Both the position numbers and the translations under genes were made by a program. Source: Lysobacter sp. M2-1 (GTDB lineage: Bacteria > Pseudomonadota > Gammaproteobacteria > Xanthomonadales > Xanthomonadaceae). From it: a stretch of DNA of 64,000 nt. Location: assembly GCF_022662495.1 (NCBI RefSeq), contig NZ_JAKPBU010000001.1, forward strand, positions 434,001 to 498,000, written 5' to 3'. This document shows, piece by piece, positions 1 to 64,000 of this stretch. How positions within the stretch are numbered: the first letter of the stretch is position 1; the number at the start of each line of letters is the position of its first letter. The notes under the pieces are model-generated. The model made no database searches, was not told the DNA's origin, and saw only the letters and a list, made by a program, of their open reading frames with translations.

Positions 1-16
1 TCAGGCATTAGGCCCC
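1..16 (+). repeat. attC site, right end only (cut by window edge)
   Basis: The window opens with TCAGGCATTAGGC, the right (R') end of an attC site like those further along. The rest lies outside the window, so the cassette array continues to the left. Confidence 0.6.
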
Positions 17-35
17 AGAGGAAGAAGACCGCACC

Positions 36-584
36 TTGAACAACCCGCGCTTTTACGTGATCACCGGCGCTTCCGGAGCCGGCAAGTCCACCCTGTTGAA
101 GGCGCTTGGCGATCTGGGCTACTCCGTCGTCCCCGAGGTCGCCCTCACTCTCGTGCAGGAGCAAGAGCAGTGTGGAGGGGACCTCTTCCCATGGACCAAT
201 CTTCAAGCGTTCATGGACGAAGTCGTTGTGAGAAACGTCAAGGCCTACGACGCGGCTCAGGCGTTGCCGCCGCCCGTGTTCTTCGATCGCGCAATCCCCG
301 AATGCCTGGGGCACATGCGGCTGCTTGGTCTGGAACTGAAGGCCGCGCATGAAGCGGCATCGGGGCAGCGCCGTTATGCCAACACGGTGTTTGTGGCAGA
401 ACCCTGGCCGGAGATCTATGTCTGCGATCGCTGGCGCCGTGCGCCATTCGACCGCGCGGCGCGCTCGTTCGAGCCGACCGTGGCTGCTTACGCTGAAGCA
501 GGCTATGACACCTGTGTTGTCCCCAGGGTGCCGGTCGAAGAGCGGGTTGCATTCGTTCTCCGGCAGCTTGAAGCTGGCGCCTGA
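36..584 (+). CDS. AAA-type predicted ATPase (cassette gene)
   Basis: The 182-residue protein has a Walker A P-loop (GASGAGKS, residues 11-18) near its N-terminus and resembles the small predicted ATPases of COG3911, whose substrate is unknown. I chose the TTG start because a purine-rich GAGGAAG lies about 10 bases upstream and no ATG precedes the P-loop. The TGA stop sits inside the left core (CCTGAC) of the following attC, as expected for a compact integron cassette. The partner and the reaction beyond NTP binding cannot be read from the sequence. Confidence 0.8.
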   Translation: MNNPRFYVITGASGAGKSTLLKALGDLGYSVVPEVALTLVQEQEQCGGDLFPWTNLQAFMDEVVVRNVKAYDAAQALPPPVFFDRAIPECLGHMRLLGLELKAAHEAASGQRRYANTVFVAEPWPEIYVCDRWRRAPFDRAARSFEPTVAAYAEAGYDTCVVPRVPVEERVAFVLRQLEAGA

Positions 585-639
585 CAGTTCTTCCAAGCCG
601 AGCCCGCTTCGCGGCACGGCTTAACTCAGGCGCCAGGCG
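579..639 (+). repeat. attC site 2
   Basis: This runs from CCTGAC (580-585) through TTCTTCCAAGCCGAG and CCGCTTCGCGG to CACGGCTTAACTCAGG and GCCAGGC (632-638). The arms are complementary, as in an attC hairpin. The left end contains the stop codon of the upstream ATPase gene. Confidence 0.85.
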
Positions 640-659
640 CCACGAGTTCCCTGCCACGC

Positions 660-1013
660 ATGACCGGGCCAAAGGCTATGAGCAACGTCCATCCTGTTTT
701 TTGCGCCATCTACCGCTGGCGCCTGCATCCGGGGGCCGAGCAGGCGTTCATGCGGGCCTGGTCGCGGATTACCCAGTTGCTGGTGACCGAGCGGGGCTCA
801 TTGGGCTCACGCCTGCATCGTGGCCCGGACGACATCTGGTACAGCTACACCCAGTGGCCATCGGCCGAGGCGAAGGCGGAAGGTCTGGCGCGGCCATCGG
901 TGGATGCCGAGGCCTGGCAGCAGCTGCGCGCTGCGATTGCCGAGACCTTGCCGGAGCTGGTGCTTGAGCCGGTGTATGACTTTCTGGTGCCGCTGCCGCG
1001 GCGTGATGGCTGA
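660..1013 (+). CDS. Antibiotic biosynthesis monooxygenase (ABM) domain protein
   Basis: The 117-residue protein (111 if ATG 678 is used) has the ABM/dimeric alpha-beta barrel pattern: an early FCAIYRWRLHPGAEQAF strand-helix, a GSLGSRLHR strand and a C-terminal LEPVYDFLVPL strand. Members are usually small dimeric quinol or heme-like monooxygenases; no substrate can be inferred here. Neither start has a strong Shine-Dalgarno sequence. It follows attC site 2 directly and overlaps the next gene by 8 bases, so this cassette appears to carry two coupled genes. The last 14 codons recur in decayed form near 1642. Confidence 0.75.
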   Translation: MTGPKAMSNVHPVFCAIYRWRLHPGAEQAFMRAWSRITQLLVTERGSLGSRLHRGPDDIWYSYTQWPSAEAKAEGLARPSVDAEAWQQLRAAIAETLPELVLEPVYDFLVPLPRRDG

Positions 1014-1536
1014 CATGCTGGCTATCCATAAATATCGCCATAGCGACTTGCCGGCCAAGCGGAGTGACGAGCTGAGGCTGCTTGCGAACAATGAATTCGA
1101 TCAGTTTCCAATCGTTCGCCAGACCGTTTGGACCACTCCGGACTGGTCGTTTCTCGGCATGGACGAGCACAATCTTGCATGCTTCTACAACCTTGTGGAG
1201 CGCGTCGTCCGTTTTGACGACCAGCCGGTTGAGATCGTCGGGCTCAACAATCTTGTCACGGCTCCGGGTTACAAGAGCCGCGGCTTGGCGTCTGAGTTGC
1301 TCAGGAGCACCGAAGCAGAGTGGTTCACAACGTTGAAAGCCAGGTATGGCTTGCTACTCTGCGCCGACCATCTGATTCCATTTTATGCGCGGCTGGGTTG
1401 GCAGCGCGTTTCATCGGAGGTTCGCTACTCTCAGCCCGAAAGAAAGCATGTATGGACGGCCAACTGCATGGTGCTCAGCCCAGCACGAGAGCGCGTCGAG
1501 CCACATGTGATCGACCTTTGCGGTTTGCCGTGGTAG
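1006..1536 (+). CDS. GNAT family N-acetyltransferase (cassette gene)
   Basis: The 176-residue protein has the GNAT core: a beta-4 strand VEIVGLNNLVTAPGYKSRGLASELL, in which YKSRGLAS is the acetyl-CoA pyrophosphate loop, followed by ADHLIPFYARLGW, typical of motif B. The acceptor is unknown; related integron-borne GNATs are often called aminoglycoside acetyltransferase-like, but nothing here proves that. ATG 1006 overlaps the upstream stop (1011-1013); ATG 1015 is an alternative. It lies between the ABM gene and a degraded attC. Confidence 0.8.
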   Translation: MADMLAIHKYRHSDLPAKRSDELRLLANNEFDQFPIVRQTVWTTPDWSFLGMDEHNLACFYNLVERVVRFDDQPVEIVGLNNLVTAPGYKSRGLASELLRSTEAEWFTTLKARYGLLLCADHLIPFYARLGWQRVSSEVRYSQPERKHVWTANCMVLSPARERVEPHVIDLCGLPW

Positions 1537-1543
1537 CGACGCG

Positions 1544-1605
1544 GCCTGACAGTGCATTCAAGCCAACGCCTGCGGCGTGGCCACCCCACTTCTGAAGGGT
1601 CAGGT
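1544..1605 (+). repeat. attC site 3, degraded right arm
   Basis: The left half is good (CCTGAC 1545-1550, GCATTCAAGCC, GCCTGCGGCG). The right arm is eroded (GGCCACCCCACTTCTGAAG) before GGTCAGG at 1598-1604. Confidence 0.6.
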
Positions 1606-1641
1606 TCATTTACCTAGAGCAGAAGTGTTTCTGACACCGCC

Positions 1642-1683
1642 ATTTATGACTTTCTGGTTGCGCTGCGGCGCCGTGACGCCTGA
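1642..1683 (+). pseudogene. Remnant of the 3' end of an ABM monooxygenase gene
   Basis: Fourteen codons ending in TGA read IYDFLVALRRRDA. They match the end of the ABM gene at 660-1013 (VYDFLVPLPRRDG), with a 14-base identical DNA core (TATGACTTTCTGGT). The TGA is followed by GACGAGGCATAAC. This looks like the tail of a second, otherwise deleted ABM cassette. Confidence 0.6.
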
Positions 1684-1947
1684 CGAGGCATAACGGGCGC
1701 TGGCCCTTCGACTTCGCGCCTTCGGCGCTACGCTCAGGGCGAACGGGGCTGGGGTGTGTGGCGCTGCAGTGGCGCTGGTGGGCGTGTGCATGCGCACCGG
1801 GTGCGTGCGGCTTGCGGGATCGGGCATGGCGTAAGGGCATTCGCGGCCGAGGCCGCTCCCACGGGGGCGATGTGTGGATAGGGGCGAAGATCGCCCCCAC
1901 CCCAACCCTCCCCCGCAAGCGAGAGAGGGTGACAGGCATTGCTGCGG
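1684..1947. other. Gene-free stretch made of interspersed repeats
   Basis: Besides repeat A, it holds a second unit around 1839-1870 (CATTCGCGGCCGAGGCC-GCTCCCACGGGGGC) and a third around 1890-1930 (CCCACCCCAACCCTCCCC-CGCAAGCGAGAGAGGG). Both are repeat styles common in this family. No credible gene is present; reading frames here have repeat-derived low-complexity products. Confidence 0.55.
1702..1748. repeat. Dispersed repeat A (PERSA-GAKSKG type), copy 1
   Basis: The unit GGCCCTTCGACTTCGCGCC-TTCGGCGCTACGCTCAGGG-CGAACGGG recurs at about 4455 and 6896. Read in reverse it gives the spurious peptide PVRPERSAEGAKSKG, a signature seen widely in Xanthomonadaceae intergenic regions. It is probably a non-coding interspersed repeat. 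Confidence 0.75.
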
Positions 1948-2883
1948 TCAGCGCGAGGCGGCGTGCTCCGGCTCGCCGCATTCGATAGCCGCCGCTGCAT
2001 CGCTGCGCGTGCGCAGCAGACGCCATTTCAGGTTGACGCCGAGCGTGCCGAGCACGATCAGGGCCAGGCCCGCGCCCTGCAGCAGGCCCAGCGCCTGGCC
2101 ATAGAGCAGGTAGTCGAGCAGCAGGGCCACGCCCGGATACACGAACGCGATGACCGCCAGCGTGCCCACCGGCAGGCGTGGATAGGCCGAGTACATCAGC
2201 ACGTAGCACACGCCGCTGTGGATCAGCCCCAGCCCGGCCAGCCACCACCAGTGCGCGCCGGGGACCGCGGCGGCGGCGATGTCGGCGAACGGCGCCAGCA
2301 GCACGATGCCGACCACACACTGCACCAGCACCACCGCCAGCGGGCGTTGCCGGCTGATGCGGCGCGACATCATCAGCGACGCGCCGGCCAGCAGGGCGGC
2401 GCCGAAGGTCAGGGCGATGCCGAACAGATAGCCGGCATCGGCCTCGCGCCACAAGCGCTGCGGATCTGCCGAGAGCAGCACGCCGACGAAGGCCAGCGCC
2501 GACCATGCGATGTCCACGGCGCGCGTGCGCTCACCGTAGAACAGCGCGGCGAACGCCAGCATGGCGAACGGGAAGAAGTGGTAGACCATCGTGGCCACGC
2601 CGATGGACGAGCGCTCCATGCCGGCGAACAGCAGCACCCAGTTCAGCACCAGCAGCACGCCGCTGATCGCCGCCGCACGCAGCAGCGCGACATCGCGCCA
2701 CAGGTCCTGCAGCAGGCCGCGCGACCAGCCCCAGGCCAGCAGGAATAGGCTGCCGAACACGCAGCGGAAGAACACCGCCGTCACCGGGTCCTGGCCGCTC
2801 TCGTGCACGAACACGCCGACCGAGCCAATCAGGACTTCGGCCAGCAGCAGCTGGATCAGGGCGGTGCGGGTTTCGCCAGGCAT
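1948..2883 (-). CDS. EamA/DMT-family transporter
   Basis: The 311-residue integral membrane protein has about ten hydrophobic segments in two repeated halves, the drug/metabolite transporter layout. It is predicted to export or import a small metabolite across the inner membrane. I start it at MPGETRTALIQ rather than an upstream ATG that would add a non-membrane extension overlapping the regulatory gap. It is divergent from a MocR-type regulator, an arrangement seen where a MocR protein controls an EamA exporter. It is not a cassette gene: opposite strand and no attC at either edge. Confidence 0.85.
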   Translation of the reverse strand: MPGETRTALIQLLLAEVLIGSVGVFVHESGQDPVTAVFFRCVFGSLFLLAWGWSRGLLQDLWRDVALLRAAAISGVLLVLNWVLLFAGMERSSIGVATMVYHFFPFAMLAFAALFYGERTRAVDIAWSALAFVGVLLSADPQRLWREADAGYLFGIALTFGAALLAGASLMMSRRISRQRPLAVVLVQCVVGIVLLAPFADIAAAAVPGAHWWWLAGLGLIHSGVCYVLMYSAYPRLPVGTLAVIAFVYPGVALLLDYLLYGQALGLLQGAGLALIVLGTLGVNLKWRLLRTRSDAAAAIECGEPEHAASR

Positions 2884-2934
2884 GGAGTGGTGCGCCGGGG
2901 AGTAAGGGAGCGTGTAGCGTGGACCTGCGCAGCC

Positions 2935-2976
2935 GACCAGTACAGTTTCAGATACCATCGAATTTGACCAGTACAG
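2935..2976. promoter_or_regulatory. Putative MocR operator: two direct GACCAGTACAG repeats
   Basis: GACCAGTACAG occurs exactly at 2935-2945 and 2966-2976, 31 bp apart (about three helical turns, same face), inside the 107-bp gap between the divergent EamA and MocR genes. Directly repeated boxes with such spacing are typical of MocR/GabR-family binding sites. GATACCA lies between them. Confidence 0.6.
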
Positions 2977-2990
2977 ATGTGGAGGCCGGC

Positions 2991-4415
2991 ATGTCGACGC
3001 AAACGCTGTACGAACGCGTCGCCACGCACCTGGGCGAGCAGATCCGCCGCGGCGTGCTGCGCGCGGGCGAGCGCATGCCCTCGCTGCGCCAGCTGGGCCG
3101 CGACCAGGGCGTGAGCGTTTCCACCGCGGTCGAGGTCTACGCGCAGCTGGAACGCCAGGGCCTGCTGGAAGCGCGCCCGCGCTCGGGCTATTTCATCCGC
3201 GCGATGCCGGCACCCGGTGCGGTGGGAGCCCGCGCGCCCGCGCGACTGGCGCGCACGCCGCAGCCGGTGCGCCAGCCGGAACTGCTGTGCGTGCCCGAGG
3301 AACTCACGCGCAAGGCGCGCATGGCCTTGCATTCGGCCACGCCGGCGCCGGCGCTGCTGCCGGGTGCGGCGTTGCACAGCGCGCTGCAGCGGGTCATGCG
3401 CCGCGATCCGGACGCGGCGGTGCGTTACGCCGCGGCCGAAGGCGTGGCCGACCTGCGCCTGCGCATCGCCGAGCGTTACGCGCGCGTGGGCGTGGACGTG
3501 GACCCGGAGGAAGTGGTGATCACCGCCGGCGCGATGGAAGCCATCAGCCTGGCGCTGCGCGTGGTGACTTCCCCCGGGGATGTGGTGCTGCTGGAAACGC
3601 CGACCTACCACGGGCTACTGCAGGCGGTGGCGGCGCTGGGCCTGCGGGTGCTGGAAGTGCCGACCGATGCCGAGTCGGGCATCGACGTGGCCTGCCTGGA
3701 GAAGCAGCTGGCGCGCCAGCCGGTGCGCGCCGCGATCCTGGTGCCCAACTTCAACAACCCGGCCGGCAGCCTGACCGGCGACGCCGGCAAGCGCGCGATC
3801 GTCGCGGCCTGCACCGCGCACGGTGTCACCTTGATCGAGGACGACCTGTATGCCGAGCTCGCCTTTTCCGGCGAACGCCCGCCGCCGCTGCGGCGCTTCG
3901 ACACGCGCGGCCAGGTCATCACCTGCGGCTCGTATTCGAAGATGCTCGCGCCGGGCCTGCGCGTGGGCTGGGCGCTGGGCGGGCGCTGGACGCAGCAGCT
4001 GCTGCACGCGAAAGGCTTCTCCACCGTGGCCACCGCAACGCTGCCGCAGCTGGCCATCGCCGATTACCTGGCGCGGCACGGGCTGGATCCTCACCTGCGC
4101 CGCCTGCGCCGCGCGCTGGCCGACAACGCACAGCGCAGCCGCGATGCGATCCTGCGCCACTGGCCGGCCGGCACCTGCGTAGGTGATCCAGGCGGCGGCC
4201 TGTCGCTATGGGTGCAACTGCCGCAGGAACTGGACGCGCGGAGCCTGTACGAAGCGGGGCTAGCGCGCGGCATCGGCAGCCTGCCCGGGGATCTGTTCTC
4301 GCTGCGCGGCGACCACCGCCACCACCTGCGCCTGAGCTTTGGCGTGCCATGGAGCGACGCGGTGGACGACGCACTGCGGACGCTGGGAAAGCTGGCTTCG
4401 ACGGCGGCGCGGTGA
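2991..4415 (+). CDS. MocR-family regulator (GntR HTH plus aminotransferase-like domain)
   Basis: The 474-residue protein has a GntR winged helix (about residues 5-70: LYERVATHLGEQIRRGVL, then MPSLRQLGRDQGVSVST and GLLEARPRSGYF) fused to a fold-type I aminotransferase domain. The latter includes PNFNNPAG and the Schiff-base lysine K317 in SYSKMLAPGLRVGW. Such proteins sense PLP or an amino-acid adduct and activate or repress a neighbouring gene. ATG 2991 has GGAGG 5 bases upstream. The divergent EamA gene is the likely target, with autoregulation through the repeats in the shared gap. Confidence 0.88.
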   Translation: MSTQTLYERVATHLGEQIRRGVLRAGERMPSLRQLGRDQGVSVSTAVEVYAQLERQGLLEARPRSGYFIRAMPAPGAVGARAPARLARTPQPVRQPELLCVPEELTRKARMALHSATPAPALLPGAALHSALQRVMRRDPDAAVRYAAAEGVADLRLRIAERYARVGVDVDPEEVVITAGAMEAISLALRVVTSPGDVVLLETPTYHGLLQAVAALGLRVLEVPTDAESGIDVACLEKQLARQPVRAAILVPNFNNPAGSLTGDAGKRAIVAACTAHGVTLIEDDLYAELAFSGERPPPLRRFDTRGQVITCGSYSKMLAPGLRVGWALGGRWTQQLLHAKGFSTVATATLPQLAIADYLARHGLDPHLRRLRRALADNAQRSRDAILRHWPAGTCVGDPGGGLSLWVQLPQELDARSLYEAGLARGIGSLPGDLFSLRGDHRHHLRLSFGVPWSDAVDDALRTLGKLASTAAR

Positions 4416-4454
4416 GATGCCGCAGCGCAAGGCCGTGGTGGCGGCCTGGAAGAG

Positions 4455-4505
4455 AGGGCCCTTCGACTTCGCGCCTGCGGCGCTACGCTCAGGGCGAACG
4501 GGGTC
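4455..4505. repeat. Dispersed repeat A, copy 2
   Basis: GGGCCCTTCGACTTCGCGCC-TGCGGCGCTACGCTCAGGG-CGAACGGGG, followed by TCTGAGGTATCCGTGGGGGC. That right flank is shared with copy 3 at 6896, so the repeat unit is longer than in copy 1. Confidence 0.75.
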
Positions 4506-4591
4506 TGAGGTATCCGTGGGGGCCAGGCGCAGCGCCGGAAATGGAGCGGGGATTTGTCGTGCGGTGGCTGGCGGCTCGCATGCGACACCGC

Positions 4592-4640
4592 CGGCGTATC
4601 GCTGTTGCATACTCGCCCGACACCGCGCCCAATGGCGCCA
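4592..4640. repeat. Dispersed repeat B (GATGCATAC...CCCAATGG type), diverged copy
   Basis: GCTGTTGCATACTCGCCCG-ACACCGCGCCCAATGGCGCCAGG aligns with copies at 7149, 9661 and 19578. Here, as in the others, the repeat stands directly upstream of a cassette gene start. Confidence 0.55.
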
Positions 4641-4667
4641 GGTCGTACAACCTGGTTCGGAGGGACC

Positions 4668-4916
4668 ATGAAGAACGCTGCTGCCGCCACATCTCGCCGG
4701 GCACTGACGGTCTTTCTGCTCGCCATCGCAGGGTCGGTCACCGGACTTCTTGCGGGGCCTCGTATCGTGGCGGCATTTCAGGGTTCGCCCGCGTGGATGC
4801 TCCCTGCCATTCTCTGCGCTTCGGTGCTGCTCGCACTGGTCGCCACGTACATGGCGTTCAATTTCGCCACCAGAAGCAAGCGGCATCCGCCGTCTGGACA
4901 GGATGGCGTGGTCTGA
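4668..4916 (+). CDS. Small two-TM membrane protein (cassette gene)
   Basis: The 82-residue protein has two hydrophobic segments (about residues 13-35 and 44-66) and a basic, polar C-terminus. I recognise no family. ATG 4668 is preceded by GGAGGG. The TGA stop lies in TCTGACAAC, the left end of a shortened attC. Short membrane proteins of unknown role are frequent integron cargo. Confidence 0.7.
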   Translation: MKNAAAATSRRALTVFLLAIAGSVTGLLAGPRIVAAFQGSPAWMLPAILCASVLLALVATYMAFNFATRSKRHPPSGQDGVV

Positions 4917-4937
4917 CAACGCGTCGGGCGTTAGGCC
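4911..4937 (+). repeat. attC site 4, internally deleted
   Basis: Only the two ends remain: TCTGACAAC is followed almost at once by GTCGGGCGTTAGGCC. The right core is the canonical GTTAGGC. The hairpin arms between them are missing, so recombination here is doubtful. Confidence 0.6.
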
Positions 4938-4949
4938 AGGAGGATTGCG

Positions 4950-5333
4950 ATGCTGACCAACGTCATTCTCGGCACCAACGATCTGGACAGGGCGGAGGTC
5001 TTCTACGACGCCCTGCTGGCGCTCTTTGGCGCCAGGCAGGTCATGAAGAACGACCGGTCCATTCTCTGGAAGCCGGGCGATGGCGGCAGCGGCATTGCGG
5101 TGTGCACGCCGCATGACGGGCAACCGGCAACCCATGGCAATGGCACGATGGTTGGCCTCAGAGCCGGGTCCCTGGGGGAGCTGACCCGCATTTACGAGAC
5201 CGCCCTTCGCCTGGGTGGCTCTTGCGACGGCGCGCCGGGCGAGCGAAAGCCCGGAGTGCACGCTGCGTACTTCCGCGATCCGGACAAGAACAAGTTCGGG
5301 GTCTTTTTCGTCCAGCCGACTCCTGGCAATTAG
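4950..5333 (+). CDS. VOC-family protein (glyoxalase/dioxygenase fold, cassette gene)
   Basis: The 127-residue protein has the usual VOC N-terminus (VILGTNDLDRAEVFYDALLALFG) and the C-terminal FRDPDKNKFGVFFV strand. The usual metal ligands appear absent: Asn stands where His usually opens the first strand, and Gly replaces the Glu of the NKFEV-type motif. A binding or immunity role is therefore as likely as catalysis. AGGAGG at 4937-4942 gives a strong ribosome site. It is one of several VOC, GNAT and ABM genes typical of cassette cargo. Confidence 0.8.
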   Translation: MLTNVILGTNDLDRAEVFYDALLALFGARQVMKNDRSILWKPGDGGSGIAVCTPHDGQPATHGNGTMVGLRAGSLGELTRIYETALRLGGSCDGAPGERKPGVHAAYFRDPDKNKFGVFFVQPTPGN

Positions 5334-5381
5334 TTCAAGCCGAGACCGCTCCGCGGCTTGGTTCGATTCACGCGTCAGACC
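5322..5381 (+). repeat. attC site 5
   Basis: TCCTGGCAATTAGTTCAAG, then CCGAGACCGCTCCGCGGC, then TTGGTTCGATTCACGCGTCAG. The centre and both arms are recognisable; the left core has become CCTGGC. Confidence 0.75.
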
Positions 5382-5428
5382 GCACTTCCAAGTCGTATCG
5401 CATTCGAATACTTCGAGGAGACCTAGAA

Positions 5429-6145
5429 ATGACGATCACCAGTCCGGAAGCGGATCAGATCAGGGCGGCCAGGCTCGCTGGCGCCATGTACCTCATCACT
5501 ATGGGCACCGGGATCTTTGGCCAATCGTTCGTCCGGGGCTCCCTGCTGGTGCGTGGCGACGCCACGCAGACCGCGCTGAACATCATCGAGTCCGAGCGCT
5601 TGTTCCGCGTCGGCATCGCTACCGATCTGATCACGTTCACCGGTGTCGTGGTGCTGATCTGGGCCCTCTACGTCCTGCTCAGACCCGCCGGCAAGAACCT
5701 CGCCTTGCTGGCTGTGCTATTCCGGCTGGTCGAGGTAGCGGTCCACTATGTTGCGGTCCTTTTCAGCCTGAGCGCCCTCGTGCTTCTCAGCGGAGCCGAC
5801 TATTTGGCGCCACTCGGCGAGGATCAACTGCACGCCCTGGCACGGGTTGCCCTCAACACTCAAGGCGCCGGATTGAACCTTGGATTCGTACTTCTTGGCC
5901 TGGGGTCGGCTGCCTTCGCCTACCTGTTCCTCAGATCGCGCTATGTGCCGAAAATCCTGGCGGGCTGGGGCGTGTTTGCGTCGTTGCTGCTGAGCGCATC
6001 GGCGATCGCTGTGATTCTTTTCCCCGCCGTCGGGCGATTTGTACTGGCCGCCATGGTTCCCATGTTCATCTATGAGGTGACACTCGGCTTCTGGCTGCTG
6101 CTGAAGGGAGCAAAGATCAGGCCCGACTCTACGAGCGCGGCCTGA
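5429..6145 (+). CDS. DUF4386 family membrane protein (cassette gene)
   Basis: The 238-residue protein has about six transmembrane helices and the DUF4386 N-terminal style (RAARLAGAMYLITMGTGIFGQ). Function unknown. GAGGAG lies 8 bases before ATG 5429. The stop TGA is inside CCTGAC of attC site 6, and attC site 5 lies upstream, so this is a clean single-gene cassette. Confidence 0.8.
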   Translation: MTITSPEADQIRAARLAGAMYLITMGTGIFGQSFVRGSLLVRGDATQTALNIIESERLFRVGIATDLITFTGVVVLIWALYVLLRPAGKNLALLAVLFRLVEVAVHYVAVLFSLSALVLLSGADYLAPLGEDQLHALARVALNTQGAGLNLGFVLLGLGSAAFAYLFLRSRYVPKILAGWGVFASLLLSASAIAVILFPAVGRFVLAAMVPMFIYEVTLGFWLLLKGAKIRPDSTSAA

Positions 6146-6198
6146 CAATTCATTTGAGCCGAAGCCGCTTCGCGAGCCGGCCTAACTCAGGGGTCATG
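6140..6198 (+). repeat. attC site 6
   Basis: CCTGACAATTCATTTGAGCC, GAAGCCGCTTCGCGAGCC, then GGCCTAACTCAGGGGTCATG. The arms are complementary with a GCTTCGC centre; the right core is altered to GTCATGC. Confidence 0.85.
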
Positions 6199-6230
6199 CA
6201 CTGCATCCACCACTTCGCAGGAGCCGAAAC

Positions 6231-6731
6231 ATGAAGTCATTCCAATGTTTGATTATCGCGGCTGCTTTGTTACTGGTTGCACGCACTGGATACGCTCAGG
6301 AATCGCCCGTTGTCGCTCCTGATCCGGAGCTTGCAGGGACCTTCGCCGAGTACGCCAAGGCAGCTGAGCTGTTCTATGACGGCAAGCCCGATGCGGTGAA
6401 AAAGCTCTGGTCACACGGAGACGACGTGACGCTCTCCGGGGCGGCAGGCGGTCAGACAGCGAAAGGCTGGAAGAACGTCAGCGAACGGCTTGACTGGGCC
6501 AGCTCCCAGTTCTCCAGGGGATCAAAAGCAGTCGAGTTGATTCAGCAGACGGTGAGCGGCGACTTTGCCTATGTCGTCCAGTACGAGCACATTCTCTTCT
6601 ATCCTCCCGGGCAGTCGAAGCAGTCCAAAAGAGACTATCGGGTGACCACGATCTTCAGACGTGAGCCGGAGGGTTGGCGCGTCACGCACCGTCATGCGGA
6701 TACCCTCTTGAAACGAGAGGCCATCAAATAG
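6231..6731 (+). CDS. Secreted NTF2-like (SnoaL/DUF4440) protein (cassette gene)
   Basis: The 166-residue protein has a signal peptide (about residues 1-22, ending TGYAQ) followed by one NTF2-like cone domain (WKNVSERLDWASSQF in the middle, FRREPEGWRVTHRHAD near the end). It is predicted periplasmic. Members bind small molecules or act as lyase or isomerase relatives; no substrate can be assigned. A second secreted NTF2-like cassette gene follows at 7256. Confidence 0.8.
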   Translation: MKSFQCLIIAAALLLVARTGYAQESPVVAPDPELAGTFAEYAKAAELFYDGKPDAVKKLWSHGDDVTLSGAAGGQTAKGWKNVSERLDWASSQFSRGSKAVELIQQTVSGDFAYVVQYEHILFYPPGQSKQSKRDYRVTTIFRREPEGWRVTHRHADTLLKREAIK

Positions 6732-6744
6732 CCGGCGCAGGTGG

Positions 6745-6806
6745 CACCTGACCATTCATTCAAGCCTAAGCCGCTTCGCGGCTCGGCTTGATGCAGGCGT
6801 CAGGGC
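6745..6806 (+). repeat. attC site 7
   Basis: ACCTGACCATTCATTCAAG, CCTAAGCCGCTTCGCGGC, TCGGCTTGATGCAGGCGTCAG. Left and right cores are exact complements (CCTGAC and GTCAGG), but with G:C where canonical attC has A:T. Confidence 0.88.
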
Positions 6807-6811
6807 TCAGG

Positions 6812-6866
6812 GAACGCTTCGCACCACTGCGCTTTTGCTGACGGCTCTGGCGCTACCCGTCGTAGC
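6812..6866 (+). pseudogene. Truncated cassette: 5' end of the gene found at 11885
   Basis: Directly after attC site 7, TGCTTTTGCTGACGGCTCTG-like sequence (GCGCTTTTGCTGACGGCTC-TGGCGCTACCCGTCGT) matches the start of the membrane-protein cassette at 11885-11940 almost base for base. It then breaks off. The start codon region reads AGGGAACGC instead of ATGGAAAAT, so it is dead. Confidence 0.65.
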
Positions 6867-6895
6867 AGGAGGTGCGGCCTTCTTTGAGGGTGGAA

Positions 6896-6965
6896 CGGTC
6901 GCCCTTCGACTTCGCGCCTTGGGCGCTACGCTCAGGACCAACGGGTTCTGAAGTGTCTGTTGGGG
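6896..6965. repeat. Dispersed repeat A, copy 3 (extended form)
   Basis: TCGCCCTTCGACTTCGCGCC-TTGGGCGCTACGCTCAGGACCAACGGG plus the flank TCTGAAGTGTCTGTTGGGGC, also seen beside copy 2. With the two partial sequences around it, it fills most of the 524-base gap 6732-7255. Confidence 0.75.
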
Positions 6966-7144
6966 CTACGGCTGCAGCTGCGGTGCTACTGGTCCGTCCG
7001 TGCATGCGCGCCCCCAAAAATGCGTGCGGCTGCCGGATACGGCATACGGCGCCGGAAGCGGCGGGTGTATGGCCGGAGCGGGTTGGCCACCGCGTTTCAG
7101 GGTAGTCCATGAGTTGGAGTGTGGATCTGACGGCGCCGCCGCCA

Positions 7145-7205
7145 ATCCATGGCTGATGCATACCCCGAGCGCACGCTGCCCAATGGATCGAATAGACGTT
7201 AGGCA
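7145..7205. repeat. Dispersed repeat B, copy ending in a canonical attC core
   Basis: CCATGGCTGATGCATAC starts the unit, and CCCAATGG lies near its end. It then runs into GACGTTAGGCAC, with GTTAGGC at 7198-7204. Either the repeat is the right half of a different attC type or it has replaced the left part of one. Confidence 0.6.
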
Positions 7206-7255
7206 CGAAAAGCCAGCTCTCTTTCAGCCACCAACTCAAAGCAAGGAGTTTGAAC

Positions 7256-7711
7256 ATGACGCGACACCAGATTACCGCAGCCGCGGTTGCAGCATTCTTA
7301 TTTGCACCGCCCTGCTTCGCTCAGAGTGTCACGCCAGAAGGCATTGCCGAACAGTTCGCTCAGGCATGGAATGCTCACGACAAGGCGGCGTTCGATAAGA
7401 TCTTTACTGATGACGTGCACTTCATCCCGACATACGACTTGGTGAGTGAGGGCCGAGAAAACGTAGTCACTGGCATCTATGGGGCACACGAAAGTTGGGC
7501 TAAGGACACGACCCTCACCACCAGCAAAATATCGGTCCAGCAGCTACCCGGAGACGCCGCTGTGGTGCACTTCAACGTGTTGGTGAATCCACCCGCTGGC
7601 GTCGATGCGCCTGCCCTTGAAAGAACGCTGCTATTGGTTGTCGCCAAGCAGCAGGACGGCTGGAAAATAGCTGCGGGCCAGCTTACAAAACCCAATTGTC
7701 CGGGCGAGTAA
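7256..7711 (+). CDS. Secreted DUF4440/SgcJ-type NTF2-like protein (cassette gene)
   Basis: The 151-residue protein has a signal peptide (about 1-22, ending PCFAQ) and an NTF2-like domain with the SgcJ/EcaC pattern (EQFAQAWNAHDKAAFDKIFTDDVHFI). It is probably periplasmic. ATG 7256 has AAGGAG seven bases upstream, better placed than the in-frame TTG at 7250. It is unrelated in detail to the other NTF2-like cassette at 6231. Confidence 0.8.
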   Translation: MTRHQITAAAVAAFLFAPPCFAQSVTPEGIAEQFAQAWNAHDKAAFDKIFTDDVHFIPTYDLVSEGRENVVTGIYGAHESWAKDTTLTTSKISVQQLPGDAAVVHFNVLVNPPAGVDAPALERTLLLVVAKQQDGWKIAAGQLTKPNCPGE

Positions 7712-7751
7712 CGGATAAGCTCCGCAGCGAGGCTTGACTCTGGCGTCAGGT
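7706..7751 (+). repeat. attC site 8, left arm shortened
   Basis: GTAACGGATAAGCTCCGCAGCGAGGCTTGACTCTGGCGTCAGG. The right arm and right core are present; the TTCATTCAAGCCGA part is lost. Confidence 0.6.
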
Positions 7752-7816
7752 CAGGCCGCACGCAATTCCGATCGCGCGGCAGCAGGGCGCGATCAACTCA
7801 CTGAAACTCCGCCCAA

Positions 7817-9439
7817 TCAGTGCTTCGCAACGAAGGCTCTGGCCTGATCGATTTCACTGCGTGCTGCATCCGGACTGGCCTGTGCCAGCAGCCGTGCGTA
7901 ATACGCCCTGGCCTTGGGAAGATCGCCGGCACGCTCCGCGGCGCGGGCAGCGCCGTAGGTATTGCGGAAGCGATTGGGGTCGTTCTGCAGCGACTGCTCG
8001 AAGGCCGCTAGCGCCATGGTGGGCTGGTCCAGTTCCAGCAGCAGTTCGCCGAGCATTTCGCGCACGGGGATGACCCTGCCAGGCATCATGATGTGCTCTT
8101 CGGTCTTGTCCTCGAGCTCGGCGGTTTCGCGCATGCGCTCGAGCGCGTCGTTGTTGCGTCCCTCCGCCTTCGCGATCCACGCCGAGATCGCGCCTGCCTG
8201 GATCTCTGCCTGGCTGGCCCAGTAGTCCTTCTTCTGCGCGACCATGGCGTCGCGCAGTGCGGCCAGGCGCGTGAGTTCTGTCTTGGCTGTGGTTGTATCG
8301 CCACTTCGGGCCGCGCCCAGGCCCCGCGCATAGGCGTTCACGGCCTCGCCTTCCGGAAAGAGGCTCCAGTTGAACTGCTCGCGCACCGGGTGCAACGCAA
8401 GCTGCGACGCCGCGACCCAGTCGCCACGCTCCAGCGCGTAGCGTGCCGGGATCGCCGCGCCTGCGTACGCGATCTGGCGGGCTTCCTGGTCCGGCTTGCG
8501 GCCGGAGTTGACGACATCCACCCACTTGCGTGCTTCGGCATCGCGGGCGAGCTGCAGGTAGGCGTACACCATGTAGTCCATGGCGTGGTAGATATCGCGA
8601 TCGGAATCCGATGCCGCATGCGAGCGCAGGTTGGTGCCGATCGAGTCCCGCCACTGGCCGATCCGGGAGAAGATGTGCGAGGGCATGTGCAGCGCGTGCG
8701 GCGAGTCCGGCGCAATCGCGGCGTAACGCCGTGCGGCATCCAGCCCACGATCGGCGATGGCAGGGAAGTCGTAGGCGTGGATGATGAAGTGCGCGATGCC
8801 GGGATGGTTCGGCTGCGCGGCTAGCAGTGCTTCCAGGATCTTCGCGCTCCTGAGCTGTTGCGCATAGGTCTGGTCGTTGCGGTCCGCGGTGACCTGCAGC
8901 CATTGGGCGTAGAGGATGGCGGCCTCGGAATCCTCCGGGTAGCGCCGGTGAAGCTGCTCGAGCGCCTTCTCGTACGCAACCGCCCTGGTCGCGAACGGAA
9001 CGGTGCCGTGGTCCTTGAACACCACCTCCACGGCGGCGATGTAGTCGCGCTCGCGCTGGGTCTTGCCGCCGAGCTGCTTGGCCCGCTCCACGGCCGCCCA
9101 CCCCTGCTGCTCCTGTTTGGGCGTGGGCGGCGATCCAAGCGCGTTGTCCAGGCTCGCCACAGCTTTGACCCAATGGGCCATGGCGCAGCTCGGATCCGCG
9201 GCCAGGACCTCCGCGACGGCGGCGTCGATCTTCTCCCAGTAGAAGGAATACAGCAGCGAGGCCGCGGTGTTGAACTTCGCCTGCGCGGCGGGTGTGCAGG
9301 AGACCGGAAAGCGGACGTCTCCCAGGACCGCCGGCGCTGGATGGTGATCGTGGTCCTGCGCTCCGGCGCCCGACGCGCAGCAGATCCCGATGGCGACGAG
9401 GTAAGCGACAACGGCTGGAGCCAGGCCCCGGATGTCCAT
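7817..9439 (-). CDS. Secreted tetratricopeptide-repeat protein
   Basis: The 540-residue protein has an N-terminal signal segment (about 1-27), a His-rich QDHDHHPAP stretch just after it, and repeated TPR-like helices (for example LDAARRYAAIAPDSPHALHMPSH and TMALAAFEQSLQNDPNRFRNTYGAARAAE). The HAYD/HALHMPSHIF motif region is typical of a family of secreted TPR proteins of unknown function. It lies on the minus strand against the cassette orientation and is three times longer than the cassette genes, so it is probably an insertion into the array or resident chromosomal DNA. Confidence 0.8.
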   Translation of the reverse strand: MDIRGLAPAVVAYLVAIGICCASGAGAQDHDHHPAPAVLGDVRFPVSCTPAAQAKFNTAASLLYSFYWEKIDAAVAEVLAADPSCAMAHWVKAVASLDNALGSPPTPKQEQQGWAAVERAKQLGGKTQRERDYIAAVEVVFKDHGTVPFATRAVAYEKALEQLHRRYPEDSEAAILYAQWLQVTADRNDQTYAQQLRSAKILEALLAAQPNHPGIAHFIIHAYDFPAIADRGLDAARRYAAIAPDSPHALHMPSHIFSRIGQWRDSIGTNLRSHAASDSDRDIYHAMDYMVYAYLQLARDAEARKWVDVVNSGRKPDQEARQIAYAGAAIPARYALERGDWVAASQLALHPVREQFNWSLFPEGEAVNAYARGLGAARSGDTTTAKTELTRLAALRDAMVAQKKDYWASQAEIQAGAISAWIAKAEGRNNDALERMRETAELEDKTEEHIMMPGRVIPVREMLGELLLELDQPTMALAAFEQSLQNDPNRFRNTYGAARAAERAGDLPKARAYYARLLAQASPDAARSEIDQARAFVAKH

Positions 9440-9654
9440 CTCGAAGTCTCTTCGCGGAAGGTGTCAAACGGCCCAACGCCGAACCCGGGAACTGTCGGAC
9501 AACGCCACCGAGGATCGGCGCCCGCTCCTGCCGACCGCTTGGGTCGAGAGCAGGCATGCGCGCGTGCCCGAATGCGGGCGGGTTGTGGGTACGGCATGAG
9601 GCCGAGTAACTGCGATTGTCCCACCGGCGGATGGCGCCCCGTGCGCGGCACTGC

Positions 9655-9717
9655 CGGCCCATGGCTGATGCATACTCCGCGCAACACCGCGCCCAATGGG
9701 GCGAGTGGCGTCAGGCG
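9655..9717. repeat. Dispersed repeat B, best-preserved copy
   Basis: GGCCCATGGCTGATGCATAC, then CCGCGCAACACCGCGCCC, AATGGGGCGAG, ending TGGCGTCAGGC (9707-9716). The terminal GCGTCAGGC is the same as the right core of the attC sites. The racemase gene starts 26 bases later. The remainder of the gap 9440-9654 shows nothing I can name. Confidence 0.6.
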
Positions 9718-9742
9718 TCACCGATTGCAACGAAGAGGCCGC

Positions 9743-10444
9743 ATGAAAACCATAGGCATGATCGGAGGGATGAGCTGGGAGTCGACCGCGCTCTACTATC
9801 AGATCATCAACAGAACGGTTCAGGAACATCTGGGCGGCCTGCATTCCGCGAAGATCGTGTTGTACAGCTTCGACTTCCATGAGATCGAGCAGCTGCAGCA
9901 CAAGGGCGACTGGGACACATGCGGCAGGGAGCTCGCCCGTGTCGCGACATCGCTCGAAGCTGCCGGCGCGGACCTACTGGTCCTTTGCACGAACACCATG
10001 CACCTGGTTGCGCCTGCCATCGAATCGGCTGCAAGCATTCCCCTGTTGCACATCGCCGATCCAACCGCACTGCGGATCAAACACTCGGGACTCTCGAGGG
10101 TGGGCCTGCTCGGCACCCGCTTCACGATGGAGCAGGCGTTCTACAGGGACCGGATGACCGAAAAACACGGGATTGAGGTGATCACGCCTGACAAGCAGGC
10201 ACGAGACACGGTTCATCGCATCATTTACGACGAACTGTGCAAGGGCAGGATCCTGCCCGAGTCGCGCGCGGCCTACCGAAGCATCATGGCGGACCTGGCG
10301 GACCAGGGCGCCCAAGGAATCATTCTGGGATGCACGGAGATCACCATGCTCGTCGATGCAAGTGATGCGCGAGTCCCGCTTTTCGACACGACGGCAATCC
10401 ACGCACAGGAAGCAGCGCTTGAGTCATGCCGGGGCGACACCTAG
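9743..10444 (+). CDS. Aspartate/glutamate racemase family protein (cassette gene)
   Basis: The 233-residue protein matches the cofactor-independent Asp/Glu racemase superfamily (YgeA/RacX branch). It has GMIGGMSWESTALYYQIIN at the N-terminus and the two catalytic-cysteine regions VLCTNTMH (about residue 84) and LGCTEI (about residue 199). It would interconvert D- and L-amino acids in the cytoplasm. It is preceded by repeat B and followed by attC site 9. Confidence 0.88.
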   Translation: MKTIGMIGGMSWESTALYYQIINRTVQEHLGGLHSAKIVLYSFDFHEIEQLQHKGDWDTCGRELARVATSLEAAGADLLVLCTNTMHLVAPAIESAASIPLLHIADPTALRIKHSGLSRVGLLGTRFTMEQAFYRDRMTEKHGIEVITPDKQARDTVHRIIYDELCKGRILPESRAAYRSIMADLADQGAQGIILGCTEITMLVDASDARVPLFDTTAIHAQEAALESCRGDT

Positions 10445-10497
10445 CAAATCACTCAAGCCGTTGCTGCTTTGCGGCCGGCTCAACCCAGGTATCAGCG
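10440..10497 (+). repeat. attC site 9
   Basis: CCTAGCAAATCACTCAAGCC, GTTGCTGCTTTGCGGC, CGGCTCAACCCAGGTATCAGC. More diverged than its neighbours, but arm order and spacing are kept. Confidence 0.75.
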
Positions 10498-10500
10498 CTC

Positions 10501-10851
10501 ATGACCAAGCAGTTCAAGCTCTCCGCAGACCAGATCAAACCGATCGCCGAGGGCTATGGCGGGTGCATCGCCACCGACAAGATCACGGTCGAGGGCTACC
10601 CCGTTCGATTCATGTATCGGGAAGCACCGGACAACGAGCTCGATAGCGGCTGGCGCTTCATGTCCGGGTTTGAGGACGACGCATACATGGATGACCCGGA
10701 CAACCTGGCCATCTACGACGTCAACACGATTGCCAACTACGACCCGAGCATTGTCCCGTTGCTTGAGGCCCCGGAGGGCAGCGCCTTCGAGAAGACGCCC
10801 GAGTCGGAGAGATTCCTGCCGGTCGCGGACTGGGCACCGGATGAGTCCTGA
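10501..10851 (+). CDS. DUF2185 domain protein (cassette gene)
   Basis: The 116-residue acidic protein has the DUF2185 pattern: YGGCIATDKITVEGYPVRF, then DSGWRFMSGFEDDAYMDD and AIYDVNTIANYDPSIVPLL. The family resembles immunity proteins of polymorphic toxin systems; no toxin is visible here. It starts immediately after attC site 9 and its TGA is inside attC site 10. Confidence 0.82.
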   Translation: MTKQFKLSADQIKPIAEGYGGCIATDKITVEGYPVRFMYREAPDNELDSGWRFMSGFEDDAYMDDPDNLAIYDVNTIANYDPSIVPLLEAPEGSAFEKTPESERFLPVADWAPDES

Positions 10852-10906
10852 CAGTTCATCCAGGGGAAGCCGCTTCGGGGCCCGGTTCAGTTCAGGCGTT
10901 GGCGCC
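10846..10906 (+). repeat. attC site 10
   Basis: TCCTGACAGTTCATCCAGG, GGAAGCCGCTTCGGGGCC, CGGTTCAGTTCAGGCGTTGG. The right core reads GTTGGCG. Confidence 0.82.
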
Positions 10907-10914
10907 GGAATGAG

Positions 10915-11328
10915 ATGAGGTCGATCCTGTTGCTGCTGTTGGTGCTCATGTCTGGGGCTGCGATGGCCCAGCAGTCGCTGCCGCCGTCGGCCAGTCGCGA
11001 GATAGAACAGCTCTTTCTTGCGCTCGAACAATCCCATTGTCAGTTCTATCGGAACGGATCCTGGCATGCCGCCGAAGAGGCGAGTGTCCACCTGCGTCGC
11101 AAGTACAACTACCTTGTCAAGAAGGGCCTCGCCTCATCGGCCGAGGTTTTCATCGATCGTGCCGCGTCGAAGAGCAGCATGTCCGGCAAACCCTATTTGG
11201 TTAAGTGCGGCAGCGCCACGCCGGTTGAGAGCAAGCAGTGGTTTACCGGCAAGTTGCGCGAGGTGCGGGCTCGCCGTACCGGTGCCGACAATTCATTCAA
11301 GTGGATGCCGTTTCGCGGGTCGGCCTAA
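10915..11328 (+). CDS. DUF5329 family secreted protein with attC-encoded tail
   Basis: The 137-residue protein has a signal peptide (about 1-19, ending AMAQQ) and the DUF5329 pattern (LEQSHCQFYRNGSWHAAEEASVHLRRKYNY, then SSMSGKPYLVKCG). Two cysteines could form a disulfide in the periplasm. Function unknown. It has no stop before attC site 11: the last 15 residues (ADNSFKWMPFRGSA) are encoded by the attC, and TAA is in GCCTAA of its right arm. The native stop appears lost. Confidence 0.8.
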   Translation: MRSILLLLLVLMSGAAMAQQSLPPSASREIEQLFLALEQSHCQFYRNGSWHAAEEASVHLRRKYNYLVKKGLASSAEVFIDRAASKSSMSGKPYLVKCGSATPVESKQWFTGKLREVRARRTGADNSFKWMPFRGSA

Positions 11329-11343
11329 TCCAGGCGTCAGGAC
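11284..11343 (+). repeat. attC site 11 (translated)
   Basis: GCCGACAATTCATTCAAG, TGGATGCCGTTTCGCGGG, TCGGCCTAATCCAGGCGTCAGG. It overlaps the 3' end of the DUF5329 gene. Confidence 0.85.
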
Positions 11344-11368
11344 CCGCGCGAGGCCTATCGGAGGAAAC

Positions 11369-11827
11369 ATGGTCGAAATGCTTTTTCCTCGGATCGCCGA
11401 CAATCGGTACCCCGGTCGGCGCCTTGGCCTGTGGCTGTTCGGACTCATGCCGCTGAAGATCGCCATGGGCTTGAACGTCATGGTCAATGCACCGGAAGTC
11501 GCGCAAACGGCCGATGGCGTACCGGTGAGCTCTTTCGGTGCAGCTGCCGCAGCAGCCTTTTCATTTGTCTTTGCAGCGTGGGGCCTTGGTCAGCTCGTGC
11601 TCGGCTTGGCCAGTCTCGTGGTACTGCTGCGATACCGCAGCCTGGTCCCACTTGCGTTCCTGTTGCTGCTCATCGAGCAGTCCGGGCGCATGTCGCTTCG
11701 GCTTCTCTGGCCGGTCCAGCGCATTGACGCGCCGGGCTCCACGATCAATCTCGTGCTTGTCGCACTCCTGGCGCTGGGCTTCATTCTGTCGATCTGGCGG
11801 CCTCGTCAAGCATCGGGCGGGGTCTGA
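11369..11827 (+). CDS. Four-TM membrane protein (cassette gene)
   Basis: The 152-residue protein has about four hydrophobic segments (GLWLFGLMPLKIAMGLNVMV; AAAAAFSFVFAAWGLGQLV; YRSLVPLAFLLLLIEQ; TINLVLVALLALGFILSIW). No family recognised. GGAGG lies 4-5 bases before ATG 11369. The TGA is inside attC site 12. Confidence 0.75.
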   Translation: MVEMLFPRIADNRYPGRRLGLWLFGLMPLKIAMGLNVMVNAPEVAQTADGVPVSSFGAAAAAAFSFVFAAWGLGQLVLGLASLVVLLRYRSLVPLAFLLLLIEQSGRMSLRLLWPVQRIDAPGSTINLVLVALLALGFILSIWRPRQASGGV

Positions 11828-11883
11828 CCATTCATTCAAGCCGACGCCGCTTCGCGGGTCGGACTAATTAGGACGTCAAGGCT
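11822..11883 (+). repeat. attC site 12
   Basis: GTCTGACCATTCATTCAAG, CCGACGCCGCTTCGCGGG, TCGGACTAATTAGGACGTCAAGG. Confidence 0.87.
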
Positions 11884-11884
11884 C

Positions 11885-12063
11885 ATGGAAAATTTCGCAA
11901 CCATTATGCTTTTGCTGACGGCTCTGGCGCTGCCCGTCGTCTTGTTTCTGCTGTTCCGCCCGCTGGCTCCAGCCTTTCCATTGCGGTTGCCTACGGGTGG
12001 GCATGTCCCCTGGCCCTGGTGTTGGTCACCTGGCTTGTCTGGCATTTCGTGACGCGGCGTAAG
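11885..12063 (+). pseudogene. Frameshifted small membrane-protein cassette
   Basis: Frame 1 reads MENFATIMLLLTALALPVV-LFLLFRPLAPAF and then turns into a Pro/Trp-rich tail ending at 12052. Reading on in another frame from about 11977 gives SIAVAYGWACPLALVLVTW-LVWHFVTRR ending at TAA 12061-12063, a natural second TM helix with a basic end just before the next attC. A one-base change near 11965-11980 explains this. The start is duplicated as a remnant at 6812. Confidence 0.65.
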
Positions 12064-12065
12064 CG

Positions 12066-12124
12066 CGATGACCATTCGTCCAAGCAGCCACCGCTTCGCG
12101 GCGCGGCGTGATTCAGGCACAGCG
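12066..12124 (+). repeat. attC site 13
   Basis: CGATGACCATTCGTCCAAGC, AGCCACCGCTTCGCGGCG, CGGCGTGATTCAGGCACAG. The right core is eroded to GCACAG. Confidence 0.78.
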
Positions 12125-12127
12125 ATC

Positions 12128-12463
12128 GTGACGCGTCCCGCCTGCCTGTTGGCCGCAGCGATCGTTTTTGGCGGCTGCGCATCTGCATCGCCGCCGGAGG
12201 CCTGCCCCATTTCAGGCGAGTTCGAGCATTGGCGGGCCGACTATTGTCTCTTCATGACCGAAACCGACGACATCATCGCCGCTGATCCCTGCCTGGAGCG
12301 CGAATCGAGGATTCGGTTCCGGAATTCCTGCAAGGGCAAGCTCCACTACAAGCGCGCCTTGTGCGAGCTTGTCATTGATGCTGGCCAGCGGTCCGGCTCC
12401 ATCGAAAGTTGTGTCGAAGACCCATTGTTCGTGGGCCCGACAGTCCGCAACGGCGGCGTTTGA
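12128..12463 (+). CDS. Putative lipoprotein (cassette gene)
   Basis: The 111-residue protein has a lipoprotein signal: TRPACLLAAAIVFGGC, with lipobox FGGC and the lipidated Cys at about residue 17. The mature part carries six further cysteines (for example AEACPIS-like, ADYCLF, DPCLER, NSCKGK, ALCELV, ESCVED), suggesting disulfides in the periplasm. I chose GTG 12128, just after the attC, over an ATG inside the attC that would add 20 residues before the signal peptide. No family recognised. Confidence 0.65.
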   Translation: MTRPACLLAAAIVFGGCASASPPEACPISGEFEHWRADYCLFMTETDDIIAADPCLERESRIRFRNSCKGKLHYKRALCELVIDAGQRSGSIESCVEDPLFVGPTVRNGGV

Positions 12464-12466
12464 GGG

Positions 12467-12523
12467 CTGTCCGTGCAATGAAGCGGACCCGCCTGGCGCT
12501 CGGATTGATGCAGGCGTAGGGCT
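12467..12523 (+). repeat. attC site 14, diverged
   Basis: CTGTCCGTGCAATGAAGCGG-ACCCGCCTGGCGCTCGGATTG-ATGCAGGCGTAGGGC. The right arm is good; the left arm is degenerate. Confidence 0.6.
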
Positions 12524-12525
12524 CA

Positions 12526-12685
12526 GATGGAGGGCCTCGTGATGATGGATGTCACGTGCTCGACCGACCACCGGGCTGCCGGGTTGTCAGATGCCACGGT
12601 TGAGCCATGGCCATTCATTCGAGCCGCCCACCGCGCGCAGTGCGCTACGCGACAGGTTGCCAGCCGGCGAGATTCGTCGTTGCCC
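12526..12685 (+). other. Decayed end of cassette block with weak attC trace
   Basis: After attC site 14 no full gene follows. ATGGCCATTCATTCGAGCC at 12606-12624 matches the left half of an attC and then decays (CACCGCGCGCAGTGCGC). The short frame from 12527 encodes nothing recognisable. Confidence 0.45.
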
Positions 12686-13303
12686 TCACCGCGGCGAGGT
12701 TCGACCGAGGCGGTCTATCGCATCCAGGCAAGCCTCCTTGACCATCTTGCGGATTGCCTTATCGGGTCTGCTAGCCGCAAGCATTCGGTAGGCTGGATAG
12801 CTCGTCAGCATGAACATCAACGCTATCGCATCGCGCTTATCGGTAGCCGACGCGCGCTCCAGGGGCATACGGCCGACAAGGCGCGTCAGTACATCTCGGC
12901 GCAATTCGTTGCGAGCGAGCAGAACTGCCCCGAACTCCGGGTCTAGCCCGATCGCGTCAAACAGTCGGCCCAGTGCCGAATCGCTGGCCCAAAAATCGCA
13001 GAAGACATCGACCAGACCCTTGAGCGCCTCGATTGGATCCTCAGCTGCGAGGACCTTGGGCAGCCGGGTCAGCCCACCGGTGCGGGCGATTTCATCGAAA
13101 ACCGCCTCCAGCAGCCCGCGGCGCGATCCGAATTGGTTGTAGACCGTCAGGCGTGTAACGCCTGCCGCCTTGGCCACGGCATCTAGCGAGAATCGTGCGA
13201 TGTCCTGCTCACGCAGGAACTTGGTTGCGCAACGCACGACCTCGCCCCGCTTTTCCGCTGCGGCAGCCGTGCGTGCGGGACTGGTATAGGGGCGCGGTGT
13301 CAT
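12686..13303 (-). CDS. TetR/AcrR-family regulator
   Basis: The 205-residue protein has an N-terminal TetR helix-turn-helix (VVRCATKFLREQDIARFSLDAVAKAAGVTRLTVYNQFGSRRGLLEAVFDEI, about residues 22-70) and an alpha-helical ligand domain. I start at ATG 13303; upstream frame sequence is out of place. It is divergent from a small membrane protein gene, and a 17-bp perfect palindrome lies in the gap. The likely role is repression of that gene and perhaps the following hydrolase. Confidence 0.87.
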   Translation of the reverse strand: MTPRPYTSPARTAAAAEKRGEVVRCATKFLREQDIARFSLDAVAKAAGVTRLTVYNQFGSRRGLLEAVFDEIARTGGLTRLPKVLAAEDPIEALKGLVDVFCDFWASDSALGRLFDAIGLDPEFGAVLLARNELRRDVLTRLVGRMPLERASATDKRDAIALMFMLTSYPAYRMLAASRPDKAIRKMVKEACLDAIDRLGRTSPR

Positions 13304-13434
13304 CTCTGGTCGCTGGGCACCGGGGTGAGGGCGAATTCCGGATAGCCGCGCGAGCATAGCGGCACTCCGCACCGAACGGTGGTGCTCGACCTTGTTAGGC
13401 AGGCTGCGGCGCTGTTGCATCCGCTGCTGATTGG

Positions 13435-13451
13435 ATATACAGTAAGTATAT
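13435..13451. promoter_or_regulatory. Putative TetR operator (ATATAC-N5-GTATAT)
   Basis: A perfect inverted repeat with 6-bp arms and a 5-bp centre lies 18 bases upstream of ATG 13470, in the 166-bp gap between tetR and the membrane protein gene. Its AT-rich sequence stands out in this GC-rich region and overlaps where a -10 element would be. Confidence 0.6.
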
Positions 13452-13469
13452 TCAATACGAGATGCGGAC

Positions 13470-13847
13470 ATGTATGGCAGCGTGACGATAGTGATGGCCT
13501 TCCACGTGCTGGGCGCAGTTTTCTGGGCAGGCAGCAGTTTCGTCGTTGCGCGCTTCGGTGGACTGGACACTCGACGGGTATTTGGCGCCCAGGCCGGGGC
13601 CGCCGCCGTGACCATCCTGACCGGTGGATACTTGTGGAACGCCTTCCATCGCGGTGCTTTCGGGAAAGCGGAGCAGGTCTTGGCGATCGGCATCGTGGCC
13701 GCAGGCATCGCCCTTGCGCTGCAACTCGCCGCGTTCTTTTATCTGGGCAGAACCAGGGCAACCGGACGCGTGGCGGCATTGCACTACCCGGCAGCGGGTC
13801 TACTGGCAATCGCCGTAATCGGAATGGCGATCGCGCGGTTCGTCTAG
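13470..13847 (+). CDS. Small integral membrane protein, four TM helices
   Basis: The 125-residue hydrophobic protein has about four helices (MAFHVLGAVFWAGSSFVVARF; AAAVTILTGGYLWNAF; AIGIVAAGIALALQLAAFFYLG; YPAAGLLAIAVIGMAIARFV). The HxxGAxFWAGS start resembles CopD/DUF2269-type heme-like membrane proteins, but I am not sure. Divergent from tetR and likely controlled by it. Confidence 0.7.
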   Translation: MYGSVTIVMAFHVLGAVFWAGSSFVVARFGGLDTRRVFGAQAGAAAVTILTGGYLWNAFHRGAFGKAEQVLAIGIVAAGIALALQLAAFFYLGRTRATGRVAALHYPAAGLLAIAVIGMAIARFV

Positions 13848-13877
13848 CAGGTAGGCCGGCCCGCTGTGCCAGCGTCC

Positions 13878-14819
13878 ATGAGCACCACTCCAGGGAACCC
13901 CTCCATGCTGCGCGGACCAGACTGGCTCGATCGCGCCGAATTCCCGTTCGTGTCTCGCTTCTGGCCCGGTCGCCACGGCAACCTGCACTACGTCGACGAA
14001 GGCCAAGGTGAAACGCTGCTGTTCGTACATGGCAACCCAACCTGGTCTTTCATGTTCCGCAAGCAGATCGCCGCTTTGCGCGACAGATATCGATGCGTTG
14101 CAATCGACCACCTTGGATTCGGACTTTCCGACAAGCCAAAAGCCGCGCCCTATGGCCCGCGCCTGCACAGCGAGAATCTGTCGCAGTTCATTTCGGATCT
14201 CGACCTGAGGAATCTGACGCTGGTGCTGCACGATTGGGGCGGCCCGATCGGCATGGCCTATGCGTTGGATCACCCGGACAATGTCGCGCGCCTGGTCATA
14301 GTAAACACGCACTTCTGGTCGCTTAAGGGCATCCGCGGGGCGGAGATCTTCAGCCGCGTGGTCGGCGGGCCCATTGGGCGCGTGCTCTGCCGCCGTTTCA
14401 ATGCCTTCCCGAGGTATGTGATGAAGGCGGTCTACGGGCGCTCGGGCACTCTGCCGCCCGAAATCCATCGTCACTACATGGCTCCGTTTCCGACTCCCGA
14501 CTCGCGCCACGGTCCGTATTGTTTTGCGAAGGCCATCATTGGGGAGAGCGAATGGCTCGCGGGGCTCTGGAGCCGGCGCCACATTCTTCAGACCAAGCCC
14601 CTTCAGATCATTTGGGGTATGGAAGACCCCGTTGGTACGCCCGACAAGCTTCGTCGCTGGGAAGCGGCCTTTCCAGATCACCGGACTGCGGTGCTCGATG
14701 ACTTCGGCCATTTCGTGCCGGAGCAGCTTGGTTCGGACATGGCTCGCATCGTTGCCGCTTTCGTCGAGGAAGTCGGCAGTGAAGTCTGTCCGGATCCACG
14801 TCGCCAACGGCGTCGATAG
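13878..14819 (+). CDS. Alpha/beta hydrolase, haloalkane dehalogenase-like
   Basis: The 313-residue protein has HGNPTWSFMFR, then the nucleophile motif HDWGGPIG with D119 and adjacent W120, an acid in WGMEDPV (E249/D250) and H278 in DDFGHFVPEQ. The HGNPTWS and HDWGG signatures with a halide-stabilising Trp after the nucleophile fit haloalkane dehalogenases, though other alpha/beta hydrolases share them. I use ATG 13878; a GTG at 13866 is an alternative. It follows the TetR-controlled membrane protein by 30 bases and may be cotranscribed. Confidence 0.82.
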   Translation: MSTTPGNPSMLRGPDWLDRAEFPFVSRFWPGRHGNLHYVDEGQGETLLFVHGNPTWSFMFRKQIAALRDRYRCVAIDHLGFGLSDKPKAAPYGPRLHSENLSQFISDLDLRNLTLVLHDWGGPIGMAYALDHPDNVARLVIVNTHFWSLKGIRGAEIFSRVVGGPIGRVLCRRFNAFPRYVMKAVYGRSGTLPPEIHRHYMAPFPTPDSRHGPYCFAKAIIGESEWLAGLWSRRHILQTKPLQIIWGMEDPVGTPDKLRRWEAAFPDHRTAVLDDFGHFVPEQLGSDMARIVAAFVEEVGSEVCPDPRRQRRR

Positions 14820-14963
14820 CGGTATTCGGATACCGCGACCCGGGTTGAAGGCATCCGCACCACGCTACCGCCCCGGCGTTGACAGCCCAGATCATTGGGC
14901 AGAGTGTGCTGGTTGCGGCGCGGCGATCCTGTCCCGCGCCTGCCGACCGCGGAGGCCACTCCC

Positions 14964-16475
14964 ATGCAAGACAACGGAACCTGCAAGTACGACAACATCC
15001 TGGGGACGGTCGGGAATACGCCGATCGTACGGCTGACCAAGCTCGCGCCGCCGCATGTGAACTTGTTCGCCAAGATCGAGGCGTTCAACCCCATGGGCTC
15101 GGTCAAGGACCGGCTGGCATTGGGCATCATCGAGGACGCCGAGCGTCGCGGCACGTTGTCGCCAGGGCAGACGGTGATCGAGGCGACCAGCGGCAACACC
15201 GGCATCGGTCTGGCGATGGTGTGCGCGGTGAAGGGGTATCCGCTGGTCGTGACCATGGCGGAGAACTTCAGCGTTGAGCGGCGCAGGATGATGCGCTTCC
15301 TGGGTGCGAAGGTGGTGCTGACGCCGGCCTCGCTGAAAGGCAGCGGCATGCTGGCCAAGGCGGTGGAGCTGGCGAATGCGCATGGTTGGTTCCTGTGCCG
15401 CCAGTTCGACAATGAGGCCAATGCCGACATGCACTCGCGCACGACGGCGCCGGAAATCCTGACCGCCTTCGAAGGCGAACGGCTCGACTACTTCGTCACC
15501 GGTTACGGCACCGGCGGCACGTTGAAGGGCGTCGCGCGCGTACTGAAGGCGCAGCGCCCGGACACGAACATCGTGGTCTGCGAGCCGGACAACTCACCGA
15601 TCCTGGGCAGCGGCATTGCACAGGCGCGCGATGCGGACGGCACGCCGAGCGAGAGTCATCCCAGTTTCCGTCCGCACCTGATGCAGGGCTGGTCCCCCGA
15701 TTTCATTCCCAAGCTGACCGAGGATGCGGTGGCGATGAAGCTGGTTGATCGCATCCTACCGATCAACGGCGCAGACGCGGTCCGGCTGGCGCGCGAACTC
15801 GCGCAGCGCGAAGGCATCTTCGTCGGCATCAGCGCCGGCGCCACGCTCGCGGGTGCATTGCAGGTCTGCGCATCGGCGCCCGACGGTGCAACGGTGTTGT
15901 GCATGCTGCCGGACACCGGCGAGCGCTATCTCAGCACGCCGTTGTTCGAAGGCGTCGCCGCGGAAATGTCCGCCGAGGAAATGGAGATCTCGCGCTCGAC
16001 GCCGGGGGCCCGGTTCGACGCGCCGCCACCGGCGCCACCGGCGACAAAATCGGCGAGCCCTGTCCCTGCGCCTGCGGTCTCGGCCGAGGTGGAAGCGTTC
16101 GTCGCCCAGGTGCTCGCCGATCGCGAACAGCCGTTGGTGATGTTTGCGCTGGAATGGTGCGAGTTCTGCTGGTCGCTGCGCAAGCTGTTCGCGCAGTGCG
16201 GCATTCCGTATCGATCCGTCGACCTTGACTCGACCGCGTACCAGCGCGACGACCGCGGCGGGCAGATCCGTGCCGTGCTCACCGCGCGCACGGGCAGCAA
16301 GACCATCCCGCAGGTCTTCGTTGGTGGCGAGTACATCGGCGGCTGCACGGAGACGCTCGACGCATTCAGGGAAGGCCGACTGCAGGACTTGTTCCGTGAC
16401 CACGGCGTTGGCTTCGACGAGAACGTGCGGATTGACCCCTACACCTTGTTGCCGGGCTGGTTGCATCCGCGCTGA
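14964..16475 (+). CDS. Cysteine synthase fused to a C-terminal glutaredoxin
   Basis: The 503-residue protein begins with a fold-type II PLP enzyme of the O-acetylserine sulfhydrylase/CBS family: NTPIVRL, PLP lysine K48 in NPMGSVKDR, SGNTGIGLA and GTGGTLKGV. It extends to about residue 330. A Pro/Ala-rich linker follows (about 350-375), then a glutaredoxin with active site C399-EF-C402 and the GSKTIPQVFVGGEYIGGCTE cis-Pro/GSH region. It would make cysteine from O-acetylserine and sulfide; the glutaredoxin suggests redox control or a glutathione-linked sulfur donor (inference). GGAGG lies 8 bases before the ATG. Confidence 0.85.
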   Translation: MQDNGTCKYDNILGTVGNTPIVRLTKLAPPHVNLFAKIEAFNPMGSVKDRLALGIIEDAERRGTLSPGQTVIEATSGNTGIGLAMVCAVKGYPLVVTMAENFSVERRRMMRFLGAKVVLTPASLKGSGMLAKAVELANAHGWFLCRQFDNEANADMHSRTTAPEILTAFEGERLDYFVTGYGTGGTLKGVARVLKAQRPDTNIVVCEPDNSPILGSGIAQARDADGTPSESHPSFRPHLMQGWSPDFIPKLTEDAVAMKLVDRILPINGADAVRLARELAQREGIFVGISAGATLAGALQVCASAPDGATVLCMLPDTGERYLSTPLFEGVAAEMSAEEMEISRSTPGARFDAPPPAPPATKSASPVPAPAVSAEVEAFVAQVLADREQPLVMFALEWCEFCWSLRKLFAQCGIPYRSVDLDSTAYQRDDRGGQIRAVLTARTGSKTIPQVFVGGEYIGGCTETLDAFREGRLQDLFRDHGVGFDENVRIDPYTLLPGWLHPR

Positions 16476-16684
16476 GCGGTCGTTCCGGCGCGATCTCGGG
16501 GACCCTTGTTGCCTAGCGCGGGTCATCGCGTGCGTTTGAAAACGTGACGCGCATTGCAGGTTTCGAATCTCACGGCCTTTCGGCTGTCCGGCAGTGAAAT
16601 GCGCTGGCGTTGTCCCCGGTGTCGGCGCTACCCCCCGTTGTCGCTGCGCTGCGCCGGCTTCCCCCGATGCCGAGGACCTGAGTC

Positions 16685-19504
16685 ATGACTACCCATTCAA
16701 CGTTCCGGCGCGGTGCCCGCTGGTGGGCCGCGATCGGCTTGGTTGCGTTGCTGGCATTGGCGGCGCACGCATTCGCGACCTGGATGGCGGGACCTGCGCC
16801 CGCGAGCAGGCTGGACGCCGGCGCGGTCGATGCATCGCAGGGCGGCTCGGGCGCGGCGGGAGCGGCTCCCCGCCTGGTGCTGGTGGCGCTGCAGGAGAAC
16901 GGCGGCGCTTCGCCCGACGGGATGTGGCAGACCCTGCCGGCGGTGCAGCTGCCCGATCGGTTCCCCGCGCCGACGGCCTTCGTGCCGCTGACGCTCAACG
17001 AGCAGATGCTGGAAACGCGTCTGCGCGGCACGCCGCGCGAGACCTTCGGGCCGATTCCGCCGCAGACGCAGATCTATCTGCCGCGCGCGAGCGGCGGCTT
17101 CGTGCAGATTTCGCTCGCGCAGAGCCAGCTGTTGGAGCCAGGCCTGGCCAGCCAGTACCCGCAGATCAGGACCTATGTGTTCGAGGACGAGCGCGAAGGG
17201 TTCACCGGGCATATCACGGTGGGCACGCGCGGCGTGTTCATTTCGGGCCAGACCGACGACGGCATCCTGCGGGTGGAACCGGTGGAAACCGCGGACGGCC
17301 GCGTGTACCTGAGCTATCGCGACCAGGACCGCACCGACGGCGCCAACGACTTCCACCAGGATCACGACGATCACGAACCGGTACCGGTGCCGCGCTTCTC
17401 GGCCCAGCTGGTGGCGCAGATCCAGGCCAACGCCATGGTGGAAGCCGGCACCCAGCTGCGCATCTACAGGCTGGCGGCTTCGACCACGGGCGAGTTCTTC
17501 CAGGCGCGCGACGCGGGCGGCGGGCAGGCGGATGTGCTGTCGTCGATCGTGGCCGACGTGGCCGGCGCCAATGCGGTGTTCGAGCCCGAGGTGAGCGTGC
17601 GGCTGGTGGTGGCCGATGCCAGCGAGGACGTGATGTACAGCGACCCGGACACCGACCCCTTCGACAACACCCAGAGCCCGTGCACGCTGCGCGACGCCAA
17701 CCGCGACAACAACAAGGTGGCGCTGAACGATGCGGACTACGACATCGGCTTCCTGTTCGCCACGCGTGCGGGCGGCGGCGCCAGCGGCTGCGCATGGTTC
17801 GTGGTCTGCCTGACCACCGACGACACCCTGCACAAGGGACGCGGCGCGGGGCAGATGGGCAACAACGGCATGAACAGCGCCAGCGGGCTGCTCGCGCATG
17901 AGGTCGGGCACCAGCTCGGCGCGCGGCATACCTTCACCGGTTCGGCCGGCAGCTGCACGCTGGTCGAGTTCAATGCCGGCGACAGCGAAAGCGGCTACGA
18001 GCCGGGCAGCGGCACCACCCGCATGTCCTACAACGGCAACTGCGGCACCGACGACGTCGATACCTCGGTGGTCGGCGCGGGCTCGTACTTCCATTCGCGC
18101 AGCTTCGACGAGATCGTGACCAATGTGTTCTCCGGCGACGGCGCGACCTGCGGCACGCTGGTGAACACCACCAACTCGCCGCCCAGCGTGGATGCGGGCG
18201 CGGACTACACGATCCCGCGGCAGACGCCGTTCGAACTCGACGGCTCGGCGACCGATGCCGACGTGCTCACCTACAACTGGGAGCAGTACGACCGCGCAGT
18301 GACGCAGCGGCCGATCAATACCGATCCGGGCGATGGACCGATCGTCCGCTCGGTGCCGCCGGGCGCGTCCAGCGCGCGCATCATCCCGAACCTGCAGGAC
18401 CTGCTCGACGGCATCACCCGCGCCGGCGAGATCCTGCCGCAGGTGGATCGCGAGCTGAACTTCCGCCTGATCGCGCGCGACAACCGCATGGGCGGTGGCG
18501 GCGTGGCCTACGACAGCATGCAGATCCAGGTGGTAGGCGACCCGTTCTTCATCCTCTCGCCCAACAGCGGCTCGCTGGCCGCAGGTTGCAGCGTGCCGCT
18601 GACCTGGCAGGTGGGCGGCGGCTCGGTGGCGCCGCAGGTGAGCGCGCTGTTCTCCAGCGACGGCGGGCAGAACTTCACCACCCCGCTGGTCGGGCCGACG
18701 GCGAACGACGGGGCGTCTTCCTTCGTGGTGCCCTGTTCGCTGGGTTCGGACAACCGGATCAAGCTGCAATCGGTGGACAACATCTTCTTCGACATCAACG
18801 ATGAGGACCTGACCGTCACCAACACGCCGCCGAGCGTGGAGGTGAGCACCGCTGGCGGTGCGGTCGACAACGCCTGCGAGTTCACCGTGCAGTTCACGGC
18901 CACGGCCACCGATACCTGCGGCGTGCTGGCCGGCGATGTCGATGTGGACCTGATCAAGGGCGCCAACAACTTCACCCTGGGCACGCCGACGATCAATGTG
19001 CAGCAGGTCTCGTCCACGCAGGTGGATGTGAGCGGCAGCGTGGTGGTGTCCGGCCTGCTCAGCTCGCCGGCGCAGCTCACGGTCAGCGTCACCGCGCAGG
19101 ACGCGTGCGGTGCATCGACCAACGATACCGCGGTGGCGCAGGTGGTCGACGACACGCCGCCCACGATCGCCGTCAGCCTGGATCCGGACCGGCTGTGGCC
19201 GCCCAACCACAAGATGGAACCGGTCTGGGCCACCGTGGTCGCCACCGACAACTGCCCGGTGGTGAACTACGCGCTGACCAGCATCATCAGCGACGAGCCC
19301 GACAATGGCGTGGCCGACGGCAATACCGTCGATGACATCCAGAATGCCGCGATCGGCACGCCCGACCTGCAGTTCGACCTGCGCGCCGAGCGTGCGGGCA
19401 ACGGCGACGGCCGCGTCTACACCGCCACCTACACGGCCGTGGATGGCTCTGGCAACGATGCGCAGGACTCGGCCACGGTCGAGGTGCCGAAGAACAACAA
19501 CTAG
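16685..19504 (+). CDS. Large secreted reprolysin-like zinc metallopeptidase
   Basis: The 939-residue protein has an N-terminal hydrophobic signal/anchor (about 14-34), a propeptide-like region, and a zinc site HEVGHQLGARH (residues 405-415), the HExxHxxGxxH pattern of metzincins; the Met-turn is probably RMSYNGNCG. The second half holds beta-sandwich repeats (SVDAGADYTIPRQTPFELDGSATDAD; LDPDRLWPPNHKMEPVWATV). It is probably exported and degrades protein outside the cell. It is the longest gene of the cassette region and shows no attC of its own. Confidence 0.85.
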   Translation: MTTHSTFRRGARWWAAIGLVALLALAAHAFATWMAGPAPASRLDAGAVDASQGGSGAAGAAPRLVLVALQENGGASPDGMWQTLPAVQLPDRFPAPTAFVPLTLNEQMLETRLRGTPRETFGPIPPQTQIYLPRASGGFVQISLAQSQLLEPGLASQYPQIRTYVFEDEREGFTGHITVGTRGVFISGQTDDGILRVEPVETADGRVYLSYRDQDRTDGANDFHQDHDDHEPVPVPRFSAQLVAQIQANAMVEAGTQLRIYRLAASTTGEFFQARDAGGGQADVLSSIVADVAGANAVFEPEVSVRLVVADASEDVMYSDPDTDPFDNTQSPCTLRDANRDNNKVALNDADYDIGFLFATRAGGGASGCAWFVVCLTTDDTLHKGRGAGQMGNNGMNSASGLLAHEVGHQLGARHTFTGSAGSCTLVEFNAGDSESGYEPGSGTTRMSYNGNCGTDDVDTSVVGAGSYFHSRSFDEIVTNVFSGDGATCGTLVNTTNSPPSVDAGADYTIPRQTPFELDGSATDADVLTYNWEQYDRAVTQRPINTDPGDGPIVRSVPPGASSARIIPNLQDLLDGITRAGEILPQVDRELNFRLIARDNRMGGGGVAYDSMQIQVVGDPFFILSPNSGSLAAGCSVPLTWQVGGGSVAPQVSALFSSDGGQNFTTPLVGPTANDGASSFVVPCSLGSDNRIKLQSVDNIFFDINDEDLTVTNTPPSVEVSTAGGAVDNACEFTVQFTATATDTCGVLAGDVDVDLIKGANNFTLGTPTINVQQVSSTQVDVSGSVVVSGLLSSPAQLTVSVTAQDACGASTNDTAVAQVVDDTPPTIAVSLDPDRLWPPNHKMEPVWATVVATDNCPVVNYALTSIISDEPDNGVADGNTVDDIQNAAIGTPDLQFDLRAERAGNGDGRVYTATYTAVDGSGNDAQDSATVEVPKNNN

Positions 19505-19520
19505 CGCGGTTCGGGGATGG

Positions 19521-19556
19521 AAAACGCCGCCGCCCCCTTGGGGCGGCGTTTTCTTG
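19521..19556 (+). terminator. Intrinsic terminator of the metallopeptidase gene
   Basis: AAAACGCCGCC pairs with GGCGGCGTTTT around a 10-base loop, 17 bases after the stop, and runs into TTTTCTTG. Confidence 0.85.
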
Positions 19557-19572
19557 TGGGGCTGAAACTGGC

Positions 19573-19635
19573 GGCCCATGGCTGATGCATACTTCGCGGC
19601 AGCCCGGCCCCGTCTCTGTTGGGTGTTGGCATTCT
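19573..19635. repeat. Dispersed repeat B, fourth copy
   Basis: GGCCCATGGCTGATGCATAC at 19574-19592 is identical to the 9.66-kb copy; it diverges after CTTCGCGGCAGCCCGGCC and ends near GGGTGTTGGC. It precedes the EthD cassette gene. Confidence 0.6.
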
Positions 19636-19710
19636 GAGTCGGTATCCCCGCCCCGGCTCTGCAGATGGCGAATCGCAACATCTTGACCAGCAAGAGAAGG
19701 AGCGCAGTTC

Positions 19711-20019
19711 ATGGCGACACTTCTGGTTCTGTACAAGAACCCGACCGACCCCGCAGCCTTCGACCGCTACTATTTCTCTACCCACGTTCCGCTTGCCCGG
19801 AAAATTCCTGGCCTGCGCCGCTATGAAGTCAGCGCGGGACCTATCACCACGCCGCAAGGCGATGCGCCGTATCACCTGGTGGCAACGCTGAGCTTCGACT
19901 CTCTCGACGCGATACGGCAAGCGCTTGGTTCGCCAGAGGGACAGGCCACCGCTGGCGACCTGGGCAACTTCGCGCAGGCGGGTGTCGAGCTGCTGATGTT
20001 CGATTCCAAAGAGGCATGA
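19711..20019 (+). CDS. EthD family reductase-like protein (cassette gene)
   Basis: The 102-residue protein is of the EthD/dimeric alpha-beta barrel type: LLVLYKNPTDPAAFDRYYFSTHVPLARKIPGLRRYEV, with the characteristic HxPLAxxxPG. AAGGAG lies 8 bases upstream. Substrate unknown. attC site 15 follows after 40 bases. Confidence 0.85.
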   Translation: MATLLVLYKNPTDPAAFDRYYFSTHVPLARKIPGLRRYEVSAGPITTPQGDAPYHLVATLSFDSLDAIRQALGSPEGQATAGDLGNFAQAGVELLMFDSKEA

Positions 20020-20061
20020 CCCCCTGCATGGACTCGCGGACACTTGGCTCGCGCGCAGGCA

Positions 20062-20119
20062 CGCCTGACAATTCTTCCGGCCAAGCCGCTTCGCGAGGGC
20101 TCGGTTCGGGCATCAGACC
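20062..20119 (+). repeat. attC site 15
   Basis: CGCCTGACAATTCTTCCGGCC, AAGCCGCTTCGCGAGGGC, TCGGTTCGGGCATCAGACC. Confidence 0.82.
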
Positions 20120-20137
20120 TTAGAGGAACCCTTTCCC

Positions 20138-20548
20138 GTGCGTACCCTGATTGCTTCCGGCTCCCCGCTCGAGCCGCAGATCGGCTTCTCCCGTGCAGTC
20201 CGCGTGGGCAACATGCTGGCGGTCGCAGGCACTGCGCCCATCGCCCCCGATGGATCGGTGGCAGCGCCAGGGGATGTGTACGGCCAGACCAGGCGCTGCC
20301 TCGAGATCATTGCCACCGCCATCAGCGATGCCGGCCTGGGTCTGGACGATGTCATCAGGACCCGGATCATGCTCACCGACATCGGGACCTGGCGCGAGGC
20401 AGCCAGGGCGCATGGCGAGTCGTTCTCCGAGATCAGGCCCGCCTGCACGTTCGTGGAGGTGGCCCGCTTCATCGACCCAGGCTGGCTTGTGGAGGTAGAG
20501 GCCGACTGCGTCGTGCAGGAGCGCGCTGCGCAAGGATCCGAAGTCTGA
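20138..20548 (+). CDS. RidA/YjgF family protein (cassette gene)
   Basis: The 136-residue protein matches the Rid superfamily: FSRAVRVGNMLAVAGTAPI, DVYGQTRRCLEII, then RPACTFVEVARFIDPGWLVEVEADCV. The Arg in RPACTF corresponds to the carboxylate-binding Arg of active 2-iminobutanoate deaminases. GTG start with AGAGGA about 10 bases upstream. The TGA stop is in the left core of attC site 16. Confidence 0.86.
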   Translation: MRTLIASGSPLEPQIGFSRAVRVGNMLAVAGTAPIAPDGSVAAPGDVYGQTRRCLEIIATAISDAGLGLDDVIRTRIMLTDIGTWREAARAHGESFSEIRPACTFVEVARFIDPGWLVEVEADCVVQERAAQGSEV

Positions 20549-20604
20549 TCGTTCATTCGGGCCGAAGCCGCTTCGGAGCTCGGTGCAATCCAGGCGTTAA
20601 GCCC
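20542..20604 (+). repeat. attC site 16
   Basis: GTCTGATCGTTCATTCGGG, CCGAAGCCGCTTCGGAGC, TCGGTGCAATCCAGGCGTTAAGCC. The right core GTTAAGC fits the canonical GTTRRRY. Confidence 0.87.
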
Positions 20605-20613
20605 ATAGAAGAT

Positions 20614-21060
20614 ATGCGCACACTGAAAGCCGGCGCGCTGTATTTCGTCCTGGTCTTTGGGGCTGGGTTCGTGCTGGGCTCCATCCGCGTTCCCTTCCTG
20701 GTCCCGCGGCTCGGCGCGCGATTTGCCGAGCTCCTCGAGATGCCGGTCATGCTGGCGGTGGTTTTCATGGCGGCGCGTTACGTCATACGCCGCTACGCCC
20801 TGGCAGATCGCCGCACCCGATTGCTGATGGGGACGATCGCCCTTGTGCTTCTGGCATCGGCGGAGTTGTTGCTCGCCTTCCTGATGACTGGGGCCTCGCC
20901 GTCTGCGTACGTCGCGTCCCGCGACCCGGTCTCCGGTAGCGCCTTCTTGGCCATGCTCGTCCTGTTCGCCGTTCTGCCAGCCTTGCTGCCATCCGGCGCA
21001 GTGTCTGACAATCCGTTCAAGCCGAAGTCGGTTGGCGGCTCGGATTCGTTCAAACGTTAG
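20614..21060 (+). CDS. Membrane protein with attC-encoded C-terminus (cassette gene)
   Basis: The 148-residue protein has about four TM helices (LYFVLVFGAGFVLGSI; MPVMLAVVFMAARYV; LLMGTIALVLLASAELLLAFLM; SAFLAMLVLFAVLPALL). No family recognised. Translation continues through attC site 17: the final residues SDNPFKPKSVGGSDSFKR are attC-derived, and the TAG stop is formed by the right core GTTAGG itself. Confidence 0.75.
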   Translation: MRTLKAGALYFVLVFGAGFVLGSIRVPFLVPRLGARFAELLEMPVMLAVVFMAARYVIRRYALADRRTRLLMGTIALVLLASAELLLAFLMTGASPSAYVASRDPVSGSAFLAMLVLFAVLPALLPSGAVSDNPFKPKSVGGSDSFKR

Positions 21061-21064
21061 GTAG
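21002..21064 (+). repeat. attC site 17 (translated)
   Basis: TGTCTGACAATCCGTTCAAG, CCGAAGTCGGTTGGCGGC, TCGGATTCGTTCAAACGTTAGGT. The right core GTTAGGT is canonical. Confidence 0.85.
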
Positions 21065-21066
21065 CT

Positions 21067-21588
21067 ATGCGACATTACGGCAATCTGCTTTTAGTCCTGG
21101 CGCTTGTCCTGAGCCCCTTGACGCCTTTTACCGCCCGGGCTCAGACGATGGAACTGTCCGACGCAATTCACGGCAGAGTGGTGCAACTCTCCAAGGAGGG
21201 AGATCAGCGCGCCGAAGGGGGTCACTATCGGGCGGCCGTCGAGAAGTACATCGAGGCATTTGAACTTCTGCCAGAGCCGAAGACCGACTGGGAAGCTTGT
21301 ACTTGGCTGCTGACCGCGATCGGTGACGCGAATTTCAAATCCAGGAACTATGAGCACGCGCAGGCGGCTCTGACCGACGCCATGGGCTGCCCGGGTGCAA
21401 TCGGCAACCCCTTCATCCATCTGCGGCTTGGCCAGTCGCAGTTCGAGCTCGGCGATCTGCAACGGGCCAATGAGGAGTTGACCCGCGCCTACATGGGCGC
21501 CGGCAAGGATATCTTCGCGGAGGAAGATCCCAAGTATTTCTCACATCTCAAAACGGTGCTTCGGCCGCCTGCCAGTGGCGAGTGGTAG
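21067..21588 (+). CDS. Secreted TPR-like protein (cassette gene)
   Basis: The 173-residue protein has a signal peptide (about 1-25, ending ARAQT) followed by two or three TPR-like helix pairs (DQRAEGGHYRAAVEKYIEAFELLPEP; DANFKSRNYEHAQAALTDAM; LGQSQFELGDLQRANEELTRAYM). Probably periplasmic. The next attC is directly downstream. Confidence 0.78.
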   Translation: MRHYGNLLLVLALVLSPLTPFTARAQTMELSDAIHGRVVQLSKEGDQRAEGGHYRAAVEKYIEAFELLPEPKTDWEACTWLLTAIGDANFKSRNYEHAQAALTDAMGCPGAIGNPFIHLRLGQSQFELGDLQRANEELTRAYMGAGKDIFAEEDPKYFSHLKTVLRPPASGEW

Positions 21589-21590
21589 CC

Positions 21591-21652
21591 ATCTGGCGAT
21601 TCCTTCAAGCCGAAGCCACCTCGCGGCTCAGCGCAACTCAGACGTTAGGCTT
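21591..21652 (+). repeat. attC site 18 (last clear site)
   Basis: TCTGGCGATTCCTTCAAGC, CGAAGCCACCTCGCGGC, TCAGCGCAACTCAGACGTTAGGC. The right core GTTAGGC (21644-21650) is canonical. No later site was found. Confidence 0.85.
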
Positions 21653-21666
21653 CAACAGGTGACCAT

Positions 21667-22095
21667 GTGATCCAGTGGAGCAGTTCAACGGATGCAATCG
21701 ACTGGTCGGAGCTGTCCGAGATGTATCGGCTCGCTCCTCTCGGCAACAAATCCCCCGATTGGCTGGCAACCGCGTTCTCGAACAGCATGTTCAGGTTTTT
21801 TGCGCGGGACAACGGCGCGCTGGTCGCCGCCGGACGCGCCGTTGCCGACGGGGTCGATTGCTCCTACATCTGCGACATCGCCGTCCACCCCTCGCATCAG
21901 GGCCAGGGCCTGGGGCGTGATGTCATCCAGCGCCTCATCGCCGCATCCCAGGGGCACAGGAAGATCATCCTCTACGCCGTCCCGGGCAAAGAGGATTTCT
22001 ATCGCAGATTCGGGTTCCGCCGCATGAGAACGGCCATGGCCATATTCGAGAATGCCGGTCAGGCGGCTGCCAATGGCTATACCGATGAAGCCTGA
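21667..22095 (+). CDS. GNAT family N-acetyltransferase (last cassette-like gene)
   Basis: The 142-residue protein has a GNAT core with ICDIAVHPSHQGQGLGRDVIQRLI (acetyl-CoA loop QGQGLG) and KIILYAVPGKEDFYRRFGFRRM. GTG start just after attC site 18. Acceptor unknown. There is no attC between it and the next gene, whose start region overlaps it, so the array's right boundary is here. Confidence 0.82.
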   Translation: MIQWSSSTDAIDWSELSEMYRLAPLGNKSPDWLATAFSNSMFRFFARDNGALVAAGRAVADGVDCSYICDIAVHPSHQGQGLGRDVIQRLIAASQGHRKIILYAVPGKEDFYRRFGFRRMRTAMAIFENAGQAAANGYTDEA

Positions 22096-22105
22096 GCATT
22101 CCCCC

Positions 22106-23641
22106 ATGAAGCCCGGCCCCATCTTCTTGATCGGTCTAGTCGCGCAGACGCTGGTGGTCGGACCGGTGGCGGCTGGCTGCGCTGAGGCGCCACCGCCGGC
22201 TGGTTCGCGCGAGAGCGCGTTCGTTCGACAAGTCGTCGAGCGTATGCCGTCCTACCTGCACGATTTCAGCGTTCCCGGCGGAGCAGTTGCCGTCATCGAG
22301 AATGGCGAGGTGATACTCGCACGAGGCTTTGGCATGGCCGATGCCGCCACCAAGACGCCTGTCAGCGAGCGAACACTGTTCAACATCGGCTCCACGTCCA
22401 AGTCCGTGTCGGCCTGGGGCGCCATGCGGCTTGTGAGCGAGCGCAAGCTCACGCTCGACGAGCCAGTCGATGCGCGGCTCAAGCGATGGCACCTGCCGCC
22501 GTCCAGCCACGACATCACGGGCGTGACGTTGCGGCGGCTGCTCAGCCATACCGCCGGCCTGTCGGTTTCGGGCTATCGCGGTTGGGGTCCGGACGACCTG
22601 ATCCCGACGCTCGAACAGTCGCTTTCGGGCAACGCAAACGGCGCGGGAGCGCTCGCTCTGACGGCCACGCCGGGCACCGCCTGGTCGTACTCGGGTGGCG
22701 GTTACACACTGATGCAACTGCTCGTCGAGGAGACTGCGCAACGGCCCTTTTCCGACTACATGCGGGACGCGGTGCTCGGTCCGCTGGGCATGACCGAGAG
22801 CAGCTTCAGCCTCACGCCACTGGTGCTCGGACGGGCCGCCCGCGCCTACGACGAACTCGGCGAGGAGACGCCCACTCCGAGGTTCGTCGAAGTCGCAGCG
22901 GCGGGCATGTATGCGCCCATCGGCGACATGGCGTGCTATGCGCTGGCGACGATCGGCGGCGTCCGGGCCGCCCCCGTGCTGCCGGCAGCCATGCTTGATC
23001 AGATGACCTCGGCAGCGCCCGCCACCGATGGCCGCTTTGGCCTGGGCTACGCGATCCAGCCGCACGGCGAGGGATTCCCGGACGGCGTCGAGCGGGTGGG
23101 CCATGACGGCGGCAATCGTGGATGGCAGAGCTTCTTCTGGGTGAGCCGCGCCAAACGCGACGGTCTGGTCGTTCTCACCAACGGCTCGAACGGCTGGAAC
23201 GTCTCAAACCAGCTTGTGGCCGACTGGATGGAATGGAAGACAGGCACGCGGCTGCCGATCCCATCCTCGATCGCCGCGACCATCCTGAGGCCGCTCCATG
23301 AGGCTGGAGTCGCCGCGGCGATCGCCCGCTACCAGGCACTGAAGGCCGCCGCCCGCAACGGCCATATCTTCAATGCGAACGAGCTCAATCGGCTCGGCTA
23401 TTCCCTGCTGCACAAAGGGCGGGTGCATGACGCGATCGCCATCTGGGAACTGAACGCCCGTGAGTATCCCGACGACTGGAATGTGCACGACAGCCTGGGC
23501 GATGGTTATGCGGCGGCAGGCCCCGGTTATGCAGGCAAGGCGATCGCAAGCTTCCGTCGATCCCTGGACCTGAATCCCGCCAATGCTCACGCGCAGGAGA
23601 TGATTGCCAGAATCCAGCGAGGCGAATCAATCGGGCTCTAG
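22106..23641 (+). CDS. Serine hydrolase of the class C beta-lactamase family, with TPR-like C-terminus
   Basis: The 511-residue protein has a lipoprotein-like signal (C25 in VAAGC) and then a beta-lactamase/penicillin-binding fold: catalytic S96-x-x-K99 in GSTSKS, WSYSGGGY as the YxN-equivalent motif, and GHDGGNRGW as the third box. From about residue 400 a TPR-like segment follows (FNANELNRLGYSLLHKGRVHDAIAIWELNAREYPDDWNVHDSLGDGYAAAG). Such proteins are usually esterases or D-amino peptidases. ATG 22085 is an alternative start overlapping the upstream GNAT gene by 11 bases. Confidence 0.85.
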   Translation: MKPGPIFLIGLVAQTLVVGPVAAGCAEAPPPAGSRESAFVRQVVERMPSYLHDFSVPGGAVAVIENGEVILARGFGMADAATKTPVSERTLFNIGSTSKSVSAWGAMRLVSERKLTLDEPVDARLKRWHLPPSSHDITGVTLRRLLSHTAGLSVSGYRGWGPDDLIPTLEQSLSGNANGAGALALTATPGTAWSYSGGGYTLMQLLVEETAQRPFSDYMRDAVLGPLGMTESSFSLTPLVLGRAARAYDELGEETPTPRFVEVAAAGMYAPIGDMACYALATIGGVRAAPVLPAAMLDQMTSAAPATDGRFGLGYAIQPHGEGFPDGVERVGHDGGNRGWQSFFWVSRAKRDGLVVLTNGSNGWNVSNQLVADWMEWKTGTRLPIPSSIAATILRPLHEAGVAAAIARYQALKAAARNGHIFNANELNRLGYSLLHKGRVHDAIAIWELNAREYPDDWNVHDSLGDGYAAAGPGYAGKAIASFRRSLDLNPANAHAQEMIARIQRGESIGL

Positions 23642-23691
23642 GGGAAGCAAGCGACGCGCGTGGCCAGCGCGACCCGGACATCCAGCGAGGA

Positions 23692-24858
23692 TCAGGGGGA
23701 TCGATCGCCACCTGCCGCCCTGTACCCGGCAAGTGTCTTCTCCATGTCGGCCATCATCTCTGCCGAAACGTCCTTCCTGCCGCGGGCGATGGACATGGCC
23801 CGCTGCTGTGCTTCGATCGCTTGCTTCCCCCGGCCGAGCTGTTGCTGCACCCGGGCCAGCGCCAGCAGATCGAACATCGCGTTGAAGTCGTCGCCCTGTC
23901 CGGCGACGGCGGCTTCCAGGTAGGTGGCGGCCGTTTCGTACGCGCCACGCGACAGACCCGGTCGATAGGCGATCACGCTGCCCACGGTGCTCGCCATGCC
24001 CAGGGACATCTCACGGCTTTCGGCGGCTGCATGCGCCTTGCGTGCAAACGCCAGCGCTTCGGCCTCGTCGAGGTGGAGCATCGCGGTGAATCGATCTCCG
24101 AATACCCGGCCCTCCCGTTCTGGATCCTGCGCGACGAGCCTGTCTGCCTCCACGAGCACGGCCCGATAATCCTTGCGTTCCATCGCCTCATCCAGCGGTT
24201 TCATCAGCTCCTTGTCCGCCAGGTATAGCTTCATCTGCTCGCCGAGTTCGCGCTGCAGTTGGCGTGCCGCCGCGAGGTCGCTGGCTCCTGCGACGGCCTG
24301 TTCCACGGCGCGCTCGAATCCCAACGAAGCCTCCGGATCGATCGGTATGCCGACATAGGCCAGCCTGCCATCGCGACCGATGATGAACGCCGTGGGGATG
24401 GCATACATGCCGGCAGTGCGCATCCAGGACGTGAACATCGGCTTGCGCACCGGATCGTCCATCGCGACGGTGTAGTCCATATCCCGTCCCCGGCCCTGGA
24501 CGAACTGTGTCACCGCGGCAACGCTCGCCTCGCCGCGCTCGGATTGGCGCACGTTGATCCCGATGACCGTCAGCTTGCCCTGGTAACGACGCGCCACATC
24601 GCTCAGCAGCGGCATCGACTGCCGGGACGCGCCACACCAAGTGGCAAAGAATGCGACCACGTACACGTGGTCCCGCTCGAAGGCCTCGACCGGGTCGCCC
24701 TTGATCCAGGCCATGGGCACCAGCGGCGGCGGGGTATCGCCGATGGCGAATGTCGGTGCATCGGCGGCGTCGACATCGGCCGCAGCGGAGGGTCCCGGCA
24801 CGAGCCAAACCAGGCAGGCGGTGAGGGAAAGGATGGCCAAGGCTTTCATGATGCGCAT
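23692..24858 (-). CDS. TlpA-like thioredoxin-fold protein lacking the second active-site Cys
   Basis: The 388-residue protein has a signal peptide (about 1-27) and a thioredoxin/TlpA domain with FFATWCGASRQSMPLL. C75 is present but the partner position is S78, so it cannot form the usual CxxC disulfide. IPTAFIIGRDGRLAYVG supplies the cis-Pro region. A helical C-terminal half follows (about residues 190-385). It begins 5 bases after the TonB receptor stop and is the last gene of a FecI-FecR-receptor operon. A role in handling the receptor's ligand or in thiol trapping is inference. Confidence 0.85.
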   Translation of the reverse strand: MRIMKALAILSLTACLVWLVPGPSAAADVDAADAPTFAIGDTPPPLVPMAWIKGDPVEAFERDHVYVVAFFATWCGASRQSMPLLSDVARRYQGKLTVIGINVRQSERGEASVAAVTQFVQGRGRDMDYTVAMDDPVRKPMFTSWMRTAGMYAIPTAFIIGRDGRLAYVGIPIDPEASLGFERAVEQAVAGASDLAAARQLQRELGEQMKLYLADKELMKPLDEAMERKDYRAVLVEADRLVAQDPEREGRVFGDRFTAMLHLDEAEALAFARKAHAAAESREMSLGMASTVGSVIAYRPGLSRGAYETAATYLEAAVAGQGDDFNAMFDLLALARVQQQLGRGKQAIEAQQRAMSIARGRKDVSAEMMADMEKTLAGYRAAGGDRSP

Positions 24859-24863
24859 GTCGT

Positions 24864-27500
24864 TCACCACCGCTTGGCGATCTGCATGGAAACCGTGCGG
24901 CCCAGCGGGCTCGCGTTGGCCGCGTCGTAGTGCGAACCCAGGCCGCTGAATCCCACGTAGGGCGGCGGCTCGTCGAACAGATTGGTCACGATCAGCGACA
25001 ACGACAGCCCGTCGATGAGCGTGTTCCCCTTCGGCGCGAACGCATAGCTCACGACCCCGTCCACGGTGGTGTACGAGTCGACTGGTCGATCGACGGCGCC
25101 AGAGGTATCGATGTAGGAGTGCGTGTAGTTGACGTTGAGGTTGGCCGATAGCTCCCGACGCACCCAGGCCAGGCTGCCGCGCATGCGCCATTCGGGCGGA
25201 TTGGCGAAAGTCCCCGCGAGGTCGTACGGTGGTGCGCCCGGCGACACGCGATTGAGCATCTCGCGGATGTGGTTCGCGTTGAGCCCGAGTTCGAAGCGGT
25301 TGTCGCCACGTTTGAACCGGTAGTCGATGTTCACGTCGTAGCCGCTGACATCGACGCGCTCGGCGTTGGTGAACAGGTACCGGTACACCGCAAACACCTC
25401 GCCCAATGGGTCGGGACCGAACATCCCGTCCGTGTAATCGTCGAACACCGCGCCGTCGGCGACATACGCCTCGACCAGCGCCCGCACTTCTTCGGGCGAG
25501 TCGTAGTAATCGATGAACTGCTGCAGTTCCGGATTGCCCAGCGCGCCCATGTCCAGAGGCGGCAGCACGATGCGGTCGGAATAGGAAATATCGTAGTAGG
25601 TCAGACCCATATTCAGGCCGGGCGCGAACTCCGGCTTCCAGTCCAGGCCCACCGTCCAGTTCTCCGACTCCTCCGGCTTCAGGTCGTCCGAGCCGGCCAG
25701 AGTCACCACTGGCACGAAGTCGGTGCCGTCCGCGTTGAAATAGGGCGCGACATCGAGCGCGAAGACGCCCAGGTCGCTGAAGCGCATCTCCTCGCCCACG
25801 GACGGTGCGCGGAACGAGGTGCTGTAGCTCGATCGCAGGGTGAGCGACGTCGTGGGCGACCAGGACAGCCCCACGCGCGGGTTGGTCGAACTGCCGAAGT
25901 CGGAATAGTCGTCCCGCCGCACGGCAAAGGTCATGTCGAGCGCATGGATGCCGGGCACGGCATTGGCGTCGCCCACGATCGGCACATACAGCTCCGCGAA
26001 CAGCGAGTTGCTCCGCCTGCTGATGTTCTGTTCGAGGTTGTTCCGATCGATCGTGCGCCGGTATTTCTCGTCCTTGTACGAGGCGCCCATCGCCAGCTTC
26101 GCCGCCCCACCCGGCAGCTTGAACACGGGACCGCTGGCGCGCACTTCGCCGCCGCGCTGCTGCTGGGTCCGGTGCTGGTTGAAGACGCTGTCCAGATCGC
26201 CTTCGAGGGTGTAGGACACCTGCCGGTTCTTGGAGTCCTCGTCGCTGACGAACCCGTCCACGGTGAACAGCCAGTCGTGCGGCACCCGGTACTCCAGGCT
26301 GACCAGCGCGTTGCGCCGGATCGGCTTGGCGAAGTTCTCGGTGTAGTCCCAGTCGGTGGAAACCAGCTTCCGCTCCGCATGCGAGTACTGCACGTCCGTA
26401 CTGAGCGTCAGCGCGTCGCCAAGGTCCTGACTGGCGGACAGCACCATGCTCTTCAGGGTGTTGGACGGAAAGATCGACGTCGGGTCGTCGACGTCCTCCG
26501 TGGCCTCGCGCTGGTCGGCCATCAGCTCGCCCTGGCGCAGGTACTCGGCGCTCAGCATCAGGCGGCCGCTGTCCCAGCGCTTGCCGAAGCTGTGCGAGAG
26601 CCGTAACTCCTCACGCCCGCCATCGGTGGTACCGCCATAGGTCAGCCGGGTCTCGGCCGTGTCGTAGTCCTGCTTGAGGATGATATTGACCACGCCCGCG
26701 ACGGCATCGGCGCCATAGATGGCCGACGCGCCGTCGGTCAGGATCTCGATGCGCTCGATCGCATCGATCGGAATCAGCGAGACGTCGGTGAAGGTGCCCG
26801 CCGACGTGGCCGCGATGCGCCGCCCGTTGATCAGCACCAGGGTTGCCGTCGTCCCCAGGCCACGCAGGTTCACGCCGGACCCCGCCGTTGCATTGAACCC
26901 GCGCTGGCCTCCGATGCTCATGTTGACATCGGCCACCGCGCCTGCCTGGCCACCGCGGAAGTTCTGCGGCAGCGCCTGCAGCACCTGTTCGGTTCCGGAA
27001 TAGCCGCTGCGCCGGATGTCCTCGGCATCGATGACTATCAAAGGTGTCCCCGGCGGCACCACGTCGCGGATGTTCGTTCCGGTGACGATCATGGTTTCCA
27101 GGTCCGTCACTTCGGGGGGCGCCTCCGATGCGTGCGTGGCACGCCTGGTCCGCGTGGGCGGAGCCGACGGTTTCTTCTCCGCCTTGATCAGGGTGATGAT
27201 GCTCGGGCTGAGGAACCGGTAGCTCAGGCCCGTCCCCTCCAGCAGCCGGCGCAGCCGCGCCTCGGGTGCCAAGCCGGCCGGCGCACCCGGGCTCTGCACG
27301 CCATCCACCAGTTGCGAGGCGTAGACGAACTTGAGGCCCGTCTGTGCCGTGTACTGCGCCAACGCATCTTTCAGGGGCATTCGACCGATGGCGACGGCCG
27401 GCGCGGTGGCGGGGGTTTGTGCGCGCACAGAAGCAGGCACCGGGCCGCTCAGCGCGACAAGGGCCACTGCGCAATGCAAACTCAGAGTTCGAACACGCAT
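24864..27500 (-). CDS. TonB-dependent receptor with STN signalling domain
   Basis: The 878-residue protein has a signal peptide (1-28), a secretin/TonB short N-terminal (STN) domain (about 45-105: MPLKDALAQYTAQTGLKFVYASQLVDG), a plug (about 140-270: TMIVTGTNIRD, then TDGASAIYGADAVAGVVNIIL) and a 22-strand barrel ending MQIAKRW. STN receptors signal to an inner-membrane FecR and an ECF sigma factor, both upstream here. The ligand is unknown; no siderophore gene is near. Confidence 0.9.
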   Translation of the reverse strand: MRVRTLSLHCAVALVALSGPVPASVRAQTPATAPAVAIGRMPLKDALAQYTAQTGLKFVYASQLVDGVQSPGAPAGLAPEARLRRLLEGTGLSYRFLSPSIITLIKAEKKPSAPPTRTRRATHASEAPPEVTDLETMIVTGTNIRDVVPPGTPLIVIDAEDIRRSGYSGTEQVLQALPQNFRGGQAGAVADVNMSIGGQRGFNATAGSGVNLRGLGTTATLVLINGRRIAATSAGTFTDVSLIPIDAIERIEILTDGASAIYGADAVAGVVNIILKQDYDTAETRLTYGGTTDGGREELRLSHSFGKRWDSGRLMLSAEYLRQGELMADQREATEDVDDPTSIFPSNTLKSMVLSASQDLGDALTLSTDVQYSHAERKLVSTDWDYTENFAKPIRRNALVSLEYRVPHDWLFTVDGFVSDEDSKNRQVSYTLEGDLDSVFNQHRTQQQRGGEVRASGPVFKLPGGAAKLAMGASYKDEKYRRTIDRNNLEQNISRRSNSLFAELYVPIVGDANAVPGIHALDMTFAVRRDDYSDFGSSTNPRVGLSWSPTTSLTLRSSYSTSFRAPSVGEEMRFSDLGVFALDVAPYFNADGTDFVPVVTLAGSDDLKPEESENWTVGLDWKPEFAPGLNMGLTYYDISYSDRIVLPPLDMGALGNPELQQFIDYYDSPEEVRALVEAYVADGAVFDDYTDGMFGPDPLGEVFAVYRYLFTNAERVDVSGYDVNIDYRFKRGDNRFELGLNANHIREMLNRVSPGAPPYDLAGTFANPPEWRMRGSLAWVRRELSANLNVNYTHSYIDTSGAVDRPVDSYTTVDGVVSYAFAPKGNTLIDGLSLSLIVTNLFDEPPPYVGFSGLGSHYDAANASPLGRTVSMQIAKRW

Positions 27501-27730
27501 GTAAGGGTTCCGTCCGGTGCTGATGGCGCGGGCATCGCGACGGCCGTTCCCCGGCGAGCCGTGCCCACTGAAGAAGTAAAGAGTCTGCGGCGAGCAGATC
27601 GGGTACCGCGCCGCAGCAGGCGTTTCGCGCCCGGGTATTCGATGACCGGGTTCAACGAGCCCATGGCTTCTTCGTGCACGCTGCGGCGCGTTGAATCGGT
27701 CGGCGCGGTGAGACCTGCCGCGGCGCGGTA

Positions 27731-28846
27731 TCAACGACGCTCGGTCGTGCGGCGCCGCACGATCACACCGTCTGCGGTGGTGTCGGCGCGCAGCCCGGGC
27801 AGGCTGTCGAGGAAGGCCCGGAAGGTGACCTCGTCGTGGATGCCGAACGTACCGGACACCTTGAGCTCACCGATGGCGTCCTCGCCGATGCGCACCTGCA
27901 CTTTGCTATAGCGGTTGAACTCGGCCACGACTGCGGCCAGCGGCTCGTCCTCGAACACGATTTCCTCGCGCGTCCACGCCACCGCCTTGCTCGTGTCGAC
28001 CCCGCTCTGCGCGGCGACAGTACCGGACGCGGAGAGATGCGCCCGCTGGCCGGAGCGCAGGTCGGCGAGCGGCCTCTGCGCACGGGCGGGTTGGGACGCT
28101 TCCGGCAGGTCCCAGACATTGACCCGCCCTTCCACTACGGTCACCGTTGTCTCGCCCGCCTGGCGATAGACATCGAAGACGGTCCCGACATCCTCGATCA
28201 GATACGGGCCGGCGCGCACTTCGAACGGGCGCGCCGGTTGTTGCGCGATGTCGAACAGGGCTTGGCCATGCGCGACCTCGACCCGCCGTTTCGAGCGGTC
28301 GAAACGGATCGTTACCGCGGATTCGGAGTTCAGCCGCAGCCGGGTCCCGTCCGGCAGCCGCCAATCGCCCTGTTGGCCGTGCGCCGTTGCGTAACTGCGC
28401 ACCTCCGTACGCCACATCGACCAGGTCAGCACCCCGCCGACGATGGCAAGTGCCAGCATGGCGGCGATGCCGGCGCCCCAGGCGAATGCGCGGCGGCGCG
28501 GTCGTCGGTGCGCAGTGCGCCGCGTGGCGGCAACCCCCGCCCGACCGGCAGAGGCCGGAGACCCGCCGGCGGCTTCGAACTCCACCACGTTGTCCTCGGG
28601 CCCCAGCTGAGCGAGCAGATCTTCCAGCGCAACCGGATCCTGCTTCGCGGCACCGGCTGCGTAACCGGCGATCGCCGCCACTTCCAGGTATTCGGCGACG
28701 TGCTGCGGGGAGGCCTGCAACCACCGCATGAAGGCATGCGCCTGGGCCGGCGCGAGGGCGCCCTCGCGGTTGGCTACGAACCACTGCGCGGCCTCGAGCG
28801 CAATCTGGGCGTTCATGCCCTGCAGCGGGATGCCGGACTCGTTCAT
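27731..28846 (-). CDS. FecR-family anti-sigma factor
   Basis: The 371-residue protein has an N-terminal cytoplasmic DUF4880-type segment (ALEAAQWFVANREGALAPAQAHAFMRWL with the usual W), one TM helix (about 120-142: AGIAAMLALAIVGGVLTWSMW) and a periplasmic FecR domain (LPDGTRLRLNSESAVTIRF, VEVAHGQALFDIA, GTVFDVYRQAGETTVTVVEGRVNVW). It overlaps the sigma gene by 4 bases (ATGA). It relays the receptor signal to the sigma factor. Confidence 0.92.
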   Translation of the reverse strand: MNESGIPLQGMNAQIALEAAQWFVANREGALAPAQAHAFMRWLQASPQHVAEYLEVAAIAGYAAGAAKQDPVALEDLLAQLGPEDNVVEFEAAGGSPASAGRAGVAATRRTAHRRPRRRAFAWGAGIAAMLALAIVGGVLTWSMWRTEVRSYATAHGQQGDWRLPDGTRLRLNSESAVTIRFDRSKRRVEVAHGQALFDIAQQPARPFEVRAGPYLIEDVGTVFDVYRQAGETTVTVVEGRVNVWDLPEASQPARAQRPLADLRSGQRAHLSASGTVAAQSGVDTSKAVAWTREEIVFEDEPLAAVVAEFNRYSKVQVRIGEDAIGELKVSGTFGIHDEVTFRAFLDSLPGLRADTTADGVIVRRRTTERR

Positions 28847-29427
28847 CGGTGCTCCGCCAGATCGCGGCGACACAGGGCAAGTGCCTTGACCACATACTTC
28901 TTGACCATGTGGGTGGACACGCCCAGGCGCTTGGCAATATCGGCATAGCTCAGGCGGTCGCGATACTGCATCAGCATGACGGCCCGGTGTCGCGGAGGCA
29001 GGCGCCGCAGCGCTTCCGCCAATCGCCGTTCCCGGTGTTCGCGCTCCAGAAGGTCCTCGGCCCTGTCTTCGCGCGTTTCGAGTTCGGGAAAGACCTCGGT
29101 CACGTCTACATGCCGGGCACGACTGCGGTGCAGGACCGCCTCCTCTTTCACCAGGTTGGCGGCAACCGTGAAAAGGTAGGCTTCGGGATCGGCGATCGTG
29201 GTCGCTTCGCCACGGTCGGTGTGCAGGATCCGCAGATAGACCTCCTGGACCAGGTCCCGGGCATCCGCGGGTTGGGCCAGGCGCTTGCGGAAATAGCCCA
29301 GCAGCCATCCCTCGCGACGCGCGAATACCTGCGTCCACAGGTGCTGGCGAGACCCTGGCTCCGGCGTCGACGGCCCCGGTGTCGTGGTCTCAAGGCCAGG
29401 ATCTGCGGATGGCTTGGCGCGGTCCAT
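28843..29427 (-). CDS. FecI-like ECF sigma factor
   Basis: The 194-residue protein has sigma-2 (YFRKRLAQPADARDLVQEVYLRIL) and sigma-4 (ALRRLPPRHRAVMLMQYRDRLSYADIAKRLGVSTHMVKKYVVKALALCR). ATG 29427 is chosen because upstream sequence in frame is unrelated. It directs transcription of its own receptor operon in the FecI/FecR scheme. It heads the operon sigma-FecR-receptor-TlpA. Confidence 0.92.
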   Translation of the reverse strand: MDRAKPSADPGLETTTPGPSTPEPGSRQHLWTQVFARREGWLLGYFRKRLAQPADARDLVQEVYLRILHTDRGEATTIADPEAYLFTVAANLVKEEAVLHRSRARHVDVTEVFPELETREDRAEDLLEREHRERRLAEALRRLPPRHRAVMLMQYRDRLSYADIAKRLGVSTHMVKKYVVKALALCRRDLAEHR

Positions 29428-29647
29428 ATCCAGACTATAGAGCCGGCTCGGGGACGATCGGGTACCCGAAAGCGGCCTTTGCCGCACCCATGAACCCAAT
29501 ACCCGCGACAACGACGCAGCATTGGTTGTGCGAGATCAAAGGGGTGAGGAACGTCAATTCCTCCATGCACGGTGGCTACCCCTGGTTTGGCCGCCATCCA
29601 CGACGACCAGGGACATACGCTGTATTTCGGCGAGCCGCTGCAGCGGC

Positions 29648-30850
29648 TCACGTTCGTCCGGTGCCAGGCAGCCGGCTCTGCGCTGCGGATGTCGGCAGTC
29701 GACGTGCCAGCGGCAGGGTGAGGGCAAGCAGCCCACCGATACCGGCCAGCACGAACGACGTGCCCACCAGCCATGCCGCCCCCGCCGCCGCGACCGGAGC
29801 CGCAGCGCGGGCGAAGCCCTGCACACGCGCTACCTCTCCGTTCCAGCGTCCGGAATCGGCGACGCCATACAGCGTTTGCACCAGCCAGGGCCGTGCCGGT
29901 GTTTGCAGGCCCGCGCCCAACCCAAACACTGCAACGCCTGCCGCCACCCATTCCGGCGAGCGTGCAAAGACGACACCTAGCAACCCGATTGCCTGCAACG
30001 CGATGGGAGGCATCTTCATGGCGCCCGGTGAAACCCGCCCGCGGCCGCGCAGCAACCACATCCGTCCGGGCACTTGCGCCAGGCCCAGGGCTGCCAGCAC
30101 GAACGCCGCGACCGGTGCCGACGCGCCACGTTCGATCAGTAGCGGAATCAGCAGCGTGGTCAACGCCATGCTGGCCAGTGTCCCGGACGCGAAGATGGCC
30201 ACCAGCGTTGCCAGGTACGGCGGCCACGGGAGACGGGCCGATTCTTCCTTCCGTTCGGCAACGTGAGCAGCCGGTAGCGCGGGCACGACGTATCGCTCCA
30301 TCGTCCAGGCGATCAGCATCACCACACCGACGCAAGCCAGCACCGCGATGCGCCAGCTCCATCGCTCGACGATTGCAGCCAGCAATGGCAGGAAGACCGT
30401 GCTCGCCAGGCCGCCCAGTACGGTGACCGCGGCAAGTGCCTTCAACCGGTGGCCTTCGTCGGTCACTGCCCGGATCACCAGCGCGAAGGCCGGTTCGTAC
30501 AACAGCATCGCCATGGCGATGCCGATGCTGAGCCAGCCCAGATAGAGCATGGCTGCGCCCTGCGCAAGCGCGACGAGCAACAAGCCCAGGATGGCGAGCC
30601 CGACACCGAGCCGCGTCAGGTTTGCCGCGTGTCCGGCATCGAGCCATCGCCCGATGGCCGGCGCTGCAGCGGCCATCGCACCCAATCCGACCGAGAACGC
30701 GCCTGCCACGGCCATGCGCGAGAGGCCGAGACTGGTTTCCATAGGCATCAACAGCACCGAGAAGCTGTAGTACAGCACGCCCCATAGCACGCACTGACAC
30801 AGGCCGAGCAGCCAGATGGCGCGACGCAACGCCACCGGCATTGAGTTCAT
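29648..30850 (-). CDS. MFS transporter (putative arsenical efflux)
   Basis: The roughly 400-residue protein has twelve TM helices and the MFS loop GRWLDAGHAANLTR between helices 2 and 3. It overlaps the end of the flavoprotein gene and is the last gene of the MarR-ArsN1-flavoprotein cluster. By context it may export an organoarsenical or its product; no sequence motif proves arsenic. Alternative ATGs lie at 30859 and 30841. Confidence 0.8.
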   Translation of the reverse strand: MNSMPVALRRAIWLLGLCQCVLWGVLYYSFSVLLMPMETSLGLSRMAVAGAFSVGLGAMAAAAPAIGRWLDAGHAANLTRLGVGLAILGLLLVALAQGAAMLYLGWLSIGIAMAMLLYEPAFALVIRAVTDEGHRLKALAAVTVLGGLASTVFLPLLAAIVERWSWRIAVLACVGVVMLIAWTMERYVVPALPAAHVAERKEESARLPWPPYLATLVAIFASGTLASMALTTLLIPLLIERGASAPVAAFVLAALGLAQVPGRMWLLRGRGRVSPGAMKMPPIALQAIGLLGVVFARSPEWVAAGVAVFGLGAGLQTPARPWLVQTLYGVADSGRWNGEVARVQGFARAAAPVAAAGAAWLVGTSFVLAGIGGLLALTLPLARRLPTSAAQSRLPGTGRT

Positions 30851-32328
30851 CGACAGCACGCCACCGGGCGAGGTGCCTCAATCACGGCAGGCTTCGAACC
30901 ACAGCCGCAGCCCGATTTGCCTTCGGCCTTGGCATCCGCGTCGCGAACGCAGCAGGCGTCGACGTTTGCTGGTGCGGGGCCGCCGCAGCATTCACCGGTC
31001 TTACCTGTCGCCTCTGCCGCTACATTCTCTTCGTTGGCAGGCACCGGGCCGCAACATGCGGCTCCGGCTTGCGCGCCATCTTCCTCCGCGAACTGGGTGA
31101 TGCACACGCCCGTTTCGGGCAGCACCAGCTCCACGCGTCGGGCGGCTTCCCAGTCCCCGGCGACCGCAGCCACCACCGAACGCACCTGCTCGTAGCCGGT
31201 CAGCAGCAGAAAGGTCGGTGCACGTCCGTAGCTCTTCATGCCGACGATATAGACACCCGCGTCCGGATGCTTGAGCTCCTCCGCACCATGCGGCCGCACG
31301 CTGCCGCAGCTATGCTGGTTGGGGTCAATCAACGGCGCCAGCGCCATGGGCGCTTGGGTGCCATGATCCAACGCTATCCGAAGCTCCGAGAGCAGGTCCA
31401 GGTTCGGACGGAAGCCGGTCGCGGCAACGATCTCGTCGACCGGTCGAAGCGCCGTCCCTTCGGCATGAGCCACAATGCCCTCGGCCGTTTGCTCAAGACG
31501 CTCCAGATGGAAATTGGTCGCCACCGCCAGCACGCCATCGTCTACCAGTTTTCCAATGGCGAGCCCGAGTCGGCCCCGCTCTTTTAGCTGATCGTGTTCA
31601 CCACCACCCAACACTCGACCCAAGGAAGAACGGCGAATCGCCCACTGGATCCGCATCCCAGGTTCCTGACCCGATAGACGCGCGAGGTCGAGAAGCGCGT
31701 TGAAGGCGGAGTGGCCACCGCCAATAACCAGAACGCGCTTGCCCGCATAACGCTCTCGATGCTGACCCAGCACATCGGGAATGCCATAGAAGATGTGCTC
31801 CTGTACGGCACGCTCGCCCAGTGCTGGAACGCCGGAAGCACCTGCCGGATTGGGCGTATCGATCGTGCCTGATGCATCGATCACGGCCTGTGCGATCACT
31901 TCATGCTCGCCGACAGCGTCCACGTAGCGGACGACGAAGGGCACATCATTTCGCAGACTGTCTTTCATGCGATCGCGGCGTTGCTTGGCAACATCGGTCA
32001 CCCGCACGCCGGTACGCACGTGGGGCTGAATCTCTGGCAGAGCGGCCAGCGGCCTTAGATAGCGCTCGACTACTTCGCTTCCGGTCGGGAACTGCGTCAG
32101 ATCAGGCGACGTCCAGCCGTGGCGCCGCAACAGCGCTCCGGCCGCCCGGTCGATGTTGAATTCCCAGGGAGAAAACATGCGCACGTGCGCCCAGCGCAGC
32201 ATGCCCGCGCCAACGGTAGCGCCGGCCTCCAACACCAGCGGCGTCAGTCCGCGCTCGAGGAGGTGGGCGGCAGCGGCCAGGCCGACCGGGCCGGCGCCGA
32301 TCACGACGACAGGAAGCACTGTGTTCAT
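30847..32328 (-). CDS. FAD/NAD(P)-binding monooxygenase-like protein with Cys-rich tail
   Basis: The 493-residue protein has two Rossmann signatures: GAGPVG at 11-16 for FAD and VIGGGHSAFNAL near 200 for NAD(P). The ATGFRPNLDLLSEL motif marks the flavin monooxygenase/thioredoxin-reductase-like family. The last about 80 residues are rich in Cys pairs (ACCGP, ECCGGP, ACCVRD, GCGCG, ACCR). Flavin monooxygenases occur in ars operons (ArsO/ArsH-type context), and paired cysteines commonly bind As(III). An arsenic-related oxidation role is inferred from this and from the adjacent ArsN1-like gene. Confidence 0.78.
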   Translation of the reverse strand: MNTVLPVVVIGAGPVGLAAAAHLLERGLTPLVLEAGATVGAGMLRWAHVRMFSPWEFNIDRAAGALLRRHGWTSPDLTQFPTGSEVVERYLRPLAALPEIQPHVRTGVRVTDVAKQRRDRMKDSLRNDVPFVVRYVDAVGEHEVIAQAVIDASGTIDTPNPAGASGVPALGERAVQEHIFYGIPDVLGQHRERYAGKRVLVIGGGHSAFNALLDLARLSGQEPGMRIQWAIRRSSLGRVLGGGEHDQLKERGRLGLAIGKLVDDGVLAVATNFHLERLEQTAEGIVAHAEGTALRPVDEIVAATGFRPNLDLLSELRIALDHGTQAPMALAPLIDPNQHSCGSVRPHGAEELKHPDAGVYIVGMKSYGRAPTFLLLTGYEQVRSVVAAVAGDWEAARRVELVLPETGVCITQFAEEDGAQAGAACCGPVPANEENVAAEATGKTGECCGGPAPANVDACCVRDADAKAEGKSGCGCGSKPAVIEAPRPVACCR

Positions 32329-32338
32329 GCAGGTTCTC

Positions 32339-32878
32339 TCAAATAACGGCCGCGGCTTCGACCGCAGGCTGGATTTCAGGAATGTTCTCGGCGATCAGGC
32401 GCTCGACGATGACGACATCGAGCCATCGCCCTTCGAGTTGGCCATGCTTTTCGTAGACGCCGACTTCGCGGAAGCCGACGGAGCGGCACAGCGCGCGGCT
32501 GGCGGTGTTGAACGGGAAAATGCGCGAGAGCAGCTTCCAGTAGCCCCGATCGCGGGCGACATCGATGAGCGCCAGCATCAGCCGACGGCCAACGCCGCGT
32601 CCGCGAGCGGCTGCATCCAGATACACGGAGAACTCGCCGATGCCGGCGTAACAGTCGCGGGGACGATATCCGCTGAGGCCCGCCCAGCCGATCACGGCGT
32701 CGGTGTCGTCCGTGGCCACCAGGAGCGGAAACCGCGCCAGGTCGGCCAGGCGTTGTTCGATGTCGCCTGTGGTTCGAGGTGCGGTTTCGAAGGTTGAGGA
32801 GCGTTCGGCAATGCCCTGGTTGTAGATGCCTGCGATCGCAGAGGCATCGGCGGTACGGGCGGGTCGAATCTGCGACAT
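32339..32878 (-). CDS. ArsN1-type N-acetyltransferase (arsinothricin resistance family)
   Basis: The 179-residue GNAT protein has IRPARTADASAIAGIYNQGI at the start, the acetyl-CoA loop AARGRGVGRRL, and the C-terminal KLLSRIFPFNTASRALCRSVGFREVGVYEKHGQLEGRW. This is the pattern of ArsN1 proteins, which acetylate the organoarsenical antibiotic arsinothricin; phosphinothricin acetyltransferases are related. AAGGAG sits 6 bases before the chosen ATG; the upstream ATG touches the SD and is unlikely. An operator-like palindrome lies just upstream. Confidence 0.83.
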   Translation of the reverse strand: MSQIRPARTADASAIAGIYNQGIAERSSTFETAPRTTGDIEQRLADLARFPLLVATDDTDAVIGWAGLSGYRPRDCYAGIGEFSVYLDAAARGRGVGRRLMLALIDVARDRGYWKLLSRIFPFNTASRALCRSVGFREVGVYEKHGQLEGRWLDVVIVERLIAENIPEIQPAVEAAAVI

Positions 32879-32890
32879 CGGCATCTCCTT

Positions 32891-32907
32891 GTTGTTAGTA
32901 GCAACTA
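32891..32907. promoter_or_regulatory. Putative MarR operator, copy 1 (upstream of arsN1)
   Basis: GTTGTTAGTAGCAACTA, with GTTG/CAAC inverted ends around a 7-base centre. Fifteen of 17 bases match copy 2 at 33479. It lies between the marR stop and the arsN1 start. Confidence 0.65.
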
Positions 32908-32922
32908 ATTGGACAAAAAAAC

Positions 32923-33459
32923 TCAGCCGCACTTGCCGCTCTCATCTGTACCGCACGCCGGCGCACAGCTGCCGACGCTGACGCCTGAGACGAAACGGGA
33001 TTGCGCGGCACGCGCCAGGCGCTGGATGAGTTCGGTCGCCCCTGCTCGAACCCGCGGGTCCAGGTCGCGCAGCAGATCGAGCTGTTGTTCGATCAGTTCG
33101 CCGTTGATTTTTTCGTACAGCTTCCGTCCTTCCCGGGTGATGCGCAGGGACACGGCGCGCGCGTCCTCCGGATCCGGCAGTCGCTCTACATAGCCCTTGC
33201 GCACCAGGGCATCGACGACACGGGTCGTGGTGCTTTTGTCCAGCCGCAAGGCCTCGGCCAGCGCCTGGCTGCGGCTCGGCCCGCGCTCTGCCAGCACTTC
33301 CAGCGCATAGCACTGGGTCACGGACACGTCGTAGCAGCAGATCTTGTCCCGGTCGCGGAACTGGTAAATCCGCACCAGGTTCGAGACCGCCGCGTGCAGC
33401 GTTTCGGCGTCCTGCCGGAGGGCGCTGTTGGAGATCGGCTTTGAGCCCGGATTGGCCAT
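32923..33459 (-). CDS. MarR-family regulator with Cys-rich sensor motifs
   Basis: The 178-residue winged-helix protein has RSQALAEALRLDKSTTTRVVDALVRKGYVERLPDPEDARAVSLRIT, the canonical MarR recognition helix and wing. Unusual cysteines are C41, C42 and C50 (DKICCYDVSVTQCYAL) and C165, C169 and C177 at the C-terminus. Thiol clusters of this kind are typical of regulators that sense As(III) or other soft metals. I choose ATG 33459 because the 33492 start would place the operator inside the gene. Predicted repressor of itself and of arsN1. Confidence 0.85.
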   Translation of the reverse strand: MANPGSKPISNSALRQDAETLHAAVSNLVRIYQFRDRDKICCYDVSVTQCYALEVLAERGPSRSQALAEALRLDKSTTTRVVDALVRKGYVERLPDPEDARAVSLRITREGRKLYEKINGELIEQQLDLLRDLDPRVRAGATELIQRLARAAQSRFVSGVSVGSCAPACGTDESGKCG

Positions 33460-33478
33460 CGTCCAGCCTGGCGATAAC

Positions 33479-33495
33479 GTTGTTAGTGACAACTA
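33479..33495. promoter_or_regulatory. Putative MarR operator, copy 2 (upstream of marR)
   Basis: GTTGTTAGTGACAACTA ends 20 bases upstream of the chosen marR start. It differs from copy 1 only at two central bases (GA for AG). Confidence 0.65.
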
Positions 33496-33571
33496 TATGC
33501 GCTGGCGCGGGCGTGTCAACTCCTCAGGCGCTGGGCGCTGAGGACGGAGTTGGCGCGCGGCCGCCCCAGCC

Positions 33572-34714
33572 TTACTCCCTCCCCGCCTGGCTGGTCAGAT
33601 ACACCGCAAACGTCCCCAGCCAGTGACCGCCTTCGTAGTGTTCTCCGGTCACTGCCGGCAGCGCGGTCGCGCGGTGGCTTGCCGCGGCGGCAAGCAGTGC
33701 TGGCACGCGTTTGTCGGCCGGCTTCAGCCCATGGGCGATTCCTTCGAGCATCCACGCACGACTCAGGTTGAGCCCGTCGATGTGCGCCAGCTTGGGATCG
33801 GTGCGGTCGGTCACCACGCCAGGCGGCAACCATTCGTTACCGCCTGTCGACGGAATTCCGGGCAGGAAGGCCTGGAGCCATTTCGCAAAATCGTCGGCTG
33901 CGAGCACGCGCCGCATGAAGTCCGCCTCGGCCAGGCATGGCGACAGGAAGTCCTGGCCCGAGGGCTCGTAACCGAGGGGACAGTCACGATCGCCGCGATA
34001 GAAGCGCGCCGCGGCATCCGTGAGCAGCGCGGTCATCCCGGCATCGCCGGCGACGCGCGCCCAATCCCAGATCAGGCCGAAGGAGAGCGCGGTCTGGTCG
34101 TGCTCGCCGATGCGAATGGGATAGTGCAGCTTGGGCAGCCAGTCCTTCAGCTTGGACGCGGCGAGCGATTCCAGCGGTGACAGCGCGGCCGCCCACTGTT
34201 TCGCCTGCGGATCGTTCCATCCGCGCAATTCTGCCGACAGCTGCAGCAGCCACGCGAGCCCGTACGGACGCTCGAACGATGCGCGCTTCTCGTGCCCGAG
34301 GTATTCGACTTCACCGGCGATGTTCTGCGGCGTCAGGCTCAGCGCGAGCGCGGCACGCGCTTCTTTCGCGAACGGCGCCTCCGGGAAGCGGCGCAACAGC
34401 CGCACGAGCAGCCAATGCCCGTGCACGGCGGAATGCCAGTCGTAGCAGCCGTAGAACGCCGGCGTGAGCGCGCGCGGCGGCCGCACATCGGCATCGCCCT
34501 GCATGACGTGGGAAATCTTGTTGGGATATTCCTGGTGCAGGCAGGCGAGCGCGAGCTGCGCGAAGCGGGCCGCGGCGGCCTCATCGAGCGCGTCTGGCGA
34601 ACCCGGGCCGGCGGGACGCGCCGCCTGGGCAGTCGAGCCCAGGAACAGGCTCGCACTGAGCATGCTGATCCAGAACGATCGGCGCACGATGACTACTCCC
34701 GCTCCGGCCAGCAT
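33572..34714 (-). CDS. DUF2891 family secreted protein
   Basis: The 380-residue protein has an N-terminal signal (about 10-32, ending STAQA) and a mainly helical body with TPAFYGCYDWHSAVHGHWLLVRLLRRFP, typical of DUF2891, an (alpha/alpha) toroid-like family often near sugar or peptide hydrolases. Other conserved features are HYPIRIGEHDQTAL and GNEWLPPGVVTDRTDPKLAHIDGLNLSRAW. Function unknown. Confidence 0.82.
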   Translation of the reverse strand: MLAGAGVVIVRRSFWISMLSASLFLGSTAQAARPAGPGSPDALDEAAAARFAQLALACLHQEYPNKISHVMQGDADVRPPRALTPAFYGCYDWHSAVHGHWLLVRLLRRFPEAPFAKEARAALALSLTPQNIAGEVEYLGHEKRASFERPYGLAWLLQLSAELRGWNDPQAKQWAAALSPLESLAASKLKDWLPKLHYPIRIGEHDQTALSFGLIWDWARVAGDAGMTALLTDAAARFYRGDRDCPLGYEPSGQDFLSPCLAEADFMRRVLAADDFAKWLQAFLPGIPSTGGNEWLPPGVVTDRTDPKLAHIDGLNLSRAWMLEGIAHGLKPADKRVPALLAAAASHRATALPAVTGEHYEGGHWLGTFAVYLTSQAGRE

Positions 34715-34885
34715 TCCCGCTGCAATGACGGGAGCTTATGCAAGCCGCCCCGGTCCAACAAGCCGCCGTGCGGCCGCACGCATGGGATCGACGCGGACGA
34801 ACGATCGCCTCGCGTCGATGCACGCTGCACGCTTGAGGCATGCGGTGCGGTCGCACACCGCGACCGCACCGCCGTCGCTTGCCGA

Positions 34886-36178
34886 CTACAGCGGCCGCAG
34901 CTGGGTGTTGTAAACGTACCGCCCGACGTTCTGGCCCAGGTGCAACGAGGCCAGGCAGCCGCTGCGGAAATGCATGCCGCCGTAGACGCGGGCCATGGCC
35001 GATTCGGCCGCGGCCTGCGACAGGGTGTCGTAATGGCGGGCCGGAGTGCCGAAGGTGAAGGGCACGTTGTCGGTGCCGAAGAACGAGCGCAACACCTGGG
35101 TCGAACTGGCGATGGTGCTGGGCAGGCCGCAGGGATAATCCGGGTACGGCGGGGTGGTGACGTAGGCGTTCCAGTCGGGGTCGGCCGTGGTCGCGGGATT
35201 GCCGTCGCTCGCCGCTGCGCGGATCGCGGTGTACGGGCGCCAGAAGTTGTAGCGGAACTTCGCCTTGAACACCACGATCAGGCCGTCGTTCACGGCAATG
35301 TTCACGAGCGCGAACAGGCGCGCGTTCTGCCACAGGCTGAGATTGCGCCCGGCGACGATGGTGCGGGTGTAGCCGTTGACGTTTGCGCCGCCGAGCACGC
35401 CCCAGTGCATGGCGATGAGGCTTTCCTCGGAGTCCGGTGCGGCGGCGCGCACGAGCGCCGAGCCGAGCGCCTTCACTTCGTTGAAGTCGCGCGTATAGGT
35501 CGGGCTGGTCAGGGTCTGCAACGCGCTGCGTCCGGGCGTGAACTGCCACGAGCTGCTCAACGCGAATGGGGCGAGGTTGCCCCAGTTTCCGAACTGCGGA
35601 TACGGCGCGGGCGCAGGCGGCAGGGGCAGCGTCGGCTGGTAGACGCCCGGCGCGGGCGCCAGCGTGTACGGAAGATGCGGCATCTCCGACCCGTCGCCGA
35701 CGCGCCGGTCGATGATCGCCTGGCCCGCCGTGGTGCCGACGGCGATGCCGGCATCGATGCAGGCCGGATATGCGGCGGGGCAGGACAAACCAGCGAGATA
35801 GCTGGCGTAGAGGCCTTCGACGATGGCGTCCTGCGCGGGCGGCAGGGTCTCGACCAGCACGGTGCGCGCGGCGGCGGCGATCGCGGCCTCCTTCGAGGCA
35901 TTGGGGTTGGCGGCGCCGATCGGGTTGTAGCTGCGGTAGCGCGGCTGGATCGCGTTGAGGGCATCGTGAATGGCGACATGGGTCATGGCGAACACGCGGT
36001 ACTGCTGCGGTGGCGCGCCCGCGCCGGCGATGACGCCATTGGCGATGGCATTCCAGTCGGTGACGGCGTCGGCGGACGCAGTGACCGGCAGCAGGGAGGC
36101 GATGGCGCCTGCCAGCAGCCAGCGCAACGGGAACGGACGCGGGGGCGTCCTGGTCCGGGACAGGGGATGCGGTTTCAT
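34886..36178 (-). CDS. Vanadium haloperoxidase/PAP2-like protein, altered active site
   Basis: The 430-residue protein has a signal peptide (about 19-37) and the vanadium-dependent haloperoxidase layout: FKAKFRYNFWRP supplies the Lys and first Arg of the vanadate pocket, and ARVYGGMHF the second Arg and the vanadate-linked His. The middle motif, normally PSGH or PCAH, reads PDYPCGLPS, so the acid-base His is Leu. Peroxidase or phosphatase activity is therefore doubtful. ATG 36178 precedes the signal peptide. Confidence 0.82.
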   Translation of the reverse strand: MKPHPLSRTRTPPRPFPLRWLLAGAIASLLPVTASADAVTDWNAIANGVIAGAGAPPQQYRVFAMTHVAIHDALNAIQPRYRSYNPIGAANPNASKEAAIAAAARTVLVETLPPAQDAIVEGLYASYLAGLSCPAAYPACIDAGIAVGTTAGQAIIDRRVGDGSEMPHLPYTLAPAPGVYQPTLPLPPAPAPYPQFGNWGNLAPFALSSSWQFTPGRSALQTLTSPTYTRDFNEVKALGSALVRAAAPDSEESLIAMHWGVLGGANVNGYTRTIVAGRNLSLWQNARLFALVNIAVNDGLIVVFKAKFRYNFWRPYTAIRAAASDGNPATTADPDWNAYVTTPPYPDYPCGLPSTIASSTQVLRSFFGTDNVPFTFGTPARHYDTLSQAAAESAMARVYGGMHFRSGCLASLHLGQNVGRYVYNTQLRPL

Positions 36179-36529
36179 GGAAGTGTTTCCTAGAGCGCGG
36201 TGATAGGTGCATCGCGGCAATGACGGGCGCGACGGCCGGCCCCGCGTCGCTGCGGACGCCAGGCCACCACGATCGGCGCGAACGCTCGCCCGGGATGCAG
36301 TTCCATTGCGGAAGCTGCTCAATCAGCGGAGCCGGGCAGCAGGGGGACGGCCGTTGACGTGGCACCAGTGACAACGCACTCACCGACGCCGGCGGCCATG
36401 GGAGATGGAAGGTCCGGAGGTGTTCCGACGAACGGCGCATCGGCGCCCCGCCAGCCTGCCGCCGGCGCGCCGGGCGCGATGCCGCGATACGCGCGCGTCC
36501 GCGAACGGGCGTAGGCACAACCGCCGCGT
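36179..36529. other. 351-base gap, no gene seen
   Basis: Between two minus-strand genes. I see no conserved frame, tRNA or clear repeat; presumably it holds the promoter of the haloperoxidase-like gene. Confidence 0.4.
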
Positions 36530-37693
36530 TCAGTCCCCCGCGATCACTACGTCGCCGTTCTGCAGTGGTCGCGGCCCGTCGGAGTTCGCGACCTCGATCC
36601 GCTCGAAGGCGGGAATCAGCGCCGCGCAGAGCAGGACGTTAGGGCGGTCGCAGACCTGGAAGTGGAGATGCGGCTCGGTGGAGTTGCCGGAGGAACCCAG
36701 CTGGCCGATTACCTGGCCTGCAGTCAACTTGTCGCCGGGCTTTACCCGGACGCTGCCGGGTTTGAGGTGCGCGTAGACCGAATATTCGCTGCCGCCGTGG
36801 TCCAGCACCACCGATTCACCGGCCATGCCGACGTCGCCTTCTGCCATGTTCGTGGCCTGTTGCGCGCCGACGCGGCCGAAATAGGCCTGCATGCTTTCAC
36901 CGGGCTCGCGCAGCAGCGGCGCAAGCTCCTTCGCGCCGGTGATGACCGAGCTCACCACGCCATCGGCCGCGGCCACCACGTCGGCACCGTAGGCATGGAA
37001 CTGGGTGTTCTGCCTGCCGCCGTCGCGATAGGTGCGGCCGTCGGCACCGGCCTTGACGATGTCCAGTGCGAATTCCTCCGGCACGCCCCAGCGGTGGGTG
37101 CCGTGGAAGCTCGCGCCTGCGATGGTCCACGGACCGCCGGCGAGCGGCCAGCGGAAGACGGTGCGCGAGGTGGCCGGATCGATGCGCAGCGACGCGGCCG
37201 CCTCGGGCGCGTTGGAAAGCGCACGCACGCGCAGTGCGTCGCGCGTGCCCTTCCAGGCGAACACCTGCTGCATGACCAGCAAGGCTTCGCCCGGCGCCAG
37301 CGTGGCGCTTGCCGCGAGCTTGCGTTGCTGCAGCAGGCGGCCGTCGCAGAACTGGAAGGCAAGCATTTCGACCATGCCCTGGTCCTGCAGGCCCTTGCCA
37401 GACTGCGCGGCGGCGGTCAGCGTGGCCGCATCCAGGCTGCGGCGATCGACGACCGCGCCGTCGCGTAGCAGCTCGATCTCCAGCGCACGCAGGGTCACCG
37501 GCGTATCGCCCACATTGACGATCGCGGCGTTCTGCAGCAGCAGGCTCTGCACGCCGCGCAGGCTGTCCAGCGGATAGGTCCGCACCGTCTGTTCCGGACA
37601 GAAGCGGATCTCAAGCCCGGCCGCCCGGGCAGCGGCCAGCGGCGCGAGGCCGAGCAGCAGGGCAATGATCAGCAACGCATATCGGCTGTACAT
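36530..37693 (-). CDS. M23 family peptidase
   Basis: The 387-residue protein has a signal peptide (about 5-25), a long N-terminal beta-rich part with two cysteines, and a C-terminal LytM domain: HRWGVPEEFALDI (zinc His and Asp), LDHGGSEYSVYAHL and EPHLHFQV. It is predicted to cut peptidoglycan or other periplasmic peptides. ATG 37693 gives a well-formed signal peptide; longer frames do not. Confidence 0.85.
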   Translation of the reverse strand: MYSRYALLIIALLLGLAPLAAARAAGLEIRFCPEQTVRTYPLDSLRGVQSLLLQNAAIVNVGDTPVTLRALEIELLRDGAVVDRRSLDAATLTAAAQSGKGLQDQGMVEMLAFQFCDGRLLQQRKLAASATLAPGEALLVMQQVFAWKGTRDALRVRALSNAPEAAASLRIDPATSRTVFRWPLAGGPWTIAGASFHGTHRWGVPEEFALDIVKAGADGRTYRDGGRQNTQFHAYGADVVAAADGVVSSVITGAKELAPLLREPGESMQAYFGRVGAQQATNMAEGDVGMAGESVVLDHGGSEYSVYAHLKPGSVRVKPGDKLTAGQVIGQLGSSGNSTEPHLHFQVCDRPNVLLCAALIPAFERIEVANSDGPRPLQNGDVVIAGD

Positions 37694-37867
37694 ATGGCAC
37701 CTCGTTGGGAACCCGGTCGCCCTACGCGCACGTGGCGCGTCCGCGCATTGCTTGGCTGAGTCGGATGGTTCGACACCGGACGGTAGTCGAACCAACGCGG
37801 GCCCACATGTGCTGCCGGCCAGGTGCAATGGAACGCCGGGATACCCGGCCGGGGATTGCCGGCCGGA

Positions 37868-39817
37868 TCAGGCCTTGTGGGGCACCGGCACCAGTCCGTT
37901 GTCGAGACGCCGCTGCCGCGCGCGCGTCGGGGAGGCATGGTTGGCATCCGCGGCCTCCGCTTCGACGCGTGCAAGCAGGAACGCGGTCATCTCCTCGCTC
38001 ACCAGTGGCTTCGACAGCAGATGGCCCTGCACCACGTCACAGCCGGCGCGGCGCAGGAAGTCGAGCTGATATTCGTTCTCGACGCCTTCCGCGACAACGC
38101 TCAGGCCCAGGCTGTGCGCCATGGCGAGGATCGCGGTGGTGATCGCCTCGCCGTCGCCGGGGATCGCGCGCACGAAGCTCATGTCGATCTTGAGTTTCCC
38201 GATCGGCAGCCGCTGCAGGTAGGCGAGCGACGAATACCCCGTGCCGAAGTCGTCGATCGCCAGCCGGATGCCCTTGTCGCGGATCCTGCGCATGAAGCGG
38301 ATGTTGCGATCGGTGTCGTCGAACAGCAGGCTTTCGGTGATCTCCAGCTCAAGCTGCTCGGGCGAGCCTCCGGTACGCTCCAGCGTCGTGGCGATGAAGT
38401 CGACGAAATCCTCATCGCGCGCCTGGCGCGCGGACACGTTCACCGCCATGCGCAGGCCCTCGATCCCCTGCTCCCGCCACAGCTGCGCCTGCCGCGCGGC
38501 CCGACGGATCACCCAGCGGCCGAGCGGGACGATGAGCCCGCTCTCCTCGGCGATCGAAACGATTTCCGACGCGGGAACCCAGCCGAGTTCTGGATGCGGC
38601 CACCGCACCAGGGCCTCGACTCCGACCACGTGCAGGGAATGCGGTTCGGCCTGCGGCTGGTAGTGCAGACGCAGTTCGTTCTGCTCGATCGCCTTGCGCA
38701 GGTCGATCTGGATCCGGTGGCGACGCTGCATCTCGTCGTTCATCTCGCCGCGGAACAGTTCGAAGCTGTTCTTGCCGTTGCGCTTGGCGCGGTACATCGC
38801 CGCGTCGGCATTGCTGGTCAGCACTTTCAGATCGCGGGCATCGTCGGGATACATGCCGATGCCGCAGCTGACGCTGGCGTGGATCTCCTGGCTGCCGAGC
38901 TGGAACGGCTGGCGGAACGCGGCCAGGATGCGCTCGGCGACCGCCAGCACCTCCATCGACGACGACACCGGAAACAGCGTGATCGCGAATTCGTCGCCGC
39001 CGATGCGGAAGATCGCGTCGCTGCGGCGCAGCATGTCGAACAGGCGCTGCGCGACCTGCTTGAGCAGGTCGTCGCCGAAATGATGGCCGAGGGTGTCGTT
39101 GACGGCTTTGAAATTGTCCAGATCGAGCATCAGCAGCGCCATCCGCGCCTCCGGCTCGTCGTGCAGCCGTTTCGCCATCAGCCGCAGGTGTTCGTTGAAC
39201 GCATTGCGGTTCAACTGCCCGGTGACCGGATCGAAATGCGCGAGTTCGTCCAGGCGCGCCTCCGCGGTGCGGACCTCGCGGCGCATCCGCTGCACCAGCG
39301 GATAGCTGATCGCCAGTGCGCCGGCGCCCGCCAGCACGAACAGGCCCGCGAACGCGAGCAGGCCGCGATAAAGACGATCGTAGCTGGACCGCATGACCAC
39401 GTGACCGACGGTGCGCCCTTCCAGAACCACCGGATCGGCGATGACGAAGCCGTTGAAGCCGCCTTGATAGCCGGTGCGCGGCAACGCGCGCAGCGCGCGC
39501 TGGTCGCCGCGACGGTATTCCGCCAGGCGCTGTCCATCGTTGGTGAAGAGCGCCGCGGCCTCGAGGTCGGGCAGCGGCCGGAGTGCGTTCAGCGTTTCGG
39601 TGCCGGCGTCGGCGTCTTCGAACATCAGCACCGCCGCGCTGTTGAGTCCGAGGACATGGGCCTGCGCGCGCATGTCCTCGATCAGCTCCCGCCGGATGGA
39701 GAAGAATTGCAGCGTCAGCAGCAGCGCCCCTGCGACCGCCAGCGCCGCGATGACGGTGGCGAAATTGGCGATCACCGCGGTGCGCCCGATCCGCGTGTTG
39801 CCCTTCCGGAGGTTCAT
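37868..39817 (-). CDS. CHASE8-GGDEF-EAL c-di-GMP enzyme
   Basis: The 649-residue protein has TM1 (about 14-38), a CHASE8-type sensor region (MRAQAHVLGLNSAAVLMFEDADAGTETLNALRPLPDL), TM2 (about 150-170), a GGDEF domain with intact IGGDEFA, and an EAL domain with VEALVRW and DDFGTGYSSLAYL. Both catalytic signatures are intact, so it could make or degrade c-di-GMP. It overlaps yfiR by 4 bases. In the YfiBNR scheme the periplasmic YfiR represses the cyclase. Confidence 0.92.
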   Translation of the reverse strand: MNLRKGNTRIGRTAVIANFATVIAALAVAGALLLTLQFFSIRRELIEDMRAQAHVLGLNSAAVLMFEDADAGTETLNALRPLPDLEAAALFTNDGQRLAEYRRGDQRALRALPRTGYQGGFNGFVIADPVVLEGRTVGHVVMRSSYDRLYRGLLAFAGLFVLAGAGALAISYPLVQRMRREVRTAEARLDELAHFDPVTGQLNRNAFNEHLRLMAKRLHDEPEARMALLMLDLDNFKAVNDTLGHHFGDDLLKQVAQRLFDMLRRSDAIFRIGGDEFAITLFPVSSSMEVLAVAERILAAFRQPFQLGSQEIHASVSCGIGMYPDDARDLKVLTSNADAAMYRAKRNGKNSFELFRGEMNDEMQRRHRIQIDLRKAIEQNELRLHYQPQAEPHSLHVVGVEALVRWPHPELGWVPASEIVSIAEESGLIVPLGRWVIRRAARQAQLWREQGIEGLRMAVNVSARQARDEDFVDFIATTLERTGGSPEQLELEITESLLFDDTDRNIRFMRRIRDKGIRLAIDDFGTGYSSLAYLQRLPIGKLKIDMSFVRAIPGDGEAITTAILAMAHSLGLSVVAEGVENEYQLDFLRRAGCDVVQGHLLSKPLVSEEMTAFLLARVEAEAADANHASPTRARQRRLDNGLVPVPHKA

Positions 39818-40311
39818 TGCACGCGCCTCGCAACCCGCAGCAGCTTGGAACTCAACGACAGTCGCCGCGCCTTTGCGCGGGTGACGTCGACATCGAAACG
39901 GATGCGGTCGCCTTCGCGCAACAGCTTGATCACGGCGTCGGCGCAGGCGCTGGGCGGCCCGTCGCACACGGTCAGCGCGCCCGCGGCGGCGGCCTCCTCT
40001 GGTAGGACGCGCGAATACAGGACGACATGGCAGCGGTCGGCTTGTCCGGCCGAACCGGTCACGGCGATCTGGTGGCCGGCGACGGTCTTGTTCTGCAGCC
40101 GCCGCAATGCCTCCAGCTGACGTTCGTCCGGGGGCGCGCAGATCAGCAGCTTCTGCCCTTCGACGAGCGTGTCCGACGGCCATTCTGTGAACAACGCGAA
40201 GTTGTAGACGAAGGCTGCTTTGAGCTCCGCTTCCGACACCTGTGCGTGGCTGGTCAGGGCGGCGGCCAACGCTGCCGCCGTAGTCAAGACGATGAGCACT
40301 CGACGCAGCAC
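39814..40311 (-). CDS. YfiR family (DUF4154) periplasmic protein
   Basis: The 165-residue protein has a signal peptide (1-23) and the YfiR core KAAFVYNFALFTEWPSD, with the two cysteine regions LLICAPPDE and DRCHVVLYSR. YfiR binds and represses the periplasmic domain of a diguanylate cyclase. It sits 3 bases after the TonB receptor and overlaps the GGDEF-EAL gene, forming a three-gene operon. Confidence 0.9.
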   Translation of the reverse strand: MLRRVLIVLTTAAALAAALTSHAQVSEAELKAAFVYNFALFTEWPSDTLVEGQKLLICAPPDERQLEALRRLQNKTVAGHQIAVTGSAGQADRCHVVLYSRVLPEEAAAAGALTVCDGPPSACADAVIKLLREGDRIRFDVDVTRAKARRLSLSSKLLRVARRVQ

Positions 40312-40314
40312 CGG

Positions 40315-42396
40315 TCAGAAGCCGTAGGTCGCGCGCAACAGGAAGGTGCGGCCATCCTGCTCGATCGCGTTCTGCACGAACGACGGTCCCGCGGGATCCG
40401 CGTAGCGCTCGTCGAACAGGTTGTAGACGCTGCCCTGCAACTCCAGGCCCGGCACCGGCAGGCGCCAGGTCAGGGTGAGGTTGGCCAGGGTGTAGGCATC
40501 GACCGGCCCGTACTCGGCATCGCGCGACCCGAGGTAACGCGCTTCCAGCCCTGCCAGCAGCCGGTCGTCCGCGAGCGGAACGATCAGGTTCAGCGCGGCC
40601 GCGTGCCGCGGCGAATTGATCGGCGTTTCGCTGCCGCCATCCTTGACGCGCGCATAGCCGTAGCTGGCGCGAAGCGACGCGCCGCCGCGCCAACGATGGT
40701 CGCCGCTCAGCTCGATGCCGGTGGCGTTCGCGCGGTCGAAGTTCTCGAAGATCAGTGGACCGCTGTCCTGCTGATTCGCGACGACCTGGGTAATCAGGCC
40801 GGAAATGCGATAGCGGTAGACCGACGCCTGCCATTGCGTCCGCGCGCCGAGCTGCTGCGACCACACGATCTCGCTCGAACGGATGCGCTCGGGCCCCAGC
40901 GCCGGATTGGCCAGCTGCGAGCCGTCTGCTTCGACGTCTCCGCTGTGGTAGTAGAGCTCGTAGGCATTTGGCGAGCGGTACGCGCTACCGTGGATCAGCT
41001 TGAGCGTGGCGTCCGGCGACCAGCGCTGGATCAGCGCGACGCGCGGGCTGAAGTTGCCGCCGCTGACCGAGTCGTGGTCGAAGCGGACTCCGGCGTTGAG
41101 CAGCAGGTCCTCGCGCAACGCAACCTCGTCCTGGATCAGCACGCCGGCCCGCAGCGCGTGGCGCTCGTCGGCAAGGTAGCTCGCGTAGGGCGACTCGTCG
41201 TAGCTGTACTGGTCGCGCTTCCTGTCGAACTGCGCGTCGACCCCGAACACCAGCTTGTGGCCGGCGAGCGCGGTGGTCACCGCATGCGCGCCGACGCCGA
41301 TCCAGCGCGCCCGGCCGATGTCCCGGCTCAGGCCGTCGGTGGGTGCGCCGTAGGCGAACGCACCGCGGTAATCGTAGGCACCGAACAGCACGTGCGCCGC
41401 GGTTTCGGTGGTCGCGCTCGGCCGCGCGCGATAGTGCGCGCCGAGCAGGCTCCATTCGTCGCTCTCGCGCGAACGGGGATCGTTGAACGACTGCAGATAG
41501 GCCGCGGTCGGCGTGCCCTTCTCGCGGCTGGAGTGGACCAGCGACAGGCCGAATGCGCCGCGTTCGGCCTTGAGGAACAACCGGCGCACGCGCTCGTGGT
41601 CGAGGCCCACGGCGACGCCGTTGTTGGTTTCGGGCGTGTCGAATTCCGGGAAGTAGAGGTCGTCGCCGTCGACGTCGATCGCGCTGGCCGCGATCAGCAG
41701 GTCGCCGCCAGCACCGCTGAGACCATAGCGCGCCGAAAACCCGCGACGGCCGTTGCTACCGGCTTCCACCGCCGCCTGCGCGCCGCGATGGTCGTCGCCG
41801 CGCCTGGTGATCACGTTGATCACCCCGAAAAAGGCGTTGGATCCGAACACCGACGAGCCCGGGCCCGGGACGTACTCGATCCGCTCGATCAGCTCGATGC
41901 CCACCGGAAACTCGAGCCCCGCCGTGGCCTGCTCGTAGATCGGTTCGTTGAGCCGGTGGCCATCGACCAGGAGCAGGAAGCGGCTGCCGTAGTCGCCCGG
42001 GCGCAGGAATCCGCGCGCGCCCAGATAGGTGTAGCCGCGGTCGTAGCTGCTGAACAGACCCGGCAGGCTGCCAAGCGCATCGGCCAGGGTGCGCCAGCCG
42101 AAGGCGCGGATCTCTTCGGCGGTGATCACCCGCACCGCCGAGGGCGCATCGCTCGCGCTCTGCTCGAAACGCGACGCCGTGGACACGCGCACGTCCAGCA
42201 GCTGCTCGAGCGACAGATCGGCCAGGTCTGCGCCGACCGGCGATACGTCAGTCGCCGCGCTTCCCGCCTGCGCCTGCTCCGGGGCGCCGGCGGTCGCCGC
42301 GCCCGCCACGGCCAGCAGCATCGCCAGGGCCGCGCGCCGCGGCCAGCGGCCGCGGATGCAGATTCCCGCGATCGATTGATGTGCCCCTGAATGCAT
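40315..42396 (-). CDS. TonB-dependent receptor of the YfiR-cyclase operon
   Basis: The 693-residue protein has a signal peptide (about 15-38), then LADLSLEQLLDVRVSTASRFEQSASDAPSAVRVITAEEIRAFGWRTLADAL as plug start, a plug with FGSNAFFGVINVITRRG, and a barrel ending RATYGF. The start LxDLSLEQLLDxxV is typical of receptors found with YfiR/GGDEF genes. There is no STN domain. The ligand is unknown; it may report an external compound to the downstream c-di-GMP pair. Confidence 0.9.
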   Translation of the reverse strand: MHSGAHQSIAGICIRGRWPRRAALAMLLAVAGAATAGAPEQAQAGSAATDVSPVGADLADLSLEQLLDVRVSTASRFEQSASDAPSAVRVITAEEIRAFGWRTLADALGSLPGLFSSYDRGYTYLGARGFLRPGDYGSRFLLLVDGHRLNEPIYEQATAGLEFPVGIELIERIEYVPGPGSSVFGSNAFFGVINVITRRGDDHRGAQAAVEAGSNGRRGFSARYGLSGAGGDLLIAASAIDVDGDDLYFPEFDTPETNNGVAVGLDHERVRRLFLKAERGAFGLSLVHSSREKGTPTAAYLQSFNDPRSRESDEWSLLGAHYRARPSATTETAAHVLFGAYDYRGAFAYGAPTDGLSRDIGRARWIGVGAHAVTTALAGHKLVFGVDAQFDRKRDQYSYDESPYASYLADERHALRAGVLIQDEVALREDLLLNAGVRFDHDSVSGGNFSPRVALIQRWSPDATLKLIHGSAYRSPNAYELYYHSGDVEADGSQLANPALGPERIRSSEIVWSQQLGARTQWQASVYRYRISGLITQVVANQQDSGPLIFENFDRANATGIELSGDHRWRGGASLRASYGYARVKDGGSETPINSPRHAAALNLIVPLADDRLLAGLEARYLGSRDAEYGPVDAYTLANLTLTWRLPVPGLELQGSVYNLFDERYADPAGPSFVQNAIEQDGRTFLLRATYGF

Positions 42397-42850
42397 GGAT
42401 CCGACGCCCTTCGACACGATGGCTGCCTGGTCCGTCGGAAGTGCCGCTGTCCGTCGGCCTGTCGGGCGCCTTCGCCGTGCCCGCAGGAGTCGCAACCCGT
42501 CACGGACGTGCGCGCACCATTTTCGATTTGTAACAGGCAAGCAGGATCCATGCCACGCTCGACCAGGCCGCCGCGCAATTTCAGCCGATGGCTGGGTGGA
42601 AGCGACGCACCGGTCTTCAGGTTCGCGGCCAGCCAAGCGCGGCGCGCCGACGTCGTCGTGACTTCGCGTTGGAATCGCAGGCCCCGATCCCGGACCGAGG
42701 CCGAGGACAGCTGCGACCGATCGAGCGCCGTACCGGGAATGGCAGTGCACAACGCCACGAAGTGGCGCTCCATCCGCGTGATTTTGCCCGCCAGCAGCGA
42801 AGCGTCCCCGCAACGCCTCTGCTAGGCTCGCGGCGCACATGGGAGGGGCG
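42397..42850. other. 454-base divergent intergenic region
   Basis: Between the receptor (minus) and the acyltransferase gene (plus). A T/A-rich patch around 42518-42536 (CATTTTCGATTTGTAAC) is the best promoter candidate. I tested it by eye for c-di-GMP and cobalamin riboswitch cores and found none. Confidence 0.4.
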
Positions 42851-44767
42851 ATGACGCAGGCCACGCACGGGCATTCGCAATTCGAGCTGCTGGGACAGCG
42901 CCGCTTCGCACCCTATTTCGTGGTCCAGCTGCTGGGCGCGTTCAACGACAACGTGTTCCGCCAGGCGATCATCGGCCTGCTGGGCTACATGGCCATCGAC
43001 CAGGCGCAGCGCGGGCTGTACACCCAGCTGGCGCCGGCGATCTTCATCCTGCCCTACTTCCTGTTTTCCGCGCATGCCGGGCAGATCGCGGAGAAGCTGG
43101 AGAAATCGCGGCTGATCCGGATCACCACCGCGATGGAGATCGCGATCATGTCGCTGGCGGCGGTGGGCTTCCTGCTGCAGAACATGACCGTGCTGCTGGT
43201 GGCGCTGTTCGCCACCGGCGTGCAGAGCACGCTGTTCGGACCGGTGAAGTATTCGATCCTGCCGGCGGTGCTGCGGCCCGAGGAGCTGACCGGCGGCAAT
43301 GGGCTGGTGGAGATGGGCACGTCGATCTCGATCCTGGTCGGCATGCTGTTCGGCGGGCTGATCTTCGCCGTGGCTGGCACGCATGGGCCGGTGGTGGCGG
43401 GCGTGTCGGTGGTGGCGCTGGCGGTCACTGGCAACCTGGTGAGCCGGATGATCCCGGCGGTGGCGGCGGGCGCGCCGGAGCTGCGCATCCGCTGGAACCC
43501 GGTGCCCGAATCGCTGGCGGTGTGGCGGCTGACCCGCCGGCAGCTTGCGGTGCGCAATGCGGTGCTGGGCGTGAGCTGGTTCTGGTTCACCGGCACGGTG
43601 CTGACCGGCAACCTGCCGGTCTATGCCGAGCAATACCTGGGCGGCACGCCGACGCTGTACGTGTTCGCGCTGGCGGTGTTCTCGGTGGGCGTGGGCGTCG
43701 GTTCGCTGCTGTGCGAGAAGCTATCCGGGCGGGTGGTGGAAATCGGCCTGGTACCGCTGGGCGCGTTCGGCATGAGCGCCTTCATCCTGGACCTGTACTT
43801 CGCGCAGCCGGTGGCCTCGACGATGCGAGGGCTGGACGTGTCGGGCTTCCTCGGGCAGCCGGGCAGCTGGCGGATCGTGATGGACCTGGCGGGGATTGGC
43901 CTGTTCTCCGGCTTCTTCGTGGTGCCGCTGTTCGCGCTGATCCAGAGCCGCACGCCGGGCAGCGAGCTCTCGCGGGTGATCGCGGGCATGAACATCCAGA
44001 ACGCGGTGTTCATCGTGCTGGCCGCGGTGGGCGGGATCGCGCTGCAGCGCGTGCTGGGCTGGACCATCCCGCAGCTGTTCCTGGCGCTGGCGGTGGCGAG
44101 CGTGCTGGTGGCGGTGTGGATCTTCACGATCGTGCCCGAATTCCTGATGCGCTTCCTGAGCTGGCTGCTGGTGCGCACCCTGTACCGGCTGCGCGTGCGT
44201 GGGGTCGAAGCGAACGTGCCGGACGAAGGCCCCGCCCTGATCGTGTGCAACCACGTCAGCTACATGGACGCGCTGATCCTGGCGGCGAGCATCCCGCGGC
44301 CGGTGCGGTTCGTCATGTATTACCGGATCTTCAACATTCCGGTGATGTCGTGGATCTTCCGCACGGCCAGGGCGATCCCGATCGCATCGCCGAAGGAAGA
44401 CCCGGAGCTGATGCAGCGCGCGTTCGATGAAGTCGACGCGGCGTTGGCCGAGGGCGAGATCGTGTGCATCTTCCCCGAGGGCAGGCTGACCCGGGACGGG
44501 GACATCGCGCCGTTCAAGTCGGGTGTGGAGCGCATCCTGCAGCGACGCCCGGTGCCGGTGGTGCCGATGGCACTGCGTGGCATGTGGGCCAGCATGTGGA
44601 GCCGACGCCACGCGTTCGATGAAACCAGCCGCCTGGGCCGCATGCGCGTGCCGCGCCGGTTCCGCGCGCATATCGACGCGGTGGCCGCGCCGCCGGTCGA
44701 CGGAAGCCTCGCGACCGCGGAATTGCTCGAGGCCAAGGTGCGGGTGTTGCGGGGGAATGCGGCCTAG
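42851..44767 (+). CDS. MFS transporter fused to 1-acylglycerophosphate acyltransferase
   Basis: The 638-residue protein has twelve MFS helices resembling LplT (FVVQLLGAFNDNVFRQAII start) over about residues 1-425, then a PlsC domain (about 440-620) with NHVSYMDAL (HX4D) and FPEGRLTRDG. It is predicted to flip lysophospholipid inward and re-acylate it, as the LplT-Aas pair does, but the acyl-ACP synthetase third of Aas is absent. GGGAGGGG lies 5 bases before ATG 42851. Confidence 0.88.
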   Translation: MTQATHGHSQFELLGQRRFAPYFVVQLLGAFNDNVFRQAIIGLLGYMAIDQAQRGLYTQLAPAIFILPYFLFSAHAGQIAEKLEKSRLIRITTAMEIAIMSLAAVGFLLQNMTVLLVALFATGVQSTLFGPVKYSILPAVLRPEELTGGNGLVEMGTSISILVGMLFGGLIFAVAGTHGPVVAGVSVVALAVTGNLVSRMIPAVAAGAPELRIRWNPVPESLAVWRLTRRQLAVRNAVLGVSWFWFTGTVLTGNLPVYAEQYLGGTPTLYVFALAVFSVGVGVGSLLCEKLSGRVVEIGLVPLGAFGMSAFILDLYFAQPVASTMRGLDVSGFLGQPGSWRIVMDLAGIGLFSGFFVVPLFALIQSRTPGSELSRVIAGMNIQNAVFIVLAAVGGIALQRVLGWTIPQLFLALAVASVLVAVWIFTIVPEFLMRFLSWLLVRTLYRLRVRGVEANVPDEGPALIVCNHVSYMDALILAASIPRPVRFVMYYRIFNIPVMSWIFRTARAIPIASPKEDPELMQRAFDEVDAALAEGEIVCIFPEGRLTRDGDIAPFKSGVERILQRRPVPVVPMALRGMWASMWSRRHAFDETSRLGRMRVPRRFRAHIDAVAAPPVDGSLATAELLEAKVRVLRGNAA

Positions 44768-44809
44768 GTCGAGGTTGCGCCTCAAACCGTGCGGCGTGGG
44801 CGTCGGCCG

Positions 44810-44861
44810 CGTAGGGCCGACCTACGGTGGCGGTGCGTTGCGCGCGTAGGTCGAGCCTACG
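44810..44861. repeat. Pair of GTAG hairpins (SMAG/REP-like)
   Basis: CGTAGGGCCGACCTACG (44810-44826) and CGTAGGTCGAGCCTACG (44845-44861) are two tandem inverted repeats with GTAG ends, the style of the SMAG repeats of Stenotrophomonas. They lie between convergent genes and may act in termination. Confidence 0.65.
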
Positions 44862-44892
44862 TCCCCGACGCAGAACGCCAGCGGATACGCGA

Positions 44893-45768
44893 TTAGCCGG
44901 CGTACCAGGTTTCGATCAGCCAGCGGGAGATGGAGATCGACGGCGAGAGCTTCAGGCCGTCCTCGCCGGTTTCGCCGCGCATCGCCTGGCCGATCTGCTC
45001 GCGGGTGAACCAGCGGGCGTCCTCGAGTTCGTCGCCGATGCGGGGCACGTCGGGTTCTGCATCGGCCACGAAACCGAGCATCAGCGAACCGGGGAATGGC
45101 CACGGCTGCGAGGCCAGGTAGCGCGCGCTGCGCACGCGCACGCCCGATTCCTCCAGCACCTCACGCGCGACCGCCTGTTCCAGCGATTCGCCCGGTTCGA
45201 CGAAGCCGGCCAGGGTGGAGTAGCGCTGCGGTGGCCATGGCGCCTGGCGCCCGAGCAGCAGGCGTTCGCCGTCGGTGACCGCGACGATGATCGCCGGGTC
45301 GGTGCGCGGGTAATGCTCGCTGCCACAGCGCGTGCAGCGGCCCTGCCAGCCGCCGCGCTGGAATGCGAGTTCGCCGCCACAGGCGCCGCAGTAGCGGTTG
45401 CGCGCGCGCCAGTGCAGCATCGCCCGCGCCTGCGCGAACAAGGTGGCCTGCCAGGCCGGCCAGTGCGCGGCGGCGCTGCGCAGATCGACGATGGCGGGGG
45501 CGGTGTCGTCGACCGCTTCGGCCGGCAGCGCGAACCACGCCTCGTCGCCGCGCAGGCCGAGGAAGATCGCAACGCCTGGTCCGCCGCCGACCTCGGCGCC
45601 ACGCGGTGCGTGCAGGGCGTGGTCGGAGCCGGCCAGACTGCGACCGTCGGTATCGATCAGGATCACGCGCGCGTCCGGCCACAAGCCGGACAGGGCCGCA
45701 GCATCGTCGCGCAGCGCATCGCTGCGCTCGAGCGGTTCGGCGACGAAGGCGAAGGGAGCGACGGTCAT
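44893..45768 (-). CDS. nudC: NAD+ diphosphatase NudC
   Basis: The 291-residue protein has a zinc ribbon (YCGACGGE and RCTRCGSEHYPR), a full Nudix box GFVEPGESLEQAVAREVLEESGV, and the SQPWPFPGSLM signature diagnostic of NudC. It hydrolyses NAD(H) to NMN and AMP and can remove NAD caps from RNA. I start at MTVAPFAF (45768) rather than an ATG 18 bases upstream. Confidence 0.93.
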   Translation of the reverse strand: MTVAPFAFVAEPLERSDALRDDAAALSGLWPDARVILIDTDGRSLAGSDHALHAPRGAEVGGGPGVAIFLGLRGDEAWFALPAEAVDDTAPAIVDLRSAAAHWPAWQATLFAQARAMLHWRARNRYCGACGGELAFQRGGWQGRCTRCGSEHYPRTDPAIIVAVTDGERLLLGRQAPWPPQRYSTLAGFVEPGESLEQAVAREVLEESGVRVRSARYLASQPWPFPGSLMLGFVADAEPDVPRIGDELEDARWFTREQIGQAMRGETGEDGLKLSPSISISRWLIETWYAG

Positions 45769-45811
45769 GCCGCGATTATCGGGCATGCCCGGAAATGGGC
45801 GCCGCGACCGG

Positions 45812-46198
45812 TCAGACCGTGAACGAGGAGCCGCAGCCGCAGGTCGACTTGGCGTTGGGATTGCGGATCACGAACTGCGCGCCGTGCAGGCTTTCGGTGT
45901 AGTCGACGGCCGCGCCCATCAGGTACTGCAGGCTCAGCGGGTCGACCAGCAGGGTGACCTCGTCGGTGACGATGGCCAGGTCGTCCTCGCCCTGCTGCTC
46001 ATCGAACTCGAAGCCGTACTGGAAGCCCGAACAGCCGCCGCCCTGGATGTAGACCCGCAGCTTGAGCGCTGCATTGCCTTCCTCGGCGATCAGCTCGCGC
46101 ACCTTCGCCGCCGCCGCGGGGGTGAAATCCAGCGGGCGCTGCAGCGAAAGATAGTCCGGCGCCGATGCGGGGGGTGCGGCCTGGTTGAGCGTACTCAT
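45812..46198 (-). CDS. erpA: Iron-sulfur cluster insertion protein ErpA
   Basis: The 128-residue A-type carrier has all three cluster ligands: [11 protein letters not shown] and the C-terminal [11 protein letters not shown]. It delivers 4Fe-4S clusters to apoproteins. The N-terminal extension of about 20 residues is normal for this family in xanthomonads. Confidence 0.95.
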
Positions 46199-46290
46199 GC
46201 GCCAAGGATGGGGGGTGCCGCGATCGAATCCAAGTGCCGCGCCGCAGCGCGCTGGGAGACCCGCCGACGACTCAACGCGCTCAACCCCGC

Positions 46291-47019
46291 CTACTGCTGC
46301 CCCGGCGCCTGCGCCCCGGTCGCGTCCGCCCAGGTGAACGAGCGCTCCACCGCCGTCCCGCCCTTCGGCTGGAGCCGAACGATCACCCGTACCGGCTTGA
46401 ATCCGGGCGGCAGCAGGACATCGCCTTCCACCCGCTGAAAATACTTGAACGAGTAGTCCACGCCCGGCGCGTCGGGCTGCTGGCGCAGCGAACTCCAGTC
46501 GAGCTGCTGCATGCGGCCATCGCGCGTGCCTTCCACGGACAGCGTCGCCCGGCCCTGGTTGATCGCGCCGCGGTTGAGGTTCTGGGTCAGGGTGGCGACG
46601 AAGTGCCAGGCCTGCGCATCCTGCGGTTTGAGGCTGAGTGCGTGCACCGTCAACCCGCGCCGCTGGCCGGTGGCACCGACGAAGCGTTCGTAGAAGGCCA
46701 CATCGGCACGCAGGCCGGCGATTTCCTCGTCGCGCTCGGCCAGCGTGCCCTGCAGCGCGGTGTTCGCGTTGCGACTGATCTGGTCGGAGCGGGTGAGGTT
46801 GGCGACGTTCTGCTCCAGCGCGGCAATGCGCTCGCGCTGCTCCTCGAGTTGCGCGGACGCATCCCCGGGCGCGGGCGCGAACACCTTCCACAGGCCCCAG
46901 GCGCCGAAGACCAGCGCCAGCAGGAAGACCGCGATGACGGTGTAGGCCAGGCCATGGCCCTGGTGGCGCTCCGGTGCCGGCTTGCCCACGGCTTCCGGTG
47001 GCGGCGAAGGCTCGTTCAT
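46291..47019 (-). CDS. DUF6776 family inner-membrane coiled-coil protein
   Basis: The 242-residue protein has one N-terminal TM helix (about 23-46), a coiled coil ([23 protein letters not shown], about 55-110) and a beta-rich periplasmic C-terminus ([27 protein letters not shown]). It matches the DUF6776 type found beside erpA in Xanthomonadaceae. Function unknown. Confidence 0.8.
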
Positions 47020-47118
47020 CTTCGAACGTATAGCGAGCCGGTCGCGCATGCGTCAAGCCGGCCATCCGGTTAGAGTCCCCGCGTGCGGCCGGTCCGGCCG
47101 GGTTGTGGAGAGGGCGCC

Positions 47119-47706
47119 ATGTCCGAGGCCCATCTGTTCGCGATTGGCGTACTGCTGGCGTGGCTGGCGGGAATCCGGGTCTATCTGACGGTGTTCGGCG
47201 TGGGCCTGGCCGGCGCGCTCGGCTGGCTGGAGCTGCCCCAGGCACTGGAAGTGGCGCAATCGCCGTGGGTGCTGGGCGTCTCCGGCGCGCTGGCGGTCGC
47301 CGAATTCTTCGCCGACAAGATCCCGGGCGTGGATTCGGGCTGGGACCTGCTGCATACGCTGCTGCGCGTTCCTGCGGGCGCATTCCTGGCCGCGGCGACG
47401 CTCTCTCCGGACACCGGCGGTGACCTCAGCGCGGGCATGCTGGCGACCGGGGCCGGCGTCGCGCTGACCAGCCACCTGCTCAAGGCCGGTTCGCGCGCGC
47501 TGCTCAACACCTCGCCAGAGCCGGTGAGCAACTGGACCGCCTCGATTACCGAAGACGTCGCGGTGGTGGGCGGACTGGCCCTGGCCTTCACCTATCCGTG
47601 GATCGCGCTGGCGATCGTGGTCGGGCTGAGCGTGGGCTTCGCGCTGTTCGTGTGGTGGCTCTGGCGCAAGTTGTTCCGACGCGCGCCGCGGGCGCAGGCC
47701 GGCTGA
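47119..47706 (+). CDS. DUF4126 family membrane protein
   Basis: The 195-residue protein has about five hydrophobic segments and the DUF4126 pattern ([48 protein letters not shown]). Function unknown. GGAGAGGG precedes ATG 47119. Confidence 0.83.
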
Positions 47707-47801
47707 TCTTCACCTGGCCTGCATGCCGTGACGACCGGCCGCCCGTATCATCCTTTCCCGTTATGCCTCGAACACAGGACGAACGCGGACAGGGGAATGG
47801 G

Positions 47802-49460
47802 ATGACGGTGGAGGAGTACACGTCCGGCGCAGCGATCGAGCCGGGTGGCCCCGATGCCGAAGATCCCTACCGCGTGCTCATCGTCGAGGACGACCGTAGC
47901 CAGGCGCTGTTCGCCGAGAGCGTGCTGCACGGTGCGGGCATACGCACCTTGTGGGTGGCCAAAGCCGATGAGCTGATTCCGGCCCTCGACGCCTTCGCAC
48001 CGGACCTGGTGCTGATGGATCTGCACCTTCCGGATTCCAACGGCACCCAGCTGACCGCGGCCATTCGCGGCCAACCGGAGCATGCGCATCTTCCGATCGT
48101 GTTCCTGACCGGCGATCCGGACCCGGAAACCGAATTCCGCGCGCTCGATTGCGGCGCCGACGATTTCCTGAGCAAGCCGATCCGTCCGCGCCATTTGATC
48201 TCCGCCGTACTGAACCGGGTCAAGCGTGCGCGGGCCGCACGCCCCACCAAGGGCGACGGCCGCGATCCGTTGACCGGACTGTCGCGCCGCGACCGGATCC
48301 TGCCGCGACTTGCGCAGGCGCCCGGCGCCCTGCTGGTGGAAGTGCAGCACCTGGCCGCGCTGCAGCAGCGCCTGGGCTATACCGGCAGCGAGAACGCGCT
48401 GCGCGCAGCGGGCAAGCTGCTGGCCGCACTGGCGCCCGAGGCCGCACGCCTCAACGACGCCAGCTTCCTGGTCCTGAGCGATGAGGGGGGCCAGGACGCG
48501 CTGGCCGGGTTCGCGCGACGGATCCGCGACGGCCTGTCGCAACCGATCGAGCATGAAGGCCTGCCGCTGCGCCTGCGCGCCGCGGTCGGCTATGTGGCCC
48601 AGGCCGATTCGGGCGACGATCCGATCGACGCGCTGGAGCAGGCCCTGCGCCGTGCACGCAGCGAAGCTGCCGGCATCGCCGGCTTCCAGCCGCGCGAGGG
48701 GGTGATCGTCGAACCCGGACACGCCTCGGCGCTGCGCGATGCGCTGGAACACGACCGGTTCGAACTGGCCTTCCAGCCGATCGCTGCGGTGGCCGGCGGA
48801 GACGAGGCGCAGTTCCAGGTCCTGCTGCGTCTGCGCGACGACCACGGCGAGATGCTCACCGCGGGCCAGATCATCGCCCGCGCCGAGGCGGCGGAGCTGC
48901 TGGGCGCAGTCGATCGCTGGGTGATCGAACACGCGCTCGCGCTGCTCGCGCGGCCCGACGGACCCAAATGCCTGTTCGTGTCGCAATCCCCGCAGGCGAT
49001 CGCCGAGGATCCGCATGGCGAATGGCTGCGCCAGGCATTGAGCGACCGTGGCGTCGACCCGGGCGCGCTGATCATCGACCTGCGCCTGGACGATGCGCTG
49101 GTGCATGCGCTGGCGGTGGCCGAATTCTGCGAGCACCTCGCGCCGCACGGCGTGCGCTTCTGCCTGGGCCATTACGTGCATGGCGACGAAGCCGCGGCGC
49201 TGCTGCAACGCCTGCCGCTGGCCTATGTCCGGCTGGCGCCGCGCTATTCGCAGCTCGATGCCGATCCGGCCCTGCCCAGCGAATTGCACGCCCTGGTCGC
49301 CGCCGCACATGCCGCGGGCCTGCGCGTGATCGGCTCGCGGGTCGAAAGCCCGTCCGCGGCGGCCACCCTGTGGATGAGCGGCATCGACTACATCCAGGGC
49401 AATCTGGTACAAGGCGCAGGCAAGGATCTCGACTTCGACTTCCACCACTCGGTGTTGTAG
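47802..49460 (+). CDS. Response regulator with degenerate GGDEF and EAL domains
   Basis: The 552-residue protein has a receiver domain (about 20-140: phospho-acceptor D73 in LVLMDLHLPD, K in LSKPIRP), then a GGDEF-fold region whose motif is lost (FLVLSDEGG in place of GGDEF), then an EAL-fold region with FQVLLRLRD in place of EALLRW and DLRLDDAL. Neither enzyme activity is expected; it probably binds c-di-GMP or a partner, as FimX-type proteins do. It is followed 17 bases later by a hybrid kinase, its likely partner. Confidence 0.87.
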   Translation: MTVEEYTSGAAIEPGGPDAEDPYRVLIVEDDRSQALFAESVLHGAGIRTLWVAKADELIPALDAFAPDLVLMDLHLPDSNGTQLTAAIRGQPEHAHLPIVFLTGDPDPETEFRALDCGADDFLSKPIRPRHLISAVLNRVKRARAARPTKGDGRDPLTGLSRRDRILPRLAQAPGALLVEVQHLAALQQRLGYTGSENALRAAGKLLAALAPEAARLNDASFLVLSDEGGQDALAGFARRIRDGLSQPIEHEGLPLRLRAAVGYVAQADSGDDPIDALEQALRRARSEAAGIAGFQPREGVIVEPGHASALRDALEHDRFELAFQPIAAVAGGDEAQFQVLLRLRDDHGEMLTAGQIIARAEAAELLGAVDRWVIEHALALLARPDGPKCLFVSQSPQAIAEDPHGEWLRQALSDRGVDPGALIIDLRLDDALVHALAVAEFCEHLAPHGVRFCLGHYVHGDEAAALLQRLPLAYVRLAPRYSQLDADPALPSELHALVAAAHAAGLRVIGSRVESPSAAATLWMSGIDYIQGNLVQGAGKDLDFDFHHSVL

Positions 49461-49477
49461 CGGTGGGGTCCGGGCCG

Positions 49478-51985
49478 ATGATGATCGTGGGGGACGATCA
49501 TGTGGAGACACCCGGAAACGCGAAGCGCAATGCGGATGCGACGTCGATGACGTCAACACGCACGAGCGCGCCATCGATGCCACGCACGCCGGCGCCCGTC
49601 GCACGGCCGGGGTGGCAACCATGGCTCGCCTTCGCCGCGGCCTGCGGCGTGGGCGCGGCACTCCTGCTCGAACACAGCGGCCCCGCGGGGCCCTGGCAGC
49701 AGGCGGCGCTGTGGCTGGCCGGCGGCACCCTGCTGTGCCTGGCAGCCTATCTGGCGGTGTTGCAACGGCGCGAACGCGACAGCGTGACGCGCGCGCGGCA
49801 TGGCGAAGCCACCGTGTCCGCGCTGCAGCGCGAGATCGACCGGCATACCGAGCTGGAGAACCAGCTGCTGCAGGCCAAGCAGGTGGCCGAAGCCGCGGCG
49901 ATGGCGAAAGGCGAATTCCTGGCCACCATGAGCCACGAAATCCGCACCCCGCTCAACGGCGTGCTGCCGATGCTCGACCTGCTGCTGCACGCCCAGCTCG
50001 CGCCCGACCACAAGGAACTGGTGCGCACCGCCTTCGCGTCCTCGCAGCAGCTGCTGCGGATCGTCGACGACATCCTGGACTACTCCAAGCTGGAAGCCGA
50101 ACGCCTGGTACTGGAGAGCACCGCCTTCAACCTGCGCGAACTGCTCGACACCGTGCTGGAGATGATGGAGCGTCCGGCCGAGGCCAAGGGCCTGCGCCTG
50201 CACCTGCAGATCGATTCGAACGTGCGCCTGCCGGTGCGCGCCGATCCGGTGCGGCTGCGCCAGGTGCTCGCCAATCTGGTCGGCAACGCGATCAAGTTCA
50301 CCGAGCGCGGCACGGTCACGGTGGCGGTGCGCAAGCTGAGCGAGACCGCGGCGCAGCACCGGCTGCGCTTCGAGGTGCGCGATACCGGCATCGGGATCGA
50401 GCCGGCCGCGCAGGCGCGCCTGTTCCAGGCGTTCAGCCAGGCGGACGCCTCGACCACGCGCCTGTACGGCGGCACCGGCCTGGGGCTGGCGATCTGCAAG
50501 CGCATCGTGGAACTGATGGACGGGCGGATCGGAGTCGAGTCCGAGCCGCGGCACGGCTCGACGTTCTGGTTCGAGGTCCCGGTGCTCAAGGTGCACGGCG
50601 ACATCACGGCGCCGGACGCCGCCAGCGCCGGCGAGCGCCTGATGCTGATCAGCAACGATGCGCGCCTGCGCTCGCGCCTGGGCATGCTGCTGCCCAACTG
50701 GGGCTTCCGCGTGAGCATGGTGGAAACCACCCAGGAAGCGCTGGACCGCCTGCGTACCGGGGCCAGCAAGGGCAGTCCATGGTCTTACACCGTGGTCCTG
50801 GCCGATTTGACGGGCATGCGCAGCACCGCGCTTTCGCTACGCCGCAACCTCGAACGGCAGGCAGTTTTTGGCAACGTGCGCCTGGTGTGCCTGTACGGCG
50901 ACGACGATGTGCCGGAGGAACTGCGGCGCAACACCACCCTGCTCAGCCGCCAGGCACCCGATCCGGACCTGCGCCAGGCGCTGTTGGCGCGCCCTGCCGC
51001 CGGCGCGAGCGAACACATTGCCGTGCCGCAACGTACCGGCGATGCCGCTGCATCGATCCGCAACGCGCGGGTGCTGCTGGTGGAGGACAATCCGGTCAAC
51101 CTGATGGTCGGACAGCGCCTGTTGGGCGTGCTCGGTGTGAACTGCGACACCGCCGGCAACGGCGAAGCCGCGCTCATGCGGATGTCCGCCTCGCGTTACG
51201 ACCTGGTGCTGATGGACTGCCAGATGCCGGTGCTCGACGGCTACGCCGCGACCCGGCAGTGGCGGGAGAACGAAGCCGCCGGCGGGCCTGCACGGCGTCT
51301 GCCGATCGTGGCCATGACCGCGAACGCGATGGCCGGCGACCGTCAGAAGTGCCTCGATGCCGGGATGGACGACTACCTCGCCAAACCGGTCACCCGGGCC
51401 GAACTCGAGCGTTGCCTGCACCGCTGGTGCACCCCGCGGTCCGCGCCCGCCAATGACGCCAACGCCGGCCCGGCGAGCACGCACGTCCGCGGCGCAGGCG
51501 CTCCGGGGCTGATGGCCGCGATGCCGCCCGCGCCCACGCCGATCTCATCCGCAGCCCCCCGGGAGCCTCCCGTGACGGCGCCCACATCCTCCCCGGAGGC
51601 TTCCGCGATGCCAACGCCCGGCTCGGACAACCCAGCAGATGCGGCGCTGGACGTTGCGGTGCTCGACGAACTACGCGAAGTGCTCGGCAGCGACGTGCGG
51701 GCGCTGATCGATGTGTTCCTGGACGATGCCCCGCAGCTCATCGCAGACCTGGAAACCGCGGCGACACGGCCGGATTACCCCCTGCTTTATCAGGCTGCGC
51801 ATTCGCTCAAGTCATCCAGCGCCAATCTGGGCGCGATGAGCCTGTCGGCCGCCGCGAAACGGATCGAACTGGGCGCGCGCGCCGAGGCGCTGGACCGGCC
51901 GGCTGTCGCGGTGACCCTGCTGGCGGGCGAATTCGAGCGCGCGCGCGATGCGCTGCGCGCATACCTGCACAGCGCATTCGCGTAA
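49478..51985 (+). CDS. Hybrid sensor histidine kinase with REC and HPt domains
   Basis: The 835-residue protein has two TM helices (about 45-95), HisKA with H153 in SHEIRTPLNG, HATPase (NLVGNAIKFTERG; DTGIGI; GTGLGLAICK), a degenerate receiver (about 385-510), a receiver with D580 in LVLMDCQMPVLDGYAA, a Pro/Ala linker, and HPt with H775 in AHSLKSSSANLGA. The layout is RpfC/BarA-like phosphorelay. There is almost no periplasmic sensor loop, so the signal is probably membrane or cytoplasmic. Confidence 0.9.
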   Translation: MMIVGDDHVETPGNAKRNADATSMTSTRTSAPSMPRTPAPVARPGWQPWLAFAAACGVGAALLLEHSGPAGPWQQAALWLAGGTLLCLAAYLAVLQRRERDSVTRARHGEATVSALQREIDRHTELENQLLQAKQVAEAAAMAKGEFLATMSHEIRTPLNGVLPMLDLLLHAQLAPDHKELVRTAFASSQQLLRIVDDILDYSKLEAERLVLESTAFNLRELLDTVLEMMERPAEAKGLRLHLQIDSNVRLPVRADPVRLRQVLANLVGNAIKFTERGTVTVAVRKLSETAAQHRLRFEVRDTGIGIEPAAQARLFQAFSQADASTTRLYGGTGLGLAICKRIVELMDGRIGVESEPRHGSTFWFEVPVLKVHGDITAPDAASAGERLMLISNDARLRSRLGMLLPNWGFRVSMVETTQEALDRLRTGASKGSPWSYTVVLADLTGMRSTALSLRRNLERQAVFGNVRLVCLYGDDDVPEELRRNTTLLSRQAPDPDLRQALLARPAAGASEHIAVPQRTGDAAASIRNARVLLVEDNPVNLMVGQRLLGVLGVNCDTAGNGEAALMRMSASRYDLVLMDCQMPVLDGYAATRQWRENEAAGGPARRLPIVAMTANAMAGDRQKCLDAGMDDYLAKPVTRAELERCLHRWCTPRSAPANDANAGPASTHVRGAGAPGLMAAMPPAPTPISSAAPREPPVTAPTSSPEASAMPTPGSDNPADAALDVAVLDELREVLGSDVRALIDVFLDDAPQLIADLETAATRPDYPLLYQAAHSLKSSSANLGAMSLSAAAKRIELGARAEALDRPAVAVTLLAGEFERARDALRAYLHSAFA

Positions 51986-51996
51986 CGACCTGGCGC

Positions 51997-52467
51997 TCAG
52001 TCCTCGAGCTTGGTCTGCAGGTAGTTCTGCTCGCCCAGGCGGGCGATCAGGCCGAGCTGGGTCTCGATCCAGTCGATGTGCTCTTCCTCGGATTCGAGGA
52101 TCTCGGCGAACAGTTCGCGACTGACGTAATCGCCGACGCCTTCGCAGTACGCGATCGCAGCCTTCAGGTCGGGCACCGCTTCCAGCTCCAGCGCCAGGTC
52201 GCATTCGAGCAGCTCGCGCGGGCCTTCGCCGATCCGGAGTTTGCCCAGCGCCTGGAAATTCGGCAGGCCATCGAGAAACAGGATCCGCTCGGCGAGCTTG
52301 TCGGCATGCTTCATCTCGTCGATCGATTCCTTGTACTCGTGCTCGGCCAGTTCCTTCAGCCCCCAGTTCTTGAGCATCTTGGCGTGCAGGAAATACTGGT
52401 TGATCGCGGTCAGCTCGTTGTAGAGCGCCTTATTGAGGTGCTGGATGACGCCTGCATCGCCTTTCAT
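51997..52467 (-). CDS. bfr: Bacterioferritin
   Basis: The 156-residue protein has the four-helix ferritin fold with di-iron ligands ([53 protein letters not shown]) and the heme-binding Met in [11 protein letters not shown]. It stores iron and carries heme. Bfd lies directly upstream on the same strand. Confidence 0.95.
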
Positions 52468-52587
52468 GTGCGCGGTTCCGTTGCGGCCGATGGCGCGACT
52501 CTAGCGAGTGCGCGCGCGCAATGGCGAAACGCGAATCGAATGCATTCGCGTGCAGGCGGATTCAATGGCCACCGGCGCAGCCGGCGG

Positions 52588-52797
52588 TCAGGCTGCGTGC
52601 GAGAGCACCGGCAGGGGCAGCGGCACGGTCCTGGCGCCGTGGACCTGCGCGAGCACTTCGCTCGCCGCATCCAGGCAACTGCCGCAGTTCGCCCCCACGC
52701 CGGTGCGCATGGTCAGCTCGGACACGCTGTGGCAGCCGGCTTCGGCGACTTCGCGGATCTGGCGTTCGGTGACGCCGTGGCAGAGGCAGACGTACAC
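52588..52797 (-). CDS. bfd: Bacterioferritin-associated ferredoxin
   Basis: The 69-residue protein has the Bfd 2Fe-2S pattern: VCLCHGVTERQI and GVGANCGSC, with four cysteines. It reduces bacterioferritin to release iron. I choose GTG 52797 at VYVCLC; an ATG further up would start inside the Fur box. The ferredoxin is usually made under iron starvation, which fits that site. Confidence 0.9.
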   Translation of the reverse strand: MYVCLCHGVTERQIREVAEAGCHSVSELTMRTGVGANCGSCLDAASEVLAQVHGARTVPLPLPVLSHAA

Positions 52798-52841
52798 GGT
52801 GGTGGCAGGCCGGTAGGGAACCCGCCTAGTGTCGCCGTGAA

Positions 52842-52856
52842 TGAGAATGATTGTCA
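52842..52856 (-). promoter_or_regulatory. Fur box upstream of bfd
   Basis: TGAGAATGATTGTCA matches the 7-1-7 Fur consensus (TGATAATNATTATCA) at 12 of 14 defined positions, 45 bases upstream of the bfd start. Confidence 0.75.
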
Positions 52857-52902
52857 ATCACCCGCCTGAATGCCGGTCCGGCGCGGGTACCCGAAGACCG
52901 GC

Positions 52903-53520
52903 TCAGCCCTGATTGGAGTCGGACTGGTTCGGCCCGGACCGGCCCCCCGGGCGCCCGCTCGGGCGCGGCCGTCCATGCGCGCGCCATCGACGCGGGTCCA
53001 CGCCACGGCGTTCCGGGCCCAGTGGCGGGATCGCCTGGCCGCCCGCGACCTGGCGGGCGAACGGCGCCAGATGCCGCAGCGCGCTCATGTAGACCCCGCG
53101 CTTGAACGTGACCACGTGCTCCAGCGGGTACCAGAAATCGACCCAGCGCCAGTGGTCGAACTCCGGCTTCTCGGTCAGGTCCAGGCGCAGGTCGCGCTCC
53201 TGGCCGGTGAACTGCAACAGGAACCAGACCTGCTTCTGGCCGATGCACAGCAGCTTCTCGTGGCGCCGGATCGCCCGTTGCGGCAGGCGGTAGCGCAGCC
53301 AGCCGGGGGTGACGCCGAGCACGGCCACGTGGTCCGGGAGTAGCCCGGTTTCCTCGCGCAGCTCGCGGTACATGGCCTCCAGCGGGGTCTCGTCGGTATT
53401 CATCCCGCCCTGCGGGAACTGCCAACCGTCGCGACGCACGCGCCTGGCCCAGAACACCCGACCATCCGGGTGCATCAACACGATGCCGACATTGGGTCGG
53501 TAACCGTCCGGATCGATCAC
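52903..53520 (-). CDS. rppH: RNA pyrophosphohydrolase RppH
   Basis: The 205-residue protein begins [27 protein letters not shown] and has the Nudix box [23 protein letters not shown], the standard RppH sequence. It removes pyrophosphate from 5' mRNA ends to trigger decay. GTG 53520 is chosen by the conserved start. The C-terminal 45 residues are Arg/Pro/Gly-rich and longer than in E. coli. Confidence 0.92.
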
Positions 53521-53661
53521 GATGCGGACTCCGAAATCTACTGTGTCCGACTCTGCCACGGCCGGCGCGGGGGGACAAGCCATGCGCCCGTCGATTGACG
53601 CAGCCGGAGGCCCAGCGCAGAATGCGCGGCTCGCCGAAGGCCGGAGCCTTCCGCAGCCCAC

Positions 53662-53738
53662 GGCTATGTAGCTCAGCCGGTTAGAGCACAGCACTCATAA
53701 TGCTGGGGTCGGTGGTTCGAGTCCACCCATAGCCACCA
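53662..53738 (+). tRNA. tRNA-Met (CAT), elongator
   Basis: Acceptor stem GGCTATG/CATAGCC, D-arm GCTC..GAGC, anticodon stem CAGCA/TGCTG with loop CTCATAA, T-arm GGTGG/CCACC with TTCGAGT, and encoded ACCA end. The stem is the elongator-Met type, not initiator. Confidence 0.96.
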
Positions 53739-53753
53739 CTGCCAGGCGACCTG

Positions 53754-53779
53754 ACCCCGCGGACTTGCGGGGTTCTTTG
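53754..53779 (+). terminator. Intrinsic terminator after tRNA-Met
   Basis: ACCCCGC pairs with GCGGGGT around GGACTT and runs into TCTTTGT, 15 bases after the tRNA. Confidence 0.75.
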
Positions 53780-53902
53780 TGCCTCAAGGCCGCAGTTTCC
53801 GATCAGGGTGGCCGCCGCCGGGCCCGCTCGTTCTCGATACGCGCCTCCCGGCCGCCACGCGTCCCGGCTGCGGACACGACGCCTGCTCGGGCACCGGCGC
53901 AT

Positions 53903-53916
53903 TTGACGCCAGTCAA
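53903..53916. promoter_or_regulatory. FNR-type box upstream of hemN
   Basis: TTGACGCCAGTCAA is a perfect palindrome (TTGAC-N4-GTCAA) of the FNR/Anr/Dnr class, ending 35 bases before the hemN start. Confidence 0.7.
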
Positions 53917-53951
53917 GGCGCGACCCGGGAACACGCCCTACCGTGCGGTCC

Positions 53952-55355
53952 ATGGCAACCGACACCACCGGCCTCGATCCCGACCTGCTGCGCCGTTACG
54001 ACCGGCCGGGTCCGCGCTACACCTCCTACCCCACGGCGCCGCAGTTCCACGCCGGCTTCGGCGAGGCCGCGCTGCGCGAGGCGGCCACCGCGAGCAACGG
54101 CGATCCCATCCCGCGCCGGCTGTCGCTGTACGTGCACGTCCCGTTCTGCGCCAGCCCCTGCTTCTACTGCGGCTGCAACCGCATCATCACCCGCGACAAG
54201 GCCCGGGGCGAAGCGTATCTGGCCCGGCTCTACCGCGAGATCGCGCTGACCGCGCAACTGTTCGACCGCGATCGGGAAGTGATCCAGCTGCATTTCGGCG
54301 GCGGCACGCCCAACTTCCTCACCCCGCAGCAACTGCGCGAGGTCGTGGACACCCTGCGCAGCCATTTCCACTTCTCCAGCGCGCGCGAACGCGATATCTC
54401 GATCGAGCTGGACCCGCGCTTCGTCTCGCCCGAGGACATCGCGGTGCTGGCCGACATCGGCTTCAACCGCGCCAGCTTCGGCGTTCAGGATTTCGACCCG
54501 GACGTGCAGGCGGCGGTCAACCGCATCCAGAGCGTGGAAGAAACCCGGGCGGTGGTGGATGCCTGTCGCGCCAACCGCTTCCGCTCGGTCAACGTGGATC
54601 TGATCTACGGCCTGCCCAAGCAGAACCACGAGGGCTTTGCGCGCACGCTGGACATCGTCACCGACATGCGTCCGGACCGGATCGCGGTGTACAGCTATGC
54701 GCACCTGCCGCAGCTGTTCAAGCCGCAGCGACAGATCGTGGCCGAAGACCTGCCGGATGCCGAAACCAAGCTGGGGCTGCTGCAGCTGGCGATCACGAAA
54801 CTGACCACGGCCGGCTATGTCTACATCGGCATGGATCATTTCGCCCTGCCCGACGACGATCTGGCCACCGCCCAGGCGCGCGGTGGCCTGCACCGCAACT
54901 TCATGGGCTACACCACCCACGCCGACAGCGACCTGATCGGGCTCGGCGTGAGTGCGATCAGTCATATCGGCGACAGCTTCAGCCAGAACCCGCGCGACCT
55001 GCCGAGCTGGCAGATCGCGCTCGACGAAGGCCGGCTGCCGGTGTTCCGCGGCATGCGCCTGGACGAGGACGACCAGCTGCGCGCCGACCTGATCCAGGCG
55101 CTGATGTGCCAGGGCGAGGTGCCGGTGCGTGCGCTGGAGCGGCGCTACGCCATCGACTTCGACGACTACTTCGCCGATGCCATCGCCAAGCTGCAGCCCC
55201 TGGCCGAGGACGGCCTGGTACGGCTGGAGCCCGACCGGATCGCGGTCACGTCGCGCGGACGGCTGCTGTTGCGTAACATCGCCATGTGCTTCGACCGATA
55301 CCTGGACCAGCCTGCAGCCCCTGTCGCCTCGCCGCGCTTCTCGCGCGCGATCTGA
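53952..55355 (+). CDS. hemN: Oxygen-independent coproporphyrinogen III oxidase
   Basis: The 467-residue radical SAM enzyme has C66-x3-C70-x2-C73 (CASPCFYCGC), FGGGTPNFL, and GVQDFDPDVQAAVNRIQ, typical HemN. It makes protoporphyrinogen for heme without oxygen. I use ATG 53952; GTG 53943 is in frame. It is followed after 19 bases by fnr, so the heme enzyme and the oxygen sensor are probably cotranscribed. Confidence 0.95.
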   Translation: MATDTTGLDPDLLRRYDRPGPRYTSYPTAPQFHAGFGEAALREAATASNGDPIPRRLSLYVHVPFCASPCFYCGCNRIITRDKARGEAYLARLYREIALTAQLFDRDREVIQLHFGGGTPNFLTPQQLREVVDTLRSHFHFSSARERDISIELDPRFVSPEDIAVLADIGFNRASFGVQDFDPDVQAAVNRIQSVEETRAVVDACRANRFRSVNVDLIYGLPKQNHEGFARTLDIVTDMRPDRIAVYSYAHLPQLFKPQRQIVAEDLPDAETKLGLLQLAITKLTTAGYVYIGMDHFALPDDDLATAQARGGLHRNFMGYTTHADSDLIGLGVSAISHIGDSFSQNPRDLPSWQIALDEGRLPVFRGMRLDEDDQLRADLIQALMCQGEVPVRALERRYAIDFDDYFADAIAKLQPLAEDGLVRLEPDRIAVTSRGRLLLRNIAMCFDRYLDQPAAPVASPRFSRAI

Positions 55356-55374
55356 GCCGACCCAGGAGCGTTGC

Positions 55375-56127
55375 TTGAACGACGCGGCGTTCCCGCGGAA
55401 CGACTCGCGCACGCTGGCCGACGACGGCGACGCCCTGCACTTCTGTTCCACCTGCGCGTTCTCGCAGGCATGCCTGGCCGAAGGCATGGACAAGCGATCG
55501 CTGATGGACCTGCATGTGCTGGTCGAACACGTGGGTCCGTTCCATGCGGGCGAACACATCTTCCGTGAAGGCGATCCGTTTGAAGCGATCGCCGCGGTGC
55601 GCGCGGGCACGGTCAAGACCTATGTGATCGATCGCGACGGGCGCGAACACGTGCTCGGCTTCCATTTGCCGGGCGAGGTGATCGGCCTGAATGCGATCGA
55701 TGGCGAGCACTATCCGTGCAATGCGATCGCGCTCGACACGGTGATGCTGTGCCGCTTCTCGTTCCCGAAGATCGCGGTGCTGGCGACACGCCTGCCCGGC
55801 CTGCAGCGACAGCTGTTCCGCCTGCTGAGCCGCGACATCGGCCGCGCAGCGCTGCTGGCGGGCGACTGGTCCGCCGACCAGCGCATGGCCGCCTTCCTGA
55901 TCGGGCTGTCGCGCAGGCTGTCGGCACGCGGCTTCTCTCCCAACCGCTTCCAGCTGACGATGGCGCGCACCGACATCGCCAATTACCTGCGTCTGGCACC
56001 GGAAACGGTCAGCCGCGTGTTGCGCCGACTCCAGGAAGACGGACTGCTGCAGGTGGACCGGCGCGAGCTGCAGATCCTGCAGCGCGAGCAGCTCGAGGCG
56101 CTGGCGGGGCCGGTTCTACGAGACTGA
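55375..56127 (+). CDS. fnr: FNR/Anr oxygen-sensing regulator
   Basis: The 250-residue protein has cluster cysteines C24-x2-C27-x5-C33 (HFCSTCAFSQAC) and C115 (HYPCNAI), a cyclic-nucleotide-binding fold, and HTH RTDIANYLRLAPETVSRVLRRL with the E-xx-SR that reads TTGAT half-sites. TTG start with AGGAG 6 bases upstream. All four ligands are present, so it should bind an O2-labile 4Fe-4S cluster. It may use the FNR boxes in this region. Confidence 0.93.
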   Translation: MNDAAFPRNDSRTLADDGDALHFCSTCAFSQACLAEGMDKRSLMDLHVLVEHVGPFHAGEHIFREGDPFEAIAAVRAGTVKTYVIDRDGREHVLGFHLPGEVIGLNAIDGEHYPCNAIALDTVMLCRFSFPKIAVLATRLPGLQRQLFRLLSRDIGRAALLAGDWSADQRMAAFLIGLSRRLSARGFSPNRFQLTMARTDIANYLRLAPETVSRVLRRLQEDGLLQVDRRELQILQREQLEALAGPVLRD

Positions 56128-56162
56128 CCTGCGCGACTGACCTACTACGACGGCATGCGTAC

Positions 56163-56176
56163 TTGACGTGAGTCAC
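56163..56176. promoter_or_regulatory. Distal FNR-type box upstream of norB
   Basis: TTGACGTGAGTCAC matches TTGAC-N4-GTCAA at 9 of 10 positions, about 145 bases upstream of norB. Confidence 0.55.
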
Positions 56177-56253
56177 TGATCCGCACGATTGACCCGCAGC
56201 CGCCTTCCTCGACACGGCCGTTTTACACGGCTCGATGCACGGTCGAGGCACGC

Positions 56254-56267
56254 TTGATTTGCGTCAA
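56254..56267. promoter_or_regulatory. Proximal FNR-type box upstream of norB
   Basis: TTGATTTGCGTCAA, 54 bases before the norB ATG and well placed for activation. Confidence 0.72.
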
Positions 56268-56321
56268 GGCACCCGTGTACACGCGGACCGACCATACGCA
56301 GGACGCAATAGGAGTACCGAC

Positions 56322-58649
56322 ATGAGCAATACCAGGAAGCTTTGGCTTGGCTTGGGAGCCTTGCTCGTCATCTCGTTCGGGGTGCTGCTGTGGGCCGGAG
56401 GCGAGATCTTCCGCGCCGCGCCGCCCATGCCCGAACGCGTGGTGAGCGAGAGCGGCCAGCTGGTCTATACCCGTGCCGACATCGAGCGCGGCCGCCAGGT
56501 CTGGCAGTCGATGGGCGGCATGCAGCTGGGCTCGATCTGGGGCCACGGCGGCTACGTCGCACCGGACTGGAGCGCGGACTGGCTGCATCGCGAGGCGGTC
56601 GGCGTGCTGGACCTGTGGGCGCGCAGCGAAGGCGCACCGACCTATGCGCAACTGCCGGAGGAGCGGCAGGCCGCATTGCGCGGGCGCCTGAAGCAGGTCA
56701 TGCGGACCAATACCTACGATGCGGACACCGGCACGATCACGCTGCCGCAGGACCGCGTCGCCGCGCTGTCGAACGTGGCCGCGCACTACGAAAGCCTGTT
56801 CGGCAACGATCCGGCCACCGCCGAGCTTCGCGAAGCCTACGCGATGAAGAACAACACCGTTCCCGACGCCGACCACCGGCGCGCGCTGACCGGCTTCTTC
56901 TGGTGGACGGCATGGGCCGCCGGCACCGAGCGCCCGCACGAAGCGGGCGATGCACTGGTGCCGGACAAGACCGGCGAACCCGACAATCAAGTGACCTACA
57001 CGAACAACTGGCCCAGCGAGCCGCTGATCGGCAACACGCCGCCGGCGCCGCTGTGGCTGTGGTCGGCCTTCAGCGTGCTGTTCCTGCTCGCGGGCATCGC
57101 CCTGCTGGGTTGGCATCACGCGCGTGCGCATGCCGCCGGCGAGCCACCGCACCAGATCCCGGCGAGCGACCCGATGGCCACCCTGCGGGTGACGCCGTCG
57201 ATGCGCGCCACCGCGAAATACTTCTGGGTGGTGCTGGCGCTGTTCCTGGTGCAGATCCTGCTGGGCGCGATCACCGCGCACTACCAGGTCGAAGGCCAGA
57301 AGGCCTACGGCTTCATGCTCTCCGACGTGCTGCCCTACTCGATCACGCGCACCTGGCATACCCAGCTGGCGGTGCTGTGGATCGCGGTGGCATGGCTGGG
57401 CACGGGCCTGTACATCGCACCGGCCATGTCCGGGCACGAACCGAAGTTCCAGCGGCTCGGCGTCAATTTCCTGTGGGTCTGCCTGCTGGTGATCGTGGTC
57501 GGCTCGTTCGCCGGACAGTGGCTGGCGGTGATGCAGAAGCTCGGCCTGGAACACAACTTCTGGTTCGGGCACCAGGGCTGGGAATACGCCGACATGGGCC
57601 GGTTCTGGCAATGGTTCCTGTTCATCGGTTTGTTGCTGTGGCTGACCCTGGTCGGCCGCGCGCTGTGGCCGGTTCTGCGCGGTCCGCAGACCGATACCAA
57701 GACGATCGTCGGCCTGCTGTTCCTGTCCACGGTATGCATCGGCCTGTTCTTCGCCGCCGCGCTGATGTGGGGCGAGCACACCCACATCTCCGAGGTCGAG
57801 TATTGGCGCTGGTGGCTGGTGCACCTGTGGGTGGAGGGCTTCTTCGAGGTGTTCGCAACCGCGGTGATGGCATTGATCTTCACCCGCCTGGGGCTGATCG
57901 AAACCAAGACGGCCTCGGTCGCGGTGCTGTTCGCCACGATCGTGTTCATGGCCGGCGGCGTGCTGGGCACGCTGCACCACCTGTATTTCGTCGGCACGCC
58001 GACCGCGGTGGTGGCGCTGGGCGCGAGCTTCAGCGCGCTGGAGGTGGTACCGCTGGCCTATATCGGCTTCGAGGCCTATCACACCTACAAGCTTGGCAAG
58101 GCCACGCCCTGGATGGTGCGCTACCGCTGGCCGATCCTGTTCTTCATTTCGGTGTCGTTCTGGAACCTGGTCGGCGCGGGCCTGTTCGGCTTCCTGATCA
58201 ATCCGCCGCTGTCGCTGTACTTCATGCAGGGCCTGAACCTGACCCCGCTGCATGGCCATACCGCGCTGTTCGGCGTGTACGGCATGCTCGGCATCGCGCT
58301 GGTGCTGTTCTGCATGCGCGGGTTGCGTGGACAGATGCTGTGGGACACCCGCGCGCTGAAGGTAGCGTTCTGGTCGTTCAACATCGGCCTGGCGATGATG
58401 GCGCTGCTGACCCTGCTGCCGCTGGGGACGATGCAGCTGCTGGCCGCGATCGAGCACGGCTACTACTACGCGCGCTCGGCGGAATTCATGCAGAAGCCGA
58501 TCGTCGACATGCTCATCTGGATGCGCGTGCCGGGCGATACCGTGTTCAGCGTGGGCGCGTTGGCGCTGGGCTGGTTCATGCTGCGGCTGTGGGTGGCGCC
58601 CCGGCGCGATCCAGCGCTCGAAGGCCAGACCGAAGGTATCGAACGCTGA
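56322..58649 (+). CDS. norB: Quinol-dependent nitric oxide reductase (qNor)
   Basis: The 775-residue protein has an N-terminal cytochrome-c-like extension without heme-c motif (GRQVWQSMGGMQLGSIWGHGGYVAPDWSADWLHREA), fused to a 12-helix heme-copper-oxidase-type core with metal-ligand histidines (RTWHTQLAVLW; EGFFEVFATAV; GTLHHLYF; PLHGHTALFGVYG). This is single-subunit qNor, which reduces NO to N2O with quinol electrons. No nir or nos genes are in the window, so detoxification is likelier than full denitrification. Confidence 0.95.
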   Translation: MSNTRKLWLGLGALLVISFGVLLWAGGEIFRAAPPMPERVVSESGQLVYTRADIERGRQVWQSMGGMQLGSIWGHGGYVAPDWSADWLHREAVGVLDLWARSEGAPTYAQLPEERQAALRGRLKQVMRTNTYDADTGTITLPQDRVAALSNVAAHYESLFGNDPATAELREAYAMKNNTVPDADHRRALTGFFWWTAWAAGTERPHEAGDALVPDKTGEPDNQVTYTNNWPSEPLIGNTPPAPLWLWSAFSVLFLLAGIALLGWHHARAHAAGEPPHQIPASDPMATLRVTPSMRATAKYFWVVLALFLVQILLGAITAHYQVEGQKAYGFMLSDVLPYSITRTWHTQLAVLWIAVAWLGTGLYIAPAMSGHEPKFQRLGVNFLWVCLLVIVVGSFAGQWLAVMQKLGLEHNFWFGHQGWEYADMGRFWQWFLFIGLLLWLTLVGRALWPVLRGPQTDTKTIVGLLFLSTVCIGLFFAAALMWGEHTHISEVEYWRWWLVHLWVEGFFEVFATAVMALIFTRLGLIETKTASVAVLFATIVFMAGGVLGTLHHLYFVGTPTAVVALGASFSALEVVPLAYIGFEAYHTYKLGKATPWMVRYRWPILFFISVSFWNLVGAGLFGFLINPPLSLYFMQGLNLTPLHGHTALFGVYGMLGIALVLFCMRGLRGQMLWDTRALKVAFWSFNIGLAMMALLTLLPLGTMQLLAAIEHGYYYARSAEFMQKPIVDMLIWMRVPGDTVFSVGALALGWFMLRLWVAPRRDPALEGQTEGIER

Positions 58650-58706
58650 ACCTGACGACGGCCCGGCGCCGCCGGGCCGCTCCCCACCCCACACGGGCCA
58701 AAGACC

Positions 58707-58946
58707 ATGCAATTCACCCTACGTATCCACGGCGAGGCGCCGGACCTCGCGGCGATCTCGCGCGAACTGGCCACGCTCGATCCGGCCGCACTGATCGATA
58801 TCGACGCACGCGGGCAGGCCGTGCGCATCGCCACCTCCGCAACCGAAGCCGAGCTGCGCAGCAGCCTGCGGCGGGCCGGCATGCCCGCAGCGCCGCACGA
58901 TCTCACCCAGCTTCCGTCGGAATGCTGCGGCGGTTGCGGCGGCTGA
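58707..58946 (+). CDS. Small protein with CCGGCGG C-terminus
   Basis: The 79-residue protein has a beta-alpha-beta-like pattern (FTLRIHGEAPDLAAISRELATLDPAALIDID; GQAVRIATSATEAELRSSLRRAGM), similar in outline to a heavy-metal-associated fold without CxxC. It ends SECCGGCGG, a likely metal-binding tail. It lies between norB and nnrS (3-base gap to the latter), so it is probably part of the NO response. Not a recognised family. Confidence 0.72.
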   Translation: MQFTLRIHGEAPDLAAISRELATLDPAALIDIDARGQAVRIATSATEAELRSSLRRAGMPAAPHDLTQLPSECCGGCGG

Positions 58947-58949
58947 CGG

Positions 58950-60161
58950 GTGGCGTCTTCGGTCTCACCGCGCCTGCTGGCGCAGGCACCGCACCGGCTG
59001 ATGTTCTTCGTCGGCGCCAGCAACGTGCTGCTGGCGATGCTGTGGTGGGCGGCCTGGCTGGTATCGGTACGGTGGCCGCAGTTCCAGATGCCGCAGCCGC
59101 AGCCCTATGCGGGTTGGCTGCATGCGTTCGTGATGCAGTACCAGGTGCTGGCGAGCTTCATCTTCGGTTTCCTGCTGACGGTCTTTCCGCGCTGGATGGG
59201 CCTGCCCGAATTCGAGCGCTGGCGCTACGTGCCGGTGGGCCTGGGGCTGTTCGGCGGGCAGCTGGCAACGCTGCTGGGCGCGATGGGTTGGGAGGCCGGC
59301 ATCACGGTCGGGCTGCTGCTGACCCTGGCCGGATGGATCGCCGTGCTGGCGACGCTCGCACCGCTGCTGTGGCGGGAAACCGGCACCACCTGGCACGCAC
59401 GCTCGTGCTTCGCGGCGCTGGTGCTGGGCCTGTTCGGGCTGCTCGCCTGGATCGCGTTCGTGCTGGGCGCTGCGCCGATCTGGGCCTTCGCGGCCATCAA
59501 GATCGGCAGCTTCGGGCTCCTGCTGCCGGTGTACTTCACCGTCGCGCACCGCATGTTCCCGTTCTTCGCCGGTAGCGCGGTGCCCGGCTACGTGGCATGG
59601 AGGCCATTGTGGCTCCTCGCCGGGTTCTGGACGCTGGCCCTGCTGCATCTGGTGCTCGAAATCGCGCACGCCTACACCTGGCTCTGGGTCGCCGACGTCC
59701 CACTGTTCGTGCTGCTGTTGACCGTGCTGTGGCGCTGGTGGCCGCGTGGACCGGCGCCGGGCATCCTGACCGTGCTGTTCCTGGGCCTGACCTGGCTACC
59801 GCTGGCCTTCGCGCTGTACGCCTTCCAGAGCATCGCCTATCAATTGACGGGCGAGTTCCTGCTCGGGCGCGCGCCGGCGCATGCGCTGTTCGTCGGCTTC
59901 TTCGGCAGCATCCTCGTGGCGATGGTCACGCGGGTCACGCAGGGACATTCCGGCCGCAAGCTGGTCATGCCGGCGGCGGCGTGGTTCGCATTCGTCGCGA
60001 TCCAGCTGGTGGCGGTGATGCGGGTGTTCGCCGAAGTGATGCCGGACGGCATGGCCTGGCAGGCGGCCGCGGCGATCGGCTGGGTGGTGGCGCTGACGCC
60101 GTGGCTGATCCGCATCGGGCGGATCTATCTCTCGCCACGCCTGGACGGGAAGCCGGGATGA
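58950..60161 (+). CDS. nnrS: NnrS family protein
   Basis: The 403-residue protein has about twelve TM helices and the NnrS features HRLMFFVGASNVLLAMLWW, FLLTVFPRWMG and FTVAHRMFPFFAGSA. NnrS is a heme/copper membrane protein that relieves NO stress on metal sites. GTG start 3 bases after the small Cys protein. It overlaps the next gene by 4 bases. Confidence 0.92.
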   Translation: MASSVSPRLLAQAPHRLMFFVGASNVLLAMLWWAAWLVSVRWPQFQMPQPQPYAGWLHAFVMQYQVLASFIFGFLLTVFPRWMGLPEFERWRYVPVGLGLFGGQLATLLGAMGWEAGITVGLLLTLAGWIAVLATLAPLLWRETGTTWHARSCFAALVLGLFGLLAWIAFVLGAAPIWAFAAIKIGSFGLLLPVYFTVAHRMFPFFAGSAVPGYVAWRPLWLLAGFWTLALLHLVLEIAHAYTWLWVADVPLFVLLLTVLWRWWPRGPAPGILTVLFLGLTWLPLAFALYAFQSIAYQLTGEFLLGRAPAHALFVGFFGSILVAMVTRVTQGHSGRKLVMPAAAWFAFVAIQLVAVMRVFAEVMPDGMAWQAAAAIGWVVALTPWLIRIGRIYLSPRLDGKPG

Positions 60162-60559
60162 TCGAGTTCTATTCGCAGATCAAGCAGTTCCACATCATCG
60201 TCGCGCTGCTCAGCGGCGCTTTGTTCTCCCTGCGCGGCGCGTTTGTGCTGGGCGGCGCACGCTGGCCAATGGCATTGCCGGTGAAGTGGCTCAGCTACGC
60301 CATCGACACCGCACTGCTCACGGCGGCGCTGATGCTGCTCACCATCCTGCCCGGCGCGATGTTCGCCAACGGCTGGCTGACGGTGAAGGTGACCCTGATC
60401 GTGGTGTACGTGGCGCTGGGTGTGTTCGCGCTGCGGCGGGGTCGTACCCGGCGCATGCGTGCGCTTTGCTATGTGCTGGCGCTCATGGTGTTCGGGACGA
60501 TCTACAGCATCGCCCGCGCCCATCACCCGATGGGGATCCTGCTGCGCCTGTCCGGCTGA
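60158..60559 (+). CDS. SirB2 family membrane protein
   Basis: The 133-residue protein has four TM helices and the SirB2 pattern (KQFHIIVALLSGALFSLRG; HPMGILLRL). ATGA overlap with nnrS implies coupling. Role unknown; it often accompanies NO or respiratory genes. Its 3' end overlaps an opposing small gene. Confidence 0.85.
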   Translation: MIEFYSQIKQFHIIVALLSGALFSLRGAFVLGGARWPMALPVKWLSYAIDTALLTAALMLLTILPGAMFANGWLTVKVTLIVVYVALGVFALRRGRTRRMRALCYVLALMVFGTIYSIARAHHPMGILLRLSG

Positions 60560-60723
60560 GCGTAGGCGCAGTCCTCCGCGCATCCGCATCCGTCCGTCGA
60601 CCCGGTGCCGGCCGCACAGCCGGCACCGCTGTCCAGGCCTGCCGCGTCCAGGGCTTCGAGCAGGCGCCCCGCACACTGCGGGCAGCACTCGAGTTCGGTC
60701 ATTTCCGCCCGCATTGCGCACAT
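60523..60723 (-). CDS. Small Cys-rich protein opposite SirB2
   Basis: The 66-residue protein has nine cysteines (MCAM, LECCPQCAG, GAGCAAG, DGCGCAEDCAY), suggesting a metal or Fe-S binder. GGAGGAG stands 8 bases before ATG 60723, a strong ribosome site supporting it as real. Its 3' end overlaps sirB2 by 37 bases. An FNR-type box lies 58 bases upstream. No family recognised. Confidence 0.62.
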   Translation of the reverse strand: MCAMRAEMTELECCPQCAGRLLEALDAAGLDSGAGCAAGTGSTDGCGCAEDCAYAQPDRRSRIPIG

Positions 60724-60780
60724 CGCCGCGTCTCCTCCAGTTTCGATGCCCTACCGTGCACGCGTCGAGGCGGCACGGCC

Positions 60781-60794
60781 CTGATCCTGGTCAA
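60781..60794 (-). promoter_or_regulatory. FNR-type box upstream of the small Cys-rich gene
   Basis: Read on the minus strand: TTGACCAGGATCAG, 9 of 10 half-site positions. Confidence 0.55.
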
Positions 60795-60833
60795 GCACGC
60801 GGCCGCACAGCGCTCCTGCCCCAAGGCGCGCAT

Positions 60834-60847
60834 CTGACTCAGATCAA
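60834..60847. promoter_or_regulatory. FNR-type box in front of the decarboxylase gene
   Basis: Read on the minus strand: TTGATCTGAGTCAG, 9 of 10 half-site positions, about 100 bases upstream of the plus-strand gene at 60947. It could serve either divergent gene. Confidence 0.55.
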
Positions 60848-60946
60848 TGCCCCGGGGCGGCGGGTGCCGGAGCATGGCGGCATTCGGACGCATCGTCCGC
60901 AACCGTCGTCCGGAACCGCCATGCGCGCTCCGACGGAGCCACGCAC

Positions 60947-62881
60947 ATGAGCACCGGCCAGGTTCCACTCGACCGCCACGCACTCGATGCGTGCTTCCTG
61001 GGCCCCTACGGCGAGAACGACACACTGCTGGAAAAGCTGGTGATCGAGTTCCTGCGCGACCACGTCTACTGGCGGCGCAACTTCCATCCCGAGGATCCGC
61101 CTGCGATCCCCACCCGCGCCACGCAGCATCCGTCGTACCAGGCGTTCGAGGCGCGCATGCGCCGGGAGCTGCATGCGCTGTCGGCGGCGCTGAAGAAGTC
61201 GGTGCCGTTCCACAGCCCGCGCTACATCGGGCACATGGCCTCCGACCTGCTGCTGCCGGGGCTGGTGGCGCAGATGCTGACCCTGCCGTACAACCCGAAC
61301 AACGTCAGCGAGGACGCCGCGCCCGTCACGGTCGAGATGGAAGTGCGGGCCGGGCTGCAACTGGCACGCATGTTCGGCTACGTCGATGACCCGACCCGCC
61401 CGGACTGCGCCTTCGGCCACCTCACCTCCGGCGGCACGCTCGCGAACTACCAGGCGCTGCGGCTGGCGCTGGCGTTGAAGGCGTTTCCGGTCGCACTGCG
61501 CGCCGCGCGGGTGCCACTGGAACTGCCGGACGACGACTGGGCGGCGTTCAACCTCGGCCACGACGGCGCGATCGCATTGCTCGATCGCTGGCATGCATGG
61601 CTGGGCACCCTCGCACCGCGCGAGCGAAGACTGTGGCAGACCCTCGTGCAGGCCGAACGCCTGGAGCATCTGGGCCTGGTCGACTTCTTCGCCCGCCGCC
61701 CCCGGCTGCAAGCCCCCAAGGTGCTGGCCCCGGTCACCGCGCACTACTCCTGGAGCAAGGGCATGAAGCTGCTCGGCCTGGGACGGGCGCAGCTGGAACT
61801 GCTACCCGAGTGCGGCATGCGCCTGGATATCGACGCACTGCACGACGCGCTCGAACGCTGCCTGCGCGAGCGCCAGCCCGTGCTGCTGGCGGTCGCCGTG
61901 CTCGGCACCACCGAATACGGCACCGTCGATCCGGTCGATGGCGTCGTTGCCGCACGTGCGGCGATGCAGGCGCATGGCCTGGGCTTCGGCGTGCACGTCG
62001 ACGCCGCCTGGGGCGGATATCTGGCGACGCTGTTCCGCAATCCGGACGGCAGCCTGCGCACGCGCGACGAAGTCGGCGCCGGCTACGCCCGTTTCCCGCA
62101 GCCCGAAGTGCATGCCGCCTTCGCCGCACTGGGCGCAACCGACTCGATCACCGTCGATCCGCACAAGCTCGGCTACTTGCCCTACGGGGCCGGCGCGTTC
62201 GTTTGTCGCGACCAGCGCGCGATGGCACTGCTGGCCGAGGAAGCCGACTACGTGTTCGACGGCGAGGCGGCGCCCGATTACATGGCGCGCTACCGACGCC
62301 TGGGCCAGTTCATCCCGGAAGGTTCCAAATCCGGCGCAGCAGCCGCCGCGGTGTATGTCATGCACCAGGTGCTTCCTCTGGACCATCTGAACTTCGGCCA
62401 GTTGCCGCGGCAGACGGTGCTCGCGGCCGAGGCCTTCGCCGATCGCGCGCAGGTGTTCGCCGCGGAGGTCGCGGACGTGGCCCACGCCTGCGTCCCCTTC
62501 GCGCCGGACAGCAACCTGGTGTGCCTGGCGCTCAACCCGGCAGGCAATCGCGATGCGGGCGCCGCCAGCGCCTTCGTGCGCCGGCTGCACGAAGAGCTGC
62601 GCTGCGATCCACGGCAGCCGCTGCAGCTGAAGGAGTTCTTCGGTTCGATCACCACCCTGCGCGCCGAGGCCATGGGCGAGGACGAGCTGGCGCGGATCGC
62701 GACCACGCTCGGTCTCGACCCCAACGGGTTCGACGGGGAGCGTCTGGTGATCCTGCGCCACACGCTGATGAATCCGTACCTGCTCGACGGCGAGAACGGC
62801 ATCAGCTACGTCGACCGCTATTTCGGGTTCCTGGCGACGCGCGCGCGCGCGCTGCTGGCACCCGCGGTACGCGCGGCGTGA
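60947..62881 (+). CDS. Group II PLP-dependent decarboxylase, tyrosine-decarboxylase-like
   Basis: The 644-residue protein has FHSPRYIGHMASDLLLPGLVAQMLTLPYNPNNVSEDAAPVT at the start of the PLP domain, HVDAAWGGY (the Asp that binds the pyridine N), and the Schiff-base K407 in DPHKLGYLPYGAGAF. The length and motif set fit the tyrosine/aromatic-amino-acid decarboxylase-like branch rather than GadB. The substrate is not provable. Its stop overlaps the next gene's start (GTGA). Confidence 0.87.
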   Translation: MSTGQVPLDRHALDACFLGPYGENDTLLEKLVIEFLRDHVYWRRNFHPEDPPAIPTRATQHPSYQAFEARMRRELHALSAALKKSVPFHSPRYIGHMASDLLLPGLVAQMLTLPYNPNNVSEDAAPVTVEMEVRAGLQLARMFGYVDDPTRPDCAFGHLTSGGTLANYQALRLALALKAFPVALRAARVPLELPDDDWAAFNLGHDGAIALLDRWHAWLGTLAPRERRLWQTLVQAERLEHLGLVDFFARRPRLQAPKVLAPVTAHYSWSKGMKLLGLGRAQLELLPECGMRLDIDALHDALERCLRERQPVLLAVAVLGTTEYGTVDPVDGVVAARAAMQAHGLGFGVHVDAAWGGYLATLFRNPDGSLRTRDEVGAGYARFPQPEVHAAFAALGATDSITVDPHKLGYLPYGAGAFVCRDQRAMALLAEEADYVFDGEAAPDYMARYRRLGQFIPEGSKSGAAAAAVYVMHQVLPLDHLNFGQLPRQTVLAAEAFADRAQVFAAEVADVAHACVPFAPDSNLVCLALNPAGNRDAGAASAFVRRLHEELRCDPRQPLQLKEFFGSITTLRAEAMGEDELARIATTLGLDPNGFDGERLVILRHTLMNPYLLDGENGISYVDRYFGFLATRARALLAPAVRAA

Positions 62882-63987
62882 GCGCAACGACGATCGATGC
62901 GCCGATCCGCGGCGGCGATGCGGCGCGCGACTGGACGCTGGCGGCGCTGGCCACGTTGCGCCAGGAAGCCGCGCGCTCTGCCGACACCCACCTGCTGCGG
63001 CTGGATTTCCCCGGATTCCCCGGCATCGCCTTCTACTTCAAGGACGAAGCCTCGCATCCCACCGGCAGCCTCAAGCATCGTCTCGCGCGGTCGCTGTTCC
63101 TGTACGCGCTGTGCAACGGCCGGCTGCATGAAGGCCAGAGGGTGGTCGATGCCTCCTCCGGCAGCACCGCCATCTCCGAAGCCTGGTTCGCGCGCCTGCT
63201 CGGCCTGCCGTTCGTGGCGGTGATGCCGGCCTGTACCGCACCGCGCAAGATCGCGGACGTCGAAGCACTGGGCGGCACCTGCGATCTGGTCGGCGATCCC
63301 GCCCAGGTGCACGCGCGCGCAGCGTGGCAGGCCGCGCGCGGCGCCTGCCACCTGGACCAGTTCGGCCTGGCCGAGCGCGCCACCGACTGGCGCGGCAACA
63401 ACAACATCGCCGAATCGATCGTCGGGCAGATGGCGCAGGAGCCCGCCCCGGAACCTGCATGGATCGTCTGCGGAGCGGGCACCGGCGGCACGTCGGCGAC
63501 GATCGGGCGTTACCTGCGCTACCGCGGGCTGCGCACGCGGCTGTGCGTAGCCGACCCCACCGGCAGCGGCTTCGCCAACGGCTGGCGCACGCGCGATCGC
63601 GCTGCAACCGCAACCGGGTGCACGCTGATCGAAGGCATCGGCCGGCCGTGCGTCGAACCCGGATTCGTGTTCGAAGTGGTGGACGCCGTGGTCGAGGTGC
63701 CGGACGAACATTCGATCGCCGCGGCATGGCTGCTCGAAGACCTGTTCGGGCGCCGCTACGGCGGATCGTCCGGCACCAACCTGGTCGCATGCCTGCAGCT
63801 CGCGGCCGCGATGCGGGCGCGCGGCGAGCATGGCAGCATCGTCAGCCTGCTGTGCGACCGCGGGGAGCGTTACGAGGGCACGTTGTTCGATCCGGCATGG
63901 CTGCGCGGGCGTGGGGTCGATCCGTCCGGCGCGCTCCAGCATTTGCGCGCGTGCCTGCGCAGCGGCGAGCCGCCGTTGTCCGCATGA
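62878..63987 (+). CDS. Cysteine-synthase-like PLP enzyme coupled to the decarboxylase
   Basis: The 369-residue fold-type II PLP enzyme has K66 in HPTGSLKHRLA, ASSGSTAISEAWFARLLG for the PLP phosphate, CGAGTGGTSATIGRYLRYRG and GRRYGGSSGTNL. It is related to cysteine synthase/CBS, but SGST and GSLKHR differ from CysK, so lyase or desulfhydrase activity is also possible. GTG start overlaps the decarboxylase stop; the two are translationally coupled. It is unlike the CysK-glutaredoxin fusion at 14964. Confidence 0.85.
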   Translation: MSATTIDAPIRGGDAARDWTLAALATLRQEAARSADTHLLRLDFPGFPGIAFYFKDEASHPTGSLKHRLARSLFLYALCNGRLHEGQRVVDASSGSTAISEAWFARLLGLPFVAVMPACTAPRKIADVEALGGTCDLVGDPAQVHARAAWQAARGACHLDQFGLAERATDWRGNNNIAESIVGQMAQEPAPEPAWIVCGAGTGGTSATIGRYLRYRGLRTRLCVADPTGSGFANGWRTRDRAATATGCTLIEGIGRPCVEPGFVFEVVDAVVEVPDEHSIAAAWLLEDLFGRRYGGSSGTNLVACLQLAAAMRARGEHGSIVSLLCDRGERYEGTLFDPAWLRGRGVDPSGALQHLRACLRSGEPPLSA

Positions 63988-64000
63988 GCAGGTGGGGCGC

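Follow-up and report, generated by a model that had tools for sequence, protein, structure and literature searches.

Cassette runs with attI-like heads and no adjacent integrase gene in Lysobacter sp. M2-1, and candidate satellite attI platforms in the Lysobacteraceae

How a long series of integron cassettes came to stand in a genome with no integrase gene beside it was the question raised by a region of Lysobacter sp. M2-1 (Xanthomonadaceae; assembly GCF_022662495.1, a 12-contig draft of 3.88 Mb). The window, which is the whole stretch of DNA analysed here, comprised 64,000 nt (NZ_JAKPBU010000001.1:434,001-498,000, forward strand). The contig bearing it is called C1, and numbers without a contig name are window positions. 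The cassette cluster extended over C1:427.8-455.7 kb, and its share inside the window was 1-22.1 kb. The array began outside the window, some 5.5 kb beyond its left edge, with the first attC at C1:428541, according to a genome scan in which 150 of 2954 attC candidates were scored and which weak attC may have escaped. This start had been missed by the first-pass annotation, as had the attI-like elements closing the attC-free blocks and the mostly broken attC cores.

attC sites and cassette genes of the window

Two attC models were used. Model R1 included 13 window sites, and model R3, made so as to escape this circularity, was composed of the 12 attC beside the intI gene on contig C6 of the same genome and contained no window sequence. 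With R3, 13 window attC were located at E ≤ 0.002 and the site at 12460 at E 0.036. Two extra matches were the same palindromes on the minus strand, and from 22 kb to the right end of the window at 64 kb no match was found at E ≤ 1. A single attC family, all on the plus strand, spanned positions 1 to 21,654, which agreed with the family described earlier from the left edge to about 21.65 kb, and an attC array on one strand is also a trait of complete integrons. The number of sites was revised from about 19 to 15 to 17 putative sites supported by the models, because those at 4911 and 7706 were too degenerate for R1 and R3 and were found by neither. The sites were as follows.

1..17, plus, attC, right end only (full site C1:433949-434017), 52.9 bits
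574..642, plus, attC, R3 66.1 bits
1539..1609, plus, probable truncated attC, R3 E 0.48, R1 E 0.22
5316..5384, plus, attC, R3 50.5 bits
6135..6203, plus, attC, R3 47.8 bits
6741..6809, plus, attC, R3 75.9 bits
10434..10501, plus, attC, R3 39.7 bits
10841..10908, plus, attC, R3 29.0 bits
11278..11346, plus, attC, R3 48.2 bits
11817..11885, plus, attC, R3 49.2 bits
12061..12128, plus, attC, R3 30.1 bits
12460..12525, plus, degenerate attC, R3 18.6 bits, E 0.036
12600..12654, plus, possible truncated attC, R1 E 0.17, no R3 match
20058..20122, plus, attC, R3 23.4 bits, E 0.0019
20538..20606, plus, attC, R3 39.1 bits
20998..21066, plus, attC, R3 46.3 bits
21586..21654, plus, attC, the last of the array, R3 47.0 bits

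In the attC stem, 77.6% of stem cells were paired, compared with at most 40.2% when the stem was slid. Compensatory change and covariation in the stems were no greater than in shuffles, and no Rfam family fitted the window attC sites. The proposed link to gene boundaries held in counts that rest on a hand-made gene table: a plus-strand gene ended inside the site or at most 60 bases before it at 13 of 14 sites, and started inside the site or at most 45 bases after it at 11 of 14. The cassette genes and attC-free blocks were as follows.

36..584, plus, cassette gene, AAA ATPase domain (AAA_28, E 1.6e-34)
678..1536, plus, two-gene cassette: antibiotic biosynthesis monooxygenase-like domain (678-1013), GNAT acetyltransferase (1006-1536)
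1610..4600, first attC-free block: EamA transporter (minus), GntR/aminotransferase regulator (plus)
4950..5333, plus, cassette gene, glyoxalase-like
5429..6145, plus, cassette gene, DUF4386 membrane protein
6231..6731, plus, cassette gene, SnoaL-like
7256..7711, plus, cassette gene after the attI-like element 7152, DUF4440/SnoaL-like
7760..9663, second attC-free block: TPR protein (minus)
9743..12463, plus, several cassette genes downstream of the attI-like element 9664 (open frames)
12655..19580, third attC-free block: PALP-glutaredoxin fusion and Reprolysin-like metallopeptidase, among others
19711..20019, plus, cassette gene, EthD domain
20138..20548, plus, cassette gene, RidA/endoribonuclease L-PSP family
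20617..21060, plus, cassette gene, no Pfam match
21067..21588, plus, cassette gene, TPR protein
21667..22095, plus, GNAT acetyltransferase beyond the last attC, no attC found after the gene

The gene at 21667..22095 is probably a cassette that has lost its own attC. All three attC-free blocks reported previously were real. Among the other genomes searched in a synteny test of the blocks, 6 had relatives of the block metallopeptidase and 1 had a relative of the block TPR gene, with no identity above 39%. Since these two tested genes were not conserved in relatives, the blocks are only possibly of chromosomal origin.

attI-like elements and the integrase gene

The blocks ended at elements that resembled the attI beside intI, and a fourth element was located at 7152.

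4601..4649, plus, attI-like, ends the first block; 78% over 81 nt to 9664, missed by window-free models
7152..7205, plus, attI-like, intact GTTAGGC; 78% over 59 nt to 9664
9664..9717, plus, attI-like, core GTC, ends the second block; found genome-wide by R2 at E 0.0075
19581..19598, plus, partial attI-like, ends the third block; 94% over 32 nt to 9664, missed by window-free models

The attI model R2 (52 positions) was composed of the genome's own intI-adjacent attI and 20 from relatives; 80 intI loci were fetched and 38 examined, of which 32 matched at E ≤ 1, 22 scored above 12 bits and 20 were used. In the 3.88 Mb genome, R2 gave 8 matches at E ≤ 1, and 7 of them headed attC runs. The element 9664 and a further one left of the window, C1:431111 (E 2.2e-4), were assigned as putative attI by R2. 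The elements 4601, 7152, and 19581 were assigned by similarity to 9664, on which three of the four window elements mainly rest; the score of 7152 with the window-free HMM was 9.8 bits only (E 0.26). The first attI profile included three window copies and was no proof for those copies. By eye, all four window elements kept a CATAC-type -10-like motif and had no clear TTGAC box. No attI was found in the arrays of C1:407-415 kb or of contig C10.

A chance match of the repeat (D6) was rejected, as the window-free model found 9664 and its neighbours genome-wide. A dispersed repeat was also rejected: a 281-nt query of the window attI leader matched only the region itself, a single stretch of 30 nt, and the attI located at C1:915 kb. 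An origin of the leaders as intI remnants was rejected too, since they gave no protein similarity below E 1.

A gene of the next run began 79 to 349 bases after the attI-like element. Because the blocks ended at such elements and were followed at this distance by a new run, with the fourth element at 7152, the region is better read as a series of attI-headed cassette runs than as one interrupted array with resident genes embedded in it, as the first-pass annotation had it.

No integrase gene was located in the window, as stated previously: IntI similarity below E 1 was absent from the window and from the 60 kb to its left. The integrase expected left of position 1 was thus not there, and the sole match above the integron-integrase cut-off on all contigs was C6:320727-321668. 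Four partial integrase matches under the cut-off were located at C1:1.44 and 1.81 Mb. From the contig geometry of the draft assembly, the C6 intI would lie at least about 0.5 Mb from the window. A complete integron with the same attC and attI family was found on C6. In the window region, no intI adjoined an attI.

The region was a CALIN, one of the options considered earlier, in that it contained two or more attC with no intI near; in contrast to the plain CALIN definition, it added several attI-like elements heading runs. It shared its attC and attI family with the sedentary chromosomal integron of the Lysobacteraceae, but differed from it by the lack of intI, the several attI-like elements, and the decayed cores.

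Orphan attI across the family

Among 149 family genomes, R2 located 131 attI in 77. Of these, 66 were beside a detected intI and 65, in 51 genomes, were not (orphans). These counts were made at E ≤ 0.001, with Infernal's stricter filter in over 40 genomes, and because of both settings weak attI like most window copies were missed elsewhere. In 150 genomes across the phylum, R2 matches were found in 3, each belonging to the same family; the genome that bears the window was among these.

A forward attC was present downstream of 53 of 63 fetched orphan attI (50 of the 52 for which 1 kb or more was available), and a reverse one of none. Within 3 kb upstream, attC was found at 2 of 63 orphans; since the other 61 had none, the orphans were array heads rather than internal sites. 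attI-headed arrays without an adjacent intI are common in Lysobacteraceae genomes. In the single-contig genomes G060, G086, G103, and G107, the orphan was 330 to 950 kb from intI.

The motif TTGAC was present in 43 of 63 orphans and in 26 of 35 intI-adjacent attI; in 41 of the 43 orphans its position relative to the crossover was -62 to -66. Shifted control windows gave 0, 0, 1, 0, and 0 of 63 orphans. This box is likely a cassette promoter element. The distal leader was present in 30 of 65 orphans, in 17 of 65 without the intI block, and 32 of 65 had neither. Although a left boundary near -190 was sharp in one near-identical pair (L103), a defined mobile unit with such a fixed boundary is not claimed because of these 32. 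A single insertion hotspot was also rejected, as the upstream genes mostly differed between genera.

The integrity of attC cores was compared between arrays; the attC in this comparison, like those counted around the orphan attI, were identified by a sequence profile from 13 window sites. Both core triplets were intact in 2 of 21 attC of the window region versus 10 of 12 beside intI. In orphan arrays without a tblastn intI match, both were intact in 109 of 136, and in seven genomes in 93 of 99 attC of the main arrays and 79 of 86 of their orphan arrays. Intact cores are a mark of attC function and not of CALIN membership.

In three genomes, orphan and intI-borne arrays held cassettes 96-99.8% identical. 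These were M2-1 itself (99.2% over 361 nt, 96.5% over 628 nt), G086 (up to 99.8% over 458 nt), and G103 (98.1% over 472 nt). Of seven other genomes compared, two had no common cassettes and three had them only at 71-86%. Common cassettes could also stem from a shared outside pool or from homologous recombination.

Origin and significance of the arrays

The favoured reading, given a probability of about two in three, is that satellite attI platforms are served in trans and that the window is an old, decayed fossil cluster of them. An integrase encoded elsewhere would act on attI copies located at other positions of the chromosome, where it would load and swap cassettes, and a likely promoter in the attI leader would express them. 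The window region would represent old and decayed cassette runs in series, of which several have an attI-like head and none an adjacent integrase, and which may have worked as satellite platforms before the cores decayed. A tentative extension, put slightly short of even odds, is that one integrase serves several scattered attI-promoter platforms kept by selection and restocked by exchange, with the window as their burial ground.

Alternatively, the attI-headed arrays, including those of the window, might be whole integrons that lost intI in place, with attI as a relic and nothing acting in trans. This was judged possible but somewhat doubtful. A 5' trace of intI was kept at 16 of 63 orphans, on the strength of which part of the orphans are taken to have lost intI in place, and the decayed window attC are consistent with it. 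In 11 of the 51 orphan-bearing genomes there was no intI match at all, which counts against the favoured reading. However, no intI trace was found at the other 47 orphans, of which 39 headed arrays in 32 genomes, 29 of them with intI elsewhere. The retained promoter box and attC cores and the recent cassette sharing in three genomes also argue against loss in place, and the several attI within 26 kb would require several integrons lost side by side.

It is unlikely that the window blocks with their attI are outsized cassettes of the delta-attI type, in which a 3' attI replaces attC, inserted serially in one array. The order attC-genes-attI did recur at three blocks, and such cassettes exist, some of them working in integrons of classes 1 and 2, in the part of PMC12901181 considered here. 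At about 2 to 7 kb, and with genes on either strand, the blocks do not resemble cassettes, and nearly all orphans elsewhere lacked attC within 3 kb upstream. The cassettes in those passages have the attI piece at the cassette 3' end in mobile integrons; they are alike in having attI copies away from intI, but here the attI heads a separate array.

Off-target insertion by a distant integrase at chromosomal attG-like sites, a route to CALINs in the passages of PMC8618304, was considered more unlikely still. It could hold for runs without attI, such as those of C1:407-415 kb and C10, and is disfavoured for attI-headed ones: the heads fit the 52-position model, with attI-like elements at 9664 and C1:431111, many orphans had TTGAC near -63, and 30 of 65 carried the distal leader. 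The splitting of a single intI-borne array by rearrangement or misassembly, conceivable in a 12-contig draft, was highly improbable given distinct attI copies at different loci and separate orphans in the four single-contig genomes.

Related arrays have been described. Xanthomonas has CALINs at seven loci (PMC12444791), integrase-less, apart from the intI locus and of the same family; attI at their heads was not reported in the passages of that paper at hand, whereas here attI heads the runs. The CALIN of Shewanella prophage M16-3 is likewise integrase-less and headed by the attI type of a nearby integron, as an excerpt of PMC9892861 describes; it is a single phage case, in contrast to the many dispersed chromosomal cases here.

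Lost integrase, rearrangement, and off-target insertion have been proposed as origins of integrase-less arrays. The combination of attI, a promoter-like box, and near-identical cassettes suggests that part of the CALINs are likely working platforms and not debris. Trans action, the favoured reading, predicts that one integrase would serve several expression sites. An attI model is a simple test of CALINs that the standard tool lacks, as IntegronFinder misses attI other than those of class 1 according to the relevant passages of PMC9024848. Satellite attI might account for the fixed loci at which Xanthomonas carries CALINs.

attC runs and attI-like elements in the window region

The window corresponds to C1:434001-498000 in a draft genome that totals 3.88 Mb in 12 contigs. 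Repeat detection without any model found a single repeat family with attC features in the window, and an attC model made from 13 window sites (R1) matched, apart from a few weak ones, the following places on contigs C1, C2, C6 and C10.

C6: attC beside the integrase gene intI
C1:915-932 kb: attC
C1:2011-2021 kb: attC
C2:157-160 kb: attC
C1:407-415 kb, minus strand: attC
C1:428.5-455.7 kb: the window array
C10: a pair of sites
C1:642 kb: a lone site

Because R1 would be circular for the window sites, a further model (R3) was limited to the 12 attC adjacent to intI. It regained 13 of 13 window sites at E ≤ 0.002 and a fourteenth at E 0.036; at E ≤ 1 it found no attC in the 22–64 kb part of the window. 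Genes and sites alternated in the window in a cassette-like manner. The first-pass annotation was therefore right about one attC family and its link to genes. A second run, of five minus-strand attC (C1:407434-415408; loci L008 and L009), pointed the other way and was located some 20 kb to the left of the window; no attI was found for it.

A repeat family of the window, D6, had copies at window 4587, 7138, 9650, and 19567, and the interval from intI to its C6 array contained a similar sequence. Among relatives, the region upstream of intI was examined in 38 of 80 fetched loci; an attI HMM matched at E ≤ 1 in 32 of the 38, in some weakly, and the 22 matches above 12 bits were aligned. An attI model (R2) was made from the genome's own intI-adjacent attI and 20 of these 22, with window sequence excluded. 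Over the whole genome, R2 gave eight matches at E ≤ 1, and all except C6:255202 (E 0.35) headed attC runs. These matches and the other attI-like elements of the window are listed below.

C6:320505, C1:427841, C1:431111, C1:433140, C1:915064, C1:2010659: R2 matches heading attC runs
C1:443669 (window 9664): R2 match heading an attC run
Window 7152: 78% identical to 9664 over 59 nt; only 9.8 bits by the window-free HMM
Window 4601: 78% identical to 9664 over 81 nt; no match by the window-free HMM
Window 19581: 94% identical to 9664 over 32 nt; no match by the window-free HMM

The attI-like identity of 7152, 4601, and 19581 is the weaker assignment, drawn mainly from their similarity to 9664. The elements at C1:431 kb, window 7152, and window 9664 had further leader sequence in common, which was nearly limited to the window region. 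The three attC-free blocks terminated at attI-like elements, and the region therefore reads as serial attI-headed cassette runs, in the order attI, cassettes, block, attI, cassettes, and so on. The attC array proposed earlier stands, whereas its reading as a single array broken by three blocks is the less likely one, since attI-like elements end the blocks.

An intergenic repeat (GCCCTTCGACTTCGCGCC...) occurred near the blocks at window 1703, 4458, and 6901. Another repeat, D15, was a 5′ gene fragment common to two cassettes (window 6823-6863 and 11900-11940, 90% identity), and its first copy preceded the element at 7152. Window 14964-16475 encoded a PLP-dependent cysteine synthase-like protein that carries a glutaredoxin domain fused at its C terminus.

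Integrase and decay of the window attC

In a profile search of the genome, the sole above-cut-off integron integrase was C6:320727-321668, whose open frame spans 348 residues; four other matches were partial and below the cut-off. The closest named relatives of this intI were from Pseudoxanthomonas, Luteimonas, and Lysobacter, which places the window in the Lysobacteraceae (Xanthomonadaceae). An integrase gene had been expected to the left of the window, but sensitive tblastn of the window and the 60 kb leftward gave no match to IntI below E 1. By the contig geometry of the draft assembly, the window array would lie at least about 0.5 Mb from intI. A weak tyrosine-recombinase-like match to IntI (C10:116038-116508, L016; 25% identity, E 1e-4) lay about 2 kb from the C10 attC pair.

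Among attC of the window region, 2 of 21 had kept both core triplets; the share was 10 of 12 beside intI, 23 of 27 at C1:915 kb, and 5 of 5 in the portion of C1:2010 kb that was read. Counting more strictly by position in the window region pointed in the same direction (R″ AAC 3/20, R′ GTT 7/20). Stem cells of the window attC were paired at 77.6%, compared with at most 40.2% in slid controls, and no covariation in these stems rose above shuffles. The 15 aligned window attC averaged 2.9 changes per position. At alignment position 10, A was replaced by G in 13 of the 15, changing the core TAAC to TGAC, and the pairing partner changed from T to C in 7. Some window cassette genes have a TGA stop within this box; the change may arise in part because the overlapping stop codon drifts in a GC-rich genome, and such stops may account for only part of it. 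Judged from its sites, the window cluster appears to be dead or dying.

Orphan attI across the family

At E ≤ 0.001, R2 gave 131 attI matches in 77 of the 149 family genomes scanned. These genomes also gave 127 intI matches (E ≤ 1e-30). By comparison with them, 66 attI adjoined intI (within 900 bp, right orientation), and 65 were orphans, away from any detected intI. The orphans were spread over 51 genomes, of which 40 had an intI match elsewhere and 11 had none. In a control of 150 genomes across the phylum, R2 matched in three, all of the same family and one being the window's own genome.

For the 63 orphans found in genomes other than the window's, sequence was fetched from 3 kb upstream to at most 5 kb downstream. 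By sequence profile, forward attC lay downstream of 53 of the 63, and of 50 of the 52 with at least 1 kb of sequence (within 1.2 kb in 46 of 52). No reverse attC was found downstream of the 63, and attC lay upstream in two. The R1 covariance model also matched 53 of the 63 loci, a set partly different from that of the profile. In one genome (G012, L131), attC flanked an orphan to its left and right, a layout also seen in the window; were the contig circular, intI would lie about 20 kb away from this orphan across the contig ends.

CALINs have been described as products of integron degradation, of rearrangement, or of off-target insertion (PMC9024848, PMC8618304), and attI outside class 1 are not detected by IntegronFinder (PMC9024848). 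In Xanthomonas, seven CALIN loci separate from the intI locus were reported; attI is mentioned in that article in the introduction, the methods, and a definition of attG (PMC12444791). The sole precedent found for an attI-headed integrase-less array was a Shewanella prophage CALIN with its own attI (PMC9892861). In the accessible literature that was searched, mostly outside subscription journals, attI-headed integrase-less arrays were not described as a systematic occurrence.

Possible origin and activity of orphan attI

Similarity to the 5′ part of intI was retained in 16 of the 63 orphans by tblastn or HMM, and some orphans are integrons from which intI was lost in situ. No such trace was found by either method in the other 47, of which 39 headed attC, in 32 genomes, 29 of these with intI elsewhere. 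The attI at C1:915 kb had a 37-nt, 81% match to the intI start, weak on its own, and nothing further of intI. In G172, the orphan and intI-adjacent attI were nearly identical over 191 nt and then diverged abruptly. Neither the distal leader nor an intI block was present at 32 of 65 sites, and the genes neighbouring orphans mostly differed from genus to genus. Pieces of attI able to travel are known as delta-attI cassettes (PMC12901181). Duplication, travel with a delta-attI-type cassette, or intI deletion are possible origins of the copies. By eye, a short element resembling GATAnCACC or GTTAYRCC, about −190 from the crossover, started the common leader in several orphans (L103 and others); this element is found within the initial codons of intI.

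Of 63 orphans, 43 had a TTGAC box on the upstream side of the crossover (at −62 to −66 in 41 of these), as did 26 of 35 intI-adjacent sites from genomes also carrying an orphan; control windows displaced by 300–2000 nt gave 0, 0, 1, 0, and 0 of 63. The box is probably the −35 element of the cassette promoter. The best match of an orphan attI was the intI-adjacent attI of its own genome in 23 of 46 cases (about 1.3 expected), and that of its own genus in 37 of 46 (about 3.8 expected).

In the window's genome, cassettes at C1:915 kb matched those on C6 at 99.2% over 361 nt and 96.5% over 628 nt, and the C1:2010 kb orphan array shared a cassette at 86% with the main, intI-borne array. The window region had a single old cassette match, at 74%, with C1:915 kb. 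Among seven other genomes compared, orphan and main arrays shared cassettes at up to 99.8% in G086 and 98.1% in G103, and more weakly in G139 (86%), G085 (85%; its orphan carries an intI trace), and G107 (71%); none were shared at threshold in G172 and G060. Cassette matches between different genomes reached 78.5% at most. The putative promoter box, attI likeness, and shared cassettes are, at the level of sequence, signs that orphan attI may work.
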